54,809 nt of DNA from an uncultured Nocardioidaceae bacterium (lineage in GTDB: Bacteria; Actinomycetota; Actinomycetes; Propionibacteriales; Nocardioidaceae), in contig CADCUI010000004.1 in the NCBI GenBank assembly GCA_902805845.1, positions 1-54,809 of the forward strand, in the 5' to 3' direction. The stretch's first letter is position 1; the number at the start of each line of letters is the position of its first letter. The notes beneath the pieces are model-generated. The model worked only from the letters and a program-made list of their open reading frames with translations, did not search any database and was not told the DNA's origin. Position numbers and translations under genes: made by a program. Of this stretch, positions 1 through 54,809 are shown in pieces.

Positions 1-554
1 TCGCCTGCATCATCGCCTCGCTCCTGCTCATCATGAACACCGGCCTGGCCGACGGCTCGCGGGCGCTGTACGGCATGAGCACGGAGGGCGCCACGATCAA
101 GCAGTTCGGCGTCCTCAACCGCCACGGCGTCCCGGGGCGCGCGCTGCTGCTGGCGCTCGTCGTCAACGTCGGGGTGCTGCTCTTCGTCTCGAACCCGCTG
201 GCCATCATCGCCACGGGCAACCTCGGCTACCTGGTGGCCCACGTGTTCGCGCTGTCGGCCTTCGTGCTGCTGCGGCGCGACCGCCCGGGCTGGGAGCGGC
301 CGATCCTCCTGCCCAGGGTGTTCGTGCCCCTCGCCGCCGCGCTGGCCGCCTTCATGGCCGTGGTCGTCGTCGTCGGGGCGACGAGCTTCAGCATCACGGG
401 CTACGGCGGGACGAAGGAGCTGCTGATCGCCCTGGCGCTGCTGGCCTCCTCGGTCGCGCTCTACGCCTACCGCCGCCACGTGCAGGACGGCAGCCGCCTC
501 ACGCTGCGCGACCCGGCCCGTGACGAGGTGCCCGCGCGCGTCGCGGTCCGGTGA
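1..554 (+). CDS. APC-family amino acid permease, 3' part only
   Basis: The gene enters from the left edge, with in-frame codons from position 3, so only about 183 C-terminal residues are present. The visible part reads as the end of an amino acid-polyamine-organocation transporter. A conserved segment (ADGSRALYGMSTEG) normally lies in the loop after TM8 of this family, and four hydrophobic segments follow it (around VNVGVLLFV, LVAHVFALSAFVLL, PLAAALAAFMAVVVVVG and LLIALALLASSVALYAY). It ends in a short basic cytoplasmic tail. The permease would work in the inner membrane, importing an amino acid or related amine with a coupling ion. The substrate cannot be told from this fragment. The DUF2237 gene downstream is separately promoted. 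Confidence 0.8.
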   Translation, partial: ACIIASLLLIMNTGLADGSRALYGMSTEGATIKQFGVLNRHGVPGRALLLALVVNVGVLLFVSNPLAIIATGNLGYLVAHVFALSAFVLLRRDRPGWERPILLPRVFVPLAAALAAFMAVVVVVGATSFSITGYGGTKELLIALALLASSVALYAYRRHVQDGSRLTLRDPARDEVPARVAVR

Positions 555-612
555 CCGGCGCCTCCCTGGGCGGCGACTCGCGCCGCCCAGGGCCGCCGGC
601 CCGCGCGCCGGG

Positions 613-618
613 GATACT
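613..618 (+). promoter_or_regulatory. -10 box GATACT for leaderless DUF2237 gene
   Basis: GATACT lies exactly 6 nt before the GTG at 625. This is the spacing expected when transcription begins at or next to the start codon. No ribosome-binding site is visible between them. This also fixes the start of the DUF2237 gene. Confidence 0.5.
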
Positions 619-624
619 GCGCCC

Positions 625-1017
625 GTGAGCGATCGCAACGTCCTCGGCGGCCCCCTCGACCCGTGCGGCGTCGACCCCCTCACGGGCTTCTACCGGGACG
701 GGTGCTGTCGCACGGGCGCCGACGACCGCGGCAGCCACACCATCTGCGCCGTGGTCACCGAGGAGTTCCTCGCCCACCAGCAGCGGATCGGCAACGACCT
801 CAGCACGCCGATGCCCCACTACGCGTTCCCGGGCCTCGTGCCCGGCGACCGCTGGTGCGTCACGGCCGCGAACTGGCTGCGGGCCCACCGCGACGGCGCG
901 GCCGCCTACGTGGTCCTGGCCTCCACGCACGAGCGCGCGCTGGACCTCGTCCCGCTCGCCGCCCTGCGCGAGCACGCCGTGGACGTGCCCGCCGATCCCG
1001 GCTCCCTCGGGAGCTGA
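625..1017 (+). CDS. DUF2237 family protein
   Basis: This 130-residue protein matches the DUF2237 family: an N-terminal CGVDPLTGFYRDGCC segment, then GSHTICAVVTEEFL and FPGLVPGDRWCV, the usual block order and length. Family members are small soluble proteins with conserved cysteines (here in the first third and in RWCV). Their biochemical role is not established. The start is placed at the GTG at 625 because homology begins there and a -10 box sits 6 nt upstream. A longer in-frame reading from 520 would add an arginine-rich stretch that does not look like the family. It probably forms its own transcription unit. Confidence 0.85.
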   Translation: MSDRNVLGGPLDPCGVDPLTGFYRDGCCRTGADDRGSHTICAVVTEEFLAHQQRIGNDLSTPMPHYAFPGLVPGDRWCVTAANWLRAHRDGAAAYVVLASTHERALDLVPLAALREHAVDVPADPGSLGS

Positions 1018-1054
1018 CCCGCGGCCCTCAGGCGGGCCGGACGCCGTCGGCCCG

Positions 1055-1396
1055 GTCGCGCGTCGGCTCGCGGTCAGCCGGTGGCGACAGATGCGCAACA
1101 GCTCCGCCGCATGGGTCCGCCTCGCGTCGGCCAGCGCGGCACCGGAGCTCGACGCCGACTACTTGGAGCTGATCGCGGCCCTTCGCAAACTGCCCCAGAA
1201 GCAGAGGATCGCGATCGTGCTCCACCACCTCGTCGACCTTTCGGTGGAGCAGGTGGCCGCGGAGACGGGCTCGAGCCCGTCGGCGGTGAAGAAGCAGCTG
1301 ACGCGAGGACGCTCGGCGCTGTCCGTATTGCTGGCCGACAAGGGTCATGTCTCCGCTGACTCGGCCGGCCTCACCCCGCAGAAGGGCACCCGATGA
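1055..1396 (+). pseudogene. ECF sigma factor remnant (SigE-type), 5'-truncated
   Basis: The in-frame translation starting around 1055 reads VARRLAVSRWRQMRN and then a full sigma region 4 (LRKLPQKQRIAIVLHHLVDL, then SVEQVAAETGSSPSAVKKQL). That is the linker plus promoter -35-binding half of a SigE-family ECF factor. Region 2, about 80 residues that bind the -10 element and core polymerase, is absent. The upstream DNA does not encode it in this frame and no start codon gives a complete protein; the first ATG is at 1091. The gene overlaps the next one by ATGA, the arrangement of an intact sigma-partner pair. I infer a decayed gene that cannot work as a normal sigma factor. Confidence 0.7.
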
Positions 1397-2118
1397 CCAG
1401 TTCGGTGACGAACCGCCTCCACGCCGGATCTGACCGGGTCCGGCCCTCTCTGCCGCCTCCCCAGGCGGTGCGACGCAGGGCAGAGCGGCGCCGCCGCAGC
1501 CGTCGGATCGCGGCCGGGGTGATGACGCCAGCGGTCGTCGGCGCAGTGGTCCTGAGCGTGAGCACGGTGACTCCGCTCCTCGACTCAGAGGCACCGACCG
1601 GTAACGCACAACCGGCCCCGGCGGTAGCCGGCCCGCTACTCAGCACCATCCAAGAGCTTCCTCTCCGTGCCGGCGTCCCGCCGACAGCCCTGTCCTCGTG
1701 CGTCAGCAGTCCTCTTACCTGGGGCGCCGCCGAGTCCAGTGGAGCCAGTTACGGTGATCCAGAGAAGCCACACGTTGTCTTCAACGAGTTCGTGCTTCGC
1801 TTCGACAGCGCTGCTGCTGCCCATCGTGCGGTCACTGACGTGTGGCGTGACTTCTCTCGATGCCCGACTCCGCCGGAGGTGAGCACCGACCCTCTTGATC
1901 CTCCGGCACCGCTCCGCGCCTATGACTTCACCGAATGGTTCGCCAACCAGCGCGCGCGATTCGCCACGCGGCAACACCGTGGTCAGTCAGTGTCCATGTA
2001 CGCCCTCCGAGTCGCGCGTCGCGACAAGGTAGTCGTCGTCATCGAGAACACCGGCGAACCCAACGACAGGGCGGCAATGCTGCTCTCGCAGGCGCTGTTT
2101 CGCGCGACCGGCCGCTGA
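1393..2118 (+). CDS. Single-pass membrane protein, partner of the broken ECF sigma
   Basis: The 241-residue product has a basic cytoplasmic start (QAVRRRAERRRRSRRIAAG), one transmembrane segment at about residues 41-60, and an extracytoplasmic domain of about 180 residues that I do not recognise. Its start overlaps the sigma remnant by ATGA. Genes placed this way behind SigE-type ECF factors usually encode a cognate membrane partner or anti-sigma-like protein; that role is inferred from position only. Third codon positions carry more A/T than in neighbouring genes (GTT, GAT, CCT, ACT codons are frequent). This fits a laterally acquired or decaying pair. The frame itself is intact. Confidence 0.6.
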   Translation: MTSSVTNRLHAGSDRVRPSLPPPQAVRRRAERRRRSRRIAAGVMTPAVVGAVVLSVSTVTPLLDSEAPTGNAQPAPAVAGPLLSTIQELPLRAGVPPTALSSCVSSPLTWGAAESSGASYGDPEKPHVVFNEFVLRFDSAAAAHRAVTDVWRDFSRCPTPPEVSTDPLDPPAPLRAYDFTEWFANQRARFATRQHRGQSVSMYALRVARRDKVVVVIENTGEPNDRAAMLLSQALFRATGR

Positions 2119-2154
2119 CCCCGCGTTCAGTGGTGTTCGACGTAAGAACCTGAC

Positions 2155-2168
2155 ATAATGTGCATTAT
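2155..2168. repeat. AT-rich inverted repeat ATAATG-TG-CATTAT
   Basis: Two 6-bp arms with a 2-nt centre make a near-perfect 14-bp palindrome in the 146-nt gap after the foreign-looking pair at 1055-2118. It is the most AT-rich spot in the area. Its form (short arms, tiny centre) would suit a recombinase core site or a dimeric repressor operator. Neither is proven, and no recombinase gene is in the window. Nothing else is evident in 2119-2264. Confidence 0.4.
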
Positions 2169-2264
2169 CGGCGGTATGCCGGTGGACGGTGAAGGCGGCT
2201 CAGACTGACGAAAGCCGAGCCCGCCCGCTATCCGGCCGGGCCCGGCACCCCCGCTCAGCCCCGC

Positions 2265-4655
<2,391 letters not shown>

Positions 4656-4704
4656 CGTGGCTCCCTCTGTCGGATGTCGGATGGCGGATGTGGCCGTCGG
4701 TTTC

Positions 4705-4728
4705 GTGTCGGTGTCGGTGTCGGTGTCG
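4705..4728. repeat. Tandem GTGTCG x4 in the uvrA-like 5' leader
   Basis: Four exact copies of GTGTCG lie between the PNPOx stop and the UvrA-like start, next to a looser run of CGGATG-type repeats (about 4671-4692). Both sit in the presumed leader of the UvrA-like gene, so copy-number change could alter spacing but not the protein. Confidence 0.75.
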
Positions 4729-4732
4729 GGCG

Positions 4733-5182
4733 TCAGGCCAGCCAGCGGCCGTCGCGCATCAGCGTGCGGCCGGCGATCTCGTTGGCCTCGCGCCACGCCT
4801 GCACCCGCACCGGTCGCAGCACGCAGAAGACGTAGCCCGCGGCGCCGCGCGGATCCCAGTCGGCCTGCGCGACGTACGCCACCCCCAGGGCCTCGTCGGC
4901 CGTGACGTCGACCGCCGTCTCGAGCACGGCATCGATCATCACCACGTCCCGCGTCGGTCCCACCGCGAGCCGGGCGTGGGTCGACCCCGTGAGGTTGCGC
5001 GCGGTGACCGACGACCCCTCGACGGCGATCACCGCCCGCTCCTCGACCCAGGCCAGGGACACGGGCACGAGGTACGGCGCTCCCTCGCCCGAGGCCGTGG
5101 CGACCCACACGTCGATCCCCGGCGTGGCCAGCATCGCCAGCGTGTCCCTCCTGCGGGTCTCGCGGTCCCGTGGCTCGGTCAT
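4733..5182 (-). CDS. PNPOx-fold flavin/F420-binding family protein
   Basis: The 149-residue protein has the split-barrel pattern of the pyridoxamine 5'-phosphate oxidase superfamily. A segment near the start (ATASGEGAPYLVPVSLAW) is followed by a cofactor-binding strand with TARNLTGSTHARLAVGPT, and a tryptophan-rich end (AWREANEIAGRTLMRDG). Members bind FMN or F420 and reduce or shelter small molecules; the substrate here is unknown. It starts 10 nt after the VOC pseudogene and could have been in one operon with it and the AraC-type gene. The UvrA-like gene follows. Length is normal for the family. Confidence 0.7.
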   Translation of the reverse strand: MTEPRDRETRRRDTLAMLATPGIDVWVATASGEGAPYLVPVSLAWVEERAVIAVEGSSVTARNLTGSTHARLAVGPTRDVVMIDAVLETAVDVTADEALGVAYVAQADWDPRGAAGYVFCVLRPVRVQAWREANEIAGRTLMRDGRWLA

Positions 5183-5192
5183 CGTCGGCGGC

Positions 5193-5520
5193 TCAGCGCA
5201 GCTCGTCGATGCGGATCAGGTTGCCGGCGGGGTCGCGGAGCGCGCAGTCCCGAACGCCGTACGGCTGCTCGGTCGGCTCCTGGACGACCTCCGCGCCGCT
5301 GGCCTGCAGCCGCTCGAAGGTGCCGTCGAGGTCCTCGGTGGCCAGCAGGATCATCGCGTAGGTGCCCTTGGCCATCCTCTCGGCGATGGTGCGGCGCTCC
5401 TCCTCGGTGATGCCGGGGTCGGCGGCGGGCGGGCTCGAAGCCGGGGAGGTCGCGATAGAAGGCCAGGGAGTCCTCGGGGTCGTTGTGCGGCAGCATGCTC
5501 GCGTGGATGGTGAGGTTCAT
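5193..5520 (-). pseudogene. VOC (glyoxalase-fold) protein with internal deletion and frameshift
   Basis: The 5' part encodes a typical VOC start (MNLTIHASMLPHNDPEDSLA, then FYRDLPGFE) and the 3' part, in another frame, encodes GITEEERRTIAERMAKGTYA, then ATEDLDGTFERLQ and QPYGVRDCALRDPAGN, ending at 5193. These are the two ends of one glyoxalase/bleomycin-resistance-fold protein. About 30 middle residues, which would include metal-ligand and dimer strands, are missing at roughly 5430-5440, where the frame also shifts. Intact relatives are usually about 135-140 residues. The gene starts 4 nt after the AraC-type gene's stop, the usual AraC-VOC operon order. Confidence 0.75.
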
Positions 5521-5524
5521 GCGC

Positions 5525-5874
5525 TCACGCTAGGTGCGGCTGCTCGGCCGGCGCTTCTCGATTCCTGACCGGTCTGGTGACCTGCCTCGCCACGCACGCG
5601 GGGATGCCCGCCGTCGTGCGCGCCGCTTCGCGCTTTGTAGGTGCTGCAGCAGCGCCATCGCGCGCTCGATGCGCCGCGTCATCACGTAGCCGTACGGCGA
5701 CTCCCCGTACGCGAGCCGGAACTCCCGGCTGAGGTGCCCGGCCGACATGTGCACACCGCGGGCGAGGGCCTCGACGTCCAGCGGCTGCGCGTAGTCGCGG
5801 TCGATCCGGTCGCGAACGCGGCGGAGACGGGCAAGGTCGCTCAGGTGCTGCGCTGCCGCGGTCTTGCTGGCCAC
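5525..5874 (-). pseudogene. AraC-type regulator with internal deletion and frameshift
   Basis: From a GTG at 5874 the translation gives VASKTAAAQHLSDLARL, then RIDRDYAQPLDVEALARG, HMSAGHLSREF and YVMTRRIERAMALL: the first helix-turn-helix of a short AraC-family DNA-binding protein. The second helix-turn-helix, normally about 40 residues following the LL, is gone. After position about 5640 the family's C-terminal tail (AGIPACVARQVTRPVRNREA) continues in a different frame to the stop at 5525. Without the second HTH it should not bind DNA normally. Homologues control the adjacent VOC gene, which is broken in the same way. Confidence 0.72.
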
Positions 5875-5957
5875 GTCCGCGATGGTGCCACAGCGGGCCC
5901 AGCGGGCCCCGCCCCCCATCGCCCCTCATCGCACTGCCGCGCACCTGCCGAGTACGG

Positions 5958-7721
5958 CTAGTGCTTCCGCCGACGCAGCCGGGACCTTCCGTCGGGGTCC
6001 CGAGCGACCCCGTCCTCGCCCACGGTGACGGTGGCGACCCGCTCCAGGAGAGGCCGGTCGTGCTGGCCGTTGGCCACCAGGCCGCGCCCCCACCACATCT
6101 CCAGCCCCTGGTCGGTGACCTCGACGGTCGCGAGGTTGTTGTCGAACCACGGTCCGCGCACCCGCTGCCAGCTGAACGGCGTCGTCGGCACCTTGGCCGA
6201 GCGTGCGGCGAGCTGGCCCAGGACGCCGGCGACCCCGTAGGACAGGGCGGCCGTGCCGAGCCGGATGGCCCGCGGCAACGGGTTGCGGATCGGGGAGCAG
6301 ACCGCCTGCAGGATGGCTCCCGCGTTCAGCCGCTCGACGTGGCCGTTCCGCGCCGCACGGGCTCCGACCTCGGCCTGGGAGACGTAGCTGTGGTGGACGT
6401 CGCCGGACAGGAAGGTGACGGTCATCGGAGCCGGGCCGCGGTCACCGCGTGCGACCTCCAGGGCCATCGTCGCCACCTCCCGGAACCCCTTGTCGAAGGC
6501 GGCCCAGTGCTCCAGATCGCCGTGGGTCCGTAGCTTCTCGCCGATCGACCGCCCGCGACGTCCCCACGCGCCGTCGGCCATCGCCTCGCTCAACGCCTCG
6601 AGGTGGTGCAGCCCCTTCGGCAGCAGGAACGGCAACGACGTGCCCACGAACAGGTGGTCGCACCCCCCGCGCATCTGGTCGTCGAGCCAGGCCATCTCCG
6701 TGTCGTCGAGCATCGAGCGGTGCTCCTCGTCCAGCACCCGGGCCGCCCGCGAGTCGACCACGACCAGCCGCGAGTCGCTGATGTCCCTGGCGAAGCTCCA
6801 TCGGTAGCTGTCCGGCTTGACGTCGACCCGCGCCGCGAACGCGTCGAGCTCGCTGCCCAGGTCCAGCTCGTCCTCCCCGTCGTACATGGCGATCTGCTGC
6901 CAGATCTCGTCGCGGGCCCGCTCGGCGGGCGACAGGTTGCCCAGGTGCTGGTAGACCCAGTACGACGCCAGCGCGGCGACGATGCGGTCGTGCCACCACG
7001 GCTTCTCGGCCATCTCCCGTCGCCACGCCGCCGAGGTGTTCCAGTCGTCGCGGACGTCGTGGTCGTCGAAGATCATCGCGCTGGGCAGCGTCGAGAGCAG
7101 CCAGCGGTTGGCCGGGTCCGACCAGGCCAGCCGGTAGAGGTGGGCGTACTCCTCGTAGTCCTTGAGCTCGTGGCCAGGCGGGTTGTCGGGGTCCCGACGC
7201 GAGGCGATGAACTCCTGCATCTCCTCCGAGGTCTCGTCGGCGTAGACCTGGTCACCCAGGAAGAGCACCAGGTCCGGCCACGGCAGCTCCCCGGCGGGCT
7301 GGGTGACCTCGGCCATCGCCAGTGCATAGGCCCGGAGAGCGTCCACACCGTGGCTGCGGTTGCCCGCGGCGTCGTGCGGCACGCTGGTGCGGCAGGAACC
7401 GAAGGCCATCCGCAGCGGCTTTCCGGGCTTCAGGGTCGCGATCACCGACGGCGGCAGCTCCAGGCCCTCCGTCGCGGTCGGCCAGACACGCTCCTCGTCC
7501 ACGTCCAGGGTGTACGGCGTGACCGTGCCTGGCTCGATCCCGTCACACTCCACGAGCGCGTAGTGGTGACCGTGCACCGCGAAGGTCCTCGTCGACCACG
7601 ACCGCTCCCCCGCGGTGACCCGGACGGTCGCCGAGCGGCCCGTCTCCACCCAGATGCTGGCTGACGTCTCGTCGACGTAGCGGAGGAGGGGTCCGAGCAC
7701 CAAGGCGTCCGCGCTCGTCAC
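5958..7721 (-). CDS. PhoD-like alkaline phosphatase family protein
   Basis: This 587-residue protein shows the PhoD-like metallophosphatase pattern. An N-terminal beta-sandwich domain (LLRYVDETSASIWVETG) is followed by a catalytic domain with DLVLFLGDQVYADE, MIFDDHDVRDDW and TFLSGDVHHSYVSQ. These carry the expected metal-binding Asp and His residues. Known relatives hydrolyse phosphodi- and monoesters and often act outside the cytoplasm, but no signal peptide is visible here, so this one may be cytoplasmic. The start is set at the GTG at 7721, where family similarity begins, 16 nt after the alcohol dehydrogenase stop. An open frame continues upstream inside the dehydrogenase gene and is not credible coding. 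Confidence 0.82.
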   Translation of the reverse strand: MTSADALVLGPLLRYVDETSASIWVETGRSATVRVTAGERSWSTRTFAVHGHHYALVECDGIEPGTVTPYTLDVDEERVWPTATEGLELPPSVIATLKPGKPLRMAFGSCRTSVPHDAAGNRSHGVDALRAYALAMAEVTQPAGELPWPDLVLFLGDQVYADETSEEMQEFIASRRDPDNPPGHELKDYEEYAHLYRLAWSDPANRWLLSTLPSAMIFDDHDVRDDWNTSAAWRREMAEKPWWHDRIVAALASYWVYQHLGNLSPAERARDEIWQQIAMYDGEDELDLGSELDAFAARVDVKPDSYRWSFARDISDSRLVVVDSRAARVLDEEHRSMLDDTEMAWLDDQMRGGCDHLFVGTSLPFLLPKGLHHLEALSEAMADGAWGRRGRSIGEKLRTHGDLEHWAAFDKGFREVATMALEVARGDRGPAPMTVTFLSGDVHHSYVSQAEVGARAARNGHVERLNAGAILQAVCSPIRNPLPRAIRLGTAALSYGVAGVLGQLAARSAKVPTTPFSWQRVRGPWFDNNLATVEVTDQGLEMWWGRGLVANGQHDRPLLERVATVTVGEDGVARDPDGRSRLRRRKH

Positions 7722-7737
7722 AGGCAGGGCCAATCTC

Positions 7738-8754
7738 TCAAGGCTGCAGCAGGACCTTGATCGCCCGCCGCTCGTCCATCGCACGGTACCCCTCCGCCAC
7801 CTCGTCGAGGGGCAGCACGAGGTCAAAAACCGGTGAAGGGTCGAGGTCGCCGGCGAGCGTCCGGTCGAGGAGGTCCGGGAGGTACTTGCGGACCGGCGCC
7901 ATGCCGCCGGCCACCCCGACGTTGCGACCGAACATCGCGTTGACGGGGAGCTCCACGCCGTGAGGAACCCCCACGAAGCCCACGGTTGCGCCCGGGCGGG
8001 CCGCTCGCAGCGCTGTGCGCATCGACTCGTTGGTGCCCACGCACTCGAGGACCGCGTCGGCGCCGATGCCGTCGGTGAGCTCGAGGACCGCCTGGGCGCC
8101 CTCCTTGCCACGCTCGACCACGATGTCGGTGGCGCCGAACGTGCGGGCGACCGCCTGCCGCGGCTCGTGCCTCGACATCGCGATGATCCGCTCGGCGCCC
8201 AGCCGCGCCGCGGCCAGCACCCCGCAGAGCCCGACGGCGCCGTCGCCGACCACGACCACCGAGGCGCCGGGCTCCACCCGTGCGGAGACCGCGGCGTGCC
8301 AGCCGGTGGCCATGACGTCCGAGAGCGCCAGGAGGGCAGGGACCTGGGCGGCGTCCGGCGTCTCGGAGGTCTTCACGAGGCTGCCGTCGGCCTGGTTGAC
8401 CAGCGCGTACTCGCCCTGGCCCCCGACGGTGAACCCGAGGTTCTGGCAGGCGGCCTGCATGCCCTTGCGGCAGACCGGACAGCTGTTGTCGCAGTGGCAG
8501 AACGGCGCGATCACGAAGTCCCCTGCTCGGAAGTCGCGCACTTCCGGGCCCACCTCCTCGACCACGCCGACGATCTCGTGCCCGATCGGGGTGCCTGGGG
8601 TGATCTCGTTCTCGCCCCGGTAGGACCACAGGTCCGAGCCGCAGATGCAGCTGGCCACCACCCGGACCACCGCGTCCGTCGGCGCCTGGACGCGGGGCTG
8701 GGGGCGGTCCTCGAGGCGGACGTCGCCGGGGGCGTGGATCGTCGTGACGCGCAT
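7738..8754 (-). CDS. Zinc-dependent alcohol dehydrogenase
   Basis: The 338-residue medium-chain dehydrogenase starts MRVTTIHAPGDVRLED. It has catalytic-zinc ligands in CICGSD and GHEIVGVV, and the structural-zinc cysteine lobe CHCDNSCPVCRKGMQAAC. The Rossmann glycine motif is VVGDGAVGLCG, followed by MSRHEPR, where the residue after the second strand suggests NADP(H) or no strong NAD preference. It oxidises or reduces an alcohol/aldehyde pair; the substrate is unknown. An ATG at 8763 is also in frame, but it lies inside the promoter box TAGGGT. The ATG at 8754 is 7 nt from that box and is the likely leaderless start. It is divergent from the XRE-MurA gene. Confidence 0.85.
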   Translation of the reverse strand: MRVTTIHAPGDVRLEDRPQPRVQAPTDAVVRVVASCICGSDLWSYRGENEITPGTPIGHEIVGVVEEVGPEVRDFRAGDFVIAPFCHCDNSCPVCRKGMQAACQNLGFTVGGQGEYALVNQADGSLVKTSETPDAAQVPALLALSDVMATGWHAAVSARVEPGASVVVVGDGAVGLCGVLAAARLGAERIIAMSRHEPRQAVARTFGATDIVVERGKEGAQAVLELTDGIGADAVLECVGTNESMRTALRAARPGATVGFVGVPHGVELPVNAMFGRNVGVAGGMAPVRKYLPDLLDRTLAGDLDPSPVFDLVLPLDEVAEGYRAMDERRAIKVLLQP

Positions 8755-8761
8755 GGGCGCC

Positions 8762-8767
8762 ACCCTA
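8762..8767 (-). promoter_or_regulatory. -10 box TAGGGT for leaderless alcohol dehydrogenase
   Basis: TAGGGT on the minus strand is followed by 7 nt and then the ATG at 8754. The box overlaps the alternative ATG at 8763 and so argues against that start. Confidence 0.5.
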
Positions 8768-8803
8768 GGACGTGGTGCACGACACGGCGTGTCCGGTTTG
8801 TTC

Positions 8804-8821
8804 TATCTCATATCTGAGATA
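8804..8821. promoter_or_regulatory. Inverted-repeat operator before XRE-MurA
   Basis: TATCTCA and TGAGATA form perfect 7-bp arms around a 4-nt centre (TATC). The repeat ends on the -10 box of the XRE-MurA gene and lies between it and the divergent alcohol dehydrogenase promoter. A dimeric XRE protein bound here would block the gene's own promoter. I infer that the N-terminal HTH of the product binds this site (autoregulation). Confidence 0.6.
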
Positions 8822-8825
8822 CATT
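8820..8825 (+). promoter_or_regulatory. -10 box TACATT for leaderless XRE-MurA
   Basis: TACATT sits 6 nt before the GTG at 8832 and overlaps the right arm of the inverted repeat. No ribosome-binding site precedes the GTG, so a leaderless transcript is likely. Confidence 0.5.
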
Positions 8826-8831
8826 CCTCCG

Positions 8832-10358
8832 GTGACTGAGGACTATCTCGCCCGCATCGGCAAGCTCATCCGTGACGCCCGGCAGCACCGGGGCTGGACC
8901 CAGCAGGAGCTGGCCGACGTCCTGAGCACGAGTCAGAGCGCGGTCAACCGCATCGAGCGGGGCCACCAGAACATCACCCTCGAGATGGTGGCGCGCATCG
9001 GGGAGGCGCTCGACTCCGAGATCGTCTCCTTCGGCCCGGGCCCGACCCACCTGCGCGTCACCGGTCCCACCCGGCTGAGCGGCAGCATCGACGTCAAGTC
9101 CTCGAAGAACGCCGGGGTCGCGCTGCTGTGCGCCTCGCTCCTCAACCGCGGGCGCACCACGCTCCGCAAGGTCGCGCGCATCGAGGAGGTCAACCGGCTC
9201 CTCGAGGTCCTCGAGAGCCTCGGCGCCCGGACCCGCTGGCTCAACGAGGACAACGACCTGGAGATCGTCCCGCCGGCCGACCTCGACCTCACCGGCATCG
9301 ACGAGGAGGCCGCACGGCGCACCCGCTCGGTGATCATGTTCCTCGGCCCCCTCCTGCACCGCGCCGACACCTTCGAGCTGCCGTACGCCGGAGGCTGCGA
9401 CCTCGGCACCCGCACCGTCGAGCCGCACATGACCGCCCTCAAGCACTTCGGCCTGGAGGTCAAGGCCAGCGACGGCCTCTACCACGCGATGGTCAGCCCC
9501 GACAGGTCGCCGAAGCGGCCGCTGGTGCTGACCGAGCGCGGCGACACGGTGACCGAGAACGCGCTGATGGCGGCCGCCCTGCACGACGGGGTGACGGTGA
9601 TCCGCAACGCCAGCCCCAACTACATGGTCCAGGACCTCTGCTTCTTCCTCGGACGACTCGGGGTCCGCATCGAGGGCATCGGCACCACCACGCTGACCGT
9701 CCACGGCCGCCCGTCCATCGACGTCGACGTCGACTACGCGCCGTCGGAGGACCCGATCGAGGCGATGTCGCTGCTCGCCGCCGCCATCGCCACCTCCTCC
9801 GAGATCACGATCCGGAGGGTGCCGATCGAGTTCCTCGAGATCGAGCTCGCGCTGCTCGAGGAGATGGGCTTCCGCTACACCCGCAGCGAGGAGTACGTCG
9901 CGGCCAACGGCGAGACCCGGCTGGTGGACCTGACCACGCACGTCTCCACGCTGCACTCCCCCATCGACAAGATCCACCCGATGCCCTTCCCCGGGCTCAA
10001 CATCGACAACCTTCCGTTCTTCGCCGTCATCGCAGCGGTCGCCGGCGGTCAGACCCTCCTGCACGACTGGGTCTATGAGAACCGGGCGATCTACCTCACC
10101 GAGCTCAACCGGCTCGGCGCCCGGGTCCAGCTGCTCGACCCGCACCGGGTGAGCATCGAGGGTCCCACCCGGTGGTCGGGTGCCGAGATCGTCTGCCCGC
10201 CGGCCCTGCGCCCTGCTGTGGTGATCCTGCTGGCGATGCTCGCCTCCAAGGGCACCTCGGTGCTGCGCTCGGTCTACGTCATCAACCGCGGCTACGAGGA
10301 CCTCGCCGAGCGCCTCAACCAGCTCGGCGCCTCGATCGAGACGTTCCGCGACATCTGA
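8832..10358 (+). CDS. XRE helix-turn-helix fused to MurA (UDP-GlcNAc carboxyvinyltransferase) domain
   Basis: The 508-residue protein joins an XRE-type HTH (about residues 8-62, GWTQQELADVLSTSQSAVNR) to a complete EPSP-synthase-like MurA fold (about 70-505). MurA transfers enolpyruvate from PEP to UDP-GlcNAc, the first committed step of peptidoglycan synthesis. The residues expected for catalysis are present: KN in SSKNAG, the reactive cysteine in AGGCDLG (Cys189) with a following Arg, Asp in LNIDNLPF, and Arg in ALRPAVV. Stand-alone MurA is about 420 residues; the extra length is the HTH. It may be a second MurA paralogue that senses UDP-GlcNAc or PEP and controls its own gene, rather than the housekeeping enzyme (inference). 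A GDPD gene follows after 52 nt. Confidence 0.85.
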   Translation: MTEDYLARIGKLIRDARQHRGWTQQELADVLSTSQSAVNRIERGHQNITLEMVARIGEALDSEIVSFGPGPTHLRVTGPTRLSGSIDVKSSKNAGVALLCASLLNRGRTTLRKVARIEEVNRLLEVLESLGARTRWLNEDNDLEIVPPADLDLTGIDEEAARRTRSVIMFLGPLLHRADTFELPYAGGCDLGTRTVEPHMTALKHFGLEVKASDGLYHAMVSPDRSPKRPLVLTERGDTVTENALMAAALHDGVTVIRNASPNYMVQDLCFFLGRLGVRIEGIGTTTLTVHGRPSIDVDVDYAPSEDPIEAMSLLAAAIATSSEITIRRVPIEFLEIELALLEEMGFRYTRSEEYVAANGETRLVDLTTHVSTLHSPIDKIHPMPFPGLNIDNLPFFAVIAAVAGGQTLLHDWVYENRAIYLTELNRLGARVQLLDPHRVSIEGPTRWSGAEIVCPPALRPAVVILLAMLASKGTSVLRSVYVINRGYEDLAERLNQLGASIETFRDI

Positions 10359-10410
10359 CCAACCCTCGCAGCCCCCAAGGCCCCGGCCAGTCCCGCATCC
10401 AGCCCCGCCC

Positions 10411-11241
10411 GTGGACCCGCCGCGCACCGGATTCGCCTACCTCGACGAGCCTGCCGAGCGTGGGGCGGTGCTCGCGCTTGCCCACCGGGGCGGTGCCCGG
10501 CACCCTGATGTCGTCGGCCTGGAGAACACCATGGCGGCGTTCGACGCCGCGGTGAGCCTGGGGTTCCGCTACCTCGAGACCGACGTGCACGCCACCCGCG
10601 ACGGCGAGCTGCTGGCGTTCCACGACGACCATCTCGGCCGGCTGACCGACGGCGCGGGCCGTATTCGCGACCACGCGTACGCCGAGGTCTCGGTGCTGCG
10701 GGTGGCGGGCCGGGAGCCGATCCCCCGGCTCGCGGAGCTCCTCGAGGCCTTCCCGCAGGCGCGGTTCAACGTGGACCTCAAGTGCCCCGGAGCGATCGAT
10801 CCGATGGTGGAGCTGGTCACCCGCATGGGCCTCCACGACCGGGTGCTCGTCGGGTCGTTCACCGAGCGCGTCCTGAGGCGGTTCCGGGACCGGATGGCGG
10901 CTCGCGGGCCGGCCCGCGTGCCCACCAGCTGCGGAGTCGCGACCGTGGCGATCGCAAAGGCCCTGCCGGGCGGAGCCGGGATGCGCCGGCTCCCGGCGCT
11001 GCTGCGGGACACCGGATCCGTATTCCAGGTGCCGCACCGCCACCGGGGGCTGCGCATCGTCGACCGCCGTTTCGTGGCGCAGGCACACGCGGCCGGGCGG
11101 CATGTGCACGTCTGGACCGTCGACGACCGTGCTGAGATGGAGCATCTGCTCGACCTCGGGGTGGACGGCCTCATCACCGACCGCCCCGACGTGCTCCGCG
11201 ACGTGCTCGCGGGGCGCGGGCTGTGGGAGGGGACGACATGA
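10411..11241 (+). CDS. Glycerophosphodiester phosphodiesterase (GDPD)
   Basis: The 276-residue TIM-barrel enzyme carries the family's catalytic signature. HRG appears in LALAHRGGA, the metal-binding E and D in RYLETDVHAT, and the acid-base His in FHDDHLGRLT. The C-terminal VDGLITDRPDVL is also diagnostic. It cleaves glycerophosphodiesters from phospholipid turnover into glycerol 3-phosphate and an alcohol. No signal peptide is seen, so it is probably cytoplasmic. The start is a GTG at 10411 without a clear ribosome-binding site, 52 nt after XRE-MurA. Its stop overlaps the MFS gene start (ATGA), so the two are translationally coupled. Confidence 0.88.
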   Translation: MDPPRTGFAYLDEPAERGAVLALAHRGGARHPDVVGLENTMAAFDAAVSLGFRYLETDVHATRDGELLAFHDDHLGRLTDGAGRIRDHAYAEVSVLRVAGREPIPRLAELLEAFPQARFNVDLKCPGAIDPMVELVTRMGLHDRVLVGSFTERVLRRFRDRMAARGPARVPTSCGVATVAIAKALPGGAGMRRLPALLRDTGSVFQVPHRHRGLRIVDRRFVAQAHAAGRHVHVWTVDDRAEMEHLLDLGVDGLITDRPDVLRDVLAGRGLWEGTT

Positions 11242-12641
11242 CGGCTGCGCCCAGTGGGTCGCCGGGGGGCCTCGCGGACCTGTCGCCGTTGTCGCGCCGC
11301 AAGGAGCAGCGCGCCTGGTACTGGTACGACTGGGCGAACTCCGGCTACGTCACCACGGTCGCGACCGTCCTGTTCGCGCCGTACCTCATCACGGTCGCCG
11401 AGCGCGCGGCCTGCGGCCGCGTCACCGACGCCGATGCGGGGTTCAAGTGCACGGAGGACCTCGGCGTGCTCGGTCTCTCGGTCTCGCCGGGGTCCTTGGT
11501 GTTCTACGTCGTCACGGTGGCCACGATCGTGTCCGCGCTCGTCCTCCCGGTGGTCGGCGCGGCCGCCGACCGTTCCGCCCGCAAGAAGACGCTCATGGCC
11601 AGGTTCGCGTGGGTCGGGTCGCTCGCCGCCGGGCTGATGTTCTTCGTCACCGGCAGCAACTGGCAGCTCGGCGCCGGCCTGCTGTTCGTGGCCAACATCT
11701 GTCTGGGTTCCAGCCTGGTCGTCTACGACGCGATCCTGTGCGAGATCGCGACCCCGGACGAGCGCGACCGGGTCTCCTCCCGCGGCTGGGCGATGGGCTA
11801 CCTCGGCGGCGGCCTGCTGCTCGCGGTCAACCTCGCCCTGGTGACGATGCACGACACCGTCGGTCTCGACACCGAGATGGCGGTCCGGATCAGCCTGGTC
11901 TCCGCGGCGCTCTGGTGGGCGGGCTTCACGCTCATCCCCTACCTCGGGCTGCGGGACCGCCCGGCGGTGAACCTCGTGCCCCGCAGCGGGGGCCTGGTCA
12001 AGGAGAGCTTCGGTCAGCTCGCCGTGACCCTGCGTGATCTCCGGCGCTACCCGGTGACGTTGACGTTCCTGGTGGCCTACCTCTTCTACAACGACGGGAT
12101 CCAGACCGTCATCGTCTCCGCGTCGGTGTACGGCGAGAAGCAGCTCGGCTTCGCCACCGAGGTGCTGATCGCCACGATCCTCCTCGTCCAGTTCGTCGCC
12201 TTCGGAGGGGCACTGCTGTTCGGCCGGGTCGCGCAGCGGTACGGCAGCCGCAAGGTCATCCTGGCCGGGCTGCTGATCTGGATGGCCGTGGTCACCATCG
12301 GCATGGTGATCCCCGCCCAGCAGGTGGTCCCCTTCCTGGCACTGGCCGTCGGCATCGGGCTGGTCCTCGGCGGCACCCAGGCCCTGTCCCGCTCGTTCTA
12401 CAGCCAGCTCGTCCCCCGGGGGCGCGAGGCGGAGTACTTCAGCCTCTACCAGGCCTGCGAGCGGGGCACGAGCTGGCTCGGCACGCTGACGTTCGGGCTG
12501 GTCCACCAGCTGACCGACTCCTACCGGCCGGCGATCTTCGCGCTGATCGTCTTCTTCCTCGTCGGCTTCGCGCTGCTGTTCCGGGTCGACCCGGTCAGAG
12601 GGATCCGCGAGGCCGGCAACACTCCCCCGTCCGTGGTCTGA
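11238..12641 (+). CDS. MFS exporter, UMF1/Atg22-like family
   Basis: The 467-residue integral membrane protein has about 12 hydrophobic segments and the family hallmark near its start, YWYDWANSGYVTTVATVLFA. The cytoplasmic motif DRSARKK follows TM2. These mark the UMF1/Atg22-like branch of the major facilitator superfamily, whose yeast member releases amino acids from the vacuole; bacterial substrates are unknown. The ATG at 11238 overlaps the GDPD stop and has a strong GGGAGGGG ribosome-binding site. A GTG at 11223 is in frame but lies over that site. Coupling to GDPD suggests a link to lipid-derived solutes (speculative). Confidence 0.82.
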   Translation: MTAAPSGSPGGLADLSPLSRRKEQRAWYWYDWANSGYVTTVATVLFAPYLITVAERAACGRVTDADAGFKCTEDLGVLGLSVSPGSLVFYVVTVATIVSALVLPVVGAAADRSARKKTLMARFAWVGSLAAGLMFFVTGSNWQLGAGLLFVANICLGSSLVVYDAILCEIATPDERDRVSSRGWAMGYLGGGLLLAVNLALVTMHDTVGLDTEMAVRISLVSAALWWAGFTLIPYLGLRDRPAVNLVPRSGGLVKESFGQLAVTLRDLRRYPVTLTFLVAYLFYNDGIQTVIVSASVYGEKQLGFATEVLIATILLVQFVAFGGALLFGRVAQRYGSRKVILAGLLIWMAVVTIGMVIPAQQVVPFLALAVGIGLVLGGTQALSRSFYSQLVPRGREAEYFSLYQACERGTSWLGTLTFGLVHQLTDSYRPAIFALIVFFLVGFALLFRVDPVRGIREAGNTPPSVV

Positions 12642-12722
12642 GCCGGAGGGGAACCCGCCGGGCACCGGCGGGTGTGCCGAGGCCCGACAGCGGGAACACT
12701 TTCCGAAGAGGGCACCGCTGCC

Positions 12723-12750
12723 GGAACAAATCGGTCCTGCCTCTCGTTGG
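12723..12750 (+). promoter_or_regulatory. SigR-type promoter for rbpA
   Basis: GGAAC at 12723 is followed by exactly 18 nt and then GTTGG at 12746. This matches the GGAAY-N18-GTT pattern of thiol-oxidative-stress SigR/SigH promoters. In Streptomyces, rbpA belongs to the SigR regulon. The distance to the rbpA ATG (12787) is suitable. Confidence 0.7.
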
Positions 12751-12786
12751 CAACGGTGAGCAACCACGAGGCACGGAGGATGTGAC

Positions 12787-13170
12787 ATGGCGGAGCGGAC
12801 ACTACGAGGCGCCCGACTGGGCGGTCAGAGCTTCGAGGACGAGCGCGGCATCGAGTTCGCGGCCCGGCAGCGCGTTGCCTACGTGTGTGCGAGCGGGCAC
12901 GAGTTCGAGATCCCGATGGCGGCCGAGGCCGAGGTGCCGCCGCTGTGGGAGTGCCCGCGGTGCGGCTCGGAGGCGCTGGCCCGTGACGGCGAGCGGCCTC
13001 AGCCGAAGGTCGAGAAGCCGGCTCGCACCCACTGGGACATGCTGCTCGAGCGGAGGTCGATCAAGGAGCTCGAGGAGATCCTCGCCGAGCGGCTCGAGCT
13101 GCTGCGTGGCGGCGAGATCGGTCCCGCCCACCTGCACCGCGGGTCCGGCTCGAAGACCAAGTCGGCCTAG
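12787..13170 (+). CDS. rbpA: RNA polymerase-binding protein RbpA
   Basis: The 127-residue actinobacterial RbpA contains the N-terminal RTLRGARLGGQSFEDERG tail, a core domain with the CASGHEF and CPRCGSEA cysteine pairs, and the sigma-interaction helix THWDMLLERRSIKELEEILA. It binds the principal sigma factor and RNA polymerase and stabilises the open promoter complex. The ribosome-binding site GGAGGA lies 6 nt before the ATG. A SigR-type promoter precedes it. The TAG stop is shared tail-to-tail with the fxsA stop (CTAG), and a terminator hairpin follows inside fxsA. Confidence 0.95.
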   Translation: MAERTLRGARLGGQSFEDERGIEFAARQRVAYVCASGHEFEIPMAAEAEVPPLWECPRCGSEALARDGERPQPKVEKPARTHWDMLLERRSIKELEEILAERLELLRGGEIGPAHLHRGSGSKTKSA

Positions 13171-13628
13171 CTGTCGACCACGTCGCCCCGGATCACCTCC
13201 TGGTGACCGGGGCGTTGTGCTGTGCGCGCACCGGCGACGGCGAGCCGACGCGCGATCACCCTGGTGAGGAGCCGGCGCGCCATCGGCCGTGTGAACGGCA
13301 GGATGCAGAAGAGGCCGACCACGTCGCTGAGGAAGCCCGGCGTCACCAGCAGGGTGCCGCCGACGAGCACGAGGGCGCCGTCGGCAAGCTCGTTCGCCGG
13401 CATCCGCCGAGCCGCCAGGGCCGCCTGCAGCGCCCGCCAGGTGCGCCCGCCCTCGCGCTTGACCAGCCACGACCCGAGGACGGCGTCGGCGAGCAGGATG
13501 AGGATCGTCCACCACGGCCCGACGACCTGGCCGAGCTGGATGAGCAGGAACAGCTCGGCCAGCGGCACCACCACGAACAGCAGTGCCAGGACCCCCCACG
13601 GCAGGCCTCGCCTCAGGTCTCGCCTCAT
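13167..13628 (-). CDS. fxsA: FxsA family membrane protein
   Basis: The 153-residue protein has two N-terminal transmembrane segments (LALLFVVVPLAELFLLIQLG and WTILILLADAVLGSWLVKREG). The FxsA signature follows: VGGTLLVTPGFLSDVVGLFC, then a basic tail. FxsA is a small inner-membrane protein that in E. coli relieves phage T7 exclusion by the F-plasmid PifA; its normal function is unknown. The start ATG at 13628 overlaps the mannosyltransferase stop (ATGA), placing it last in the lnt-mannosyltransferase-fxsA operon. Its 3' end overlaps the rbpA stop. Confidence 0.88.
   Translation of the reverse strand: MRRDLRRGLPWGVLALLFVVVPLAELFLLIQLGQVVGPWWTILILLADAVLGSWLVKREGGRTWRALQAALAARRMPANELADGALVLVGGTLLVTPGFLSDVVGLFCILPFTRPMARRLLTRVIARRLAVAGARTAQRPGHQEVIRGDVVDS
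13184..13214 (+). terminator. rbpA terminator hairpin inside fxsA coding sequence
   Basis: CGCCCCGG-A-TCACC and GGTGA-CCGGGGCG form a 13-bp stem with one bulged A and a TCCT loop, 13 nt after the rbpA stop. It is followed by TTGTGCTGT. The same DNA encodes the C-terminus of FxsA on the other strand, so one stretch serves as both terminator and codons. Confidence 0.65.
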
Positions 13629-14452
13629 CGTTGGTCTCCCTGCGTGCGGGTCGTGACCGAGCGTCCGTTCGAGCGTACGTCGCGCCGGCGGGCCCGGACT
13701 CTTTCCTGGACCCGCTGCCGGAGCTGCTCCCAGCGCTCGACCAGCCCCCAGACGGTGATCCGCCTCAGCGACTCGAGCGCCACGGCCCGGTCCATCTTGG
13801 ACTCGCCCCGCTCCCGCTCCCGGAACTCGATCGGCACCTCCCTGACCCGGAGTCCGGCTCTGACGGTGCGAAGCGTGAGGTCGGTCTGGAAGCAGTACCC
13901 CACCGACTGCACCGCCTCCAGCCCGATCCTGCGCAGGGTGTCGGCGCGGAACAGCCGGAACCCGGCCGTGACGTCGCGCACCGGGATGCCGAGCAGCGTC
14001 CGGGCGTACAGGTTGCCGCCGACCGAGAGCCCCCTGCGGAAGCGGCTCCAGTTCACGACGCTGCCGCCGGGCACCCACCGGGACCCGATCACCAGGTCGG
14101 CCTCGCGCAGCGCCACCAGGAGCCTGGGGAGCTCCTCCGGCTGGTGCGAGCCGTCGGCGTCCATCTCCCCGACCACGTCGTAGCCACGGTCGAGCGCCAC
14201 CGCGAACCCGTGGAGGTACGCCGCGCCCAGCCCCACCTTCTGCGTGCGGTGGACGACGTCCACGCGCGGATCGCCCGCCGCGAGGTCGTCGGCGATCCGG
14301 CCGGTGCCGTCCGGCGAGCCGTCGTCCACGACGAGGACGTCGGTGTCGGGAATCGTCCTGAGCAGCCGCTCCACCACGCCGGCCAGGTTCTCGGCCTCGT
14401 TGTAGGTGGGCACGACCATCACCATGCGGCCGGCCGGCTCACGGGTGGTCAC
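13625..14452 (-). CDS. Polyprenol-phosphate mannosyltransferase (DPM1/Ppm1-like GT2)
   Basis: The 275-residue family-2 glycosyltransferase has VVPTYNEAENL at its start, VVDDGSPDGTG for nucleotide-sugar binding, the acidic motif MDADGSHQPEELP, and PVRDVTAGFRLFRAD, which is typical of dolichol/polyprenol-phosphate mannose synthases. It moves mannose from GDP-mannose to polyprenol phosphate on the cytoplasmic membrane face, feeding lipoglycan and protein mannosylation. In mycobacteria this domain is fused to or paired with Lnt. Here the two are separate but overlap by GTGA, which fits the same partnership in lipoprotein and glycolipid assembly. It ends with a long basic tail (about 45 residues). 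Confidence 0.88.
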   Translation of the reverse strand: MTTREPAGRMVMVVPTYNEAENLAGVVERLLRTIPDTDVLVVDDGSPDGTGRIADDLAAGDPRVDVVHRTQKVGLGAAYLHGFAVALDRGYDVVGEMDADGSHQPEELPRLLVALREADLVIGSRWVPGGSVVNWSRFRRGLSVGGNLYARTLLGIPVRDVTAGFRLFRADTLRRIGLEAVQSVGYCFQTDLTLRTVRAGLRVREVPIEFRERERGESKMDRAVALESLRRITVWGLVERWEQLRQRVQERVRARRRDVRSNGRSVTTRTQGDQR

Positions 14453-15999
14453 CGCCCGGCCCCGACGGGGACCGGTGCCGGCGGTCCGGACCGGCGGGAG
14501 GTACGGCGGGAGGTCCGGCGGTCCACGGCGCTGGCCACCAGCGCCCCGAGGGCTGCCAGGAGCAGGCCGCCCTCGACCCAGCGGGAGTACCGCATCGCCG
14601 GGGTCAGCACGGTCCGCAACGGGATGTCGCGCTCGAGGACCGCGGTGGTGCGGGTGGGTGCTCGACGCACGACCGAGCCGTCGGGCGCGATGATCCCCGA
14701 GACGCCGTTGGTGGCGACCACCACGACGTAGCGGGAGGTCTCGACGGCGCGCAGCCGGGCGATCGCGAACTGCTGCTCCACCTGGCCGGTGCCCATGTAG
14801 GTGGCGTTGTTGGTCTGCACCACGAGGAACCGGGCTCCCCCGTCGACCACGTCGTGCACGAGGTCGTCGTAGGCGACCTCGAAGCAGATGACGTCGCCGA
14901 TGGTGGTGCCGGCGAGCTCCAGGACGCCCGGCTCGGTGCCCCTCACCATGTCGCGGGGGATCTGGTCGAGCCGCTCGAACAGCCTGGCCAGCGTCGCCCG
15001 CATCGGGATGTACTCCCCGAACGGGACGGGGTGGGTCTTGGAGTAGCTGTCGGCGGGCCCGCTGCCGGGTTCCCACACGATGCCCTGGTTGCGCACGTCC
15101 ACCGGCCCAGGTCCCTGCACCATGGCGCCGACCAGCACCGGCACCGCCACCGCGTCGACGGCGCGCTGGATGTCGGCGTAGACGGACGGGTCGTCGAACG
15201 GGTCGATGTCGGTGGAGTTCTCCGGCCACAGCACCGCATCGGGTGGCTCGGTCCCACCCTCGCGGACCGACTCGGCCAGGGTCAGCGTGGCCTGCACGTG
15301 GTTGTCGAGAACCGCCCGGCGCTCCGAGAAGGCGTCCATCCCCTCGCCCGGAACGTTGCCCTGCACCGCCGCCACGCGCACGGAGCTGCCGGCGTCGGCC
15401 GCCGGCAGTCCCGTCGGCAGCACCGCCGGTGCCACTCCGAGGGCGACCACCGCGGTCGCCGCGCCCGCTGCGACCGGGAGCCGGGGGCGCTCGACGACCA
15501 GCCAGGCAAGGGTGGCGCCCAGGAGAGCGACGAGGAAGGTGGTGCCCGACGTCCCCACCCACGACATGGCCGGGGCCACCGGGGTGTCGACGGTCGCAAA
15601 GGCCAGACGCCCCCACGGGAAGCCGCCCCAGGGCACCAGGGACCGCAGGACGTCCGCGGCCACCCAGCAGCAGGCCACCCACACCGGCCATCCAGGGAGG
15701 CGCACCACCCGGGCTGCCGCGACGCCGAGCGCTCCGAAGAACGAGGCCTCCAGCAGGGACAGGCCGATCCACGCGTCCACGCCGATCACCTGCAGCCAGG
15801 GCAGCAGCGCCGCCATGAAGGCTGCACCGAAGGCCAGGCCGACCCCAAAGGCCCGCCTGCCGTGGAGGCCGCGCACCGCGACGACGAGCCCCGCGACCGC
15901 CACCAGCAGCAGCGGTGCCCAGCCGAGCGGCTCGAAGGCCGCTGCGGCGGCCAACCCCGCCAGCACAGCGACGACGAGCCGCTGCAGCGTGCCGCCCAC
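14449..15999 (-). CDS. lnt: Apolipoprotein N-acyltransferase
   Basis: The 516-residue protein has about six N-terminal transmembrane segments, then a nitrilase-type domain and a last helix (LLLAALGALVASAV). The catalytic triad is visible: Glu in AVLWPENSTD, Lys in SYSKTHPVPFGEY, and Cys in DVICFEVAYDD. It adds the third acyl chain to the N-terminal cysteine of lipoproteins in the outer leaflet. The FKBP and DppA lipoproteins in this window would be substrates. The start is a GTG at 15999 with AAGGA 6 nt upstream. It heads the operon with the mannosyltransferase and fxsA. Confidence 0.93.
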   Translation of the reverse strand: MGGTLQRLVVAVLAGLAAAAAFEPLGWAPLLLVAVAGLVVAVRGLHGRRAFGVGLAFGAAFMAALLPWLQVIGVDAWIGLSLLEASFFGALGVAAARVVRLPGWPVWVACCWVAADVLRSLVPWGGFPWGRLAFATVDTPVAPAMSWVGTSGTTFLVALLGATLAWLVVERPRLPVAAGAATAVVALGVAPAVLPTGLPAADAGSSVRVAAVQGNVPGEGMDAFSERRAVLDNHVQATLTLAESVREGGTEPPDAVLWPENSTDIDPFDDPSVYADIQRAVDAVAVPVLVGAMVQGPGPVDVRNQGIVWEPGSGPADSYSKTHPVPFGEYIPMRATLARLFERLDQIPRDMVRGTEPGVLELAGTTIGDVICFEVAYDDLVHDVVDGGARFLVVQTNNATYMGTGQVEQQFAIARLRAVETSRYVVVVATNGVSGIIAPDGSVVRRAPTRTTAVLERDIPLRTVLTPAMRYSRWVEGGLLLAALGALVASAVDRRTSRRTSRRSGPPAPVPVGAGR

Positions 16000-16035
16000 G
16001 TCGGGTCCTTCCGTCGTACCGCCGTCCAGACCCTC

Positions 16036-16041
16036 AATCTA
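16036..16041 (-). promoter_or_regulatory. -10 box TAGATT for lnt
   Basis: TAGATT on the minus strand predicts a transcript start about 30 nt before the lnt GTG, leaving room for the AAGGA ribosome-binding site. It is the only AT-rich spot near the start. Confidence 0.4.
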
Positions 16042-16117
16042 TCCGCCGCGCCCAGGCACTCCGGCGAGGCTTCGCCTGTGGCGCGGTCCGACGTCACCGC
16101 CACACGGGGAGATACGC

Positions 16118-16199
16118 GGAGGCCCGGCACCCTTCGGACCGACGGTGCTCGCGCCGGCTGCGCGAGTCACCGCCGTTGTCTACTGGGCGCCGGGCCTCC
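16118..16199 (+). other. Candidate structured RNA leader
   Basis: An 11-bp perfect inverted repeat (GGAGGCCCGGC at 16118 and GCCGGGCCTCC at 16189) encloses a second strong hairpin: GGTG-CTCGCGC paired with GCGCGAG-(T)-CACC at 16144-16171, with loop CGGCT. A 7-nt segment inside (TCGGACC, 16134) is complementary to GGTCCGA at 16085, so an alternative fold is possible. The outer stem ends 15 nt before the GTG of a 51-codon ORF. Nested stems, switchable pairing and position resemble a regulatory leader. I recognise no known riboswitch class. Confidence 0.4.
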
Positions 16200-16214
16200 C
16201 CGGTTGCCAACCCC

Positions 16215-16370
16215 GTGCCGGACTCGACCGCCCGGCGGCCGCGCCTGCCCCTGATCGTGGAACCCGACCGGGCGTCGCGGCCCACCTGGGCGACCGGGAT
16301 CCGGCGCGGCCTGCTCGGTGGACGACGGAAGCCTGCCGAGGGTCTGAGCCTTTCGTCAAGCCACCGATGA
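16215..16370 (+). CDS. Possible small protein (51 residues), unrecognised
   Basis: A GTG-initiated frame encodes VPDSTARRPRLPLIVEPDRA and continues with RRGLLGGRRKPAEG, ending in SSSHR. Its first 34 codons all end in G or C except one, which is the codon bias of real genes here; the last third is less biased. It has no transmembrane segment and is arginine-rich. No ribosome-binding site is clear. It sits between a structured leader and a stem-loop that begins on the last base of its stop codon, which supports a real transcription unit. I do not recognise the protein. Chance in GC-rich DNA remains possible. The rest of 16042-16427 holds nothing else I can name. Confidence 0.35.
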   Translation: MPDSTARRPRLPLIVEPDRASRPTWATGIRRGLLGGRRKPAEGLSLSSSHR

Positions 16371-16397
16371 CCTGCGGGTTCGAGGGAAACCGCAGGT
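16370..16397. terminator. Stem-loop after the small ORF
   Basis: ACCTGCGG (16370) and CCGCAGGT (16390) form an 8-bp stem extended by two more pairs after one mismatch, with a loop of about six nt. There is no T-run on either strand directly after it, so it would be an L-shaped or weak terminator, serving the small ORF on the plus strand or kal on the minus strand. Confidence 0.45.
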
Positions 16398-16427
16398 GAA
16401 CGGCGGGCTGCGATCGGGGGGGCTTTT

Positions 16428-16856
16428 TCACCCGGACGGCGCGTCATCGAGGACTCGCCGCGCGGGCACCACGACGACACCCCGCGCGGTGGTCGCGAGC
16501 AGCGGCTCGGCCAGCAGCTCGGCCGCCGACTCCGAGAGCTCCGGGCGACCCCGCGTGATCACGCTGAGCCGGAAGTCCATGGTCCGCGACCGGGTGCCCG
16601 CCGCCACCAGCTCGGCGGTGACCTCGATGCAGTCCCCGGCTCGCACCGGCGCGCGGAACTGCACGTCGGAGTAGGAGGCGAAGAGTCCCTCGTCCCCGTC
16701 GGTGCGGATCGACAGCTCGGTCGCGACGTCACCGAAGAGGCCCAGGCCGTAGGCGCCGTCGACGAGGTCGCCGGCGTAGTGCGCGTGCGAGTAGGGCACG
16801 TAGCGCCGGTGCGTCACGGTCATCCCCACCCGCGGGTCGGGGGTCGGCTCCGTCAT
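16428..16856 (-). CDS. kal: 3-aminobutyryl-CoA ammonia-lyase (hotdog fold)
   Basis: The 142-residue hotdog-fold protein begins with a family-like RRYVPYSHAHYAGDLVDGAYG and has the central SDVQFRAPVRAGDCIEVTAEL strand-helix. In lysine-degrading bacteria a hotdog protein encoded next to kamDE removes ammonia from 3-aminobutyryl-CoA to give crotonyl-CoA. Position supports that role: its ATG overlaps the kamE stop by 4 nt, last in the kdd-kamD-kamE-kal operon. A generic hotdog thioesterase or dehydratase is the alternative if judged on sequence alone. Confidence 0.78.
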   Translation of the reverse strand: MTEPTPDPRVGMTVTHRRYVPYSHAHYAGDLVDGAYGLGLFGDVATELSIRTDGDEGLFASYSDVQFRAPVRAGDCIEVTAELVAAGTRSRTMDFRLSVITRGRPELSESAAELLAEPLLATTARGVVVVPARRVLDDAPSG

Positions 16857-17686
16857 CGCAGTGCCACCTCCTCCATCGCTGATCGTGCGGGCCCCGGCGC
16901 CCCGGCGTGCCGGTGCCGGCGCAGGGCCAGCGCGTGCACAAGGTACGACGCGACGTCAGCGGGCGTCGTGCCCCGGGCGAAGATCCGGTCCACCCCCAGC
17001 TCCGCGGTCATCCCCTCGTCGAACCGGGGTCCGCCGACGACGAGGACGGGGCGGTCGGCCGCAGGATAGGCCTCCCGGAACGCCGCCGACATCTCCCGGG
17101 TGTTGAGCAGGTGGGCGTCACGCTGGGTGACGACCTGCGAGATCAGGACCGCGTCGGCCTTCTCCTGCTGGGTGCGAGCCACCAGCTGCGGCACCGAGAC
17201 CTGGGCGCCCATGTTGACCACGCGGACCTCGCGGTAGTACTCCAGGCCCTTCTCGCCGGCGAACCCCTTGATGTTGAGGATCGCGTCGATGCCCACGGTG
17301 TGCGCGTCGGTGCCGATGCAGGCCCCCACCACGACCATCCGCCGGCGCAGCAGCTTGCGGATCGCGAGGTTGGCCTCCTTGGGCGACAGCAGGGGGTAGT
17401 CCCGCTCGACGACCTGGACCTTGTCGAGCTCCACGAGGTGGTGCACGCGCCCGTAGACGACGAAGAACGTGAAGTCGGGGCCCATGGCCTTGGCGTGCAC
17501 CACCATGGCCGGGTCCATGCCCATCTTGTGCGCCAGCTGCTGGGCGGCTCCCTCGGCGACCTTGGAGTGCGCCCCGCCGTACGGCACGGGGAGCGTGAAG
17601 GACATCTGCACCATGCCGTCGCCGGTGGTGTCGCCGTACGGCCGCACCACGCGTCCCGCACCGGCCGCGCCCGTCGCTGTGGTCAT
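16853..17686 (-). CDS. kamE: Lysine 5,6-aminomutase, beta (cobalamin-binding) subunit
   Basis: The 277-residue subunit has the base-off B12 motif DxHxxG (Asp127, His129, Gly132 in GTDAHTVG), whose His replaces the lower cobalamin ligand. Lys140 in NIKGFAG lies where the beta-subunit lysine binds PLP in the characterised clostridial enzyme. With KamD it moves the terminal amino group of beta-lysine (or D-lysine) from C6 to C5 by an adenosylcobalamin radical mechanism, giving 3,5-diaminohexanoate. It overlaps kamD by ATGA upstream and kal by 4 nt downstream. About 20 C-terminal residues (RRHRHAGAPGPARSAMEEVA) look like an extension. Confidence 0.93.
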   Translation of the reverse strand: MTTATGAAGAGRVVRPYGDTTGDGMVQMSFTLPVPYGGAHSKVAEGAAQQLAHKMGMDPAMVVHAKAMGPDFTFFVVYGRVHHLVELDKVQVVERDYPLLSPKEANLAIRKLLRRRMVVVGACIGTDAHTVGIDAILNIKGFAGEKGLEYYREVRVVNMGAQVSVPQLVARTQQEKADAVLISQVVTQRDAHLLNTREMSAAFREAYPAADRPVLVVGGPRFDEGMTAELGVDRIFARGTTPADVASYLVHALALRRHRHAGAPGPARSAMEEVALR

Positions 17687-19239
17687 GGCGCCTCCAACAG
17701 CTCGCTGGCGGGATTGAAGTACGTCGGCGACCGCTCGGCGACGCCCTCCAGGCCTCGACCGCCGTCGGCCGGCCGGCGCATCAGCCCGAAGGTGCCGTCG
17801 GCGATGGCGTCGAGCAGCCCACGCTCGTGGTCCAGGATCTGCTCCAGGAGCTCGAGCGACTCCGAGAGCACCTGGTTGGCGCGCTGGGCGATGAACCCGT
17901 CGGGCGGTGGCCGGAAGTCCTCGTGGAGCCCACCGGCGGCGTTCAGGACGTAGCGCACGTTCTGCAGCGCCAGGTCCCGGTCGGAGAGCCAGGGCGTCAC
18001 GACCGCCTCGGTCATCATCCCGACGAGCAGGATGCCCTGGTCGGTCATCGCTCCGGCCAGGTTGAAGAAGGCGTTGAGCAGGTAGCCGCGGAACACGTCG
18101 CCGGTCATGTGCCGGGTGGGCGGCATCCACTTCAGCGGCGCGTCGGGGAAGAGCTGTCGCGCCAGCATGGCGTGCGCCAGCTCGAGCCGGAACGAGTCCG
18201 GGACGTCGGGGTCGATCTCGAACGCGTGACCGAGCCCGAGCTGCCAGTCGGCCAGGCCGGCTTCCTTGGCGAAGTGCTCGTTGAGGAGCTGGCTGACCGT
18301 CACCGTGTGGGCGGCATCCATGGCGTCGGCGGTGGTGAGGTAGTTGTCCTCGCCGGTGTTGATCACGATGCCCGCCCGGGCGTGGACCTGACGGCTGAAG
18401 CGCTGGTCGACGAAGGTGCGGACGGGGTTGATGTCGCGGAAGAGGATCCCGTACATCGAGTCGTTCAGCATCATGTCGAGGCGTTCCAGGCCCGCCAGCG
18501 TGGCGATCTCCGGCATGCACAGGCCGCTGGCGTAGTTGGTCAGCCGGATGTAGCGGCCCACCTCACGGCTGGTCTCGTCCAGGGCGGCCCGCATCAGCCG
18601 GAAGTTCTCCTGGGTCGCGTAGGTGCCGGCGAACCCCTCCCTCGTGGGCCCCTCGGGGACGTAGTCGAGGAGCGACTGCCCGGTCGACCGGATCACCGCG
18701 ATGATGTCGGCGCCCTCCCGGGCGGCGGCCTGCGCCTGCGGCATGTCCTCGTAGATGTCGCCGGTGGCGACGATGAGGTAGATCCAGGGCTTCTGCTCCG
18801 GGTCGCCCCAGCGCTTCACGAGCCGTTCCCGCTCCCGACGTCGGGCGGCGATGCGGCGCAGCCCGGCTCCGACCTGCTTGCGGGCGGCTGTGCGGGCGCG
18901 GGTCGCCTCGCGACCCTCGGGCACCTGGAACCGGACGGACCCCGCCGCCGCCTTCTGGGCCAGGGTGGTCAGGTCCTCGGCCTCGCCGCGGAGCAGCGCG
19001 TGCCAGACCGGCAGGCTGACTCCGTGCTCGAGACCGACGTCGGCCCGGACCACGTCGAGCAGCCGGTTGACCCACGGGGTGCCCTCCGGGTCGGCGCCGG
19101 TGATGCCGCCGAGCCGGAGCGTGGCCCGCTCCACCGAGACGGTCGTGTGCTCCTGGGCGAGCCGGACGATCGGCTCGCCGACGCGTGCGGAGAGCGCGCG
19201 GGCCCTGCGTACTGCGGCCTGGTCGAGCATCAGCTTCAT
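17683..19239 (-). CDS. kamD: Lysine 5,6-aminomutase, alpha subunit
   Basis: The 518-residue alpha subunit is recognised by blocks such as IRLTNYASGLCMPEIA, LNDSMYGILFRDIN, NTGEDNYLTTADAMDAAH and PTRHMTGDVF, which line the substrate and PLP side of the barrel. It forms the catalytic heterotetramer with KamE. The start ATG at 19239 (MKLMLDQAAVRRAR) lies 14 nt after the kdd stop. The frame is open further upstream, but that part overlaps kdd on the same strand and is not family-like. Length is normal. Confidence 0.93.
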   Translation of the reverse strand: MKLMLDQAAVRRARALSARVGEPIVRLAQEHTTVSVERATLRLGGITGADPEGTPWVNRLLDVVRADVGLEHGVSLPVWHALLRGEAEDLTTLAQKAAAGSVRFQVPEGREATRARTAARKQVGAGLRRIAARRRERERLVKRWGDPEQKPWIYLIVATGDIYEDMPQAQAAAREGADIIAVIRSTGQSLLDYVPEGPTREGFAGTYATQENFRLMRAALDETSREVGRYIRLTNYASGLCMPEIATLAGLERLDMMLNDSMYGILFRDINPVRTFVDQRFSRQVHARAGIVINTGEDNYLTTADAMDAAHTVTVSQLLNEHFAKEAGLADWQLGLGHAFEIDPDVPDSFRLELAHAMLARQLFPDAPLKWMPPTRHMTGDVFRGYLLNAFFNLAGAMTDQGILLVGMMTEAVVTPWLSDRDLALQNVRYVLNAAGGLHEDFRPPPDGFIAQRANQVLSESLELLEQILDHERGLLDAIADGTFGLMRRPADGGRGLEGVAERSPTYFNPASELLEAP

Positions 19240-19253
19240 GTGCCCAGTCTTGC

Positions 19254-20351
19254 TCACAGTCGACGCTCGAACAGTCGACGAACTGCCGGCTCGCCGCGGA
19301 GCAGCGACAGCGCCTGGTCGGCGTGCCCGGGGAGGTAGCCGTTGCCGATCAGCATCGTCACGTCGGCCACGAGCCCCTCGGCGCTCAACGCCGCCGTGGG
19401 GAACGAGGTCGCCATCGAGAAGAAGATCACGGTGCCGCCGTCCCGGGTGGCGAGGATGGCGCCGCCCTCGCAGCCCGGCACGTCCACGCAGACCACGGTG
19501 ACGTGGGCGCCATCGGGAGCGACCTCGGCCACGGCGTCGCGCAGCACCAGCGGGTCGCGGGCGTCGGCCAGGACGACGTGGTCCGCGAGACCGGCCTGGA
19601 GCAGCAGGTCGGCCTCGGCCTGCGAGGGCACTACGCCGATGGTGGACCCGGCGCCGGCACGTCGCGCGGCTGCGAGCGCGAGCGACCCCGACTTGCCGGC
19701 GCCGCCGATGACGACAACGACGGGGGGCACCGCGGGGGGCACTGCGGGGCGGCCGCTCCCGCTCGGGGCCGGAGCGCCGGCGTACGCGCGGACGACGCGG
19801 TCGGTCAGCGCCGGCGCCCCGCAGACGTCCATCACCGCGAGGGCGAGCTCGGCGGGCAGGTCGTCGGGGAGGCGGGCCACGATCGACCGGCCGAAGAGGA
19901 TCGCGTAGCCGTCGGTCGGCACCTGCTCGCTGCGGCCGTCCCACTGCGCCAGGCCGTCCTCGAGGACCAGCGGCGTCAGCGTGAGGCTCACCAGGGTGGC
20001 GATGCGGTCCCCGACGCGCAGGCCCAGCCCCGACTTGTCCCCGACCTCCTCCACCGTGCCGACGAGCATGCCGCCCGACCCGGTCTCCGGGTTCTGCATC
20101 TTGCCGCGCTGCTCGACGATCTCGCGCACCGCGGCGCGGACCCGGGCGCCGTCGCCGCCGCAGGCGCGTTCGAGCTGGCGGAAGGAGGCCGCGTCGAGGT
20201 TGAGCCGTTCCACGCGGACGCGGACCTCGTCGGGCCAGAGCTCGCGGCGGGTGTCGAGCCGCGCTGCCGCCTGCGGGAGGACGCCGGGCGGTTCCAGCAC
20301 CCGGTGGAGCCCGAGAGGGTCGCTCGTCGCCGCGGCCGTGAGGCGGGACAT
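19254..20351 (-). CDS. kdd: L-erythro-3,5-diaminohexanoate dehydrogenase
   Basis: The 365-residue oxidoreductase has a GroES-like N-terminal domain (GKMQNPETGSGGMLVGTVEE) and a Rossmann domain with VVVIGGAGKSGSLALAAARR. The C-terminal TVIFFSMATSFPTAALSAEG matches the KDD family rather than general alcohol dehydrogenases; no zinc-ligand cluster is seen. It oxidatively deaminates 3,5-diaminohexanoate to 5-amino-3-oxohexanoate using NAD(P)+. It leads the kdd-kamD-kamE-kal operon, has a strong ribosome-binding site (GGAGGAG, 5 nt from the ATG), and is divergent from kamA across 138 nt. A proline/glycine-rich linker (PSGSGRPAVPPAVPP) precedes the Rossmann core. Confidence 0.9.
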   Translation of the reverse strand: MSRLTAAATSDPLGLHRVLEPPGVLPQAAARLDTRRELWPDEVRVRVERLNLDAASFRQLERACGGDGARVRAAVREIVEQRGKMQNPETGSGGMLVGTVEEVGDKSGLGLRVGDRIATLVSLTLTPLVLEDGLAQWDGRSEQVPTDGYAILFGRSIVARLPDDLPAELALAVMDVCGAPALTDRVVRAYAGAPAPSGSGRPAVPPAVPPVVVVIGGAGKSGSLALAAARRAGAGSTIGVVPSQAEADLLLQAGLADHVVLADARDPLVLRDAVAEVAPDGAHVTVVCVDVPGCEGGAILATRDGGTVIFFSMATSFPTAALSAEGLVADVTMLIGNGYLPGHADQALSLLRGEPAVRRLFERRL

Positions 20352-20371
20352 GACAACTCCTCCGTAACACC

Positions 20372-20380
20372 GTCTGAGAC
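20372..20380. promoter_or_regulatory. Palindrome GTCTGAGAC in the kdd-kamA divergent region
   Basis: GTCT-G-AGAC is a short perfect dyad about 20 nt before the kdd start and upstream of the kamA promoter. It could be an operator for joint control of the lysine genes. No second copy is visible in the 138-nt region, so confidence is low. Confidence 0.3.
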
Positions 20381-20401
20381 AACAAATCCTCCGGCGCGTC
20401 A

Positions 20402-20432
20402 TTGGACAGGCCGAAGATCCTGCACCTACTCT
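20402..20432 (+). promoter_or_regulatory. Putative kamA promoter
   Basis: TTGGAC at 20402 and TACTCT at 20427 are separated by 19 nt, and predict transcription from about 20440, some 50 nt before the kamA GTG. The spacing is slightly long for a housekeeping promoter. Confidence 0.35.
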
Positions 20433-20489
20433 GGCAGAGGCCGCCAGGAAGGCACAACCCGGCCCGCCGCCGACCCGAGGAGCTGTTCC

Positions 20490-21914
20490 GTGAGCACGAC
20501 GTTCGACGCCCAGGCCGTTCCTGCTGGTCAGGAGACCGCGGCAGGGCAGCCGTACGCCTACCTGCGCACCGAGCTCGTGGAGCCGGACTGGCGCCGGCTC
20601 CCGGGCTGGGCGACCGTGACCGAGGACGAGTGGCGATCCGCGCAGTGGCAGCGGTCCCACTGCGTCAAGAGCCTCAGGCAGCTCCGGCAGCTGATGGGCG
20701 ACCTGCTGGACGAGCGGTTCTACGCCGACCTCGACCGTGACCAGCGAGAGCGCGCCACGATGTCGATGCTGGTGCCCCCGCAGATGATGAACACGATGGT
20801 GCCGCACGGACCGGCGGACGGGGGCGGGCAGCAGTCGTGGACCGAGGCGTTCTACGCCGACCCGGTACGCCGCTACATGATCCCGGTCTTCTCCGACCGG
20901 CGCGAGGACTGGCCCTCGCACCCCCTGTCGAGCCGCGACTCCCTGCACGAGCACGACATGTGGGTCGCCGAGGGGCTCACCCACCGCTACCCGACCAAGG
21001 TGCTGGCCGAGCTGCTGCCGACCTGCCCGCAGTACTGCGGCCACTGCACGCGCATGGACCTCGTGGGCAACTCCACGCCGGTGGTCGAGAAGCTCAAGTT
21101 CGAGCTCAAGCCGGTGGACCGGCTGGACTCGATGATCGGCTACCTCCGTCGTACGCCGTCGGTCCGCGACGTGGTCGTGTCCGGAGGCGACGTCGCGAAC
21201 CTGCCATGGGCGCGGTTGGAGGACTTCTTGCAGCGGGTCCTCGAGGTCGACAACATCCGCGACATCCGGCTCGCCACGAAGGCGCTCGCCGGACTCCCCC
21301 AGCACTGGCTGCAGCCCGAGGTGGTCGAAGGGGTGCACCGGGTGGCGACGGTCGCCCGCGCGCGTGGGGTGTCCCTCGCCATCCACACCCACGTCAATCA
21401 CGCGAACTCGGTGACTCCGCTGGTCGCCGACGCCACCCGGGCGATGTTCGACGCGGGTGTCCGGGACGTCCGCAACCAGGGGGTCCTGCTCGAAGGTGTC
21501 AACGCGGACTCCCACAGCCTGCTCGACCTGTGCTTCGCGCTGCTCGACGGCGCGCAGATCATGCCCTACTACTTCTACATGTGCGACATGATCCCCGCCT
21601 CGGAGCACTGGCGGGTCTCGGTCGCCGACGCGCAGCGGCTGCAGCACGACATGATGGGCTACCTGCCCGGCTTCGCGACGCCGCGGATCCTGTGCGACGT
21701 GCCGTTCGTCGGGAAGCGGTGGGTTCACCAGCTCGCCGACTACGACCGGGACCGTGGCATCTCCTACTGGACGAAGAACTACCGGACGTCGATCGAGTCC
21801 ACCGACCCCGAGGCGCTGGCCAGGCGCTACGAGTACTACGACCCGATCCACACGCTGCCGGAGTCCGGTCAGCAGTGGTGGGCCGAGCACGCGCTGACGC
21901 ACCCCACGCCCTGA
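20490..21914 (+). CDS. kamA: L-lysine 2,3-aminomutase (radical SAM, PLP)
   Basis: The 474-residue radical-SAM enzyme has the CxxxCxxC iron-sulfur motif in TCPQYCGHCT (Cys179, 183, 186), a SAM-binding VVSGGDVANLPW, and a likely PLP lysine in PFVGKRWVHQ (Lys409). It interconverts L-lysine and L-beta-lysine, the entry step to the pathway continued by KamDE, Kdd and Kal. The segment PQMMNTMVPHGP and the N-terminal PDWRRLPGW type match actinobacterial forms. The start is the GTG at 20490 with GAGGAG 7 nt upstream. The frame is open far upstream, across kdd on the other strand, but that is not coding. Its stop is followed at once by a repeat cluster. Confidence 0.92.
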   Translation: MSTTFDAQAVPAGQETAAGQPYAYLRTELVEPDWRRLPGWATVTEDEWRSAQWQRSHCVKSLRQLRQLMGDLLDERFYADLDRDQRERATMSMLVPPQMMNTMVPHGPADGGGQQSWTEAFYADPVRRYMIPVFSDRREDWPSHPLSSRDSLHEHDMWVAEGLTHRYPTKVLAELLPTCPQYCGHCTRMDLVGNSTPVVEKLKFELKPVDRLDSMIGYLRRTPSVRDVVVSGGDVANLPWARLEDFLQRVLEVDNIRDIRLATKALAGLPQHWLQPEVVEGVHRVATVARARGVSLAIHTHVNHANSVTPLVADATRAMFDAGVRDVRNQGVLLEGVNADSHSLLDLCFALLDGAQIMPYYFYMCDMIPASEHWRVSVADAQRLQHDMMGYLPGFATPRILCDVPFVGKRWVHQLADYDRDRGISYWTKNYRTSIESTDPEALARRYEYYDPIHTLPESGQQWWAEHALTHPTP

Positions 21915-21917
21915 CCC

Positions 21918-22003
21918 GCCGAGTCGGCGCTTGTGCACGCGCCGAACTCGCCGAGTCGGCGCTTGTGCACACGTCCAGACCTGCCGAGTCGGCGCTTGTG
22001 CAC
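21918..22003 (+). repeat. Three direct copies of the 21-bp stop-adjacent repeat
   Basis: GCCGAGTCGGCG plus CTTGTGCAC (21 bp) occurs identically at 21918, 21950 and 21983. The copies are spaced 32 and 33 nt apart, with unrelated 11- and 12-nt spacers. The array begins 3 nt after the kamA stop and ends 13 nt before the convergent exonuclease stop. Each copy contains two small dyads (GCCGAGTCGGC and GTGCAC). The same unit occurs three times at 36927-37000. Confidence 0.95.
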
Positions 22004-22016
22004 GCCGCTGCGGGGC

Positions 22017-22958
22017 TCAGGGGGTCGAGAGCGCCGTGAGCGTCTCCACGAGCCGGGCGGTGGGGCTGTCCAGCCCCCAGCGCTGTGACAGCGCCACCAG
22101 TGCGTCGGGGTCGACCGGGGTGCGAGGCAGGGTGAGGTCGGGCGAGCCGAGGTCGATGTCGCAGGCGACCCGCACGACCTCCGGAGCCACCGCGAGGTAG
22201 TCCTGCGCGTCGATGAGCTTGCGCCGCGGACCGGGCGCCAGCTCCGAGCCCGGGTCCTCGACGGCCGCGAGCAGCCCCGCCATGTCTCCGAACCGGGTGA
22301 GCAGGGCAGCCGCGGTCTTGTCCCCCACTCCGGCCACGCCGGGAAGTCCGTCGGAGGCGTCGCCGCGCAGGGTGGCGAAGTCGGCGTACTGACGCGCCGC
22401 AACGCCGTACCGCTGCCGCACCCAGGAATTCGTGACCTCCTCGTGGCGGCCGACCCCGCGGGCGACGTACAGCACCCTGACGCCGCGCTCGTCGTCCACC
22501 AGCTGGAAGAGGTCACGGTCGCCGGTGACGATGTCGACGGGCGTGGTCGCGCGGGTGGCGAGCGTGCCGATGACGTCGTCCGCCTCGTAGCCGTCGGCGC
22601 CGACCACGGCGATCCCGAAGGCGGCGAGCACCTGCTCGATGATCGGCACCTGCACCTCGAGGGCGTCGGGCACCTGCTCGACGTCGGGATCCTGCGCGCG
22701 CTCGGCCACGAGCCGGTGCGCCTTGTACGACGGGAGCAGCGCGACCCGCCACGCCGGCCGCCAGTCGTTGTCCCAGCAGCAGGCGAGGTGGGTCGGGCGG
22801 TGCTGCGACACCAAGCGGCTGATGAAGTCCAGCAGGCCGCGGACCGCGTTGACCGGCGTGCCGTCCGGGGACGTGATGGTGTCCGGGACGCCGTAGAACG
22901 CGCGGAAGTACAGGCTGGCGGTGTCCAGGAGCATGAGCTGGCCGGGGCGCTCGGGCAT
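22017..22958 (-). CDS. 5'-3' exonuclease (PolA N-terminal domain-like)
   Basis: The 313-residue protein matches the FEN-type nuclease domain of DNA polymerase I. It has LMLLDTASLYFRAFYG, the metal-binding GYEADDVIGTLA and DIVTGDRDLFQLV, and the helix-hairpin-helix DNA clamp GLPGVAGVGDKTAAAL. It removes flaps or RNA primers during repair and replication. The polymerase part is absent; stand-alone forms of this length are common in actinobacteria. The ATG at 22958 lies 7 nt after a TAGGCT box (leaderless). It converges on kamA over a repeat array. Confidence 0.88.
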   Translation of the reverse strand: MPERPGQLMLLDTASLYFRAFYGVPDTITSPDGTPVNAVRGLLDFISRLVSQHRPTHLACCWDNDWRPAWRVALLPSYKAHRLVAERAQDPDVEQVPDALEVQVPIIEQVLAAFGIAVVGADGYEADDVIGTLATRATTPVDIVTGDRDLFQLVDDERGVRVLYVARGVGRHEEVTNSWVRQRYGVAARQYADFATLRGDASDGLPGVAGVGDKTAAALLTRFGDMAGLLAAVEDPGSELAPGPRRKLIDAQDYLAVAPEVVRVACDIDLGSPDLTLPRTPVDPDALVALSQRWGLDSPTARLVETLTALSTP

Positions 22959-22965
22959 GTCGGGA

Positions 22966-22971
22966 AGCCTA
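22966..22971 (-). promoter_or_regulatory. -10 box TAGGCT for leaderless exonuclease
   Basis: TAGGCT on the minus strand is 7 nt before the ATG at 22958. It is back to back with the cyclase promoter at 23040. Confidence 0.5.
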
Positions 22972-23039
22972 GAGGGACGAGCCCCCGCGCGAGCCGCGGC
23001 GAGCCGGAAACCCGGCTGACACCACACCGTCGTCCGCCC

Positions 23040-23045
23040 TAGGCT
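23040..23045 (+). promoter_or_regulatory. -10 box TAGGCT for leaderless cyclase gene
   Basis: TAGGCT is followed by 7 nt and the ATG at 23053, supporting that start. Confidence 0.5.
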
Positions 23046-23052
23046 GCCGGAC

Positions 23053-24435
23053 ATGGTGGGTCCGGCAATGGCCGGGGGGTCCGGTCGAGCGGCGGCGCTG
23101 TGCGTCGCGCTGGCACTGCCGCTCGGTGGCCTCGCGCTGCTCCTGGCGCAGCCGACGTGGGACCTGCACTGGGAGCACCACCCGGCGCACTTCTGGCTGG
23201 TGCTGCTCACCGCCGCCGTCTCTGCGCTCCTCGCCTACGGGACCGGCGAGGCCGCCGTCCGCCGGGGGGATGCCCGGGTGCTGCACGTCTCGCTGGCCTT
23301 CCTGTCGTCCTCGGGATTCCTGCTGCTGCATGCGCTGGCGACGCCCGGGGTGCTGATCGCGGACCCCAATCCCGGATTCGTGGTCGCCACCCCGGTGGGC
23401 GTCGCGCTGGGCTCGCTGTTCGCGCTCCGGTCGACCGTCGAGGTGTCGGGGAACCGGGGCGTGCGGGAGGTGCGGACCGCGAAGCGCGCCAGGGTCGTCC
23501 TGGTGGCGGTCATGGTCGGCTGGGCAGTTCTGTCCCTCGCCGGGCTCCCACCGCTCGACGGTGCGCCCGGCGACGCCGAGGCCCTGCCGGCGGTGCTCGC
23601 GGCCCCGGCGGTGCTGCTCTACGCGGTGAGCGGCGCGCGCTACGTGATGCTCTGGCGTCGTCAGCGCGCCTTGATCCTGCTCATGGTGCTGTCGGCGTTC
23701 GTGCTCCTCTCCGAGGCGATGCTCACGATCGCGCTCGCCCGGAGCTGGCACCTCTCGTGGTGGCAGTGGCACCTGCTCCTGCTCGGCGCCTACGCCCTCG
23801 TCGCCTACGGGTCGCGGGTGTCCTGGCGCGACGAACGCTTCGGCGACCTCTACCTCCAGCAGAACCGGGCCGGGCACCGCGACATGAGCGTGCTGTTCGC
23901 CGACCTGCAGGGCTTCACGCCGTACTCCGAGCAGCACGCCCCGGAGGAGGTGGCGCGAATGCTGGACACCTACTTCGCGGTCGCGGTGCCGGCGGTCGTC
24001 ACGCCGTACGGCGGCGAGGTCCACCAGATCATCGGCGACGCGCTGATGGTGACCTTCAACCGGCGCGGTGACCAGCCCGACCACGCGCGGCGGGCAGCCG
24101 GCGCAGGGCTCGCGCTCCAGGCGGCCACCCTTCCGGTGGCCGAGCAACACCCGGACTGGCCGCGGTTCCGGGTCGGGATCAACACCGGCGGGGTGTCGCT
24201 CAGCGTGCTGGGCACCACCGGCGGCCGGACCCAGGCCATCGTCGGGGACGTGGTGAACACCGCTTCCCGCATCGAGGGGCGTGCGCCCGCGGGCGGGGTC
24301 GCGCTCGGGCCCGCCACGGTGGCGCTCCTCCAGGACGCCGAGACGACGCCGCTCGGGCCGCTGGAGCTCAAGGGCAAGGAGCAACCGGTCGAGGCGCACC
24401 TGCTGCTGTCCCTGGGACGCGCGCCGACGGGGTGA
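23053..24435 (+). CDS. Membrane-anchored class III nucleotidyl cyclase
   Basis: The 460-residue protein has about seven hydrophobic segments in residues 10-258 and a class III cyclase domain after residue 275. Both metal-binding aspartates are present (Asp284 in VLFADLQGF, Asp329 in IIGDALMVTF), as are the transition-state Asn402 and Arg406 in VVNTASRIEG. The purine-specifying positions differ from the usual Lys/Asp pair: GGEVHQIIGD has Gln where adenylate cyclases have Lys, and RTQAIVGD lacks the usual Asp. The product (cAMP, cGMP or neither) is therefore uncertain. The membrane part probably senses an envelope or lipid signal. It is a single gene with a leaderless start. Confidence 0.85.
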   Translation: MVGPAMAGGSGRAAALCVALALPLGGLALLLAQPTWDLHWEHHPAHFWLVLLTAAVSALLAYGTGEAAVRRGDARVLHVSLAFLSSSGFLLLHALATPGVLIADPNPGFVVATPVGVALGSLFALRSTVEVSGNRGVREVRTAKRARVVLVAVMVGWAVLSLAGLPPLDGAPGDAEALPAVLAAPAVLLYAVSGARYVMLWRRQRALILLMVLSAFVLLSEAMLTIALARSWHLSWWQWHLLLLGAYALVAYGSRVSWRDERFGDLYLQQNRAGHRDMSVLFADLQGFTPYSEQHAPEEVARMLDTYFAVAVPAVVTPYGGEVHQIIGDALMVTFNRRGDQPDHARRAAGAGLALQAATLPVAEQHPDWPRFRVGINTGGVSLSVLGTTGGRTQAIVGDVVNTASRIEGRAPAGGVALGPATVALLQDAETTPLGPLELKGKEQPVEAHLLLSLGRAPTG

Positions 24436-24477
24436 GGCAGGCATCGGTCGAGGACGGGGTTGACGGCGTCGCGCCGC

Positions 24478-24483
24478 TAGGGT
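24478..24483 (+). promoter_or_regulatory. -10 box TAGGGT deciding the AsnC-type start
   Basis: TAGGGT is 7 nt before the GTG at 24491. The upstream GTG at 24482 overlaps this box and so would not be on the transcript. Confidence 0.5.
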
Positions 24484-24490
24484 GACCCGC

Positions 24491-24949
24491 GTGGAGGACA
24501 TCGACCAGCGCATCCTGTCGCTGCTGGCCGCGGACGGCCGGATGTCGTTCACCGACCTCGGCAAGGCGACCGGCCTCTCGACGTCGGCAGTGCACCAGCG
24601 GGTCAAGCGGCTGGAGAGCCGCGGGGCGATCAGGTCCTACGCCGCTGTGCTCGACTACGAGGCGGTCGGTCTGCCGATCACCGCCTTCGTCTCCATCCGC
24701 CCCATCGACGCCTCGCAGCCCGACGACTCCCCGGACCGGATCGCCGACATCCCCGAGATCGAGTCCTGCTGGTCGGTGGCCGGGGACATGTCCTACATCC
24801 TCAAGGTGCGGGTCGAGACGCCACGCCATCTCGAGGACCTGCTCGGGAGGATCCGCGCAGCGGCGAACGTCTCCACCCGGACGACGGTGGTGCTGTCCAC
24901 GCCGTACGAGGGGCGACCGGTCGACCTGGACGTCGACCCGGGCCGCTGA
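24491..24949 (+). CDS. Lrp/AsnC family transcriptional regulator
   Basis: The 152-residue regulator has an N-terminal winged helix (VEDIDQRILSLLAADGRMSF, then GLSTSAVHQRVKRLE) and a C-terminal RAM ligand-binding domain (SCWSVAGDMSYILKVRVE). Lrp/AsnC proteins form octameric rings that respond to amino acids. With a lysine catabolic locus 2.6 kb away it is a natural candidate regulator of kdd/kamA, but that is inference. The start at GTG 24491 follows from the -10 box. Its stop is directly followed by the 22-bp repeat array. Confidence 0.88.
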   Translation: MEDIDQRILSLLAADGRMSFTDLGKATGLSTSAVHQRVKRLESRGAIRSYAAVLDYEAVGLPITAFVSIRPIDASQPDDSPDRIADIPEIESCWSVAGDMSYILKVRVETPRHLEDLLGRIRAAANVSTRTTVVLSTPYEGRPVDLDVDPGR

Positions 24950-24960
24950 CCCGGCACGAG

Positions 24961-25019
24961 GGGCGGCTCGGGCAGACACGACGGGCGGGTGGGCCAGACA
25001 TGAAGGGCGGCTCGGCGGG
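24961..25019 (+). repeat. 22-bp tandem repeat array behind the AsnC gene
   Basis: The units at 24961, 24983 and 25005 begin GGGCGG. The first two continue with a T/G-rich link and CAGACA-CGAC or CAGACA-TGAA; the third is cut off by the helicase stop at 25020. The array starts 11 nt after the AsnC stop. The 33-nt core at 24983-25015 recurs on the opposite strand at 27789 and 47779. Confidence 0.9.
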
Positions 25020-27785
25020 TCAGTCGGTGAGCGAGGAGTAGGCCACCACACCGCGACGCAGGGCGTCGGCCGTTGCCCGCGCCGTCTCACGGAGCGCCGG
25101 CCCTCCAGGGCCGGCACCGGCCGCGTCGGCGACCTGGCCTGCCAGGTCGAGCAGCTGCTTCATCCAGCGCACGAAGTCCCCGGCCGCGAGGTCGGTGACC
25201 GTCAGCACCTCGTCCAGCCCGGCACCCGAGGCCCACGCCTGAGCCGCCCACGCGAAGCCGAGGTCGGGCTCCCGGAGGAACTCGAGCCGGTGGTCCTTCT
25301 CCAGCCGGTCGAGCTCGCCCCACAGCGTCACCATGTCGCGCAGCACCTCGCGCACCGGCCCCTTGGGCAGCCGCGGGGGCGAGGCGTCATCGGCGCGCCG
25401 CGACTCGAAGACCAGGATCGACAGCGCCGCCGCCAGGTCGGAGGGGGACAGGCCGTCCCACAGCCCGGCCCGGAGGCACTCCGCGGCGACGAGGTCCATG
25501 TCGGTGTAGATCCGCATCAAGGTGCGACCGTTGGTCGTCACCCGGTCGTCCTCGAGGTAGCCCAGCGAGGTCAGCACGTCGCAGACGCGGTCGAACTGCC
25601 GGGCGATGGTGTTGGTCCGCGACTCGATGCGCCGCCGCAGTGTCCCGACCTCGCGCGAGAGCTTGTGGTAGCGCTCGGCCCACCGGGCGTGGGACTCGCG
25701 GTCAGAGCAGCCGTGGCACGGATGGGCGCGGATCTCGGCGCGGATGCGGGCGATCTCCCCTTCCTCGGGCGCTCCGGCGGGTCCGCCCCGGTCGCCGCGT
25801 CCACCCCTCCCCCGGCGCGAGGGCGGCGGCTCGAGGCTGCTGACCCGGGTGCCCAGCACGATGGAGAGCTCACGACGTGCCTGCGGGTTGCGTCCGTTGA
25901 AGTTGCGCGGCACCTTCATCCGTGTCAGCGGCGTCGCCGGGCGGTTGAAGTCGACCAGCGACAGCCGGCGTGCATGCCGGTCCTCGGTGAGCACGTAGGG
26001 GCGGGGCTCGTGCCGGTCCGACCTGGTGCCCGGGTCGATGACGACCGCCCAGCCGGCGTACTTCCCGGTGGGGACCGCGATGACATCGCCGGGCCGCAGG
26101 TCCTCCAGCGACCGCACGATCGCGTCGCGGTGGTCCGCCTTGCGGGCGCGCGCGGCGGCCGCCTCGGCGTCGCTGAGCCGCCGGCGGAGCCCGGAGTACT
26201 CCATGAAGTCCCCCAGGTGGCAGGTCGCCGCCTCGGCGTACCCCTCCATCCCCTCCTCGGCCTTGCGCAGCTGGCGGGCCAGGCCCACGACCGCGGCGTC
26301 GGCCTGGAACTGCGCGAAGGACGACTCGAGCAGCTCGCGCGCGGTCGTGCGGCCGACCTGGTGGACGAGGTTGACCGCCATGTTGTACGACGGTCGGAAG
26401 CTCGACCGGAGCGGGTAGGTCCGGGTCGAGGCGAGCCCGGCGACCGCCTTGGGGTCCACCTCGGGGCTCCACAGCACGACGCCGTGGCCCTCCACGTCAA
26501 TGCCGCGGCGACCCGCCCGCCCGGTGAGCTGGGTGTACTCCCCCGGCGTGATGTCGGCGTGGGTCTCGCCGTTCCACTTCACGAGCTTCTCGATGACCAC
26601 CGACCGGGCCGGCATGTTGATGCCCAGGGCCAGGGTCTCGGTGGCGAAGACCACCCGGCAGCGGCCGGCGGCGAACAGCTCCTCGACGCACTCCTTGAAG
26701 GTGGGCAGCATCCCGGCGTGGTGGGCCGCGATGCCGCGGGTGAGCCCGTCGACGAAGTCGTGGTAGCCGAGCACGTGGAGGTCCTCGTCGGGGATGTGCC
26801 GGCACTTCTCGTCGACGAACTCGCGGATCGCCTCCCGCTCACGCGGTGTCGTGAGCCGCAGGTCGGCCGCCAGGCACTGCTGGACCGCGGCGTCGCAGCC
26901 GACCCGGCTGAAGATGAAGTAGATCGCCGGCAGCAGCGCCTCCCGGTCGAGCCGGTCGACGACGTCGAAGCGGCTCGGCACCCCCGTACGGCGCGGCCGT
27001 TGCCCGCCGCGCTGGGGTCGCCGGTCGCGGAACCGATCGGCACGACGGTCGTTCTCCGCGATCCGCATCAGCTCGTTGTTGACCTTCGACTCCGGCCCGG
27101 CGAAGCCGGTCTCGTCGGCGAACAGGTCGTAGATCCGACGTCCGACCATCACGTGCTGGTAGAGCGGCACCGGACGGCGCTCCTCCACGATGGTCGTCGT
27201 CGACCCGCGGACGGTGGACAGCCACTCGCCGAACTCCTCGGCGTTCGAGACCGTGGCGCTCAGGGACACGACTGCGACGGACTCAGGCAGGTGGATGATG
27301 ACCTCCTCCCAGACCGCCCCGCGCATCCGGTCGGCGAGGTAGTGCACCTCGTCCATGACCACGAACCCCAGGCCGAGCAGGGTCGGTGAGCCGGCGTAGA
27401 GCATGTTGCGCAGAACCTCGGTCGTCATCACGACGATCGGTGCCTCGCCGTTGACGGTGTTGTCGCCGGTGAGCAGCCCCACCGAGTCGGGGCCGTAGCG
27501 ACGGACCAGGTCGGAGTACTTCTGGTTCGACAGTGCCTTGATCGGCGTGGTGTAGAAGCACTTGCGGCCCTGGTCCAGTGCCAGGTGCACCGCGAACTCG
27601 CCGACGATGGTCTTCCCCGACCCGGTCGGTGCCGCCACCAGGACGCCGTCTCCCGACTCCAGGGCCTCGCAGGCCTGCACCTGGAAGTCGTCGAGGGGGA
27701 AGTCGTAGAGCGCCCGGAAGTCGGCGAGCACCGGCGCCTTCTGCTCGGCGCGGAACTTCGCGTAGCGCTCGGACGGTGTGCTCAT
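25020..27785 (-). CDS. Ski2-like DEVH-box RNA helicase (HelY type)
   Basis: The 921-residue superfamily-2 helicase has Walker A APTGSGKTIVGEFA, DEVH in VVMDEVHYLADR, SATVSN, and the motif-VI TGRAGRRGIDVEG. A long C-terminal part (about residues 500-920) resembles the Mtr4/Ski2 winged-helix and helical-bundle region. Actinobacterial HelY-type proteins are thought to work in RNA turnover; partners are unknown. It is the conserved 3' neighbour of the tat/paf block in many actinobacteria. Its ATG overlaps the lipid kinase stop (ATGA). It converges on the AsnC gene with only repeats between them. Confidence 0.9.
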   Translation of the reverse strand: MSTPSERYAKFRAEQKAPVLADFRALYDFPLDDFQVQACEALESGDGVLVAAPTGSGKTIVGEFAVHLALDQGRKCFYTTPIKALSNQKYSDLVRRYGPDSVGLLTGDNTVNGEAPIVVMTTEVLRNMLYAGSPTLLGLGFVVMDEVHYLADRMRGAVWEEVIIHLPESVAVVSLSATVSNAEEFGEWLSTVRGSTTTIVEERRPVPLYQHVMVGRRIYDLFADETGFAGPESKVNNELMRIAENDRRADRFRDRRPQRGGQRPRRTGVPSRFDVVDRLDREALLPAIYFIFSRVGCDAAVQQCLAADLRLTTPREREAIREFVDEKCRHIPDEDLHVLGYHDFVDGLTRGIAAHHAGMLPTFKECVEELFAAGRCRVVFATETLALGINMPARSVVIEKLVKWNGETHADITPGEYTQLTGRAGRRGIDVEGHGVVLWSPEVDPKAVAGLASTRTYPLRSSFRPSYNMAVNLVHQVGRTTARELLESSFAQFQADAAVVGLARQLRKAEEGMEGYAEAATCHLGDFMEYSGLRRRLSDAEAAAARARKADHRDAIVRSLEDLRPGDVIAVPTGKYAGWAVVIDPGTRSDRHEPRPYVLTEDRHARRLSLVDFNRPATPLTRMKVPRNFNGRNPQARRELSIVLGTRVSSLEPPPSRRGRGGRGDRGGPAGAPEEGEIARIRAEIRAHPCHGCSDRESHARWAERYHKLSREVGTLRRRIESRTNTIARQFDRVCDVLTSLGYLEDDRVTTNGRTLMRIYTDMDLVAAECLRAGLWDGLSPSDLAAALSILVFESRRADDASPPRLPKGPVREVLRDMVTLWGELDRLEKDHRLEFLREPDLGFAWAAQAWASGAGLDEVLTVTDLAAGDFVRWMKQLLDLAGQVADAAGAGPGGPALRETARATADALRRGVVAYSSLTD

Positions 27786-28711
27786 GTGCCGACCCGCCCT
27801 TCATGTCTGGTCGAGCCGCCCAGCATGGTGGGCGGCTCTGCGACGAGCACCCGCAGAGCCCGCGGTACCGCCGTCACCGTGATCGGCAGCGGGCCCAGCC
27901 TCTCGCCGTCGGCGTACGCCACGACTCCCGGGGCCGCGATCCTCACCTCCCGCACCCGGTGGTGCTCGTACGACCGGTGCCGGGTGTGGGTGCCCGAGAG
28001 CAGCCTCGGATAGGTACGCACCAGGTCGGCCCTGCCCATCGGGTGGATGAGGACCACGTCGAGGAGCCCGTCGTCGAGGAGCGCGCCCTCGGTGATCCTC
28101 AAGCCGCCGCCGTAGGAGGGGCCGTTGCCCACCGCCACCATCATCGCGCTCAGTTGCGTCGGGCGACCGTCGAGCTCGAGCTCGTAGGGCAGGGGCGTGA
28201 AGGTCCGCAGCTCGGCGAGCGTGGCCAGGTGGTAGCGCAGCTGCCCCCGAGGTCGCCGCATGCGGTTCGCGCGCTCGTTGACCAGCGCGTCGAAGCCGGC
28301 GGAGAGCACGCACAGGAAGTACGTCGGCCCGGCCTGCGCGAGGTCGACCGTGGCGACCCGGCCGGCCACCACCACGTCGGCCGCGGCGGCCGGGTCGTTG
28401 CGCGGGATGCCGAAGTAGCGGGCGGCGTCGTTGCCGGTGCCGCTCGGGATGATGCCCAGGGGCGTGGGCCCGTGGGCGAGGACCTGGGCCGCCAGGTGCG
28501 TCATGCCGTCACCGCCGGCGACGACCAGGCTCTCGACCCCCTCGGCGACCGCCTGCCGGGCAAGGTCGCGGGCCTCCTCCACGTCACGGCCCTCGAGCCG
28601 GCGTACGGCGATGCCGGCCTCCTCCAGGCGGAGGGCGGCGGTCGCCGCGACGCTCCTGGCCCTGCCCCTGCCGGCTCTGGGGTTCGTCAGCAGCGCGATC
28701 TCCCTGGCCAC
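27782..28711 (-). CDS. Diacylglycerol kinase-family lipid kinase
   Basis: The 309-residue protein has the DAGK catalytic signatures VVAGGDGMTHLAAQVL and IIPSGTGNDAARYFGI, and an N-terminal NPRAGRGRARS phosphate loop. It phosphorylates diacylglycerol or a related lipid with ATP, recycling lipid anchors released at the membrane. It starts with a leaderless GTG. Its last dozen residues (LGGSTRHEGRVGT) are encoded by a copy of the 22-bp repeat family, so a repeat appears to have replaced or extended the natural C-terminus. It overlaps the helicase start. Confidence 0.87.
   Translation of the reverse strand: MAREIALLTNPRAGRGRARSVAATAALRLEEAGIAVRRLEGRDVEEARDLARQAVAEGVESLVVAGGDGMTHLAAQVLAHGPTPLGIIPSGTGNDAARYFGIPRNDPAAAADVVVAGRVATVDLAQAGPTYFLCVLSAGFDALVNERANRMRRPRGQLRYHLATLAELRTFTPLPYELELDGRPTQLSAMMVAVGNGPSYGGGLRITEGALLDDGLLDVVLIHPMGRADLVRTYPRLLSGTHTRHRSYEHHRVREVRIAAPGVVAYADGERLGPLPITVTAVPRALRVLVAEPPTMLGGSTRHEGRVGT
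27789..27821 (-). repeat. Copy of the 22-bp repeat family inside lipid kinase 3' end
   Basis: On the minus strand this reads GGGCGGCTCGA, CCAGACATGAA, GGGCGGGTCGG, matching 24983-25015 closely. It is translated in the kinase frame. Together with 27830-27838 (GGGCGGCTC), its start also forms a 9-bp hairpin. Confidence 0.9.
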
Positions 28712-28718
28712 ATCGGCC

Positions 28719-28724
28719 AGCCTA
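28719..28724 (-). promoter_or_regulatory. -10 box TAGGCT for leaderless lipid kinase
   Basis: TAGGCT on the minus strand is 7 nt before the GTG at 28711. It separates the kinase from the upstream tat genes transcriptionally. Confidence 0.5.
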
Positions 28725-28756
28725 GCCGCGGGGGCGGCGTCCCCCGTCGCCGGCGA

Positions 28757-29197
28757 TCACAGCCGCAGCGCGACGGTGAAGCGGTCGGAAGGGGCTCCCA
28801 CCGCCTTGGCCAGCCGGCGTACCGCCTCGAGGGCAGGTTCCGCAGTCACCTCGGTGCCGGGCATGACCACGGTGAGCCGGCCGTTCAGCTTCACCAGGAG
28901 CGCTTCTCCGCGCCACCACGCCTGGTGGACCAGCGAGCGCCACCGCTCGGCCATGACCGGCTCGGGATAGGCCAGGTCGGCGGCGAGCAGGTCGCACCCG
29001 CAGCTGCGCGGCGGGCGGCCGTCCTCCGGTCCCGGACCCTCCACGAGTCCGCCGAGCGCGTCGTCGAGCCGCCCCGCGACGTGGTGCCCGCCGAGGCTGC
29101 TGACCGCGGTCCAGGTCACCTCCGACTCGCCGAGCCAGTCCGGCAGGTCGAACGGGTCGACGGGGACGATCTCCTCGGCGTCGCCCGGTCGCGGCAT
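28757..29197 (-). CDS. Conserved-looking hypothetical protein
   Basis: I do not recognise this 146-residue protein. It begins MPRPGDAEEIVPVDPFDLPD and contains a central SLVHQAWWRGEALLVKLNGR, then LTVVMPGTEVTAEP and a helix VRRLAKAVGAP. It has no signal peptide and no transmembrane segment. Codon bias is strong, and its ATG overlaps the tatC stop (TGATG), so it is very likely real and cotranscribed with tatAC. The mix of tryptophans and strands could suit a small binding domain, but no function is claimed. Confidence 0.7.
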   Translation of the reverse strand: MPRPGDAEEIVPVDPFDLPDWLGESEVTWTAVSSLGGHHVAGRLDDALGGLVEGPGPEDGRPPRSCGCDLLAADLAYPEPVMAERWRSLVHQAWWRGEALLVKLNGRLTVVMPGTEVTAEPALEAVRRLAKAVGAPSDRFTVALRL

Positions 29198-30087
29198 CAG
29201 TCGTCGTCCTCCGACAGTCGCGAGGGGGTGAACTCCTCGCGGTAGGAGTCCTCGATCTCGGATGCCTCGTCGTCGTCGGCCTCCTCGGCCGTTGCCCGTC
29301 TCCGCCGGCGGTCGACGAGCCGGGCGATGACCTCCGAGACCATGAACAGCAGGGTCATCGGTGCCGCGAGCATGATCATCGAGAACGGGTCGGTGGAGGG
29401 CGTGGCCGCGGCTGCGAACACGAAGACGCCGATGATGATCCAGGCGCGGTGCTCCCCCAGCGCCCGGCCGGAGACGACCCCGGCGAGGTTGAGCAGGATG
29501 ACGAACAGCGGGATCTCGAAAGCCACCCCGAAGACCAGCAGCATCCGGGTGAAGAACGAGAAGTACTCGCCGAACTCGACGAGGTTCTCCAGCTGGCTGG
29601 GGGTGAAGCCGATCAGCACCTCCAGCCCCCGGGGCAGCACGTAGTAGCCGACGGCCACCCCTGCGATGAACAGCGGACCCGCGACAGCCATGAAGACCCG
29701 TGACCAGCGGCGCTCGTGGGAGTGCAGGCCTGGCACGATGAAGGCCCAGATCTGGTACAGCCAGTACGGGCTGGTGCAGACGAGCGCGGCCACCCCGCTC
29801 AGCTTCAGCTGGAGGAGCAGCGGGCCGCCCGCGCCCTTGATGTAGGCCTTGGTCTCCACCTCCTCGCCCAGTGCCGTCTTCGCCGCGTTGTACGGCGAGA
29901 GCACGGCGTTGAGGAGGTACTCGTAGAAGAACAGCGCGACGATGACGGCGATGAAGAGCACCAGCACCGAGCGCAGCAACCGGGCGCGCAGCTCCCGCAG
30001 GTGGTCGACGAGGGCCATCCGGCCGTCGGGGCCTATCGGGTTGACGGGGTCGGTCCGGAAGATCCGGACCACGCTGGCAAGCCTCAC
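29197..30087 (-). CDS. tatC: Sec-independent protein translocase TatC
   Basis: The 296-residue TatC has six transmembrane helices and the family landmarks MALVDHLRELRARLLRS, SPYWLYQIWAFIVPGLHSHE and FGVAFEIPLFVILLNLAG. It recognises the twin-arginine signal of folded proteins and, with TatA, moves them across the membrane. It has a charged C-terminal tail (EEADDDEASEIEDSYREEF). A GTG start at 30087 gives a 23-residue lead before MALVDH; a later GTG at 30072 is possible. It follows tatA by 48 nt. Confidence 0.93.
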   Translation of the reverse strand: MRLASVVRIFRTDPVNPIGPDGRMALVDHLRELRARLLRSVLVLFIAVIVALFFYEYLLNAVLSPYNAAKTALGEEVETKAYIKGAGGPLLLQLKLSGVAALVCTSPYWLYQIWAFIVPGLHSHERRWSRVFMAVAGPLFIAGVAVGYYVLPRGLEVLIGFTPSQLENLVEFGEYFSFFTRMLLVFGVAFEIPLFVILLNLAGVVSGRALGEHRAWIIIGVFVFAAAATPSTDPFSMIMLAAPMTLLFMVSEVIARLVDRRRRRATAEEADDDEASEIEDSYREEFTPSRLSEDDD

Positions 30088-30135
30088 GGAGCGTCGGTCA
30101 CCACGGGTGCGTCGGGGATGCGGCGGACCGCCCGG

Positions 30136-30408
30136 TCAGCGCTCGGTGTCGTGGTGCGGCTGCGGCTGCGCGACGCCCTGGTCGTACTGGACGTCGGTGC
30201 GCGCGGTGGACGCGTTCTGGGCGTCGATCTGACGCTGCTCGGGCGTCTTGTGCTCGTCGTCGTCGTCGATGAGGCCCTTGGTCTCCGCCTTGAAGATCCG
30301 CAGCGCGCGGCCGCTGCCGCGGGCGAGCTCAGGCAGCTTCTTGGCGCCGAAGAGCAGCACGAGGACGAGCAGGATGAGGATGATCTCGGTGGGTCCGAGG
30401 TTGCCCAT
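30136..30408 (-). CDS. tatA: Twin-arginine translocase subunit TatA
   Basis: The 90-residue protein has a single membrane helix ([20 protein letters not shown]) followed by an amphipathic helix ([16 protein letters not shown]) and an acidic disordered tail, the TatA plan. It oligomerises to form the translocation pathway with TatC. No separate tatB is seen. It lies downstream of pafC with its own likely promoter. Confidence 0.93.
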
Positions 30409-30438
30409 GGGGGTCCGCCTTCGTCGTTCGCTCGGGGG

Positions 30439-30467
30439 GCCGCGTCACGCGGCTTCACTCCATCGTA
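30439..30467 (-). promoter_or_regulatory. tatA promoter box and leader hairpin
   Basis: TACGAT on the minus strand (30462-30467) is a plausible -10. It is followed in the leader by a perfect 6-bp hairpin GCCGCG-TCA-CGCGGC (30439-30453). The hairpin could also end readthrough from pafC. Confidence 0.4.
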
Positions 30468-30486
30468 CGCACACGTCAGGGAGCAG

Positions 30487-31461
30487 TCAGAGATACCGGG
30501 CAAGAGCCTGCTCGGCGGTGGCGCTGATCTCTTCGGCCAGCGACGCGGGCGACACCAGCGTCGCCGACCCGCCCAGCCGGAGCATGAGGCGCACGAGCCA
30601 GGACGGGTCTCCCACCCGCAGCTCGACGGTCAGGCCGCCGTCGGCCTCCTCCACCGCCGACTCCACCGGGAAGTACTCGCTCACCCACCGGGCAGAGCTC
30701 GTCAGCCTGAGAGTGGCCAGCAGCGCGTCCGGCGCAGGCCGGAAGATGCCCTGGGCCAGGTCGAGCGGCGGGAGCTCGGCGTGCTCGGTCACGGCGGTGT
30801 CGAGGATCTCGGCGTCGGCGATGCGGTCCAGCCGGAACAGCCGTCGGTCCTCGACGAGCTGGCACCACGCGTCGAGGTAGGTGTGGCCGCCGGAGCCGGT
30901 CACCGCGATCGGGTCGACCACCCGGCTCGTGACCTCGTCGCGGACGGCCGAGCGGTGACTCAGCCGCACCTGTCGCCGCTGGGCGACCGCGGTGCCGAGC
31001 CGCTCCCGCAGCGCGTGCTCCGCGGCGTCCTCGGGCAGGAGCTCCACCTGGTTGGCGATCCCGGCGGCCTCTCCGGCGGCCTCCTCGACCTTGCGCAGCG
31101 TCCGCTCCACGACCTCCCGCTCGGGTGCCCCGCTGCCCTCGAGCAGCGCGCGCAGCCCCACCACCAGGGCGGCGGCCTCGGTGGTGTCGAGCCGCAGCGG
31201 GCGGGTCAGGTAGTCGGCGTTCGACAGCCGGATGACGTCCTCGCCCTCGAACGCCTCGAAGTCGATGTCGATGAGGTCACCCATGCCGAGGCCGGGCAGG
31301 CCACAGAAGAGCAGCACGTTGATGTCACGCCGGATCGTCCGCGGGCTCACCCCGAAGTCGCGCGCCGCCTCGTCGACCCGGACCGCTCCCCTGCCCTGGA
31401 GGTAGGGAACCAGCGCCAGGAGCCGGTTGACCTGGTCGCGGGCGCTGCTCGGCGCGCTCAT
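30487..31461 (-). CDS. pafC: WYL-domain regulator PafC
   Basis: The 324-residue protein has an N-terminal HTH (GAVRVDEAARDFGVSPRTIR), a WYL domain (VVDPIAVTGSGGHTYLDAWC, then EDRRLFRLDRI) and a C-terminal WCX-like extension. PafB and PafC form a heterodimeric, SOS-independent activator of DNA-damage genes in mycobacteria; the WYL domain is thought to sense single-stranded nucleic acid. Its ATG overlaps the pafB stop (ATGA), as expected for a 1:1 complex. Confidence 0.92.
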   Translation of the reverse strand: MSAPSSARDQVNRLLALVPYLQGRGAVRVDEAARDFGVSPRTIRRDINVLLFCGLPGLGMGDLIDIDFEAFEGEDVIRLSNADYLTRPLRLDTTEAAALVVGLRALLEGSGAPEREVVERTLRKVEEAAGEAAGIANQVELLPEDAAEHALRERLGTAVAQRRQVRLSHRSAVRDEVTSRVVDPIAVTGSGGHTYLDAWCQLVEDRRLFRLDRIADAEILDTAVTEHAELPPLDLAQGIFRPAPDALLATLRLTSSARWVSEYFPVESAVEEADGGLTVELRVGDPSWLVRLMLRLGGSATLVSPASLAEEISATAEQALARYL

Positions 31462-32435
31462 GCCGCGCCCGCTGCGCCGCTCAGCGTGCCCCGCAGCCGG
31501 GCAACCACCCCGTCACGGAGGTCGGCCGGGCTCTCCACCACCACGTCGGGGCCGTAGGACACCAGCTCGTCGACGAGCGTCTCGGTGCGGGCGAACCCGA
31601 CCTCCAGCCGGTCCCAGCCCGGTTCCACGCCGTGGGTCTGCTGTGCGGCGCGGTGGCGCAGGGCGACGGCCCGCGCCTCGCGGACCCGTACGACGGCGGT
31701 GCGCTCGGGGGTCTCTGGGGCCAGCAGACCGGTCAGGGCGCGGATGTCGGTGCCCTCAGGGACCGTGAAGGAGCCTGGTGGACCGGTGAGCTCGACGTCG
31801 CCCACCACCCGGGAGAGCCGGAACAGCCGCTGCTCGCCACGGTCGAGGTCGTGCCCCACGGCGTACCACCGTGACCGGTAGGAGACGACCCCCCACGGCT
31901 CGAGGCGGCGTACCGCCGGCGTCGCCGCCCTCGTCGAGCGGTAGGAGAAGGAGACCGGTCGGCGTGCGGAGACGGCCTGCCAGAACGCCTCGAACGCCGG
32001 CTCGTCGTTCGCCAGCTGCGGCTGGGCGACGTCCAGTGCGGACCGGTCGACCTCGACGCCGGCGGCCCGCAGCTTGCGCAGCGCATCCGTCGTGGCCGAG
32101 GCCAGCCCGGCCTGCTGCCACACCCGGGCGGCGAGCCCGATGACCGCCGCCTCGTCGGCCTCGAGGTCGATCTCGGGAAGCTCGAAGGCCGATCGGACGA
32201 TCCGGTAGCCCTGCTCGTCCTCGAAGAGCGGGTCGAAGCCGCCGACCTCGATGGGTACGCCGAGGGCCCGGAGGTCGTCCTTGTCCCGCTCGAACATCTT
32301 CTCGAAGGACTCCTCGGTGGCGGCGTCCCGGTAGTCGGGGATGACCTGTCGCAGGCGGTCCTTCGGCACGTAGCCCCGCGCGACCAGCAAGGTGATGAGC
32401 AGGTTGACCAGTCGCTCGCTCTTGCGAGCCGACAT
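31458..32435 (-). CDS. pafB: WYL-domain regulator PafB
   Basis: The 325-residue partner of PafC has an N-terminal winged HTH (ERLVNLLITLLVARGYVPKD), a WYL domain (RRLEPWGVVSYRSRWYAVGH, then RGEQRLFRLSRV) and a WCX-like end. Its ATG shares one base with the FKBP stop (TGATG). Several upstream start-like codons lie in the FKBP gene and were not used. It acts in the mycobacterial-type DNA damage response and is commonly cotranscribed with pafA. Confidence 0.92.
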   Translation of the reverse strand: MSARKSERLVNLLITLLVARGYVPKDRLRQVIPDYRDAATEESFEKMFERDKDDLRALGVPIEVGGFDPLFEDEQGYRIVRSAFELPEIDLEADEAAVIGLAARVWQQAGLASATTDALRKLRAAGVEVDRSALDVAQPQLANDEPAFEAFWQAVSARRPVSFSYRSTRAATPAVRRLEPWGVVSYRSRWYAVGHDLDRGEQRLFRLSRVVGDVELTGPPGSFTVPEGTDIRALTGLLAPETPERTAVVRVREARAVALRHRAAQQTHGVEPGWDRLEVGFARTETLVDELVSYGPDVVVESPADLRDGVVARLRGTLSGAAGAA

Positions 32436-33400
32436 CAGCCCTCGGACCCCAGGACGTCGATGACGAAGACGAGGGTGGACCCGCCGGGGATGTCCGGCGG
32501 CTGCCCCTGGTCGCCGTACCCCTGCGCGGGCGGGATCACCAGCATGACCCGGCTGCCGACCTTGACCCCGGCGAGCCCCTCCACCCAACCGTCGATGAGC
32601 GCGCCCTTGGCGAGCTGGAAGGTGGCCGGCTGCTTGGAGTAGGACTCGTCGAAGGGCTTGTCGCCCTCGCCCCACACGGCTCCGAAGTAGTTGACGCTGA
32701 CGGAGGCGCCCTCCTTCACCGCGGGACCGGTGCCGTTGATCAGCGGGATGACCTGCAGCTTGGTCGGGGGGTCGGCAGGCGCGTCGGCGAAGTCGATGGC
32801 CGTGACGTCACCGTCCTTCTCGACCGCCTTGGGGGCGTCTGCCGGCGGGTCGACCTTCGTGCCCTCGGGCCCTGTCAACGGCGGCGCTGCGGTCTCGAGC
32901 AGGTCGATGACCATCACCAGTGCGTCGTCGGGGCCCAGCCCCATCTGGGGGGCCCCCTGCTCACCGGTCAGCTCGCTGGTGGGCATGGCCAGCGCCACCC
33001 GGCTGCCGATCGTCTCGCCGGTGACCGCGTCCGCGATCGCGGGGGGCTGCTGGGCGACCACCATCTTCTGGGGCTGGTTCTCCTTGTAGTTGTCCTGGAT
33101 CTTGTCCCCGGTCTTGCCGTTGACGAGTGAGTAGCGGAAGAGCGCGGCGTCCTCGGCGCCCACCTCGGACCCGTCGCCGTCGATGACGACCGAAGACTCC
33201 GGCTCACTGACGGCCAGCTTGTCCACCTTGACGGTGGGAACCGTGCCGAAGTCGCCGGAGACGGTCAGCCCGTCGATGGCGCCCGACCCGGCGGTCGTGT
33301 CGGAGTCGGAGTCGGAGCTCGAGTCGGAACCACCACCGCAGGCGGTGGTTCCGGCGAGCAGGGCGGCCACGACGGAGAGTCCGGCGAGACGACGGCGCAT
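32435..33400 (-). CDS. Lipoprotein with two FKBP-type prolyl isomerase domains
   Basis: The 321-residue lipoprotein has a lipobox LAGTTAC (Cys21) followed by a Ser/Asp linker. The C-terminal FKBP domain (about 225-320) carries GASVSVNYFGAVW, FDESYSKQPATFQL and PPAQGYGDQGQP. A first, degenerate FKBP-like unit (about 75-180) lacks the tyrosine- and phenylalanine-rich active-site residues. It should be anchored outside the membrane and catalyse prolyl isomerisation or act as a chaperone. An FKBP between pafA and pafB recurs in related actinobacteria. Its ribosome-binding site is GAAGG. Confidence 0.88.
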   Translation of the reverse strand: MRRRLAGLSVVAALLAGTTACGGGSDSSSDSDSDTTAGSGAIDGLTVSGDFGTVPTVKVDKLAVSEPESSVVIDGDGSEVGAEDAALFRYSLVNGKTGDKIQDNYKENQPQKMVVAQQPPAIADAVTGETIGSRVALAMPTSELTGEQGAPQMGLGPDDALVMVIDLLETAAPPLTGPEGTKVDPPADAPKAVEKDGDVTAIDFADAPADPPTKLQVIPLINGTGPAVKEGASVSVNYFGAVWGEGDKPFDESYSKQPATFQLAKGALIDGWVEGLAGVKVGSRVMLVIPPAQGYGDQGQPPDIPGGSTLVFVIDVLGSEG

Positions 33401-33437
33401 GCAACAACCTTCAGATGTCAGGGGGACGGAACAGGCA

Positions 33438-33443
33438 ACAGTA
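33438..33443 (-). promoter_or_regulatory. -10 box TACTGT for FKBP-pafBC
   Basis: TACTGT on the minus strand lies 38 nt before the FKBP ATG, giving a leader of about 30 nt. It would start a transcript separate from pafA. Confidence 0.4.
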
Positions 33444-33497
33444 ACCGACCGACCCAGGACCGCCGTGCGCCGACCGCCACGGCCGGCGACCGCGTCG

Positions 33498-34859
33498 TCA
33501 CATCCCGTCGATGAGCTTCTGGACGCGCTCGTCGGAGGCCCGGAAGGGGTCCTTGCACAGCACCGTGCGCTGCGCCTGGTCGTTGAGCTTCAGGTGCACC
33601 CAGTCGACGGTGAAGTCACGGCGGCGCTCCTGGGCACGCTTGATGAACTCACCACGCAGCCGGGCCCGCGTCGTCTGCGGCGGCACGGACTTGGCCTCGA
33701 AGATCTGCAGGTCGCTGGTGACACGGGTCACCGCACCGCGTCGCTCCAGGAGGTAGTAGAGCCCCCGGCCGCGGTGGATGTCGTGGTAGGCGAGGTCGAG
33801 CTGGGCGATGCGGGCGTGGCTGAGCGGCAACCCGTGCTGGCTGCGGTAGCGGTCGATCAGCTTCCACTTGATGACCCAGTCGATCTCCCGCTCGACCATG
33901 CCGAGGTCGCCGGAGTCGACCGCCTTCAGCCCGCGCTCCCACAGGTCGAGCGCCCGGTCGATCACCGGGGTGCGGAGCTCGCGGCGGTCGACGAAGTCCC
34001 GGGCCCGGGTGAGGTACTCGGTCTGGATCTCCAGGGCGCTGGCCTCGCGACCGTTGGCCAGCCGCACGCGACGGCGACCCGACATGTCGTGGGAGATCTC
34101 GCGGATCGCCCGGATCGGGTTCTCCATCGTGAGGTCGCGCATCACCACGCCCTCCTCGATCATCCGGAGCACCAGGTCGCAGCTGGCCACCTTGAGCATC
34201 GTGGTGGTCTCGGACATGTTCGAGTCACCGACGATCACGTGGAGCCGGCGGTAGCGCTCGGCGTCGGCGTGCGGCTCGTCGCGGGTGTTGATGATCGGCC
34301 GGCTCCGGGTCGTGGCGCTCGAGACGCCCTCCCAGATGTGCTCGGCACGCTGGGAGACCGAGTAGATCGCCCCCCGTGGCGTCTGGATCACCTTGCCGGC
34401 GCCGCAGATGATCTGGCGGGTGACCAGGAACGGGATGAGCACGTCGGCGAGCTTGGCGAACTCGCCGTGGCGGCCGACGAGGTAGTTCTCGTGGCAGCCG
34501 TAGGAGTTGCCCGCCGAGTCGGTGTTGTTCTTGAACAGGTAGACGTCTCCGTCGATCCCCTCGTCGCGCAACCGGCGCTCCGCGTCGACGAGCAGCCCCT
34601 CGAGCACCCGCTCCCCCGCCTTGTCGTGGGCGACGAGGTCGGCGATGTCGTCGCACTCCGGGGTGGCGTACTCCGGGTGGCTGCCCACGTCGAGGTAGAG
34701 CCGGGCGCCGTTGCGGAGGAAGACGTTGCTGCTGCGGCCCCACGAGACGACCTTGCGGAACAGGTAGCGCGCCACCTCGTCCGGTGAGAGCCGCCGCTGA
34801 CCCTTGAACGTGCAGGTCACGCCGTACTCGTTCTCGATCCCGAAGATCCGGCGGTCCAC
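33498..34859 (-). CDS. pafA: Pup-protein ligase PafA
   Basis: The 453-residue glutamine-synthetase-like ligase has the N-terminal [16 protein letters not shown], the catalytic Asp in [18 protein letters not shown] (Asp57), and [20 protein letters not shown]. It uses ATP to join the C-terminal glutamate of Pup to substrate lysines. It has the same fold as Dop but lacks Dop's inserted loop near residue 40. The start is a leaderless GTG at 34859. The usual prcBA-pafA order is kept. Confidence 0.97.
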
Positions 34860-34865
34860 ATGACC

Positions 34866-34871
34866 ACCCTA
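34866..34871 (-). promoter_or_regulatory. -10 box TAGGGT for leaderless pafA
   Basis: TAGGGT on the minus strand is followed by 6 nt and the GTG at 34859. pafA can therefore be transcribed apart from prcA, which ends 87 nt upstream. Confidence 0.5.
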
Positions 34872-34946
34872 GGCGCAGCCGGCAACCCGTGGCTGGAGAC
34901 TCGCGAACTGACGGTTCCGGCGTACGACGCGGCCGGGACCAGCCGG

Positions 34947-35786
34947 TCAGCCGGTGCTGCCGGGGTCCACCGGCGGAGCGACGGGCGTGTCGTCCGGAGG
35001 GGCAACGGGTGCGTCGGACGCTGGGTCGGCCGCCGGGTCGGTCGCTGGGTCGGTCGCTGCTGGGGTCTCCTCCCCGACGTCCTCGCCCCGGTCCTCTCCC
35101 AGGATTCCGGCCAGCTCGGGGTCGGTGAACCGCTTGAACTTGCGCTGCTGGGTGCGGGTGCGGTCGAGCACGGCGACCTCGAGGGCCTCCACCGCGATGA
35201 CCCGTGAGCCGGACTCGTGCCGCCCGAGGGCGTCGACGGCGAGCTGGATCGCCTCGCTCAGCGACATGCCGGTGCGGTAGTGCTCCCGGAGGTGGGTGGT
35301 CACGGTCTCGGCCGAACCCCCCATCGCGGCGAAGGAGCGTTCGTCGGCCACCTGGCCGTCGTAGGTGAGCCGGTAGACCTGGTCGGCGGCCGGGGAGTCC
35401 CCCACCTCGCCGACGAAGAGCTCGACCTCGTAGGGCTTCTCCCCACCAGAGGAGAAGATCGCGCCCAGGGTCTGCGCGTAGGCGTTGGCCAGGGCACGTC
35501 CGGTGACGTCGCGCCGGTCGTAGGAGTAGCCGCGCATGTCGGCGAGCCGGACACCTGCGATCCGCAGGTTCTCGAACTCGTTGTAGCGCCCCACGGCGGC
35601 GAACGCGATGCGGTCGTAGATCTCACTGACCTTGTGCAGCGCCGCCGAGGCGTTCTCGGAGACGAAGAGCAGGCCGTCCGCGTAGCGCAGCACAGCCACG
35701 CTGCGGCCCCGGGCGATGCCCTTGCGGGCGAAGTCCGCCCGGTCCTTCATCAGCTGCTCGGGCGAGACGTAGAACGGCATGTTCAT
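34947..35786 (-). CDS. prcA: 20S proteasome alpha subunit
   Basis: The 279-residue alpha subunit starts [20 protein letters not shown], the gate-forming N-terminus, and contains [20 protein letters not shown] and the ring contacts. Alpha rings cap the PrcB chamber and dock Arc. The C-terminal 50 residues are a long Asp/Ala/Pro repeat-like tail ([20 protein letters not shown]), which looks disordered and is longer than in mycobacterial homologues. It follows prcB after 10 nt. Confidence 0.95.
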
Positions 35787-35796
35787 GGCTTCATCC

Positions 35797-36630
35797 TCAC
35801 GTCAGCGCGGCGGCGGGGCCGTCGGGGCGCTCCATGCGGGCGGCGATGACGCGGTCCGCGATCGCGGCGACGTCCTCGTCGCTGACCCTCCGGTAGCCGC
35901 GGTCGGTGATGACGCCGACGATCGGGAAGATGCGCCGGGTCAGGTCAGGTCCGCCGGTCGCCGAGTCGTCGTCGGCGGCGTCGTACAGCGCCTGGATGAG
36001 CGCGGTGACGCAGCCCTCGGCGTCGAGGTCCTCGCGGTAGAGCTTCTTCAGCGCGCCGCGCGCGAACAGCGAGCCGGAGCCGACGGAGTGGAAGGCGGTC
36101 TCCTCGTAGCGGCCGCCGGTGACGTCGTAGGAGAAGATCCGGCCGTGCCCGGTGGCCAGGTCGAAGCCGGCGAACAGCGGCACGACCGCGAGCCCCTGCA
36201 TCGCCATGCCGAGGTTCGACCGGATCAGGGTGGCGAGTCGGTTGGCCTTGCCGTCCATGGAGAGCGGGCTGCCCTCGATCTTCTCGTAGTGCTCCAGCTC
36301 GAGCTGGAACAGCCGCACGATCTCCACCGCGAGGCCGGCGGACCCGGCGATGCCCACGCAGGAGAACTCGTCGGCCGGGTAGACCTTCTCGATGTCCCGC
36401 TGGGCGATGACGTTGCCCATGGTGGCCCGCCGGTCGCCGGCCATCACCACGCCACCGGGGAAGGTGGCCGCCACGATCGTCGTCCCGTGCGGGGCCAGGT
36501 CGGCGGCACTGCCGGCCGGGGTCGCGCGGCGGGACGGCAACAGCTCGGGCGCCTGGGCGGCGAGGAAGTCGAGGAAGGAGGAGGAGCCGGGCGTGAGGTA
36601 GGCCGGAGGGAGGCGCTGCTCGAAGGTCAC
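35797..36630 (-). CDS. prcB: 20S proteasome beta subunit
   Basis: The 277-residue precursor has a 49-residue propeptide ending APHG and the catalytic Thr50 in [20 protein letters not shown], exposed by self-cleavage. [10 protein letters not shown] and the [13 protein letters not shown] end are also family-typical. It forms the proteolytic inner rings. Its start overlaps the pup stop (4 nt), so the two are coupled. A GC-rich linker lies inside the propeptide. Confidence 0.96.
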
Positions 36631-36818
36631 TGTCCGCCCTTCTGGATGAACGACTTCACGAAGTCCTCGGCGTTGGACTCGAGGACCTCGTCGATCTCGT
36701 CGAGGATCGCGTCGATGTCCTCGTCGAGCTGGTCCTTGCGCTCGGCGGACTCGGCCTCGGTCGTCTCCGCGGTCCGGTCCTCGCTGGACCGGCGCGGTTG
36801 CTTCTGCTCCTGCGCCAT
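36627..36818 (-). CDS. pup: Prokaryotic ubiquitin-like protein Pup
   Basis: The 63-residue protein has the disordered basic/acidic N-terminus ([15 protein letters not shown]), a helical Arc-binding region ([17 protein letters not shown]) and the C-terminal FIQKGGQ. The final Gln must be deamidated by Dop before PafA can attach Pup to lysines. The ribosome-binding site GGGAGG is 6 nt from the ATG at 36818. The frame is open further upstream across a repeat region but is not coding there. Confidence 0.97.
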
Positions 36819-36855
36819 GGTGTGCCTCCCAATCGGCTGCCGCTCGGCTGTGCCA

Positions 36856-36861
36856 AACCTA
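36856..36861 (-). promoter_or_regulatory. -10 box TAGGTT for pup-prcBA
   Basis: TAGGTT on the minus strand lies 38 nt before the pup ATG, downstream of a repeat hairpin that separates it from dop. A TTGTAG-like -35 is about 15 nt upstream of it. Confidence 0.4.
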
Positions 36862-36923
36862 GCGCGTCGGGCCGCGCTACAAGGCGTATCCGGCTCGGCG
36901 GTCGCGCCCGGCCGGTCACCTCC

Positions 36924-37003
36924 GACGCCGAGTCGGCGCTTGTGCACGTGCACAAGCGCCGACTCGGCAGTGTCGGGGCGTGCACAAGCGCCGACTCGGC
37001 GTC
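36924..37003. repeat. 21-bp repeat cluster with a 42-bp perfect palindrome between dop and pup
   Basis: The unit GCCGAGTCGGCG plus CTTGTGCAC is at 36927 on the plus strand, and its reverse complement is at 36948 and 36980. The first two abut exactly, so 36927-36968 is a perfect 42-bp palindrome. The outer copies carry matching GAC and GTC flanks (24-bp inverted pair, 36924 and 37003). On the dop strand the cluster starts inside the stop triplet (37002-37004). The 32-nt copy spacing matches the kamA cluster. Confidence 0.95.
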
Positions 37004-38513
37004 AGGGACGGGTGAGCGCCTCGAACAGCTGCTCGGCGGTCTCGCAGCGGTCGAGCAGCTCACCGACATGGGCCCGGCTACCCCGCAGCGGGTCGATGGT
37101 CGGCACCCGCTGCAAGGAGTCACGGCCGGGCAGGTCGAAGATCACCGAGTCCCACGAGGCCGCCGCGATCCGCTCGGCGTACTTCTCCAGGCACCGTCCG
37201 CGGAAGTAGGCGCGCGTGTCGGGAGGCGGCTGGTGGACCGCCGCGGCGATCTCCTCGTCGGTCAGCAACCGCTCCACCTGGCCCATCGCGACGAGCTTGT
37301 TGTAGAGACCGCGCCCGGGGCGGATGTCGGCGTACTGCAGGTCGACGAGGTGCAGCTTGGCGTCGCTCCACTCCAGCCCGTCGCGGTCGCGGTAGCGGTT
37401 GAGCAGCGTCAGCTTGGCGACCCAGTCCAGCTCCCGGGCGCACAGCAACGGGTCGGTCTCGAGCCGGGTCAGCACCGACTCCCACCGCGCCAGCACGTCG
37501 CGCGTCTGCTCGTCGGCGTCGGCGCCGTACTTGTCCTCCACGTACTTGCGGGCCAGGTCCAGGTACTCCAGCTGGAGCTGCACCGCCGTCAGCCGCCGGC
37601 CGTCGTGGAGGGTGAGCTGGTGCTTGAGCGTCGGGTCGTGGGAGACCGCGCGGAGGCTCCGCACCGGCTGCTCGACGCCGAGCTCACGGGTGATGAAGCC
37701 GTCCTCGATCATCGACAGCACCAGCGACGTCGTGCCGACCTTGAGGTAGCCCGAGATCTCGGAGAGGTTCGCGTCGCCGATGATCACGTGCAGCCGCCGG
37801 TAGCGCTCGGGGTCGGCGTGCGGCTCGTCGCGAGTGTTGATGATGGGTCGCTTGAGCGTGGTCTCCAGCCCCACCTCGACCTCGAAGTAATCGGCCCGCT
37901 GCGAGACCTGGAAGTCGTCCTCCCGCCCGTCCTGCCCCCGCCCGACGCGCCCCGCGCCGGTCACCACCTGCCGGCTGACGAAGAACGGCGTGAGGTGCCG
38001 GACGATGTCGCCGAACGGGGTCGAGCGGCGCATGAGGTAGTTCTCGTGGGCGCCGTACGACGCGCCCTTGTTGTCGGTGTTGTTCTTGTAGAGCACGATC
38101 GGCGCCGCGCTCGGGACCGCCGCCGCGAACCGGCAGGCGTCCTGCATCACGAGCTCGCCGGCCTTGTCCCAGCGGACGACGTCGCGGGGGTTGGTGCACT
38201 CGGGGGTGGAGTACTCCGGGTGCGCATGGTCGACGTAGAGCCGGGCGCCGTTGGTGAGGATGACGTTGGCCAGCCCGAGGTCCTCGTCGGTCAGCTGGGA
38301 GGGGTCGGCCACCTCGCGGCTGACGTCGAAGCCGCGGGCGTCGCGCAGGGGCGACTCCTCCTCGAAGTCCCACCGCGCCCGTCGGGCCCGAAGGACCGAC
38401 AGCGCGTAGGCGTTCACGACCTGCGACGAGGCCACCATGGGGTTGGCCGTGGGCTGGCCCTGGACGGAGATCCCGAACTCGGTCTCCGTGCCCATGACCC
38501 GGCGAACGCTCAT
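37002..38513 (-). CDS. dop: Deamidase/depupylase Dop
   Basis: The 503-residue enzyme starts [18 protein letters not shown]. It has the catalytic Asp95 in [37 protein letters not shown], and the Dop-specific insert after residue 40 ([20 protein letters not shown]). It deamidates the Pup C-terminal Gln and removes Pup from conjugates. The start is a leaderless ATG at 38513. It lies upstream of pup as usual, but is separated from arc by five genes. Confidence 0.97.
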
Positions 38514-38519
38514 GACGCG

Positions 38520-38525
38520 ATCGTA
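38520..38525 (-). promoter_or_regulatory. -10 box TACGAT for leaderless dop
   Basis: TACGAT on the minus strand is 6 nt before the dop ATG at 38513, so dop has its own promoter here rather than reading through from arc. Confidence 0.5.
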
Positions 38526-38568
38526 CGCACGCGTGGGCGCCGTGGCAGGCCGTCGACGCGGCCCGGCG

Positions 38569-38574
38569 TACGGT
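38569..38574 (+). promoter_or_regulatory. -10 box TACGGT for leaderless Nudix gene
   Basis: TACGGT is 6 nt before the ATG at 38581. The dop and Nudix promoters are back to back within 67 nt. Confidence 0.5.
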
Positions 38575-38580
38575 CGCCTC

Positions 38581-39117
38581 ATGCCCGGCGGCGACGAGGT
38601 GGTGTCCCTGGTGGACGAGCGGGGCACCGTGGTCGGGCGTGCCACCCGCCGGCGGGTACGCCGCGACAACCTCAGGCACGCGGCCACGGCGGTGCTGGTG
38701 CGTCGGCTCGACGGTGCGATCTACGTCCATCGGCGCTCCCCCGCAAAGGACTGGTGCCCCTCGTGCCACGACGCGGCGGCGGGGGGCCTCCTGCTCGACG
38801 GCGAGCAGCCCGCCGAGTCGGCGGAACGCGAGCTTGCCGAGGAGCTGGGGATCACCGGGGTGGTCCTGCGGCCGCTGCTGACCAACCTCTACGAGGACGA
38901 CACCACCCGCTGCTTCGAGCACTGCTTCGAGGTGAGGTACGACGGGGCGGTCAGCCACGACGACGGCGAGGTGGTGTGGGGCGACTGGATGCCCCTTCCG
39001 GAGCTCGGGAGGTCCCTGGCGCGCGAGGGGTGGCCGTTCGTGCCCGACACCCGTACCTTGCTGGAGCGGCTGTGCCGCGAAGGGGTCGGCGACTATCCCG
39101 CGCTGGGACTGGCCTGA
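38581..39117 (+). CDS. Nudix hydrolase (YfcD-like)
   Basis: The 178-residue protein has the Nudix box spread over [20 protein letters not shown] and the following LGI, with the catalytic Glu residues, and an N-terminal [20 protein letters not shown] typical of the YfcD/IDI-like branch. It hydrolyses a nucleoside-diphosphate-linked compound; the substrate is unknown. It starts the Nudix-methyltransferase-ybaK run that lies between dop and arc. Confidence 0.87.
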
Positions 39118-39152
39118 AGCCGACCGAGCCCGCCACAGAGACGAGGTCACCG

Positions 39153-39779
39153 ATGGGCTGGTGGGAGCGCCACGGAGTGCCTCGGATGGTCGAGGCGTCT
39201 CTCGGCACCGAGCAGGTGCACGAGCTGCGGGCGGAGACCTGCCGACCCCTCGACGGCCGGGTCCTCGAGGTGGGGTTCGGCTCGGGGCTGAACGTCGACC
39301 ACTACCCGGCTGCGGTCACGGAGGTGGCGGCGGTCGAGCCCAACGAGACCGCCTGGCGACTGGCTGCCCCCCGGCTCGCCAGGTCAGCGGTCCCGGTGCT
39401 CCGCTCCGGCCTGGACGGGCAACGGCTCGACGAGCCCGACGACTCCTTCGACCACGTCCTGCTCACGTTCGTCCTGTGCACGGTCCCCGACCAGGTGGGC
39501 GCGCTCTCCGAGGCCCGACGCGTCCTCCGCTCCGGTGGTGTCGTCCACTTCCTCGAGCACGGACTGGCGCCCGACGCCCCGGTGCAGCGGTGGCAGCGTC
39601 GGCTGGAGCCGGTGCAGAAGCGGATCGGCGGAGGGTGTCACCTGACCCGGGACCCCGTCGCGGACCTCGGTTCCGCGGCGCTCGAGGTCGAGCAGCTCAC
39701 GACGTTCTATGCGCCGGGGCCGGCGGTGTCGCGCCCGTGGGCGCACGTCTACCAGGGAACGGCGCGGAAGATCGGATGA
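39153..39779 (+). CDS. Class I SAM-dependent methyltransferase
   Basis: The 208-residue protein has motif I VLEVGFGSGLNVDHYP, then VEPNETAWRLA, and a Methyltransf_11-type DHVLLTFVLCTVPDQ with ARRVLRSGGVVHFLEHG. The N-terminal MGWWERHGVPRMVE and RLEPVQKRIGGGCHLTRDP are shared with thiol- and lipid-type methyltransferases, but the substrate is unknown. The frame is open far upstream across several genes on the other strand; only the part from 39153 is family-like. It overlaps ybaK by ATGA. Confidence 0.85.
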   Translation: MGWWERHGVPRMVEASLGTEQVHELRAETCRPLDGRVLEVGFGSGLNVDHYPAAVTEVAAVEPNETAWRLAAPRLARSAVPVLRSGLDGQRLDEPDDSFDHVLLTFVLCTVPDQVGALSEARRVLRSGGVVHFLEHGLAPDAPVQRWQRRLEPVQKRIGGGCHLTRDPVADLGSAALEVEQLTTFYAPGPAVSRPWAHVYQGTARKIG

Positions 39780-40243
39780 GCGACGGGCCGTCCCGAGCGC
39801 GGGCCGCAGCCGACACCCTCGGGCTGGCCTACGAGGTGACCCGCCACGGACCGGTCCGGTCGCTGGCCGAGGCGGCGGTGGCCGGCGGCGTCGACCCCGC
39901 CGCGGTGGTCAAGACGCTCGTGGTGCGCGTGGCCGAAGGCGACTACCGCTTCGTGCTGGTCCCCGGCGACCGGGAGATCTCCTGGCCCAAGCTCCGGGCG
40001 CTCCTCGGCGTCAGCCGGATGTCCATGCCGACCGCAGACGTCGCCCGCGAGGTGACCGGCTACGTCAGGGGGACCATCACCCCCCTGGGCAGCACGACGG
40101 CCTGGCCGGTGGTCGCTGACGCCTCCCTTGTCGGTGAGGTCTCCATCGGAGGCGGAGACCACGGCGTCGCGATGACGGTCGACGCCGCGTCGCTCGTCGA
40201 GGCCCTGGGTGCGACGGTCGCGGACGTCACGGACCCGGCCTGA
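39776..40243 (+). CDS. ybaK: YbaK/EbsC-type aminoacyl-tRNA deacylase
   Basis: The 155-residue protein has the YbaK signatures AAVVKTLVVRVAEGDYRFVL and GYVRGTITPLG, then EVSIGGGDHGVAM near the end. YbaK family enzymes clear mischarged tRNAs, classically Cys-tRNAPro, in trans; the exact tRNA cannot be told here. It begins on the methyltransferase stop (ATGA). It ends 14 nt before the convergent glycosyltransferase stop, with no clear terminator. Confidence 0.85.
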   Translation: MSDGPSRARAAADTLGLAYEVTRHGPVRSLAEAAVAGGVDPAAVVKTLVVRVAEGDYRFVLVPGDREISWPKLRALLGVSRMSMPTADVAREVTGYVRGTITPLGSTTAWPVVADASLVGEVSIGGGDHGVAMTVDAASLVEALGATVADVTDPA

Positions 40244-40257
40244 AGTCGGGCGAGACC

Positions 40258-41436
40258 TCAGCGGCGGGCCAGCGCAAGCGCATCGGCGTACACGTTCTCG
40301 AGCCGCACGATGTCGACCTCCGGGGCGTAGCGGCTCTCGAACGAGCGGCGCGCCCGGTCCCGCAGCGCCCGCGCCAGCGAGGGGTCGGCGACCAGCTCGG
40401 AGAGCCGCCGAGCCAGGTCGCCGGCGTCGCCGGTCCGGAAGGACCAGCCGACCCCGTCGGCGACCGCCTCGTTGCTGAGGTTCTCCAAGTCCGAGACGAG
40501 CACCGGCGTACCGCAGCCCAGGCTGCGCGAGATGACCAGCGGGGCGCCCTCGTACCACTGTGAGGGCACGACGACGACCTCGGCGGAGCCCATCAGGTCG
40601 GTGACCTCGGCCTGACCGATCCAGCCGAGGTACTCGATGGACGGGTCGGAGGCCGCCCGCTCCTCGACCAGCGGCCGCAGCTCTCCGTCACCGGCGATGA
40701 CCAGCTTCATGCCCGTCGGCACCTGCGACCAGGCGTCGAGCAGGGTCCGCACGCCCTTGAGCTCGATCAGCCGGGCCACGAAGACCACCCGACGTTCCTC
40801 GCTCGCCGGCTCAGCCCGGAACCCTGGGTCGGTCACCGAGTTGGGTTTCACCACGATGCGGTCGGCCGGGTAGCCGTCGCGGATGAGGAGCTGGCGTGCG
40901 AACTCCGTCAGCGTCAGGTAGCGGGTCACCGCCCGGTGGAAGGTCCCCGCGGCGCGGTGGGCGACCAGCCCCAGCGTCAGCGCGGCGGACGCCGGTCGGC
41001 TGTCGTGGTAGCAGCCGTGGACCACGCCGGGAAGCTTCAACCGCTTGCCCACGCAGTCCTCGCAGATGTGACCGTCGCGCACGCACGTGCCGACCACGCA
41101 GGAGTAGCGGTAGCTGTGCAGGGTGGTCAGCGCCGGCACGCCCGCGGAGTGCGCGGCGCGGAAGACCGTCGGCGACATCAGCGGGAACGGTGTGTGCACG
41201 TGCACGACGTCGGGCTTGAAGCTGTCGATCCGCGAGCGGACGTCACGAGCCGTCTCGACGTTCCACACCGCCTTGCCGCCGGCGCGCAGCGCCGACAGCC
41301 CCATGTCCTCGGCGGCCGGGAGGATGAACTGCTCGACGTCGTGCCCTACCGAGGTCAGCAGCTCCCGCTCGTGGTTCAGGACCTCGGTGGCACCGCCCTG
41401 TCCGGCCTGCTCGTTGTGCAGCTGCAGGACCCTCAT
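40258..41436 (-). CDS. GT4 glycosyltransferase with cysteine-rich insert
   Basis: The 392-residue GT-B enzyme has the N-terminal VLQLHNEQAGQGGATEVLNH acceptor-side region, a VVFVARLIELKGVRTLLDAW start of the C-terminal domain, and the nucleotide-sugar pattern SQWYEGAPLVISRSLGCGTP. Between them lies a cysteine-rich loop (CVVGTCVRDGHICEDC, then GVVHGCYHD) that may bind a metal. Relatives often build cell-surface polysaccharides. It overlaps the next glycosyltransferase's stop by ATGA and they form a pair behind arc. Confidence 0.85.
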   Translation of the reverse strand: MRVLQLHNEQAGQGGATEVLNHERELLTSVGHDVEQFILPAAEDMGLSALRAGGKAVWNVETARDVRSRIDSFKPDVVHVHTPFPLMSPTVFRAAHSAGVPALTTLHSYRYSCVVGTCVRDGHICEDCVGKRLKLPGVVHGCYHDSRPASAALTLGLVAHRAAGTFHRAVTRYLTLTEFARQLLIRDGYPADRIVVKPNSVTDPGFRAEPASEERRVVFVARLIELKGVRTLLDAWSQVPTGMKLVIAGDGELRPLVEERAASDPSIEYLGWIGQAEVTDLMGSAEVVVVPSQWYEGAPLVISRSLGCGTPVLVSDLENLSNEAVADGVGWSFRTGDAGDLARRLSELVADPSLARALRDRARRSFESRYAPEVDIVRLENVYADALALARR

Positions 41437-42605
41437 GCGCGGCTGCCCGCTCGGGTCCGGGTGGATGCCGACCGGGCGATCGCCTCGCGGTACGCCGCCT
41501 CGAGCCGGCCGGTCACCATGGCCGGGTCGTAGAGCTCCTCCGCCCGCAACCTCGCACCCACCCTCTCGGCGGCGACCTGGTCGGGATCGGCGAGCCGGGC
41601 CTGGGCAAGGTCGAGCAGGCCGTCCATGTCCCCCAGGGGCACGACTTCGCCCGCGATCGGCAGCTCGCCCTCACGCAGCGCCTCGTGGGCGCCGTTGACC
41701 GCCGTCGAGACGACGGGCAGGCCGGCTGCCATCGCTTCGGCGACCACCATCGGGAACCCTTCGTAGCGGGAGGAGAGGACGAGCACGTCGGCCGCCCACA
41801 ACCAGGGACGCACGTCGTCGCTGGGCCCGAAGAACCTTACCGACCGGTCGAACTCGGTGGGGGCCAACGAACGGACGGCCTCGGGGTCACCGGGTCCGAC
41901 CAGGGCGAGCGTCGCACCGGGGAGGGGCCGGCGGTCCCAGACGGGGAGCAGCAGGTCCTGCGCCTTCTGCCAGGTGACACGGCCGAGGCAGAGCACCACG
42001 TGCTGCCCGTCGACCCCCAGCTCCTGGCGCACCTGCTGGCGTGTCGCCGCGTCGACGGGATGGAACCGCTCCAGGTCCATCGCCACACCGAGCACGTGAG
42101 CAGGGGTCGTCACCCCCAGCGCCCGCCCCGCGTCCACCTCGTCCCGGCAGTTGGCGACCATGAGGTCGGTCTTGTTGCCGCCGAAGCGCTCGGTCGCCGC
42201 CACCGCCGCGGAGAGCGACTTCTGCTTGAACAGGTCGGTCGACCACGCGTGCGGCTGGTAGACCATCGGCACCCGGCCGGCCCACGACAACGATCCGGGA
42301 AGCCGCCCGACGAGGCCTGCGATGAAGGAGTGCAGGTGGATGACGTCGGGCTGGACGCGCGCGACGGTGCTGCGCAGCTCGCGGATCCAGGTGACCAGGT
42401 CGCGGGGCCGGCCCCGGTCCAGGTGCCACTCGTGCATGGTCGCGCCGGGAAGGGTGGGTATCGCCCCGGGGGCCAGCAGGTGGACGTCGTGGCCGGCTTC
42501 GTGCTGCGCGGCCACGAAGTACCTGAGCAGCGTGACGACGCCCCCGTAGTGCACCTCGCTGACGTGGAGGATCCGCAAGGGCTCCCCGGACGATGCGTCG
42601 GTCAA
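41433..42605 (-). CDS. GT4 glycosyltransferase
   Basis: The 390-residue GT-B protein has [20 protein letters not shown] at the start, [20 protein letters not shown], and a C-terminal [20 protein letters not shown] for nucleotide-sugar binding. Donor and acceptor are unknown. I place the start at a TTG (42605) that overlaps the arc stop as TTGA, because homology begins within ten residues of it and there is no ATG or GTG nearby. An in-frame extension into arc is not credible. Coupling to arc makes the two glycosyltransferases depend on the proteasome ATPase transcript. Confidence 0.82.
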
Positions 42606-44371
42606 AGGTACTGACCGGTGTTGGAGACGGTGTCGATCGAGCGGCCGGGCTCGGTGCCCTGCTTGCCCGTGATGAGCGTCCGGATGAAGACGATCCGCTC
42701 GCCCTTCTTGCCCGAGATGCGCGCCCAGTCGTCGGGGTTCGTGGTGTTCGGCAGGTCCTCGTTCTCCTTGAACTCGTCGACGCACGCCTGCAGGAGGTGC
42801 TGGACCCGGATGCCCTTCTGGTCCAGGTCGAGCAGGTCCTTGATGGCCATCTTCTTCGCCCGGTCGACGATGTTCTGGATCATGGCGCCGGAGTTGAAGT
42901 CCTTGAAGTACAGGACCTCCTTGTCGCCGTTGGCGTAGGTCACCTCGAGGAAACGGTTCTCCTCGGTCTCGGTGTACATCCGCTCCACGGTGGCCTGGAT
43001 CATCCCGCCCACGCAGGCGTCGCGGTCGCCGCCGAACTCCCGGAGGTCGTCGGCGTGCAGCGGCAGGTTGGCGGTGAGGTACTTGCTGAAGATGTCGCGT
43101 GCCGACTCGGCGTCGGGCCGCTCGATCTTGATCTTCACGTCCAGCCGCCCCGGACGAAGGATCGCGGGATCGATCATGTCCTCGCGGTTGGAGGCGCCGA
43201 TGACGATGACGTTCTCCAGCCCCTCCACGCCGTCGATCTCGCTGAGCAGCTGCGGGACGATGGTGTTCTCCACGTCGCTGGAGACCCCGGATCCGCGGGT
43301 GCGGAACAGCGAGTCCATCTCGTCGAAGAACACGATCACCGGGGTGCCGTGGCTGGCCTTCTCACGGGCCCGCTGGAACACCAGCCGGATGTGACGCTCG
43401 GTCTCGCCGACGTACTTGTTGAGCAGCTCGGGGCCCTTGATGTTGAGGAAGAACGACTTGCCTGCCTTCCCCTCCTCGGACGCGCCCGTCTTCGCCGCGA
43501 CCTTCTTGGCCAGCGAGTTCGCGACCGCCTTGGCGATCAGGGTCTTGCCGCAGCCGGGCGGCCCGTAGAGCAGTACGCCCTTGGGGGGCTTGAGCTCGTG
43601 CTCGAGGAACAGGTCGGGGTGGAGGTAGGGAAGCTCGACGGCGTCGCGGATCTGGTCGATCTGGCCCTTGAGCCCGCCGATGCTCTCGTAGGCGATGTCG
43701 GGGACCTCCTCGAGGACCAGCTCCTCGACCTCCGACTTGGGGATGCGCTCGTAGACGTAGCCCGAGCGTGCGTCGTACAGCAGTGTGTCGCCGGCGCGGA
43801 GCGGCTCGTCGCGGAGCGGGTCGGCGAGCCTGACGACCCGCTCCTCGTCCGCGTTCGCGATGCACAGCGCCCGGTCGCCGTCGGCGAGCAGCTCCTTGAG
43901 CATGACCGTCTCGCCGACCTCCTCGTAGGTCATCGCGGCGACCACGTTGAGGGCCTCGTTGAGCATGACCTCCTGGCCCTTGCGCAGCTCGGCCATCTCG
44001 ACGGAGGGGCTCACCTGGACCCGGAGCTTGCGGCCACCGGTGAAGACGTCGATGGACTCGTCCTCGTTGCGCTGCAGGAACACGCCGAAGCCCGACGGCG
44101 GCTGGGCGAGCCGGTCGACCTCCTCCTTGAGCGTCATGATCTGGTCGCGGGCCTCACGCAGGGTCTGCGCGAGCCGCTCGTTCTGGGCGGTGACCGCCGC
44201 GAGTGACCGCTGGCTGTCGGAGAGCCGTTGCTCGAGCATCCGGGAGGAGCCGGGGGTCTCGGCGAGCCGCCGGCGCAGGTCACCGATCTCGTCCTCGAGG
44301 AACGAGACCTGGGCCTCCCAGTCCTCCGGTGTCCGACCGGACCCGCTCGAGCTGCTGCCTGACGGGAACAT
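42602..44371 (-). CDS. arc: Proteasome-activating AAA ATPase (Arc/Mpa)
   Basis: The 589-residue ATPase has an N-terminal coiled coil (about 20-75) that binds Pup, two OB folds, Walker [21 protein letters not shown], Walker [13 protein letters not shown], and the arginine-finger region. It ends in GQYL, the C-terminal motif that docks into the PrcA ring to open the gate. It unfolds pupylated proteins into PrcAB. It is preceded by trmI, as in other actinobacteria, but followed by glycosyltransferases instead of dop. The ribosome-binding site GGAGGTGA precedes the ATG at 44371. Confidence 0.97.
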
Positions 44372-44436
44372 TGGCGCTCACCTCCGCATCGTCCGGGACA
44401 TCGCCGCCCGTACGAGCGGGTGCCCCGGAGGACTCC

Positions 44437-44442
44437 AACCTA
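44437..44442 (-). promoter_or_regulatory. -10 box TAGGTT for arc
   Basis: TAGGTT on the minus strand lies 65 nt before the arc ATG, within the 155-nt gap after trmI. The rest of the gap holds nothing I can name. Confidence 0.4.
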
Positions 44443-44526
44443 CCTGGGTTCGGAAGCCTGTGCGCCCGCTTTGCGCGCTGTGTCCCCGTGGATTCCTGCC
44501 TCCATCCCGGCCTCACAGGGCTCTCC

Positions 44527-45552
44527 TCAGCCGCGCACCTCGCCCGGCTCCGGTGGGAGGTCGCCGGGGCGAGGACCGGAGTAGTCGTCCCCGTAGGCGC
44601 CGGGTGCGGGGCGGCGCCGGCGCAGCGGGGGACGCTCCCCGGCGGCCATCCGGCGGGCGGTGACCAGGAAGCCGGTGTGGCCGTTCATCTTGTGGCTGGG
44701 CCGGACGGCGAGCCCCTCGACGTGCCAGTCCCTGACCAGCGACTCCCACGGGTGCGGCTCGGTGAAGCCTCCGTGGGTCCGCAAGGTCTCGACGGTCCGG
44801 CCCAGCTGGGTGGTCGTCGCGACGTACGCACACACCATGCCGCCCGGCACCAGGATGTCGGCGACGGCGTCGACGCACTCCCACGGCGCCAGCATGTCGA
44901 GCACCACCCGGTCGGCGTGCCTGTCCTCGGGCACCGAGTGCAGCTCCTCGACCAGGTCCCCGACGTGGAGGTGCCAGGCCGGGTGGTCGGCGCCGAAGAA
45001 CTGCCGGACGTTGCGGCGCGCCACCTCCGCGAACTCCTCACGCCGCTCGTACGACGAGACGCGGCCGGTCGGACCCACCGCCCGCAGCAGGGAGCACGTC
45101 AGGGCGCCCGAGCCTGCCCCGGCCTCCACCACCCGTGCGCCGGGGAAGATGTCGGCCATCGTGACCACCTGGGCGGCGTCCTTGGGATAGACGACCGCGG
45201 CCCCGCGGGGCATCGAGACCACGAACTCGCTGAGCAGCGGCCGGAAGACGAGGTACTCGCCTCCTCCCGAGGAGGTCACCGTGAACCCCTCCTCCCGACC
45301 GATGAGCTCGTCGTGGTCGAGGTGTCCCTTGTTGCTGAAGAACCGCCGGCCGGCCTCCAGGCACAGGTTGTGTCGCCGCCCCTTGCTGTCGGTGAGCCTG
45401 ACCCACTCCCCTTCCCGCAGCGGGCCGCGGTGCACCCCGGACCATGCCGGGGCGCCTGCGTCGTCGACTGCGTCGTCAGCTTGGTCGTCAGCTTGGTCGT
45501 CGGCTCGGTCGTCGGCTGGCGCGTCGGTCGGGGGCAGTGGGTCGCCGGGCAT
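44527..45552 (-). CDS. trmI: tRNA (adenine-58-N1)-methyltransferase TrmI
   Basis: The 341-residue enzyme has an N-terminal domain (GPLREGEWVRLTDSKGRRHN), a SAM-binding core (ARVVEAGAGSGALTCSLLRA, then YERREEFAEVARRN) and DRVVLDMLAPWECVDAVADI. It makes m1A58 in tRNA, stabilising the T-loop. The N-terminal 40 residues hold an Asp/Ala repeat (DDQADDQADD), longer than usual and probably disordered. It starts with a leaderless ATG. trmI-arc adjacency is conserved in actinobacteria. Confidence 0.92.
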   Translation of the reverse strand: MPGDPLPPTDAPADDRADDQADDQADDAVDDAGAPAWSGVHRGPLREGEWVRLTDSKGRRHNLCLEAGRRFFSNKGHLDHDELIGREEGFTVTSSGGGEYLVFRPLLSEFVVSMPRGAAVVYPKDAAQVVTMADIFPGARVVEAGAGSGALTCSLLRAVGPTGRVSSYERREEFAEVARRNVRQFFGADHPAWHLHVGDLVEELHSVPEDRHADRVVLDMLAPWECVDAVADILVPGGMVCAYVATTTQLGRTVETLRTHGGFTEPHPWESLVRDWHVEGLAVRPSHKMNGHTGFLVTARRMAAGERPPLRRRRPAPGAYGDDYSGPRPGDLPPEPGEVRG

Positions 45553-45559
45553 GCGGCGC

Positions 45560-45565
45560 AGTCTA
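45560..45565 (-). promoter_or_regulatory. -10 box TAGACT for leaderless trmI
   Basis: TAGACT on the minus strand is 7 nt before the ATG at 45552. Confidence 0.5.
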
Positions 45566-45626
45566 AGGAGGACGTGCGCCCCGGCGACGGCGGCTCAACC
45601 GGCGGACCGAACCGCGCTCTCGCTGC

Positions 45627-46784
45627 TCAGCCGGTGGCGCTGAAGGCGGCGTCGACGTCCGCGGTGCTCAGGACGCCGAAGATCGCGCCGTCCGCCTCGA
45701 CGAGGAGGTACTCGGTCGCCGGCTGCTGCTGCATCGCGCGGATGAGGCCTTCTCCCGCGAGGTCGGCCGAGAGGGTGAGCCCGGGGTCGATCCCCCTGCT
45801 CACCGCGTCGAGGGTGACCCAGGGGCGCCGCTCGACCGGGATGGCGGCGGCCGCCGTCTCGTTGACCACCCCCCTCGCCTGACCCGACGAGTCGAGGGTC
45901 ACGATCGCTCCCGCCTGGGCCTCCGTGGCCTGACGCATCCCCTCGGTCACCGGGAGGTCGTCGGGCAAGGTGACGGTCCTGCGGGCGAGCGCTCTGGCCT
46001 GGAGCGCCGGCAACCGCGAACGGATCTTGGCCGACACGATGGCCGACGTCGCCGCGGACCAGAGGAACCAGCCGAACACGACTGCCAGGAGGTAGTCCAC
46101 GAAGTCCAGGGGGACACCGGCTGCCGCGAGCAGGAGGGGCGAGGCGAACATGAGGAGCGCGACGCCGCGTCCGGCCCAGCCGGAGACGGAGGTGGCACGG
46201 TGGGGGTTGCCGGTCACCTTCCAGACCGCCGCCCGGAGGACTCGTCCACCATCGAGCGGCAGTCCGGGGACCAGGTTGAGGACCCCGACGACGATGTTGG
46301 CACCCGCGAGCCCTCCGACCACCCAGGAGAGGAGTCCGTCGGGCGTCACCTGGTAGAGCCCGAGTGCCGCTCCGCCGATCGCGAGCGAGGTCACCGGCCC
46401 CACTGCCGAGATCGCGAACTCCTGCTTGGCGTTCGCCGGCTCGCCGTCGATCGCGGTGACCCCTCCGATGAAGTGGAGGGTGATGGAGCGCACGTGGATC
46501 CCGTACCGCTTGGCCATCAGGGCGTGGGAGATCTCGTGGAGGAGCAGGGACAGCGTGAGCAGGACCGCGAACGCCACCCCGGCGACGTACCTCAGCCCGC
46601 CGAGCCCGGGCGCCACCTCCTGGAGCTGCGGCGCGACGAGGTAGGCGATGAGCGCGGCCACCAGGAGCCACGACGTCCGGACCATGACGTCGACCCCACC
46701 GATCGAGCCGATCCGGACGGCTCCTGGGTCGTTCCGCTCGGCGGGGGCGCCCAGTCCACCGCTCGGCCCGGTTCTCTCCGCCAT
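45627..46784 (-). CDS. Site-2 protease (M50) with C-terminal CBS-like region
   Basis: The 385-residue membrane protease has the zinc-binding HEISH in LLLHEISHALMAKRYG and the second active-site motif NLVPGLPLDGG, among about six membrane segments. Cytoplasmic CBS-type repeats (about 265-385, VTEGMRQATEAQAGAIV) probably sense a nucleotide. Such S2P proteins cut membrane-bound anti-sigma factors or similar regulators within the bilayer. The target is unknown. It starts with a leaderless ATG, divergent from the RecB-like nuclease. Confidence 0.9.
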   Translation of the reverse strand: MAERTGPSGGLGAPAERNDPGAVRIGSIGGVDVMVRTSWLLVAALIAYLVAPQLQEVAPGLGGLRYVAGVAFAVLLTLSLLLHEISHALMAKRYGIHVRSITLHFIGGVTAIDGEPANAKQEFAISAVGPVTSLAIGGAALGLYQVTPDGLLSWVVGGLAGANIVVGVLNLVPGLPLDGGRVLRAAVWKVTGNPHRATSVSGWAGRGVALLMFASPLLLAAAGVPLDFVDYLLAVVFGWFLWSAATSAIVSAKIRSRLPALQARALARRTVTLPDDLPVTEGMRQATEAQAGAIVTLDSSGQARGVVNETAAAAIPVERRPWVTLDAVSRGIDPGLTLSADLAGEGLIRAMQQQPATEYLLVEADGAIFGVLSTADVDAAFSATG

Positions 46785-46790
46785 TCCTCG

Positions 46791-46796
46791 AACCTA
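46791..46796 (-). promoter_or_regulatory. -10 box TAGGTT for leaderless M50 protease
   Basis: TAGGTT on the minus strand is 6 nt before the ATG at 46784. Confidence 0.5.
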
Positions 46797-46854
46797 CCTG
46801 CCGACGCGCGGCGTCCTGGGACGGAGGATGGGCGGCGTTGTCGGTGCGGTGTCC

Positions 46855-46860
46855 TAGCGT
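46855..46860 (+). promoter_or_regulatory. -10 box TAGCGT for the RecB-like nuclease
   Basis: TAGCGT is 7 nt before the ATG at 46868. The spacer GGAGGCC could also act as a ribosome-binding site if transcription starts earlier. Confidence 0.45.
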
Positions 46861-46867
46861 GGAGGCC

Positions 46868-47767
46868 ATGACGCAGCAGGTGGTGGGAGGGCGCCCGATG
46901 GAGGGCGCGACCGTGGTCGACGGGGTGGACGTCGTCGGCTCCCTCTCGCCGAGCCGGGCGGGCGACTTCATGACATGTCCCTTGCTCTACCGGTTCCGCA
47001 CCATCGACAAGCTGCCGGAGTCCTCCTCGCCTGCCGCGGTGCGCGGCACGGTGGTGCACAAGGTGCTCGAGGACCTGTTCGACCTCCCGGCGTCCGAGCG
47101 CACCCCGCAGCGGGCGGCCGACCTGCTCGAGCCGGCGTGGGGCTCGGTGCTCGCCGACGACCCGGAGGTCGCCGAGCTCTTCGGCGGGGACGGTCCGGAG
47201 ATCGGCGCCTGGCTGGTGTCGTGCCGGGAGAGCCTCGAGCGCTACTTCGCGCTGGAGGACCCGCGCCGGCTGGAGCCGGCCGAGCGCGAGATGTACGTGG
47301 AGACGTTGCTGGACAGCCGGCTCCTCCTCCGCGGGTTCGTCGACCGCCTCGACGTGGCCCCCACCGGTGAGGTGCGGGTCGTGGACTACAAGACCGGCCG
47401 CTCTCCCGGTGAGGCGTTCGAGGGCAAGGCGCTGTTCCAGATGAAGTTCTACGCGCTGGTGCTCTGGCGACTCCGCGGCACCGTCCCCACGCTGCTGCAG
47501 CTGATCTACCTCGGCAACGGCGAGGTGCTGCGCTACCGGCCCGACGAGCGCGACCTGCTCGCCGTCGAGCGCAAGGTCAACGCGATCTGGGCAGCGATCT
47601 CCCGGGCGGCCGAGACCGGCGACTGGCGGCCCAACCGGTCGCGGCTGTGCGACTGGTGCGCCCACCAGGCGCTCTGCCCGGAGTTCGGCGGCACGCCGCC
47701 ACCGCTGCCGGTGGTCCCCACCCAGGCCATCGTCGACCCCGGCCTCGCCCCCGAGGACACCGACTGA
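46868..47767 (+). CDS. RecB-family PD-(D/E)XK nuclease
   Basis: The 299-residue protein has the RecB-type entry GSLSPSRAGDFMTCPLLYRF, RGTVVHKVLEDLF, the catalytic RVVDYKTGRSPGEAF (Asp and Lys of the PD-DxK core), MKFYALVLWRL, and a C-terminal cysteine pair CDWCAHQALCPEF. That pair, with the early Cys, can form the iron-sulfur site known from Cas4 and AddB-like nucleases. It is a stand-alone nuclease of the type found next to trmI/arc in actinobacteria; its job in repair is unproven. Its stop is followed by a repeat. Confidence 0.87.
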   Translation: MTQQVVGGRPMEGATVVDGVDVVGSLSPSRAGDFMTCPLLYRFRTIDKLPESSSPAAVRGTVVHKVLEDLFDLPASERTPQRAADLLEPAWGSVLADDPEVAELFGGDGPEIGAWLVSCRESLERYFALEDPRRLEPAEREMYVETLLDSRLLLRGFVDRLDVAPTGEVRVVDYKTGRSPGEAFEGKALFQMKFYALVLWRLRGTVPTLLQLIYLGNGEVLRYRPDERDLLAVERKVNAIWAAISRAAETGDWRPNRSRLCDWCAHQALCPEFGGTPPPLPVVPTQAIVDPGLAPEDTD

Positions 47768-47778
47768 CCTCAGAGCCG

Positions 47779-47812
47779 CCGACCCGCCCACGATGTCTGG
47801 CCGATCCGCCCT
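47779..47812 (-). repeat. Copy of the 22-bp repeat family behind the RecB-like nuclease
   Basis: On the minus strand the copy reads GGGCGGATCGG, CCAGACATCGT, GGGCGGGTCGG, matching the copies at 24983 and 27789. It lies 11 nt after the nuclease stop, between two convergent genes. Confidence 0.88.
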
Positions 47813-47841
47813 TGGTGCTGGTGCGAGCGACGGGCGGGGGC

Positions 47842-48003
47842 TCAGCTCCCGCCCTGGTCGTCCTCGGACGGTGGCGCCGTCGGCGTCTTGCTGCCCGTGC
47901 TGCCGTTCGGCTCGCTGCTGCCGCCTGTGCCGCATCCGACGAGCAGGACGGTGGCCAGCGCCGCGGCACTGATCCGGGCGACGGTCTGGTGGGTGCGCTT
48001 CAC
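47842..48003 (-). CDS. Small lipoprotein (53 residues)
   Basis: A GTG start gives VKRTHQTVARISAAALATVL, then LVGC, a textbook lipoprotein signal with lipobox LVGC (Cys24). The 29-residue mature part is rich in Gly, Ser, Thr and Pro and ends SEDDQGGS. It would be a membrane-anchored, unstructured peptide acylated by Lnt. It lies 94 nt behind dppF on the same strand. AGGAG is about 12 nt upstream, somewhat far. It could be the last gene of the peptide-transport operon. I do not recognise a family. Too short for routine gene calling, but the signal peptide makes it convincing. Confidence 0.7.
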   Translation of the reverse strand: MKRTHQTVARISAAALATVLLVGCGTGGSSEPNGSTGSKTPTAPPSEDDQGGS

Positions 48004-48097
48004 GGTGTCTCGGTCTCCTCAGGGGCGGGCTCGCGGTGAGGGCGGCCGTCGCCGGAGAGGTACCCACCACGCACCGCCCGACACCTGCGACCCGCAG

Positions 48098-49174
48098 TCA
48101 CTCCGAGGACCCGAGGAGCTCCGAGGGGCTGCTCGGCCGGCTCGTGAACATGACGACGTCCTCGGGGCCGGAGCTCCGCGGGGTGATCTTGCCGGCGGCG
48201 ATCTCCTCGGCCCAGTGGCAGGCGACCCGGTGCCCCCGGTCGAGCTCGCGAAGGGCGGGCCGCTCGGTGTCGCACCGCGTCGGCTGGCGGAACGGGCACC
48301 GGGTATGGAACCGGCACCCGCTCGGGGGGTCGGCCGGGGACGGCAGGTCACCTTGGAGGATGATCCGCTCCCGCGTCGCCTCCACGACCGGGTCGGGAAC
48401 CGGTACGGCGGACATCAGCGCCTTGGTGTACGGGTGCAGCGGCTTGTCGTAGAGGTCGTCCGACTGCGCCTGCTCCACCACGGACCCCAAGTACATGACC
48501 GCCACCTCGTCGGAGACGTGCCGGACGACGGCGAGGTCGTGGGCGATCACGAGGTAGGTCAGCCCCAGTGACGTCTGCAGCTCCTCCAGGAGGTTCAGCA
48601 CCTGGGCCTGGATCGAGACGTCGAGGGCGGACACGGGCTCGTCGGCGATGACCAGCCGCGGCTCGAGCGCGATCGCGCGTGCGATGCCGATGCGCTGTCG
48701 CTGCCCACCGGAGAACTCGTGCGGGTACTTCTGGGCGGCCGAGGACGGCAGCCCCACCTGCTCGAGCAGCTCGCGGACCCGGACCTTGCGGTCGAAGGGG
48801 ATGCCGTGGGCACGCAACGGCTCGGTGAGGAGCGTCTCCACGCTCTGCCGGGGGTTGAGGCTGGCCATCGGGTCCTGGAACACCATCTGCATGTCCTGCC
48901 GGATGCTCCGCAGCTTCTCGCCCTTGAGCGAGGCCACGTCGACGCCGTCGAAGAGCACCCGCCCCTCGGTGATCGGCGACAGCCGCAGGATCGCCCGGCC
49001 GAGCGTGGACTTGCCGCACCCGGACTCCCCCACCAGCCCCAGGGTCCGGCCCTCCTCGATCTCGAGGTCGACCCCGTCGACCGCGCGCACCGCGCCGACC
49101 TGCCGCCCGAGGAGGAGTCCCTGGCGGATCGGGAAGTGGACCTTGAGCCCCTCCACCTTCAGCAGGGCGGTCAC
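48098..49174 (-). CDS. dppF: Peptide ABC transporter ATP-binding protein DppF/OppF
   Basis: The 358-residue ATPase has Walker A LVGESGCGKSTLGRAILRL, MVFQDPMASLNPR, signature FSGGQRQRIGIARAIALEP and Walker B LVIADEPVSALDVS. The C-terminal oligopeptide-transporter extension has its cysteines (GCRFHTRCPF, RCDTERPAL, VACHW), which probably bind an iron-sulfur cluster as in the OppD/DppD/F subfamily. It pairs with DppD to drive uptake. The GTG start at 49174 overlaps the dppD stop (GTGA). Confidence 0.92.
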   Translation of the reverse strand: MTALLKVEGLKVHFPIRQGLLLGRQVGAVRAVDGVDLEIEEGRTLGLVGESGCGKSTLGRAILRLSPITEGRVLFDGVDVASLKGEKLRSIRQDMQMVFQDPMASLNPRQSVETLLTEPLRAHGIPFDRKVRVRELLEQVGLPSSAAQKYPHEFSGGQRQRIGIARAIALEPRLVIADEPVSALDVSIQAQVLNLLEELQTSLGLTYLVIAHDLAVVRHVSDEVAVMYLGSVVEQAQSDDLYDKPLHPYTKALMSAVPVPDPVVEATRERIILQGDLPSPADPPSGCRFHTRCPFRQPTRCDTERPALRELDRGHRVACHWAEEIAAGKITPRSSGPEDVVMFTSRPSSPSELLGSSE

Positions 49175-50187
49175 CGGCGCGCCTCCGCGGCGGTGCGCGA
49201 CAACGGGTTGAAGCACCGGAGGTGCCGGTCACCCGCCGGGTCCAGGTCGGGCGTCCTGGCGGTGCACTCCTCGGTCCGGTTGCCGCAGCGCGGCGCGAAC
49301 GCGCAGCCCTCGCTCCACGGGAGCACCTGCGTCGGTGAGCCGGGGATGGGCCGCAGCGGCGCTCCCCGAGGGGAGTCGAGCTTGGGGATGCTCTCCAGCA
49401 GGCCGCCGGTGTAGGGGTGCTGCGGCTGTGCGAAGAGCCGTTCACGGGTTGCCGACTCGACGACGCGACCGGCGTACATCACGTTCACGGTGTCGCAGAG
49501 CCCGGCCACGATCCCGAGGTCGTGGGTGATCATGAGAAGCGCGGCGTCGGTGTCGGCGACGAGCTTCTTGAGCACCTCGAGCACCTGCGCCTGGATCGTC
49601 ACGTCCAGCGCGGTGGTGGGCTCGTCGGCGATGAGGAGGCGCGGCTCGCACGCGAGGGCCATCGCGATCAGAACCCGCTGGCGCATCCCCCCGGAGAGCT
49701 GGTGGGGGTACTCCCCCAGCCGGCGACGCGGGTCGGGGATGCCGACGCGCGCGAGCAGCTCCTCGGTGCGCTCCAGGGCCGCGGACTTCGAGGCGTTGAA
49801 GTGCCGCTGGATGATCTCCGCGACCTGGATGCCGATCGGGATGACGGGGTTCAGCGACGTCATCGGGTCCTGGAACACCATGGAGATGTCGCGGCCGCGC
49901 AGCGCCGACATCTCGCCGCGCGACTTCGAGAGCAGGTTCGTCCCGTCGAACATCACCTCCCCGCTGACCCGTACGCCGCGTCTGGGCAGCAGCCCCATGA
50001 TCGCCAGCGAGGTGACGGACTTGCCGCTGCCCGACTCCCCGACCAGGCCGACGTGCTGGCCGGCCCGGATGTCGAACGAGACGTCGTCCACGGCCTTGGC
50101 CGCATGCTGCCCACGGAGCTGGAAGGTGACGGCGAGGTTGCGCACGGACAGCAGCGGCTGGTCGTTGTCCCGGCGGCCCGCGTTCAT
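49171..50187 (-). CDS. dppD: Peptide ABC transporter ATP-binding protein DppD/OppD
   Basis: The 338-residue ATPase has Walker A LVGESGSGKSVTSLAIMGLL, MVFQDPMTSLNPV, signature QLSGGMRQRVLIAMAL and Walker B LLIADEPTTALDVTIQ. The C-terminal CAFAPRCGNRTEEC and LRCFNPL cysteines match the OppD/DppD extension. It powers the DppBC permease. It lies 7 nt after dppC and overlaps dppF. Confidence 0.92.
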   Translation of the reverse strand: MNAGRRDNDQPLLSVRNLAVTFQLRGQHAAKAVDDVSFDIRAGQHVGLVGESGSGKSVTSLAIMGLLPRRGVRVSGEVMFDGTNLLSKSRGEMSALRGRDISMVFQDPMTSLNPVIPIGIQVAEIIQRHFNASKSAALERTEELLARVGIPDPRRRLGEYPHQLSGGMRQRVLIAMALACEPRLLIADEPTTALDVTIQAQVLEVLKKLVADTDAALLMITHDLGIVAGLCDTVNVMYAGRVVESATRERLFAQPQHPYTGGLLESIPKLDSPRGAPLRPIPGSPTQVLPWSEGCAFAPRCGNRTEECTARTPDLDPAGDRHLRCFNPLSRTAAEARR

Positions 50188-50194
50188 GCTCGGA

Positions 50195-51127
50195 TCATCT
50201 CCTGTTCCGGGGGTCGAGCGCCTCGCGGAGCGCCTCTCCGAAGAGGGTGAACCCCAGCGCGGTGACGGCGATCGCCGTACCCGGCAGCAGCGCGAGCCGC
50301 GGGGCCGCCTCGAACCGGTCCTGGGCGGCCACCAGCATGCGCCCCCACTCCGCGACGGCGGGGTCCGAGGAGCCCAGGCCCAGGAAGGACAGCGCGGCCA
50401 CCTCGATGATCGCGGTGGCCAGATTCAGGGTCGCCTGCACGATCGTGGGGCCGATCGCGTTGGGCAGCATGTGCCCCATCACGATCCGGCGGCGGCGGAT
50501 GCCGAGGGCGTTCGCCGCGAGCACGTAGTCGGTGCGCCCCTGGGCCAGCATCGAGCCCCTGAGCAACCGGGCGAAGATCGGCACCTGCGCGGCACCGATC
50601 GCGATCATGATCGAGTAGGCGTTCTGGCCGAGGACGGCCGCGATGCTGACTGCCAGCAGCAGGCTGGGCACCGACAGCATGATGTCCACCGCCCGCATGA
50701 CGGCGGTGTCGACCCAGCCGCCGAGGCCCCCGGCGAGCACGCCCAGCAGCGCCCCGACGCTGAGGCCGATGGCTGTCGACACCACGCCGTAGACCAGGGA
50801 CTGCCGGGCGCCGAAGAGCAGCTGGGTGTAGAGGTCGGAGCCGAAGCGGTCGAGGCCGAGCAGGTGGTCGTCGTCGGGGCCGGGGACCGTGGTCGGGGTG
50901 ACGTCGCCCGACCACTGCGCCGAGCCCGGTTCGTAGGGCGCCAGCAGCGGAGCGAACACCGCGACCAGCACGAAGAACGCGATGATGGCAGCACCCATGA
51001 TCGCCGTCGGGTTGCGTCGCAGTCGCCGCCAGGCCCCCCGCCACAGACCGCCTCCGGGTCCCTCCCCGGGCATCACGGCCGTCTCCGCTGCGGGCACGTC
51101 GCTGATCGGCGGCAGGTTGATGCTCAT
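50195..51127 (-). CDS. dppC: Peptide ABC transporter permease DppC
   Basis: The 310-residue permease has a cytoplasmic start, TM1 (AAIIAFFVLVAVFAPLLAPY) and an OppC-type periplasmic segment HLLGLDRFGSDLYTQLLFGA. The coupling loop is EAAxxxG-like (ANALGIRRRRIVMGHMLPNA). It pairs with DppB to form the membrane pore. The ATG at 51127 overlaps the dppB stop (ATGA). Confidence 0.92.
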   Translation of the reverse strand: MSINLPPISDVPAAETAVMPGEGPGGGLWRGAWRRLRRNPTAIMGAAIIAFFVLVAVFAPLLAPYEPGSAQWSGDVTPTTVPGPDDDHLLGLDRFGSDLYTQLLFGARQSLVYGVVSTAIGLSVGALLGVLAGGLGGWVDTAVMRAVDIMLSVPSLLLAVSIAAVLGQNAYSIMIAIGAAQVPIFARLLRGSMLAQGRTDYVLAANALGIRRRRIVMGHMLPNAIGPTIVQATLNLATAIIEVAALSFLGLGSSDPAVAEWGRMLVAAQDRFEAAPRLALLPGTAIAVTALGFTLFGEALREALDPRNRR

Positions 51128-52128
51128 GAGACGCGCACCCTCGGGTCGATGAGTCCGTAGGCGAGGTCGACCAGCAGGTTGATGAGGGCGTAGATCAACG
51201 CGATGAACAGGATGAACCCCTGCAGGACCGGGTAGTCGCGTTGCCCGATGGCGTCGAAGAGGTACTCCCCCATGCCGTTGAAGGCGAACACCGTCTCGGT
51301 CAGCACGGCCCCGGACAGCAGGAGACCGGCCTGCAGACCGATCGTCGTCACCACCGGGAGGAGTGCGTTGCGCAGCACGTGCCGGCGGCTGATCAGCCGG
51401 CGTGTGAGTCCCTTGGACTCGGCGGTGCGCACGTAGTCCTCGTTGAGCACCTCCGCGACCGAGGCGCGGGTGATCCGCGCGATGATCGCGAGCGGGATGG
51501 TGCCCAGCGCCAGGCCGGGGAGGACCAGGTGGACCATGGCGTCCCAGGCGGCGTCCCACTCACGGGTCAGCAGGCCGTCGAGCACATAGAAGTTCGTGAG
51601 GTGGGTGGCGTCGATGCGGGCGTCCTGGCGCAGGCTCGTCGGCAGCCAGTGCAGCCAGTCGGCGAAGACCAGCTTGAGCAGGATCGCGAGAAAGAACACC
51701 GGTGTGGCGACGCCCAGCAGGCTCCCCGACATCACGATGGTGTCGAGGGGTCGGCCTTGGTGACGAGCCGCCAGGTAGCCCACCGGAATGCCCACCAGGA
51801 CCGCGAAGAGCAGGGCTGCCAGCGCCAGCTCGACCGTCGCGGGGAAGCGCTCGAGGAAGCTCTCGGTCACCGACTGGCCGGTCCTGATCGAGGAGCCGAA
51901 GTCCCCGGTGACCAGGGCCCCCAGGTAGCGCAGGTACTGCTCGAGCAACGGCTCGTCGAAGCCGTAGCGCTCGGTGACCCGGGCGATGGACTCGGGGTTC
52001 GCACGCTCGCCCAGGAGTGCCCGGGCCGGGTCCCCGGGCAGCGCCCGGACCCAGGCGAAGAGGAGCACCGAGAGGCCGAGGAGGACCGGGACCATGAGGG
52101 CGATCCGCTTCAGGACGAACCGCAACAA
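51124..52128 (-). CDS. dppB: Peptide ABC transporter permease DppB
   Basis: The 334-residue permease has TM1 (IALMVPVLLGLSVLLFAWVR), the OppB/DppB segment LPGDPARALLG, YGFDEPLLEQYLRYLGALVT, GDFGSSIRTGQSV, and the coupling loop YVRTAESKGLTRRLISRRHV. It forms the pore with DppC. It is separated from dppA by 85 nt containing a strong stem-loop. Confidence 0.92.
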   Translation of the reverse strand: MLRFVLKRIALMVPVLLGLSVLLFAWVRALPGDPARALLGERANPESIARVTERYGFDEPLLEQYLRYLGALVTGDFGSSIRTGQSVTESFLERFPATVELALAALLFAVLVGIPVGYLAARHQGRPLDTIVMSGSLLGVATPVFFLAILLKLVFADWLHWLPTSLRQDARIDATHLTNFYVLDGLLTREWDAAWDAMVHLVLPGLALGTIPLAIIARITRASVAEVLNEDYVRTAESKGLTRRLISRRHVLRNALLPVVTTIGLQAGLLLSGAVLTETVFAFNGMGEYLFDAIGQRDYPVLQGFILFIALIYALINLLVDLAYGLIDPRVRVS

Positions 52129-52165
52129 GGTCCGCTACCTCCTCTCGACAGCGCCGTTGAGCAAG

Positions 52166-52206
52166 CCGTCCCCGTCCCCGGACTGTCGCCCGGGGACGGG
52201 GAACGG
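52166..52206 (-). other. Strong stem-loop between dppA and dppB
   Basis: CCGTCCCCGTCCCCGG and CCGGGGACGGGGAACGG pair almost fully (one extra A) around an 8-nt loop. It lies 8 nt after the dppA stop. There is no T-run, so it looks like a 3'-stabilising or partial-termination hairpin that leaves more binding-protein mRNA than permease mRNA, as is known for other binding-protein-dependent operons. Confidence 0.6.
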
Positions 52207-52213
52207 ACCGTGC

Positions 52214-53893
52214 TCACTCCTCGATGGTGACGGTGTTGAAGACCTCGTCCTGCACCGGGCTGGGCTGGAACCCCGAGACGCCGGCAGCGAAGGCCAGCGA
52301 CGGCACCGGGTGGGCCAGCGGGATGCCCGGCAGGTACTCCATGATCTGCTCGTTGATCGCCTCGTACGCCGGGGTCTGCTCCTCGACCGTGGGCAGGGCG
52401 CGCGCCTCGTCCAGGGCGGTGAACAGCTCCTTGTTCTCAAAGCCCCACTCAAAGGACTTCTGACCGAAGAACACGCCGAGGAAGTTGTCGGCGTCGTTGT
52501 AGTCCCCGGTCCACCCGAGCAGGTGGATGCCGTGCTTCGGCGTGCCCTGGATCTTGGCCAAGTAGTCGGGATCCCAGCGGTCACTGGTCGGCTTGATCGT
52601 GAAGCCCGCCGCCTCGAGCTGCGATCGGATCACGTTGAAGGTGTCCTCCGGGGCCGGCATGTACGGACGGCTGACGCCGCTCGGGTAGTTGAACTCGATC
52701 GTCGTACCCGTCGCTCCGGCCTCCTCGAGCAGGTCGCGCGCCTTGTCCGGGTCGTACTCGTACTTCGTCACGTCCTCGGTCCAGCCGTTGACGAGGTCCG
52801 GCATGAACTCGTCGGCGAGCTTGGTGCCTTCGGGCATCGAGGCGTCAGCGACCTTCTGCTTGTCGATCGCGTGCGCGATCGCCTGCCGGACCCGGATGTC
52901 GTCGAGCGGCTTCACCGCCTGGTTGATGCCGAGGTAGAGGATGTTGAACGGGTCCCGGTTGACGATCTGGAAGCCGGCTTCCTCGAGAGGCGCGATGTCG
53001 GCCGGGCCGACGAGGTCGAAGCCGTCGACCTCACCGTTCTCCAGCGCGTCCGCCCGGGCCTTCGGCTCGTCGATGGCGACGAACACCAGGGAGTCCAGCG
53101 AAGCCTTCTCGCCCCAGTAGTCGGGGTTCGCCTTCAGGGTGACGCTGTCGCCGCGCTCCCACGCGTCCAGCATGAAGGGGCCCGTCCCGGTGGGTTGGGC
53201 CGTGGAGTACTCCGTGGTCGTCGGGTTCTCCGCGGCATCGTCCTGGAACTCCTCCAGCGCGCTCGGGCTCTGCATCGAGAAGGCCGGCAGCGACAGTGCG
53301 GAGACGAACCCCGCGAACGGCTTGGCGAGCTTGACGGTCGCGGTTCCCTCGGCTGGCGTGCAGGACTCGTAGACGGCTGCGTCCGCGTTGGGGCCGGTGG
53401 CGAAGCCACGCATCAGCGACCCGTAGTAGTAGGTCAGGTCGGGAGACTGCGCGGACTCCGGGGCGTTGTACCACCGGTCGAAGTTGGCGCAGACCGCCTC
53501 CGCATCGAAGTCCGTCCCGTCATGGAACTTCACGCCGTCCTCGAGCTCGAACTCGTAGGTCAGCGCGTCCTCACTCACCGTCCAGGACTTGGCCAGCAGC
53601 GGGGCGGGGTTCGCGGTGCCGGGCTCGGTCCCCACCAGTCCCTCGAAGATCTGCCGGGCGACGCGGAAGCTCTCGCCGTCGGAGGCGAAGAACGGGTCGA
53701 GCGTGACCGGCTCGGCAGAGCCGGCGAACACCATCGTCCCGCCGCCGCCCCCGCCCGAGTCGCTGCCGGAGTCGCTGCCCGAGTCGCTGCCGGAGCCGCC
53801 GCGGTCGCTCTCCGCACATGCGGTCAGCCCGAGGCACGCGGTCGTCAGTAGGGCGGCTCCGAGCCGCCACCTGCGGTTCTTCGATGTCTTCAC
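52214..53893 (-). CDS. dppA: Peptide ABC transporter substrate-binding lipoprotein
   Basis: The 559-residue family-5 binding protein has a lipoprotein signal with LGLTAC (Cys26), a Gly/Ser/Asp linker (GSGSDSGSDSGSDSGGGGGG), and the SBP_bac_5 core (ARQIFEGLVGTEPG, TYEFELEDGVKFHDGTDFDA, VRQAIAHAIDK). It is anchored outside the membrane, binds peptides or a related solute, and delivers them to DppBC. Specificity cannot be told. The GTG start at 53893 has GGAG nearby. It is the first gene of dppABCDF. Confidence 0.92.
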   Translation of the reverse strand: MKTSKNRRWRLGAALLTTACLGLTACAESDRGGSGSDSGSDSGSDSGGGGGGTMVFAGSAEPVTLDPFFASDGESFRVARQIFEGLVGTEPGTANPAPLLAKSWTVSEDALTYEFELEDGVKFHDGTDFDAEAVCANFDRWYNAPESAQSPDLTYYYGSLMRGFATGPNADAAVYESCTPAEGTATVKLAKPFAGFVSALSLPAFSMQSPSALEEFQDDAAENPTTTEYSTAQPTGTGPFMLDAWERGDSVTLKANPDYWGEKASLDSLVFVAIDEPKARADALENGEVDGFDLVGPADIAPLEEAGFQIVNRDPFNILYLGINQAVKPLDDIRVRQAIAHAIDKQKVADASMPEGTKLADEFMPDLVNGWTEDVTKYEYDPDKARDLLEEAGATGTTIEFNYPSGVSRPYMPAPEDTFNVIRSQLEAAGFTIKPTSDRWDPDYLAKIQGTPKHGIHLLGWTGDYNDADNFLGVFFGQKSFEWGFENKELFTALDEARALPTVEEQTPAYEAINEQIMEYLPGIPLAHPVPSLAFAAGVSGFQPSPVQDEVFNTVTIEE

Positions 53894-53945
53894 CTTGGCT
53901 CCTCATCAAGTGCGGGGTCCGACAAGCTGGACCACCATCGCGCCG

Positions 53946-53951
53946 ACGCTA
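53946..53951 (-). promoter_or_regulatory. -10 box TAGCGT for the dpp operon
   Basis: TAGCGT on the minus strand lies 53 nt before the dppA GTG and gives a leader of about 45 nt. I see no operator in 53894-54086. Confidence 0.4.
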
Positions 53952-54086
53952 CTGCGCTGCTCGCGGCCAGGGCCATGCCTCGCCGCGCCCGGGAAGGTCG
54001 CGATAAGGCAACGATTTGCCAGGATCAGCCGTCCGGACGCCGAGCTCGGCGCCCCTTCGACGTTGTCGGCGGCCGGGCAAAACACG

Positions 54087-54671
54087 TCAAAGCCCGTGGC
54101 GCTCCGCCCACAACGCCGCTTGGGTGCGGTCCACGACACCGATGCGCTGGAAGGCGGAGGTGAGGTGCGCCTTGACCGTGCGTTCGCTGATCTCGAGGCG
54201 GCGAGCGATCTGCTTGTTCGCCAGCCCTTGTTGCACGAGCCGGAGCACGTCGGTCTCGCGGGCTGTGAGGGACGGGCGCTGGCGCGGCCGGCTGCGTGAG
54301 AGCAGCAGCTCCCGTGCGGCCCTCGGGTGGAGGGGCGACTCGCCCCGTGCCACGGCCCGGACGCCGGCGATGATGTCGTCGGGGTCGGCGTCCTTGAGGA
54401 GGTAGCCGACCGCTCCCGCGTCGAGCGCGGCGACGATGCGCTCGCTGTCGGAGAACGAGGTCAGCACCAGCACCTCGACGTGAGGCTCCTCCGCGACGAG
54501 CAGCTTCGTCGCCGTCACACCGTCCGTTCCGGGCATCTGCAGGTCCATGAGCACGACGTCCGGCCGCACCGACCGGACCAGCTCGAGGACCCCTTGCCCG
54601 TCGTCCGCGTCGCCGACCACGTCGATGTCAGGTGCGCTCGCGAGGAGCTCCGCGAGCCCGCGCCGTACGAC
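54087..54671 (-). pseudogene. NarL-type response regulator, 5'-truncated
   Basis: The sequence from 54671 reads VVRRGLAELLASAPDIDVVG, then the phosphoacceptor Asp in DVVLMDLQMPGTDG, Lys in YLLKDADPDD, and a complete LuxR-type HTH (TARETDVLRLVQQGLANKQI, then ERTVKAHL). The first dozen residues of the receiver, which carry beta-strand 1 and the acidic metal-binding pair (normally VDDH), are missing. The in-frame upstream codons (PHGPPGGRELCR) are unrelated. A GTG at 54620 would start translation inside the receiver. It probably cannot be phosphorylated normally. No histidine kinase is in the window. Confidence 0.65.
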
Positions 54672-54685
54672 GCGGCACAGTTCCC

Positions 54686-54700
54686 GGCCGCCAGGCGGCC
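54686..54700 (-). terminator. Short hairpin between the right-edge gene and the response regulator
   Basis: GGCCGC-CAG-GCGGCC is a perfect 6-bp hairpin about 40 nt behind the stop of the edge gene. It has no T-run, so termination would be weak. Confidence 0.35.
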
Positions 54701-54741
54701 CGTGGGGAGAACGACACCAGCCGGGGGCGGTGGCGGGTCGG

Positions 54742-54809
54742 TCAGAAGACGACCCTGCCGCGGCACACCTCGCCGGATCCCGCGTTCTCCGCCCGGAAGA
54801 CCAGGACGT
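54742..54809 (-). CDS. 3' tip of an unidentified gene at the window edge
   Basis: The last 22 codons of a minus-strand gene read VLVFRAENAGSGEVCRGRVV and F, then TGA at 54742. The alternating hydrophobic pattern looks like beta strands, as at the end of a secreted or sandwich-type domain, but the fragment is too short to identify. It would lie upstream of the truncated response regulator. Confidence 0.45.
   Translation of the reverse strand, partial: VLVFRAENAGSGEVCRGRVVF

Follow-up and report, generated by a model that had tools for sequence, protein, structure and literature searches.

A 21-bp sequence that recurs without mismatch behind two genes of an uncultured Nocardioidaceae bacterium raises the question of what such a repeat is and why it lies there. 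The window, i.e., the whole stretch of DNA analysed, comprises 54,809 nucleotides (contig CADCUI010000004.1, assembly GCA_902805845.1). The unit, GCCGAGTCGGCGCTTGTGCAC, has six exact copies in it, in two clusters, all where an earlier note on this DNA had reported them. No match with up to three mismatches appeared in 100 dinucleotide-preserving shuffles. In cluster 1, the units occupy 21918..21938, 21950..21970 and 21983..22003 on the forward strand, at pitches of 32 and 33. The first begins 3 nt past the stop codon of a KamA-like radical SAM gene (20490..21914, +; gene call), which scores 149.8 bits against TIGR00238, below the cut-off of 199.2. A convergent 5'-3' exonuclease-like gene (22017-22958) has its stop 13 nt beyond the third unit. 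Cluster 2 lies behind dop, the depupylase/deamidase gene (37002..38495, −; TIGR03688, 751.5 bits, cut-off 492.3); pup is found at 36627-36818 (−; TIGR03687 and PF05639). The first unit behind dop (36980..37000, −) is 1 nt from the stop codon (37002-37004). The second (36948..36968, −) abuts a forward-strand unit at 36927..36947, and the two form a perfect palindrome of 42 bp. The spacing of 32 or 33 nt and the abutting inverted pair were confirmed. The unit at 36927, previously taken as following a gene, is instead the inverted mate of the dop array, and neither cluster begins inside a stop codon, as had been allowed for, although both lie next to one.

A search of the whole assembly, proposed earlier as a check, found the unit elsewhere, with a bias to gene ends and to 32-bp spacing. 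In the present genome, labelled G000, 169 copies with up to three mismatches were counted, compared to one for a reversed-pattern control. In the fetched stretches of G000, same-strand neighbours are exactly 32 bp apart in 83 of 93 cases. The real repeat length is 32 bp, consisting of the 21-bp core and a weakly conserved spacer, GCSSRAACCCC. The spacers had been described as unrelated; genome-wide, they share this weak consensus, the mean identity being 0.77 for spacers of one run and 0.55 for those of different runs. Three copies per locus, true of both clusters in the window, is not the rule elsewhere: the arrays form several dozen small loci, with one to five units per run in the fetched stretches and up to eight per locus. 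Pitch, position and the similarity of spacers within runs show that the repeat was seeded mainly just behind stop codons and grew by tandem duplication.

The position relative to genes was studied in the same stretches, which were picked around copies, so that the frequencies of intergenic types are biased. For 47 of 84 runs, a same-strand stop codon lies at most 30 nt ahead of the run's start, and 12 of 84 have their 3' end near an opposite-strand stop; six isolated two-mismatch matches inside genes were left out of the run count, and the gene calls come from a home-made codon-score caller that may miss small genes. For clusters with both neighbouring genes called, 47 ends face a same-strand gene, and 38 of them are at most 12 nt away from it, where placing the clusters at random in their own intergenic regions would give 22.8; of the 32 ends that face a gene start, one is this close. 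The remaining 37 of the 84 runs have no same-strand stop within 30 nt, and many of these are inverted mates. Some runs lie in apparently divergent or 5' regions, which counts against a gene-end explanation. Two further cases do not fit a pure gene-end signal, namely an E2 coding gene that contains the unit, with one array lying on the opposite strand, and a five-unit array between two tandem genes of G000, where G004 has 4 nt. In the linker of the E2 acyltransferase, a unit is inserted in frame, and the linker is shorter in the three congeners aligned. Since the unit has entered a coding linker in frame, it spreads.

Inverted neighbours are strictly arranged in G000. Adjacent units in G000 are ++ in 52, −− in 42, +− in 28 and −+ in no cases, i.e., all 28 inverted neighbours converge. 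Their separations are periodic near 10.5 bp, in G000 and in relatives. With one pair of 140 bp excluded from every G000 calculation, the remaining 27 of 28 pairs gave, uncorrected, R=0.891 at 10.5 bp, and none of 20000 random draws was as high. Two of 20000 draws reached the observed value when only distinct separations were used (n=9), and 46 of 20000 with one value per class (n=5). In the corrected and distinct calculations, two distances were moved (84 to 52 and 94 to 62), as a degenerate unit lies in the loop; the uncorrected result is as strong as the corrected ones. For G142, one of 20000 draws was as high (n=14), and 49 of 20000 for distinct values (n=7). The other genomes (n=16) gave none of 20000. 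Eleven pairs with differing tails had R=0.915 for a period of about 10.5 bp, and phasing is retained in pairs whose arms differ at 3-5 of 21 positions. Such periodicity, even with differing arms, points to a protein on duplex DNA and not to an RNA hairpin.

Some genomes required closer inspection. In G152, five 22-bp pairs were dropped, as they were traced to mirror matches of a near-palindrome; removal of eight mirror hits left five +− and no −+ pairs. In G325, one pair (118 bp) was dropped from the phasing, and one true −+ pair counts against strict convergence. Families B (in G000) and C (in G004) displayed no clear 10.5-bp phasing by eye, with few pairs. When family B units are read in the direction in which they follow stops, each of its 11 inverted pairs is −+. 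These observations on B and C count against the reading favoured below.

The repeat had been proposed to be specific to its lineage. This holds for the four congeners, in which only one to five scattered matches each were found, but not for the family, since variants are abundant in several of its other genomes; the scan of genome contigs for the unit gave at least 106 stretches. In one congener, a 22-bp version lies behind genes, in one instance at a gene end shared with G000, and the same core occurs at pitches of 32, 21 and 22 bp. At the dop end, the array is absent from all of G001-G004, a point against the favoured reading. In G001-G003, where 64, 79 and 82 intergenic regions were sampled, no 12-mer was shared by at least four of them, so no common repeat emerged.

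With respect to known classes, the broad traits of REP-like repeats are present, i.e., a short palindromic intergenic repeat in many copies near gene 3' ends. A GTAG REP with its RAYT was rejected, as no PF01797 match was obtained in nine array-bearing genomes and a conserved GTAG is absent from the unit listing and flank profiles. CGTC REPs have a CGTC tag, an 8-9 bp stem, a 4-5 nt loop and a CCA tail, a combination not found here: by inspection, the A unit starts with CGCCGAGTCGGCG, with a 5-bp stem and a 3-nt loop, and family C of G004 starts with CGTCGAG but lacks the 8-9 bp stem. CRISPR arrays have repeats of 24-48 bp and unique spacers, at one or a few loci and accompanied by cas genes, as opposed to a 21-bp core, related 11-bp spacers and several dozen small loci. 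A literature search, including sequence strings of the repeat, found no paper on the unit.

Taken together, the reading we favour, with slightly less than even confidence, is that of a REP-like repeat which grows in tandem and forms dialects, and which is probably a DNA-binding array at gene ends. The unit would be seeded mainly just behind stop codons, and the arrays would then lengthen by tandem duplication in whole 32-bp steps. Each unit would be a duplex-DNA site whose protein is sequence-specific, probably binds cooperatively and requires all sites to lie on one face of the helix. We infer this binding because the periodicity of about 10.5 bp persists with unrelated loops and the pitches are near whole helical turns. 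The earlier note's reading of a dispersed, helically phased, putative protein-binding element is supported by the pair periodicity and the pitches of 32, 21 and 22 bp. The bound arrays, always converging in G000, might most likely mark or insulate gene ends, perhaps as obstacles to RNA polymerase that would otherwise read through from one gene into its neighbour. Core and tail may have drifted in step across each genome, presumably alongside the protein, giving rise to dialects. With such altered versions in related species, the repeat is possibly a new kind of gene-end marker.

The strongest alternative is a purely selfish or neutral REP/MITE-like repeat, copied by an enzyme and lengthened by slippage or unequal exchange, which is improbable on balance but carries considerable weight. 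Purifying selection would leave copies behind genes, where they do least harm, and the phasing would stem from the copying complex rather than from a host function. Lineage-specific gain, the 4 nt of G004 in place of the five-unit array, the in-frame insertion in the E2 linker and the likeness of spacers within runs all agree with it. REPs in general also adjoin gene 3' ends (PMC3733652). Two further points count against the favoured reading: the tandem pitch can arise from duplication alone, and the loop classes could be inherited, not selected. Against it stand the preferred orientation relative to genes, with none of 28 inverted pairs divergent in G000, and the phasing across unrelated loops. 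Moreover, no Y1_Tnp/RAYT transposase (PF01797) was found in G000 or in eight other array-bearing genomes; these nine assemblies are 77 to 100 percent complete, and the controls were positive in 5 of 14. Cluster 1 (86 bp), searched with blastn against 72,556 plasmid and 50,697 phage records, had no match at E 1e-3, and a plasmid or phage origin was rejected on this basis. A 15-mer hit 52 viral stretches, of which 51 held a single match and the other held two; this was read as background.

A more ambitious form of the favoured reading, a gene-end boundary system, is unlikely. A polar, cooperative protein on phased convergent arrays immediately behind stop codons would block read-through, protein and sites would change together, lineages would have their own dialects and pitches (32, 21, 22 bp), and some gene ends would keep an array while its sequence is replaced.

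Less probable still is an RNA element, whose transcribed units would fold into hairpins, either to end transcription or to shield the 3' ends of mRNAs. Units are placed and oriented behind stops, and segments with inverted units fold very stably (z below −2 in 19/19; median −6.97). One convergent site that is syntenic between the two genomes bears an array in G000 and, by inspection, an ordinary hairpin in G004. However, the 27 downstream segments with direct units only have a median z of −1.11, similar to the −1.14 of 37 array-free convergent ends. Compared with array-free ends between tandem genes (−0.28), they do fold somewhat better, which counts against the favoured reading. TTTT occurs in only 1 of the 27 segments, i.e., there is no U-tract. 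Of four terminator-like sites detected by the terminator scan, none is within a cluster, and positions 20000-39000 gave no Rfam match at gathering score, so membership of an Rfam family has no support. An intrinsic terminator, a GC hairpin followed by a T-run, has no support from either folding or scan, and the survival of phasing with differing arms also argues against a hairpin. The RNA-end or terminator role suggested before is not supported as a general function. Chance or an annotation artefact is refuted, as shuffling and the reversed pattern yielded next to no matches and further assemblies of the family also contain the unit.

Two questions are, to our knowledge, open: by what means high-GC actinobacteria stop transcription in the absence of U-tract terminators, and why small repeats gather at gene ends. 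The pitch of the present repeat is exact, one orientation is preferred and a phasing of about 10.5 bp can be measured, and some species have the repeat while their congeners nearly lack it. Even if it were only a parasite, it would be a REP-like family without RAYT that grows in helical-turn steps and enters a coding linker in frame.

Several known systems share part of these traits. Sal-box/TTF-I terminators are polar roadblocks of eukaryotic rRNA genes, at one locus type; the likeness is in mode only, as tandem, oriented protein-binding sites (putative here) behind a transcribed region. Neisserial DNA uptake sequences form lineage dialects of a short motif, with inverted pairs at gene ends, and both traits recur here. 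In contrast, the present unit has about ten-fold fewer copies than the uptake sequences, exact tandem arrays and few copies in genes. REPINs have a RAYT partner. Unlike REPINs, the present one-strand runs grow alone, and the arms of one locus can differ in their tail. REPINs are likewise short repeats forming a population in one genome with preferred separations, but they are doublets at fixed separations, with peaks at 71 and 110 bp (PMC3116915). The TAACTGA repeats of Beggiatoaceae (PMC4679880) are also direct repeats that lie between genes, come in small sets (169 of them in one genome) and are scattered across the phylogeny; their 7-bp unit is upstream of start codons, whereas the present 32-bp repeat is behind stop codons. 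REP/BIME elements (GTAG, CGTC) are, in the accessible part of PMC3733652, dispersed palindromic units of 20-40 bp in many intergenic copies at gene 3' ends, with inverted dimers and some species-specific families, all of which resembles the present repeat. Actinomycetota is not among the phyla named there for GTAG and CGTC repeats. The present unit has neither GTAG tag nor RAYT and is mostly arranged head-to-tail at exactly 32 bp, whereas CGTC repeats are, in the same part of that source, mainly HH dimers with negligible HT (PMC3733652). The present repeat further differs from REP/BIME elements in the biased orientation of its units relative to genes and in the helical phasing of its inverted pairs.

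The 21-bp unit GCCGAGTCGGCGCTTGTGCAC is present in the window as six mismatch-free copies, all at the positions reported in the earlier note, and at up to three mismatches it had no match in 100 shuffles of the window. The first array consists of three plus-strand units. It begins 3 nt past the stop of a KamA-like gene, and 13 nt separate its end from the stop of a 5'-3' exonuclease-like gene that runs convergently. In the dop-pup gap lies the second array, made of two minus-strand units behind dop and one inverted plus-strand unit.

The source assembly (G000; 3.28 Mb, 91 contigs, 96 percent complete) contains 169 copies at up to three mismatches, compared with one for the backward-read control pattern. 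The fetched stretches cover 159 of these copies. Allowing up to two mismatches to the core GCCGAGTCGGCGNNNNNGCAC and removing six isolated intragenic matches left 177 units in 84 same-strand runs. The pitch is exactly 32 bp for 83 of 93 same-strand neighbours, and since the spacer between units is weakly conserved (consensus GCSSRAACCCC), the true repeat length is 32 bp. Spacer identity is 0.77 inside a run (33 pairs) versus 0.55 across runs (3370 pairs), and the five variable tail bases are identical in 70 of the 93 neighbours. Such like spacers and common tails fit a lengthening of the arrays by tandem duplication. Arrays also lie near contig ends (C74, C79, C81 and C88 of G000; C41 and C54 of the congener G004), so draft assemblies may break at arrays, and copy numbers may then be underestimated.

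The arrays are biased towards gene ends. An own-strand stop lies within 30 nt upstream of the run start for 47 of the 84 runs (within 12 nt for 41), and an opposite-strand stop within 30 nt of the run 3' end for 12. In clusters whose two neighbours were both called, 47 array ends face a same-strand gene, and 38 of them are no more than 12 nt away from it; placing each array randomly inside its own intergenic region would give 22.8. A gene start is that close for one of the 32 ends facing one. The rule has exceptions, as several G000 arrays are found in apparently divergent or 5' regions. Orientation is likewise restricted. Neighbours within 200 bp in G000 comprise 52 ++, 42 --, 28 +- and no -+ pairs, i.e., inverted arrays converge. 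The stretches from six relatives gave 31 +- and two -+ pairs, mirror matches excluded, and one of these two is a long-distance match holding a one-mismatch core.

The spacing of converging pairs is helically phased. Start-to-start distances in G000 are 21 (three pairs), 29-31 (13), 40-42 (eight), 52, 84, 94 and 140 bp, and loop sequences within one distance class appear unrelated. The 27 pairs no more than 94 bp apart give a resultant of 0.891 at 10.5 bp, a value that none of 20,000 uniform draws matched, and scanning periods of 7-16 bp put the best one at 10.6. Counting each distance once (nine values, two of them corrected for a degenerate unit inside the loop), two of 20,000 draws were as high; with a single value per class (five values), 46 were. 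The relative G142 gave one of 20,000 draws and a best period of 9.9 for 14 pairs, but seven pairs at 52-53 bp partly have a common loop sequence and are not independent; its seven distinct values gave 49 of 20,000. In G325, G309, G203 and G152 together (16 pairs), no draw of 20,000 was as high. Head-to-tail pitch is mostly 32 in G000, G142 (also 31), G152, G176, G309 and G325, mostly 21 in G203, and mostly 22 in family C, another stop-adjacent repeat, of G004; it is 22 in Nocardioides sp. (zg-DK7169) and 32 in N. szechwanensis. Pitches of 32, 21 and 22 bp nearly equal a whole number of B-DNA turns. Pitch alone is weak evidence for phasing because duplication fixes it; the loop classes carry more weight.

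A role at the RNA level was also considered. Where an inverted mate is present, folding is strong (z below -2 in all 19 segments). For direct-only arrays, the median z of 90-nt segments past stops is -1.11 (n=27), lower than at array-free tandem ends (-0.28; 40 of 103 folded) and like that of array-free convergent ends (-1.14; n=37). No terminator-like sites were found inside the clusters, and Rfam gave no match at the gathering score for 20000-39000 of the window. Moreover, in 11 G000 pairs the tails differ between the arms, which makes RNA pairing poorer, and phasing is equally strong (R=0.915).

The unit has also been found within a coding sequence. In the linker of a 2-oxoacid dehydrogenase E2 (acyltransferase) gene of G000, units at L234 4135, 4168 and 4201 (4135-4221) form an in-frame array encoding AESAPTHAAPP repeats, and the pitch of 33 keeps the reading frame. 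Another array occupies a second linker, on the opposite strand (L234 3594-3676). Compared with G000, the E2 orthologues of the congeners G002, G003 and G004 lack 34 to 44 residues; that of G001 was found in two pieces and stayed outside the alignment. All three aligned congeners have a shorter first linker, whose counterpart, the second linker, is variable in both sequence and length. Judged from this alignment, the longer array-bearing first linker indicates that the unit enters new sites. In G000 and eight other array-bearing genomes, a search for Y1 transposases gave no match, and the first cluster had no match among plasmid and phage records.

The distribution among relatives is patchy. 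With up to three mismatches allowed, the four congeners have 1, 4, 5 and 1 matches (controls 4, 0, 0 and 3), all of them scattered and none with fewer than two mismatches. At up to two mismatches, 53 of 341 genomes of the family have at least one match and few have high counts, namely 156 (G000), then 65, 40, 39, 34, 34 and 13, the relatives' counts being lower bounds as searches are specific to dialect. The core GCCGAGTCGGCGC is constant across genomes and the tail varies: TTGTGTCC in G142, ATCTGCAC or ATCTGCAG in G152, G176 and G325, and TTGTTGAC or TTGTTCAC in G203. With 18-base patterns, G325 has 161 copies versus seven for the control (up to two mismatches), and G176 has 67 versus none (exact). 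Named genomes with several matches, among the matches listed, are Nocardioides, and the family is accordingly probably Nocardioidaceae. Beyond the family, a class-wide draw of 394 genomes gave just five single exact matches. In G142, several converging pairs (L302-L306, L354-L360) enclose a nested inverted repeat of the TTCTCCACAG...CTGTGGAGAA kind, which resembles a DnaA box. Palindromes of 32 bp of the GCCGAGTCGGCGCACATGTGCGCCGACTCGGC kind and units about 212 bp apart, from the coordinates listed, also occur there.

Other repeats occupy gene ends as well. Family B of G000, approximately CAGACATGARGGGCGGSTCGGC, lies at 24950-25019, 27788-27841 and 47778-47821 of the window and begins 1 nt past the stop of an Lrp/AsnC-like gene. 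Its pitch is 22 for 42 of 42 neighbours, and some copies elsewhere are perfect palindromes with a central CATG. It lacks clear phasing and its pair order is opposite to that of the unit (family A), so phasing is not common to every gene-end repeat in G000. Family C, GTCGAG(A/T)(C/G)GGCGCTCGCGCGAG, has 65 copies in G004 at up to three mismatches versus 0, 1, 0 and 1 in G000-G003. In 22 G004 stretches, 42 of 46 neighbours have a pitch of 22, inverted pairs are +- in four cases and never -+, and of the 36 runs 23 lie within 30 nt past a stop. By eye it resembles the A core and may be a diverged relative. Syntenic places were compared among the fetched G004 and G000 stretches, leaving out one split over two G004 contig ends. 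Family C in G004 corresponds to A at the KamA-like gene end, to family B at two convergent ends, and to no array shown behind a gene in L391. Conversely, A in G000 corresponds in G004 to an ordinary hairpin at the L238 convergent end, to 4 nt between the L239 tandem pair (five A units in G000), and to no array at the dop end. Array replacement at shared gene ends is only suggested by these few sites from a biased sample. In G003, stop-adjacent repeats or palindromes of the ggtggtcgagcagcgagcg type were seen at the dop end (L284 2128-2200), and of the ACTAGGTACCTAGT type at another orthologous gene end (L285 2020-2319).

The repeat is thus high-copy, exactly pitched, oriented and biased towards gene ends; its occurrence among relatives is patchy, and its inverted pairs are phased. 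The units are putative sites for a protein binding duplex DNA, and the arrays may act as a boundary or roadblock. Membership in the GTAG or CGTC super-families of REPs was rejected. The combination of exact tandem pitch, orientation, phasing, dialects and absence of the partner enzyme RAYT was not found described in the literature searched. Known REPs are likewise located near gene 3' ends (PMC3733652), so that location by itself is not new, and the unit is filed as REP-like in a broad sense.
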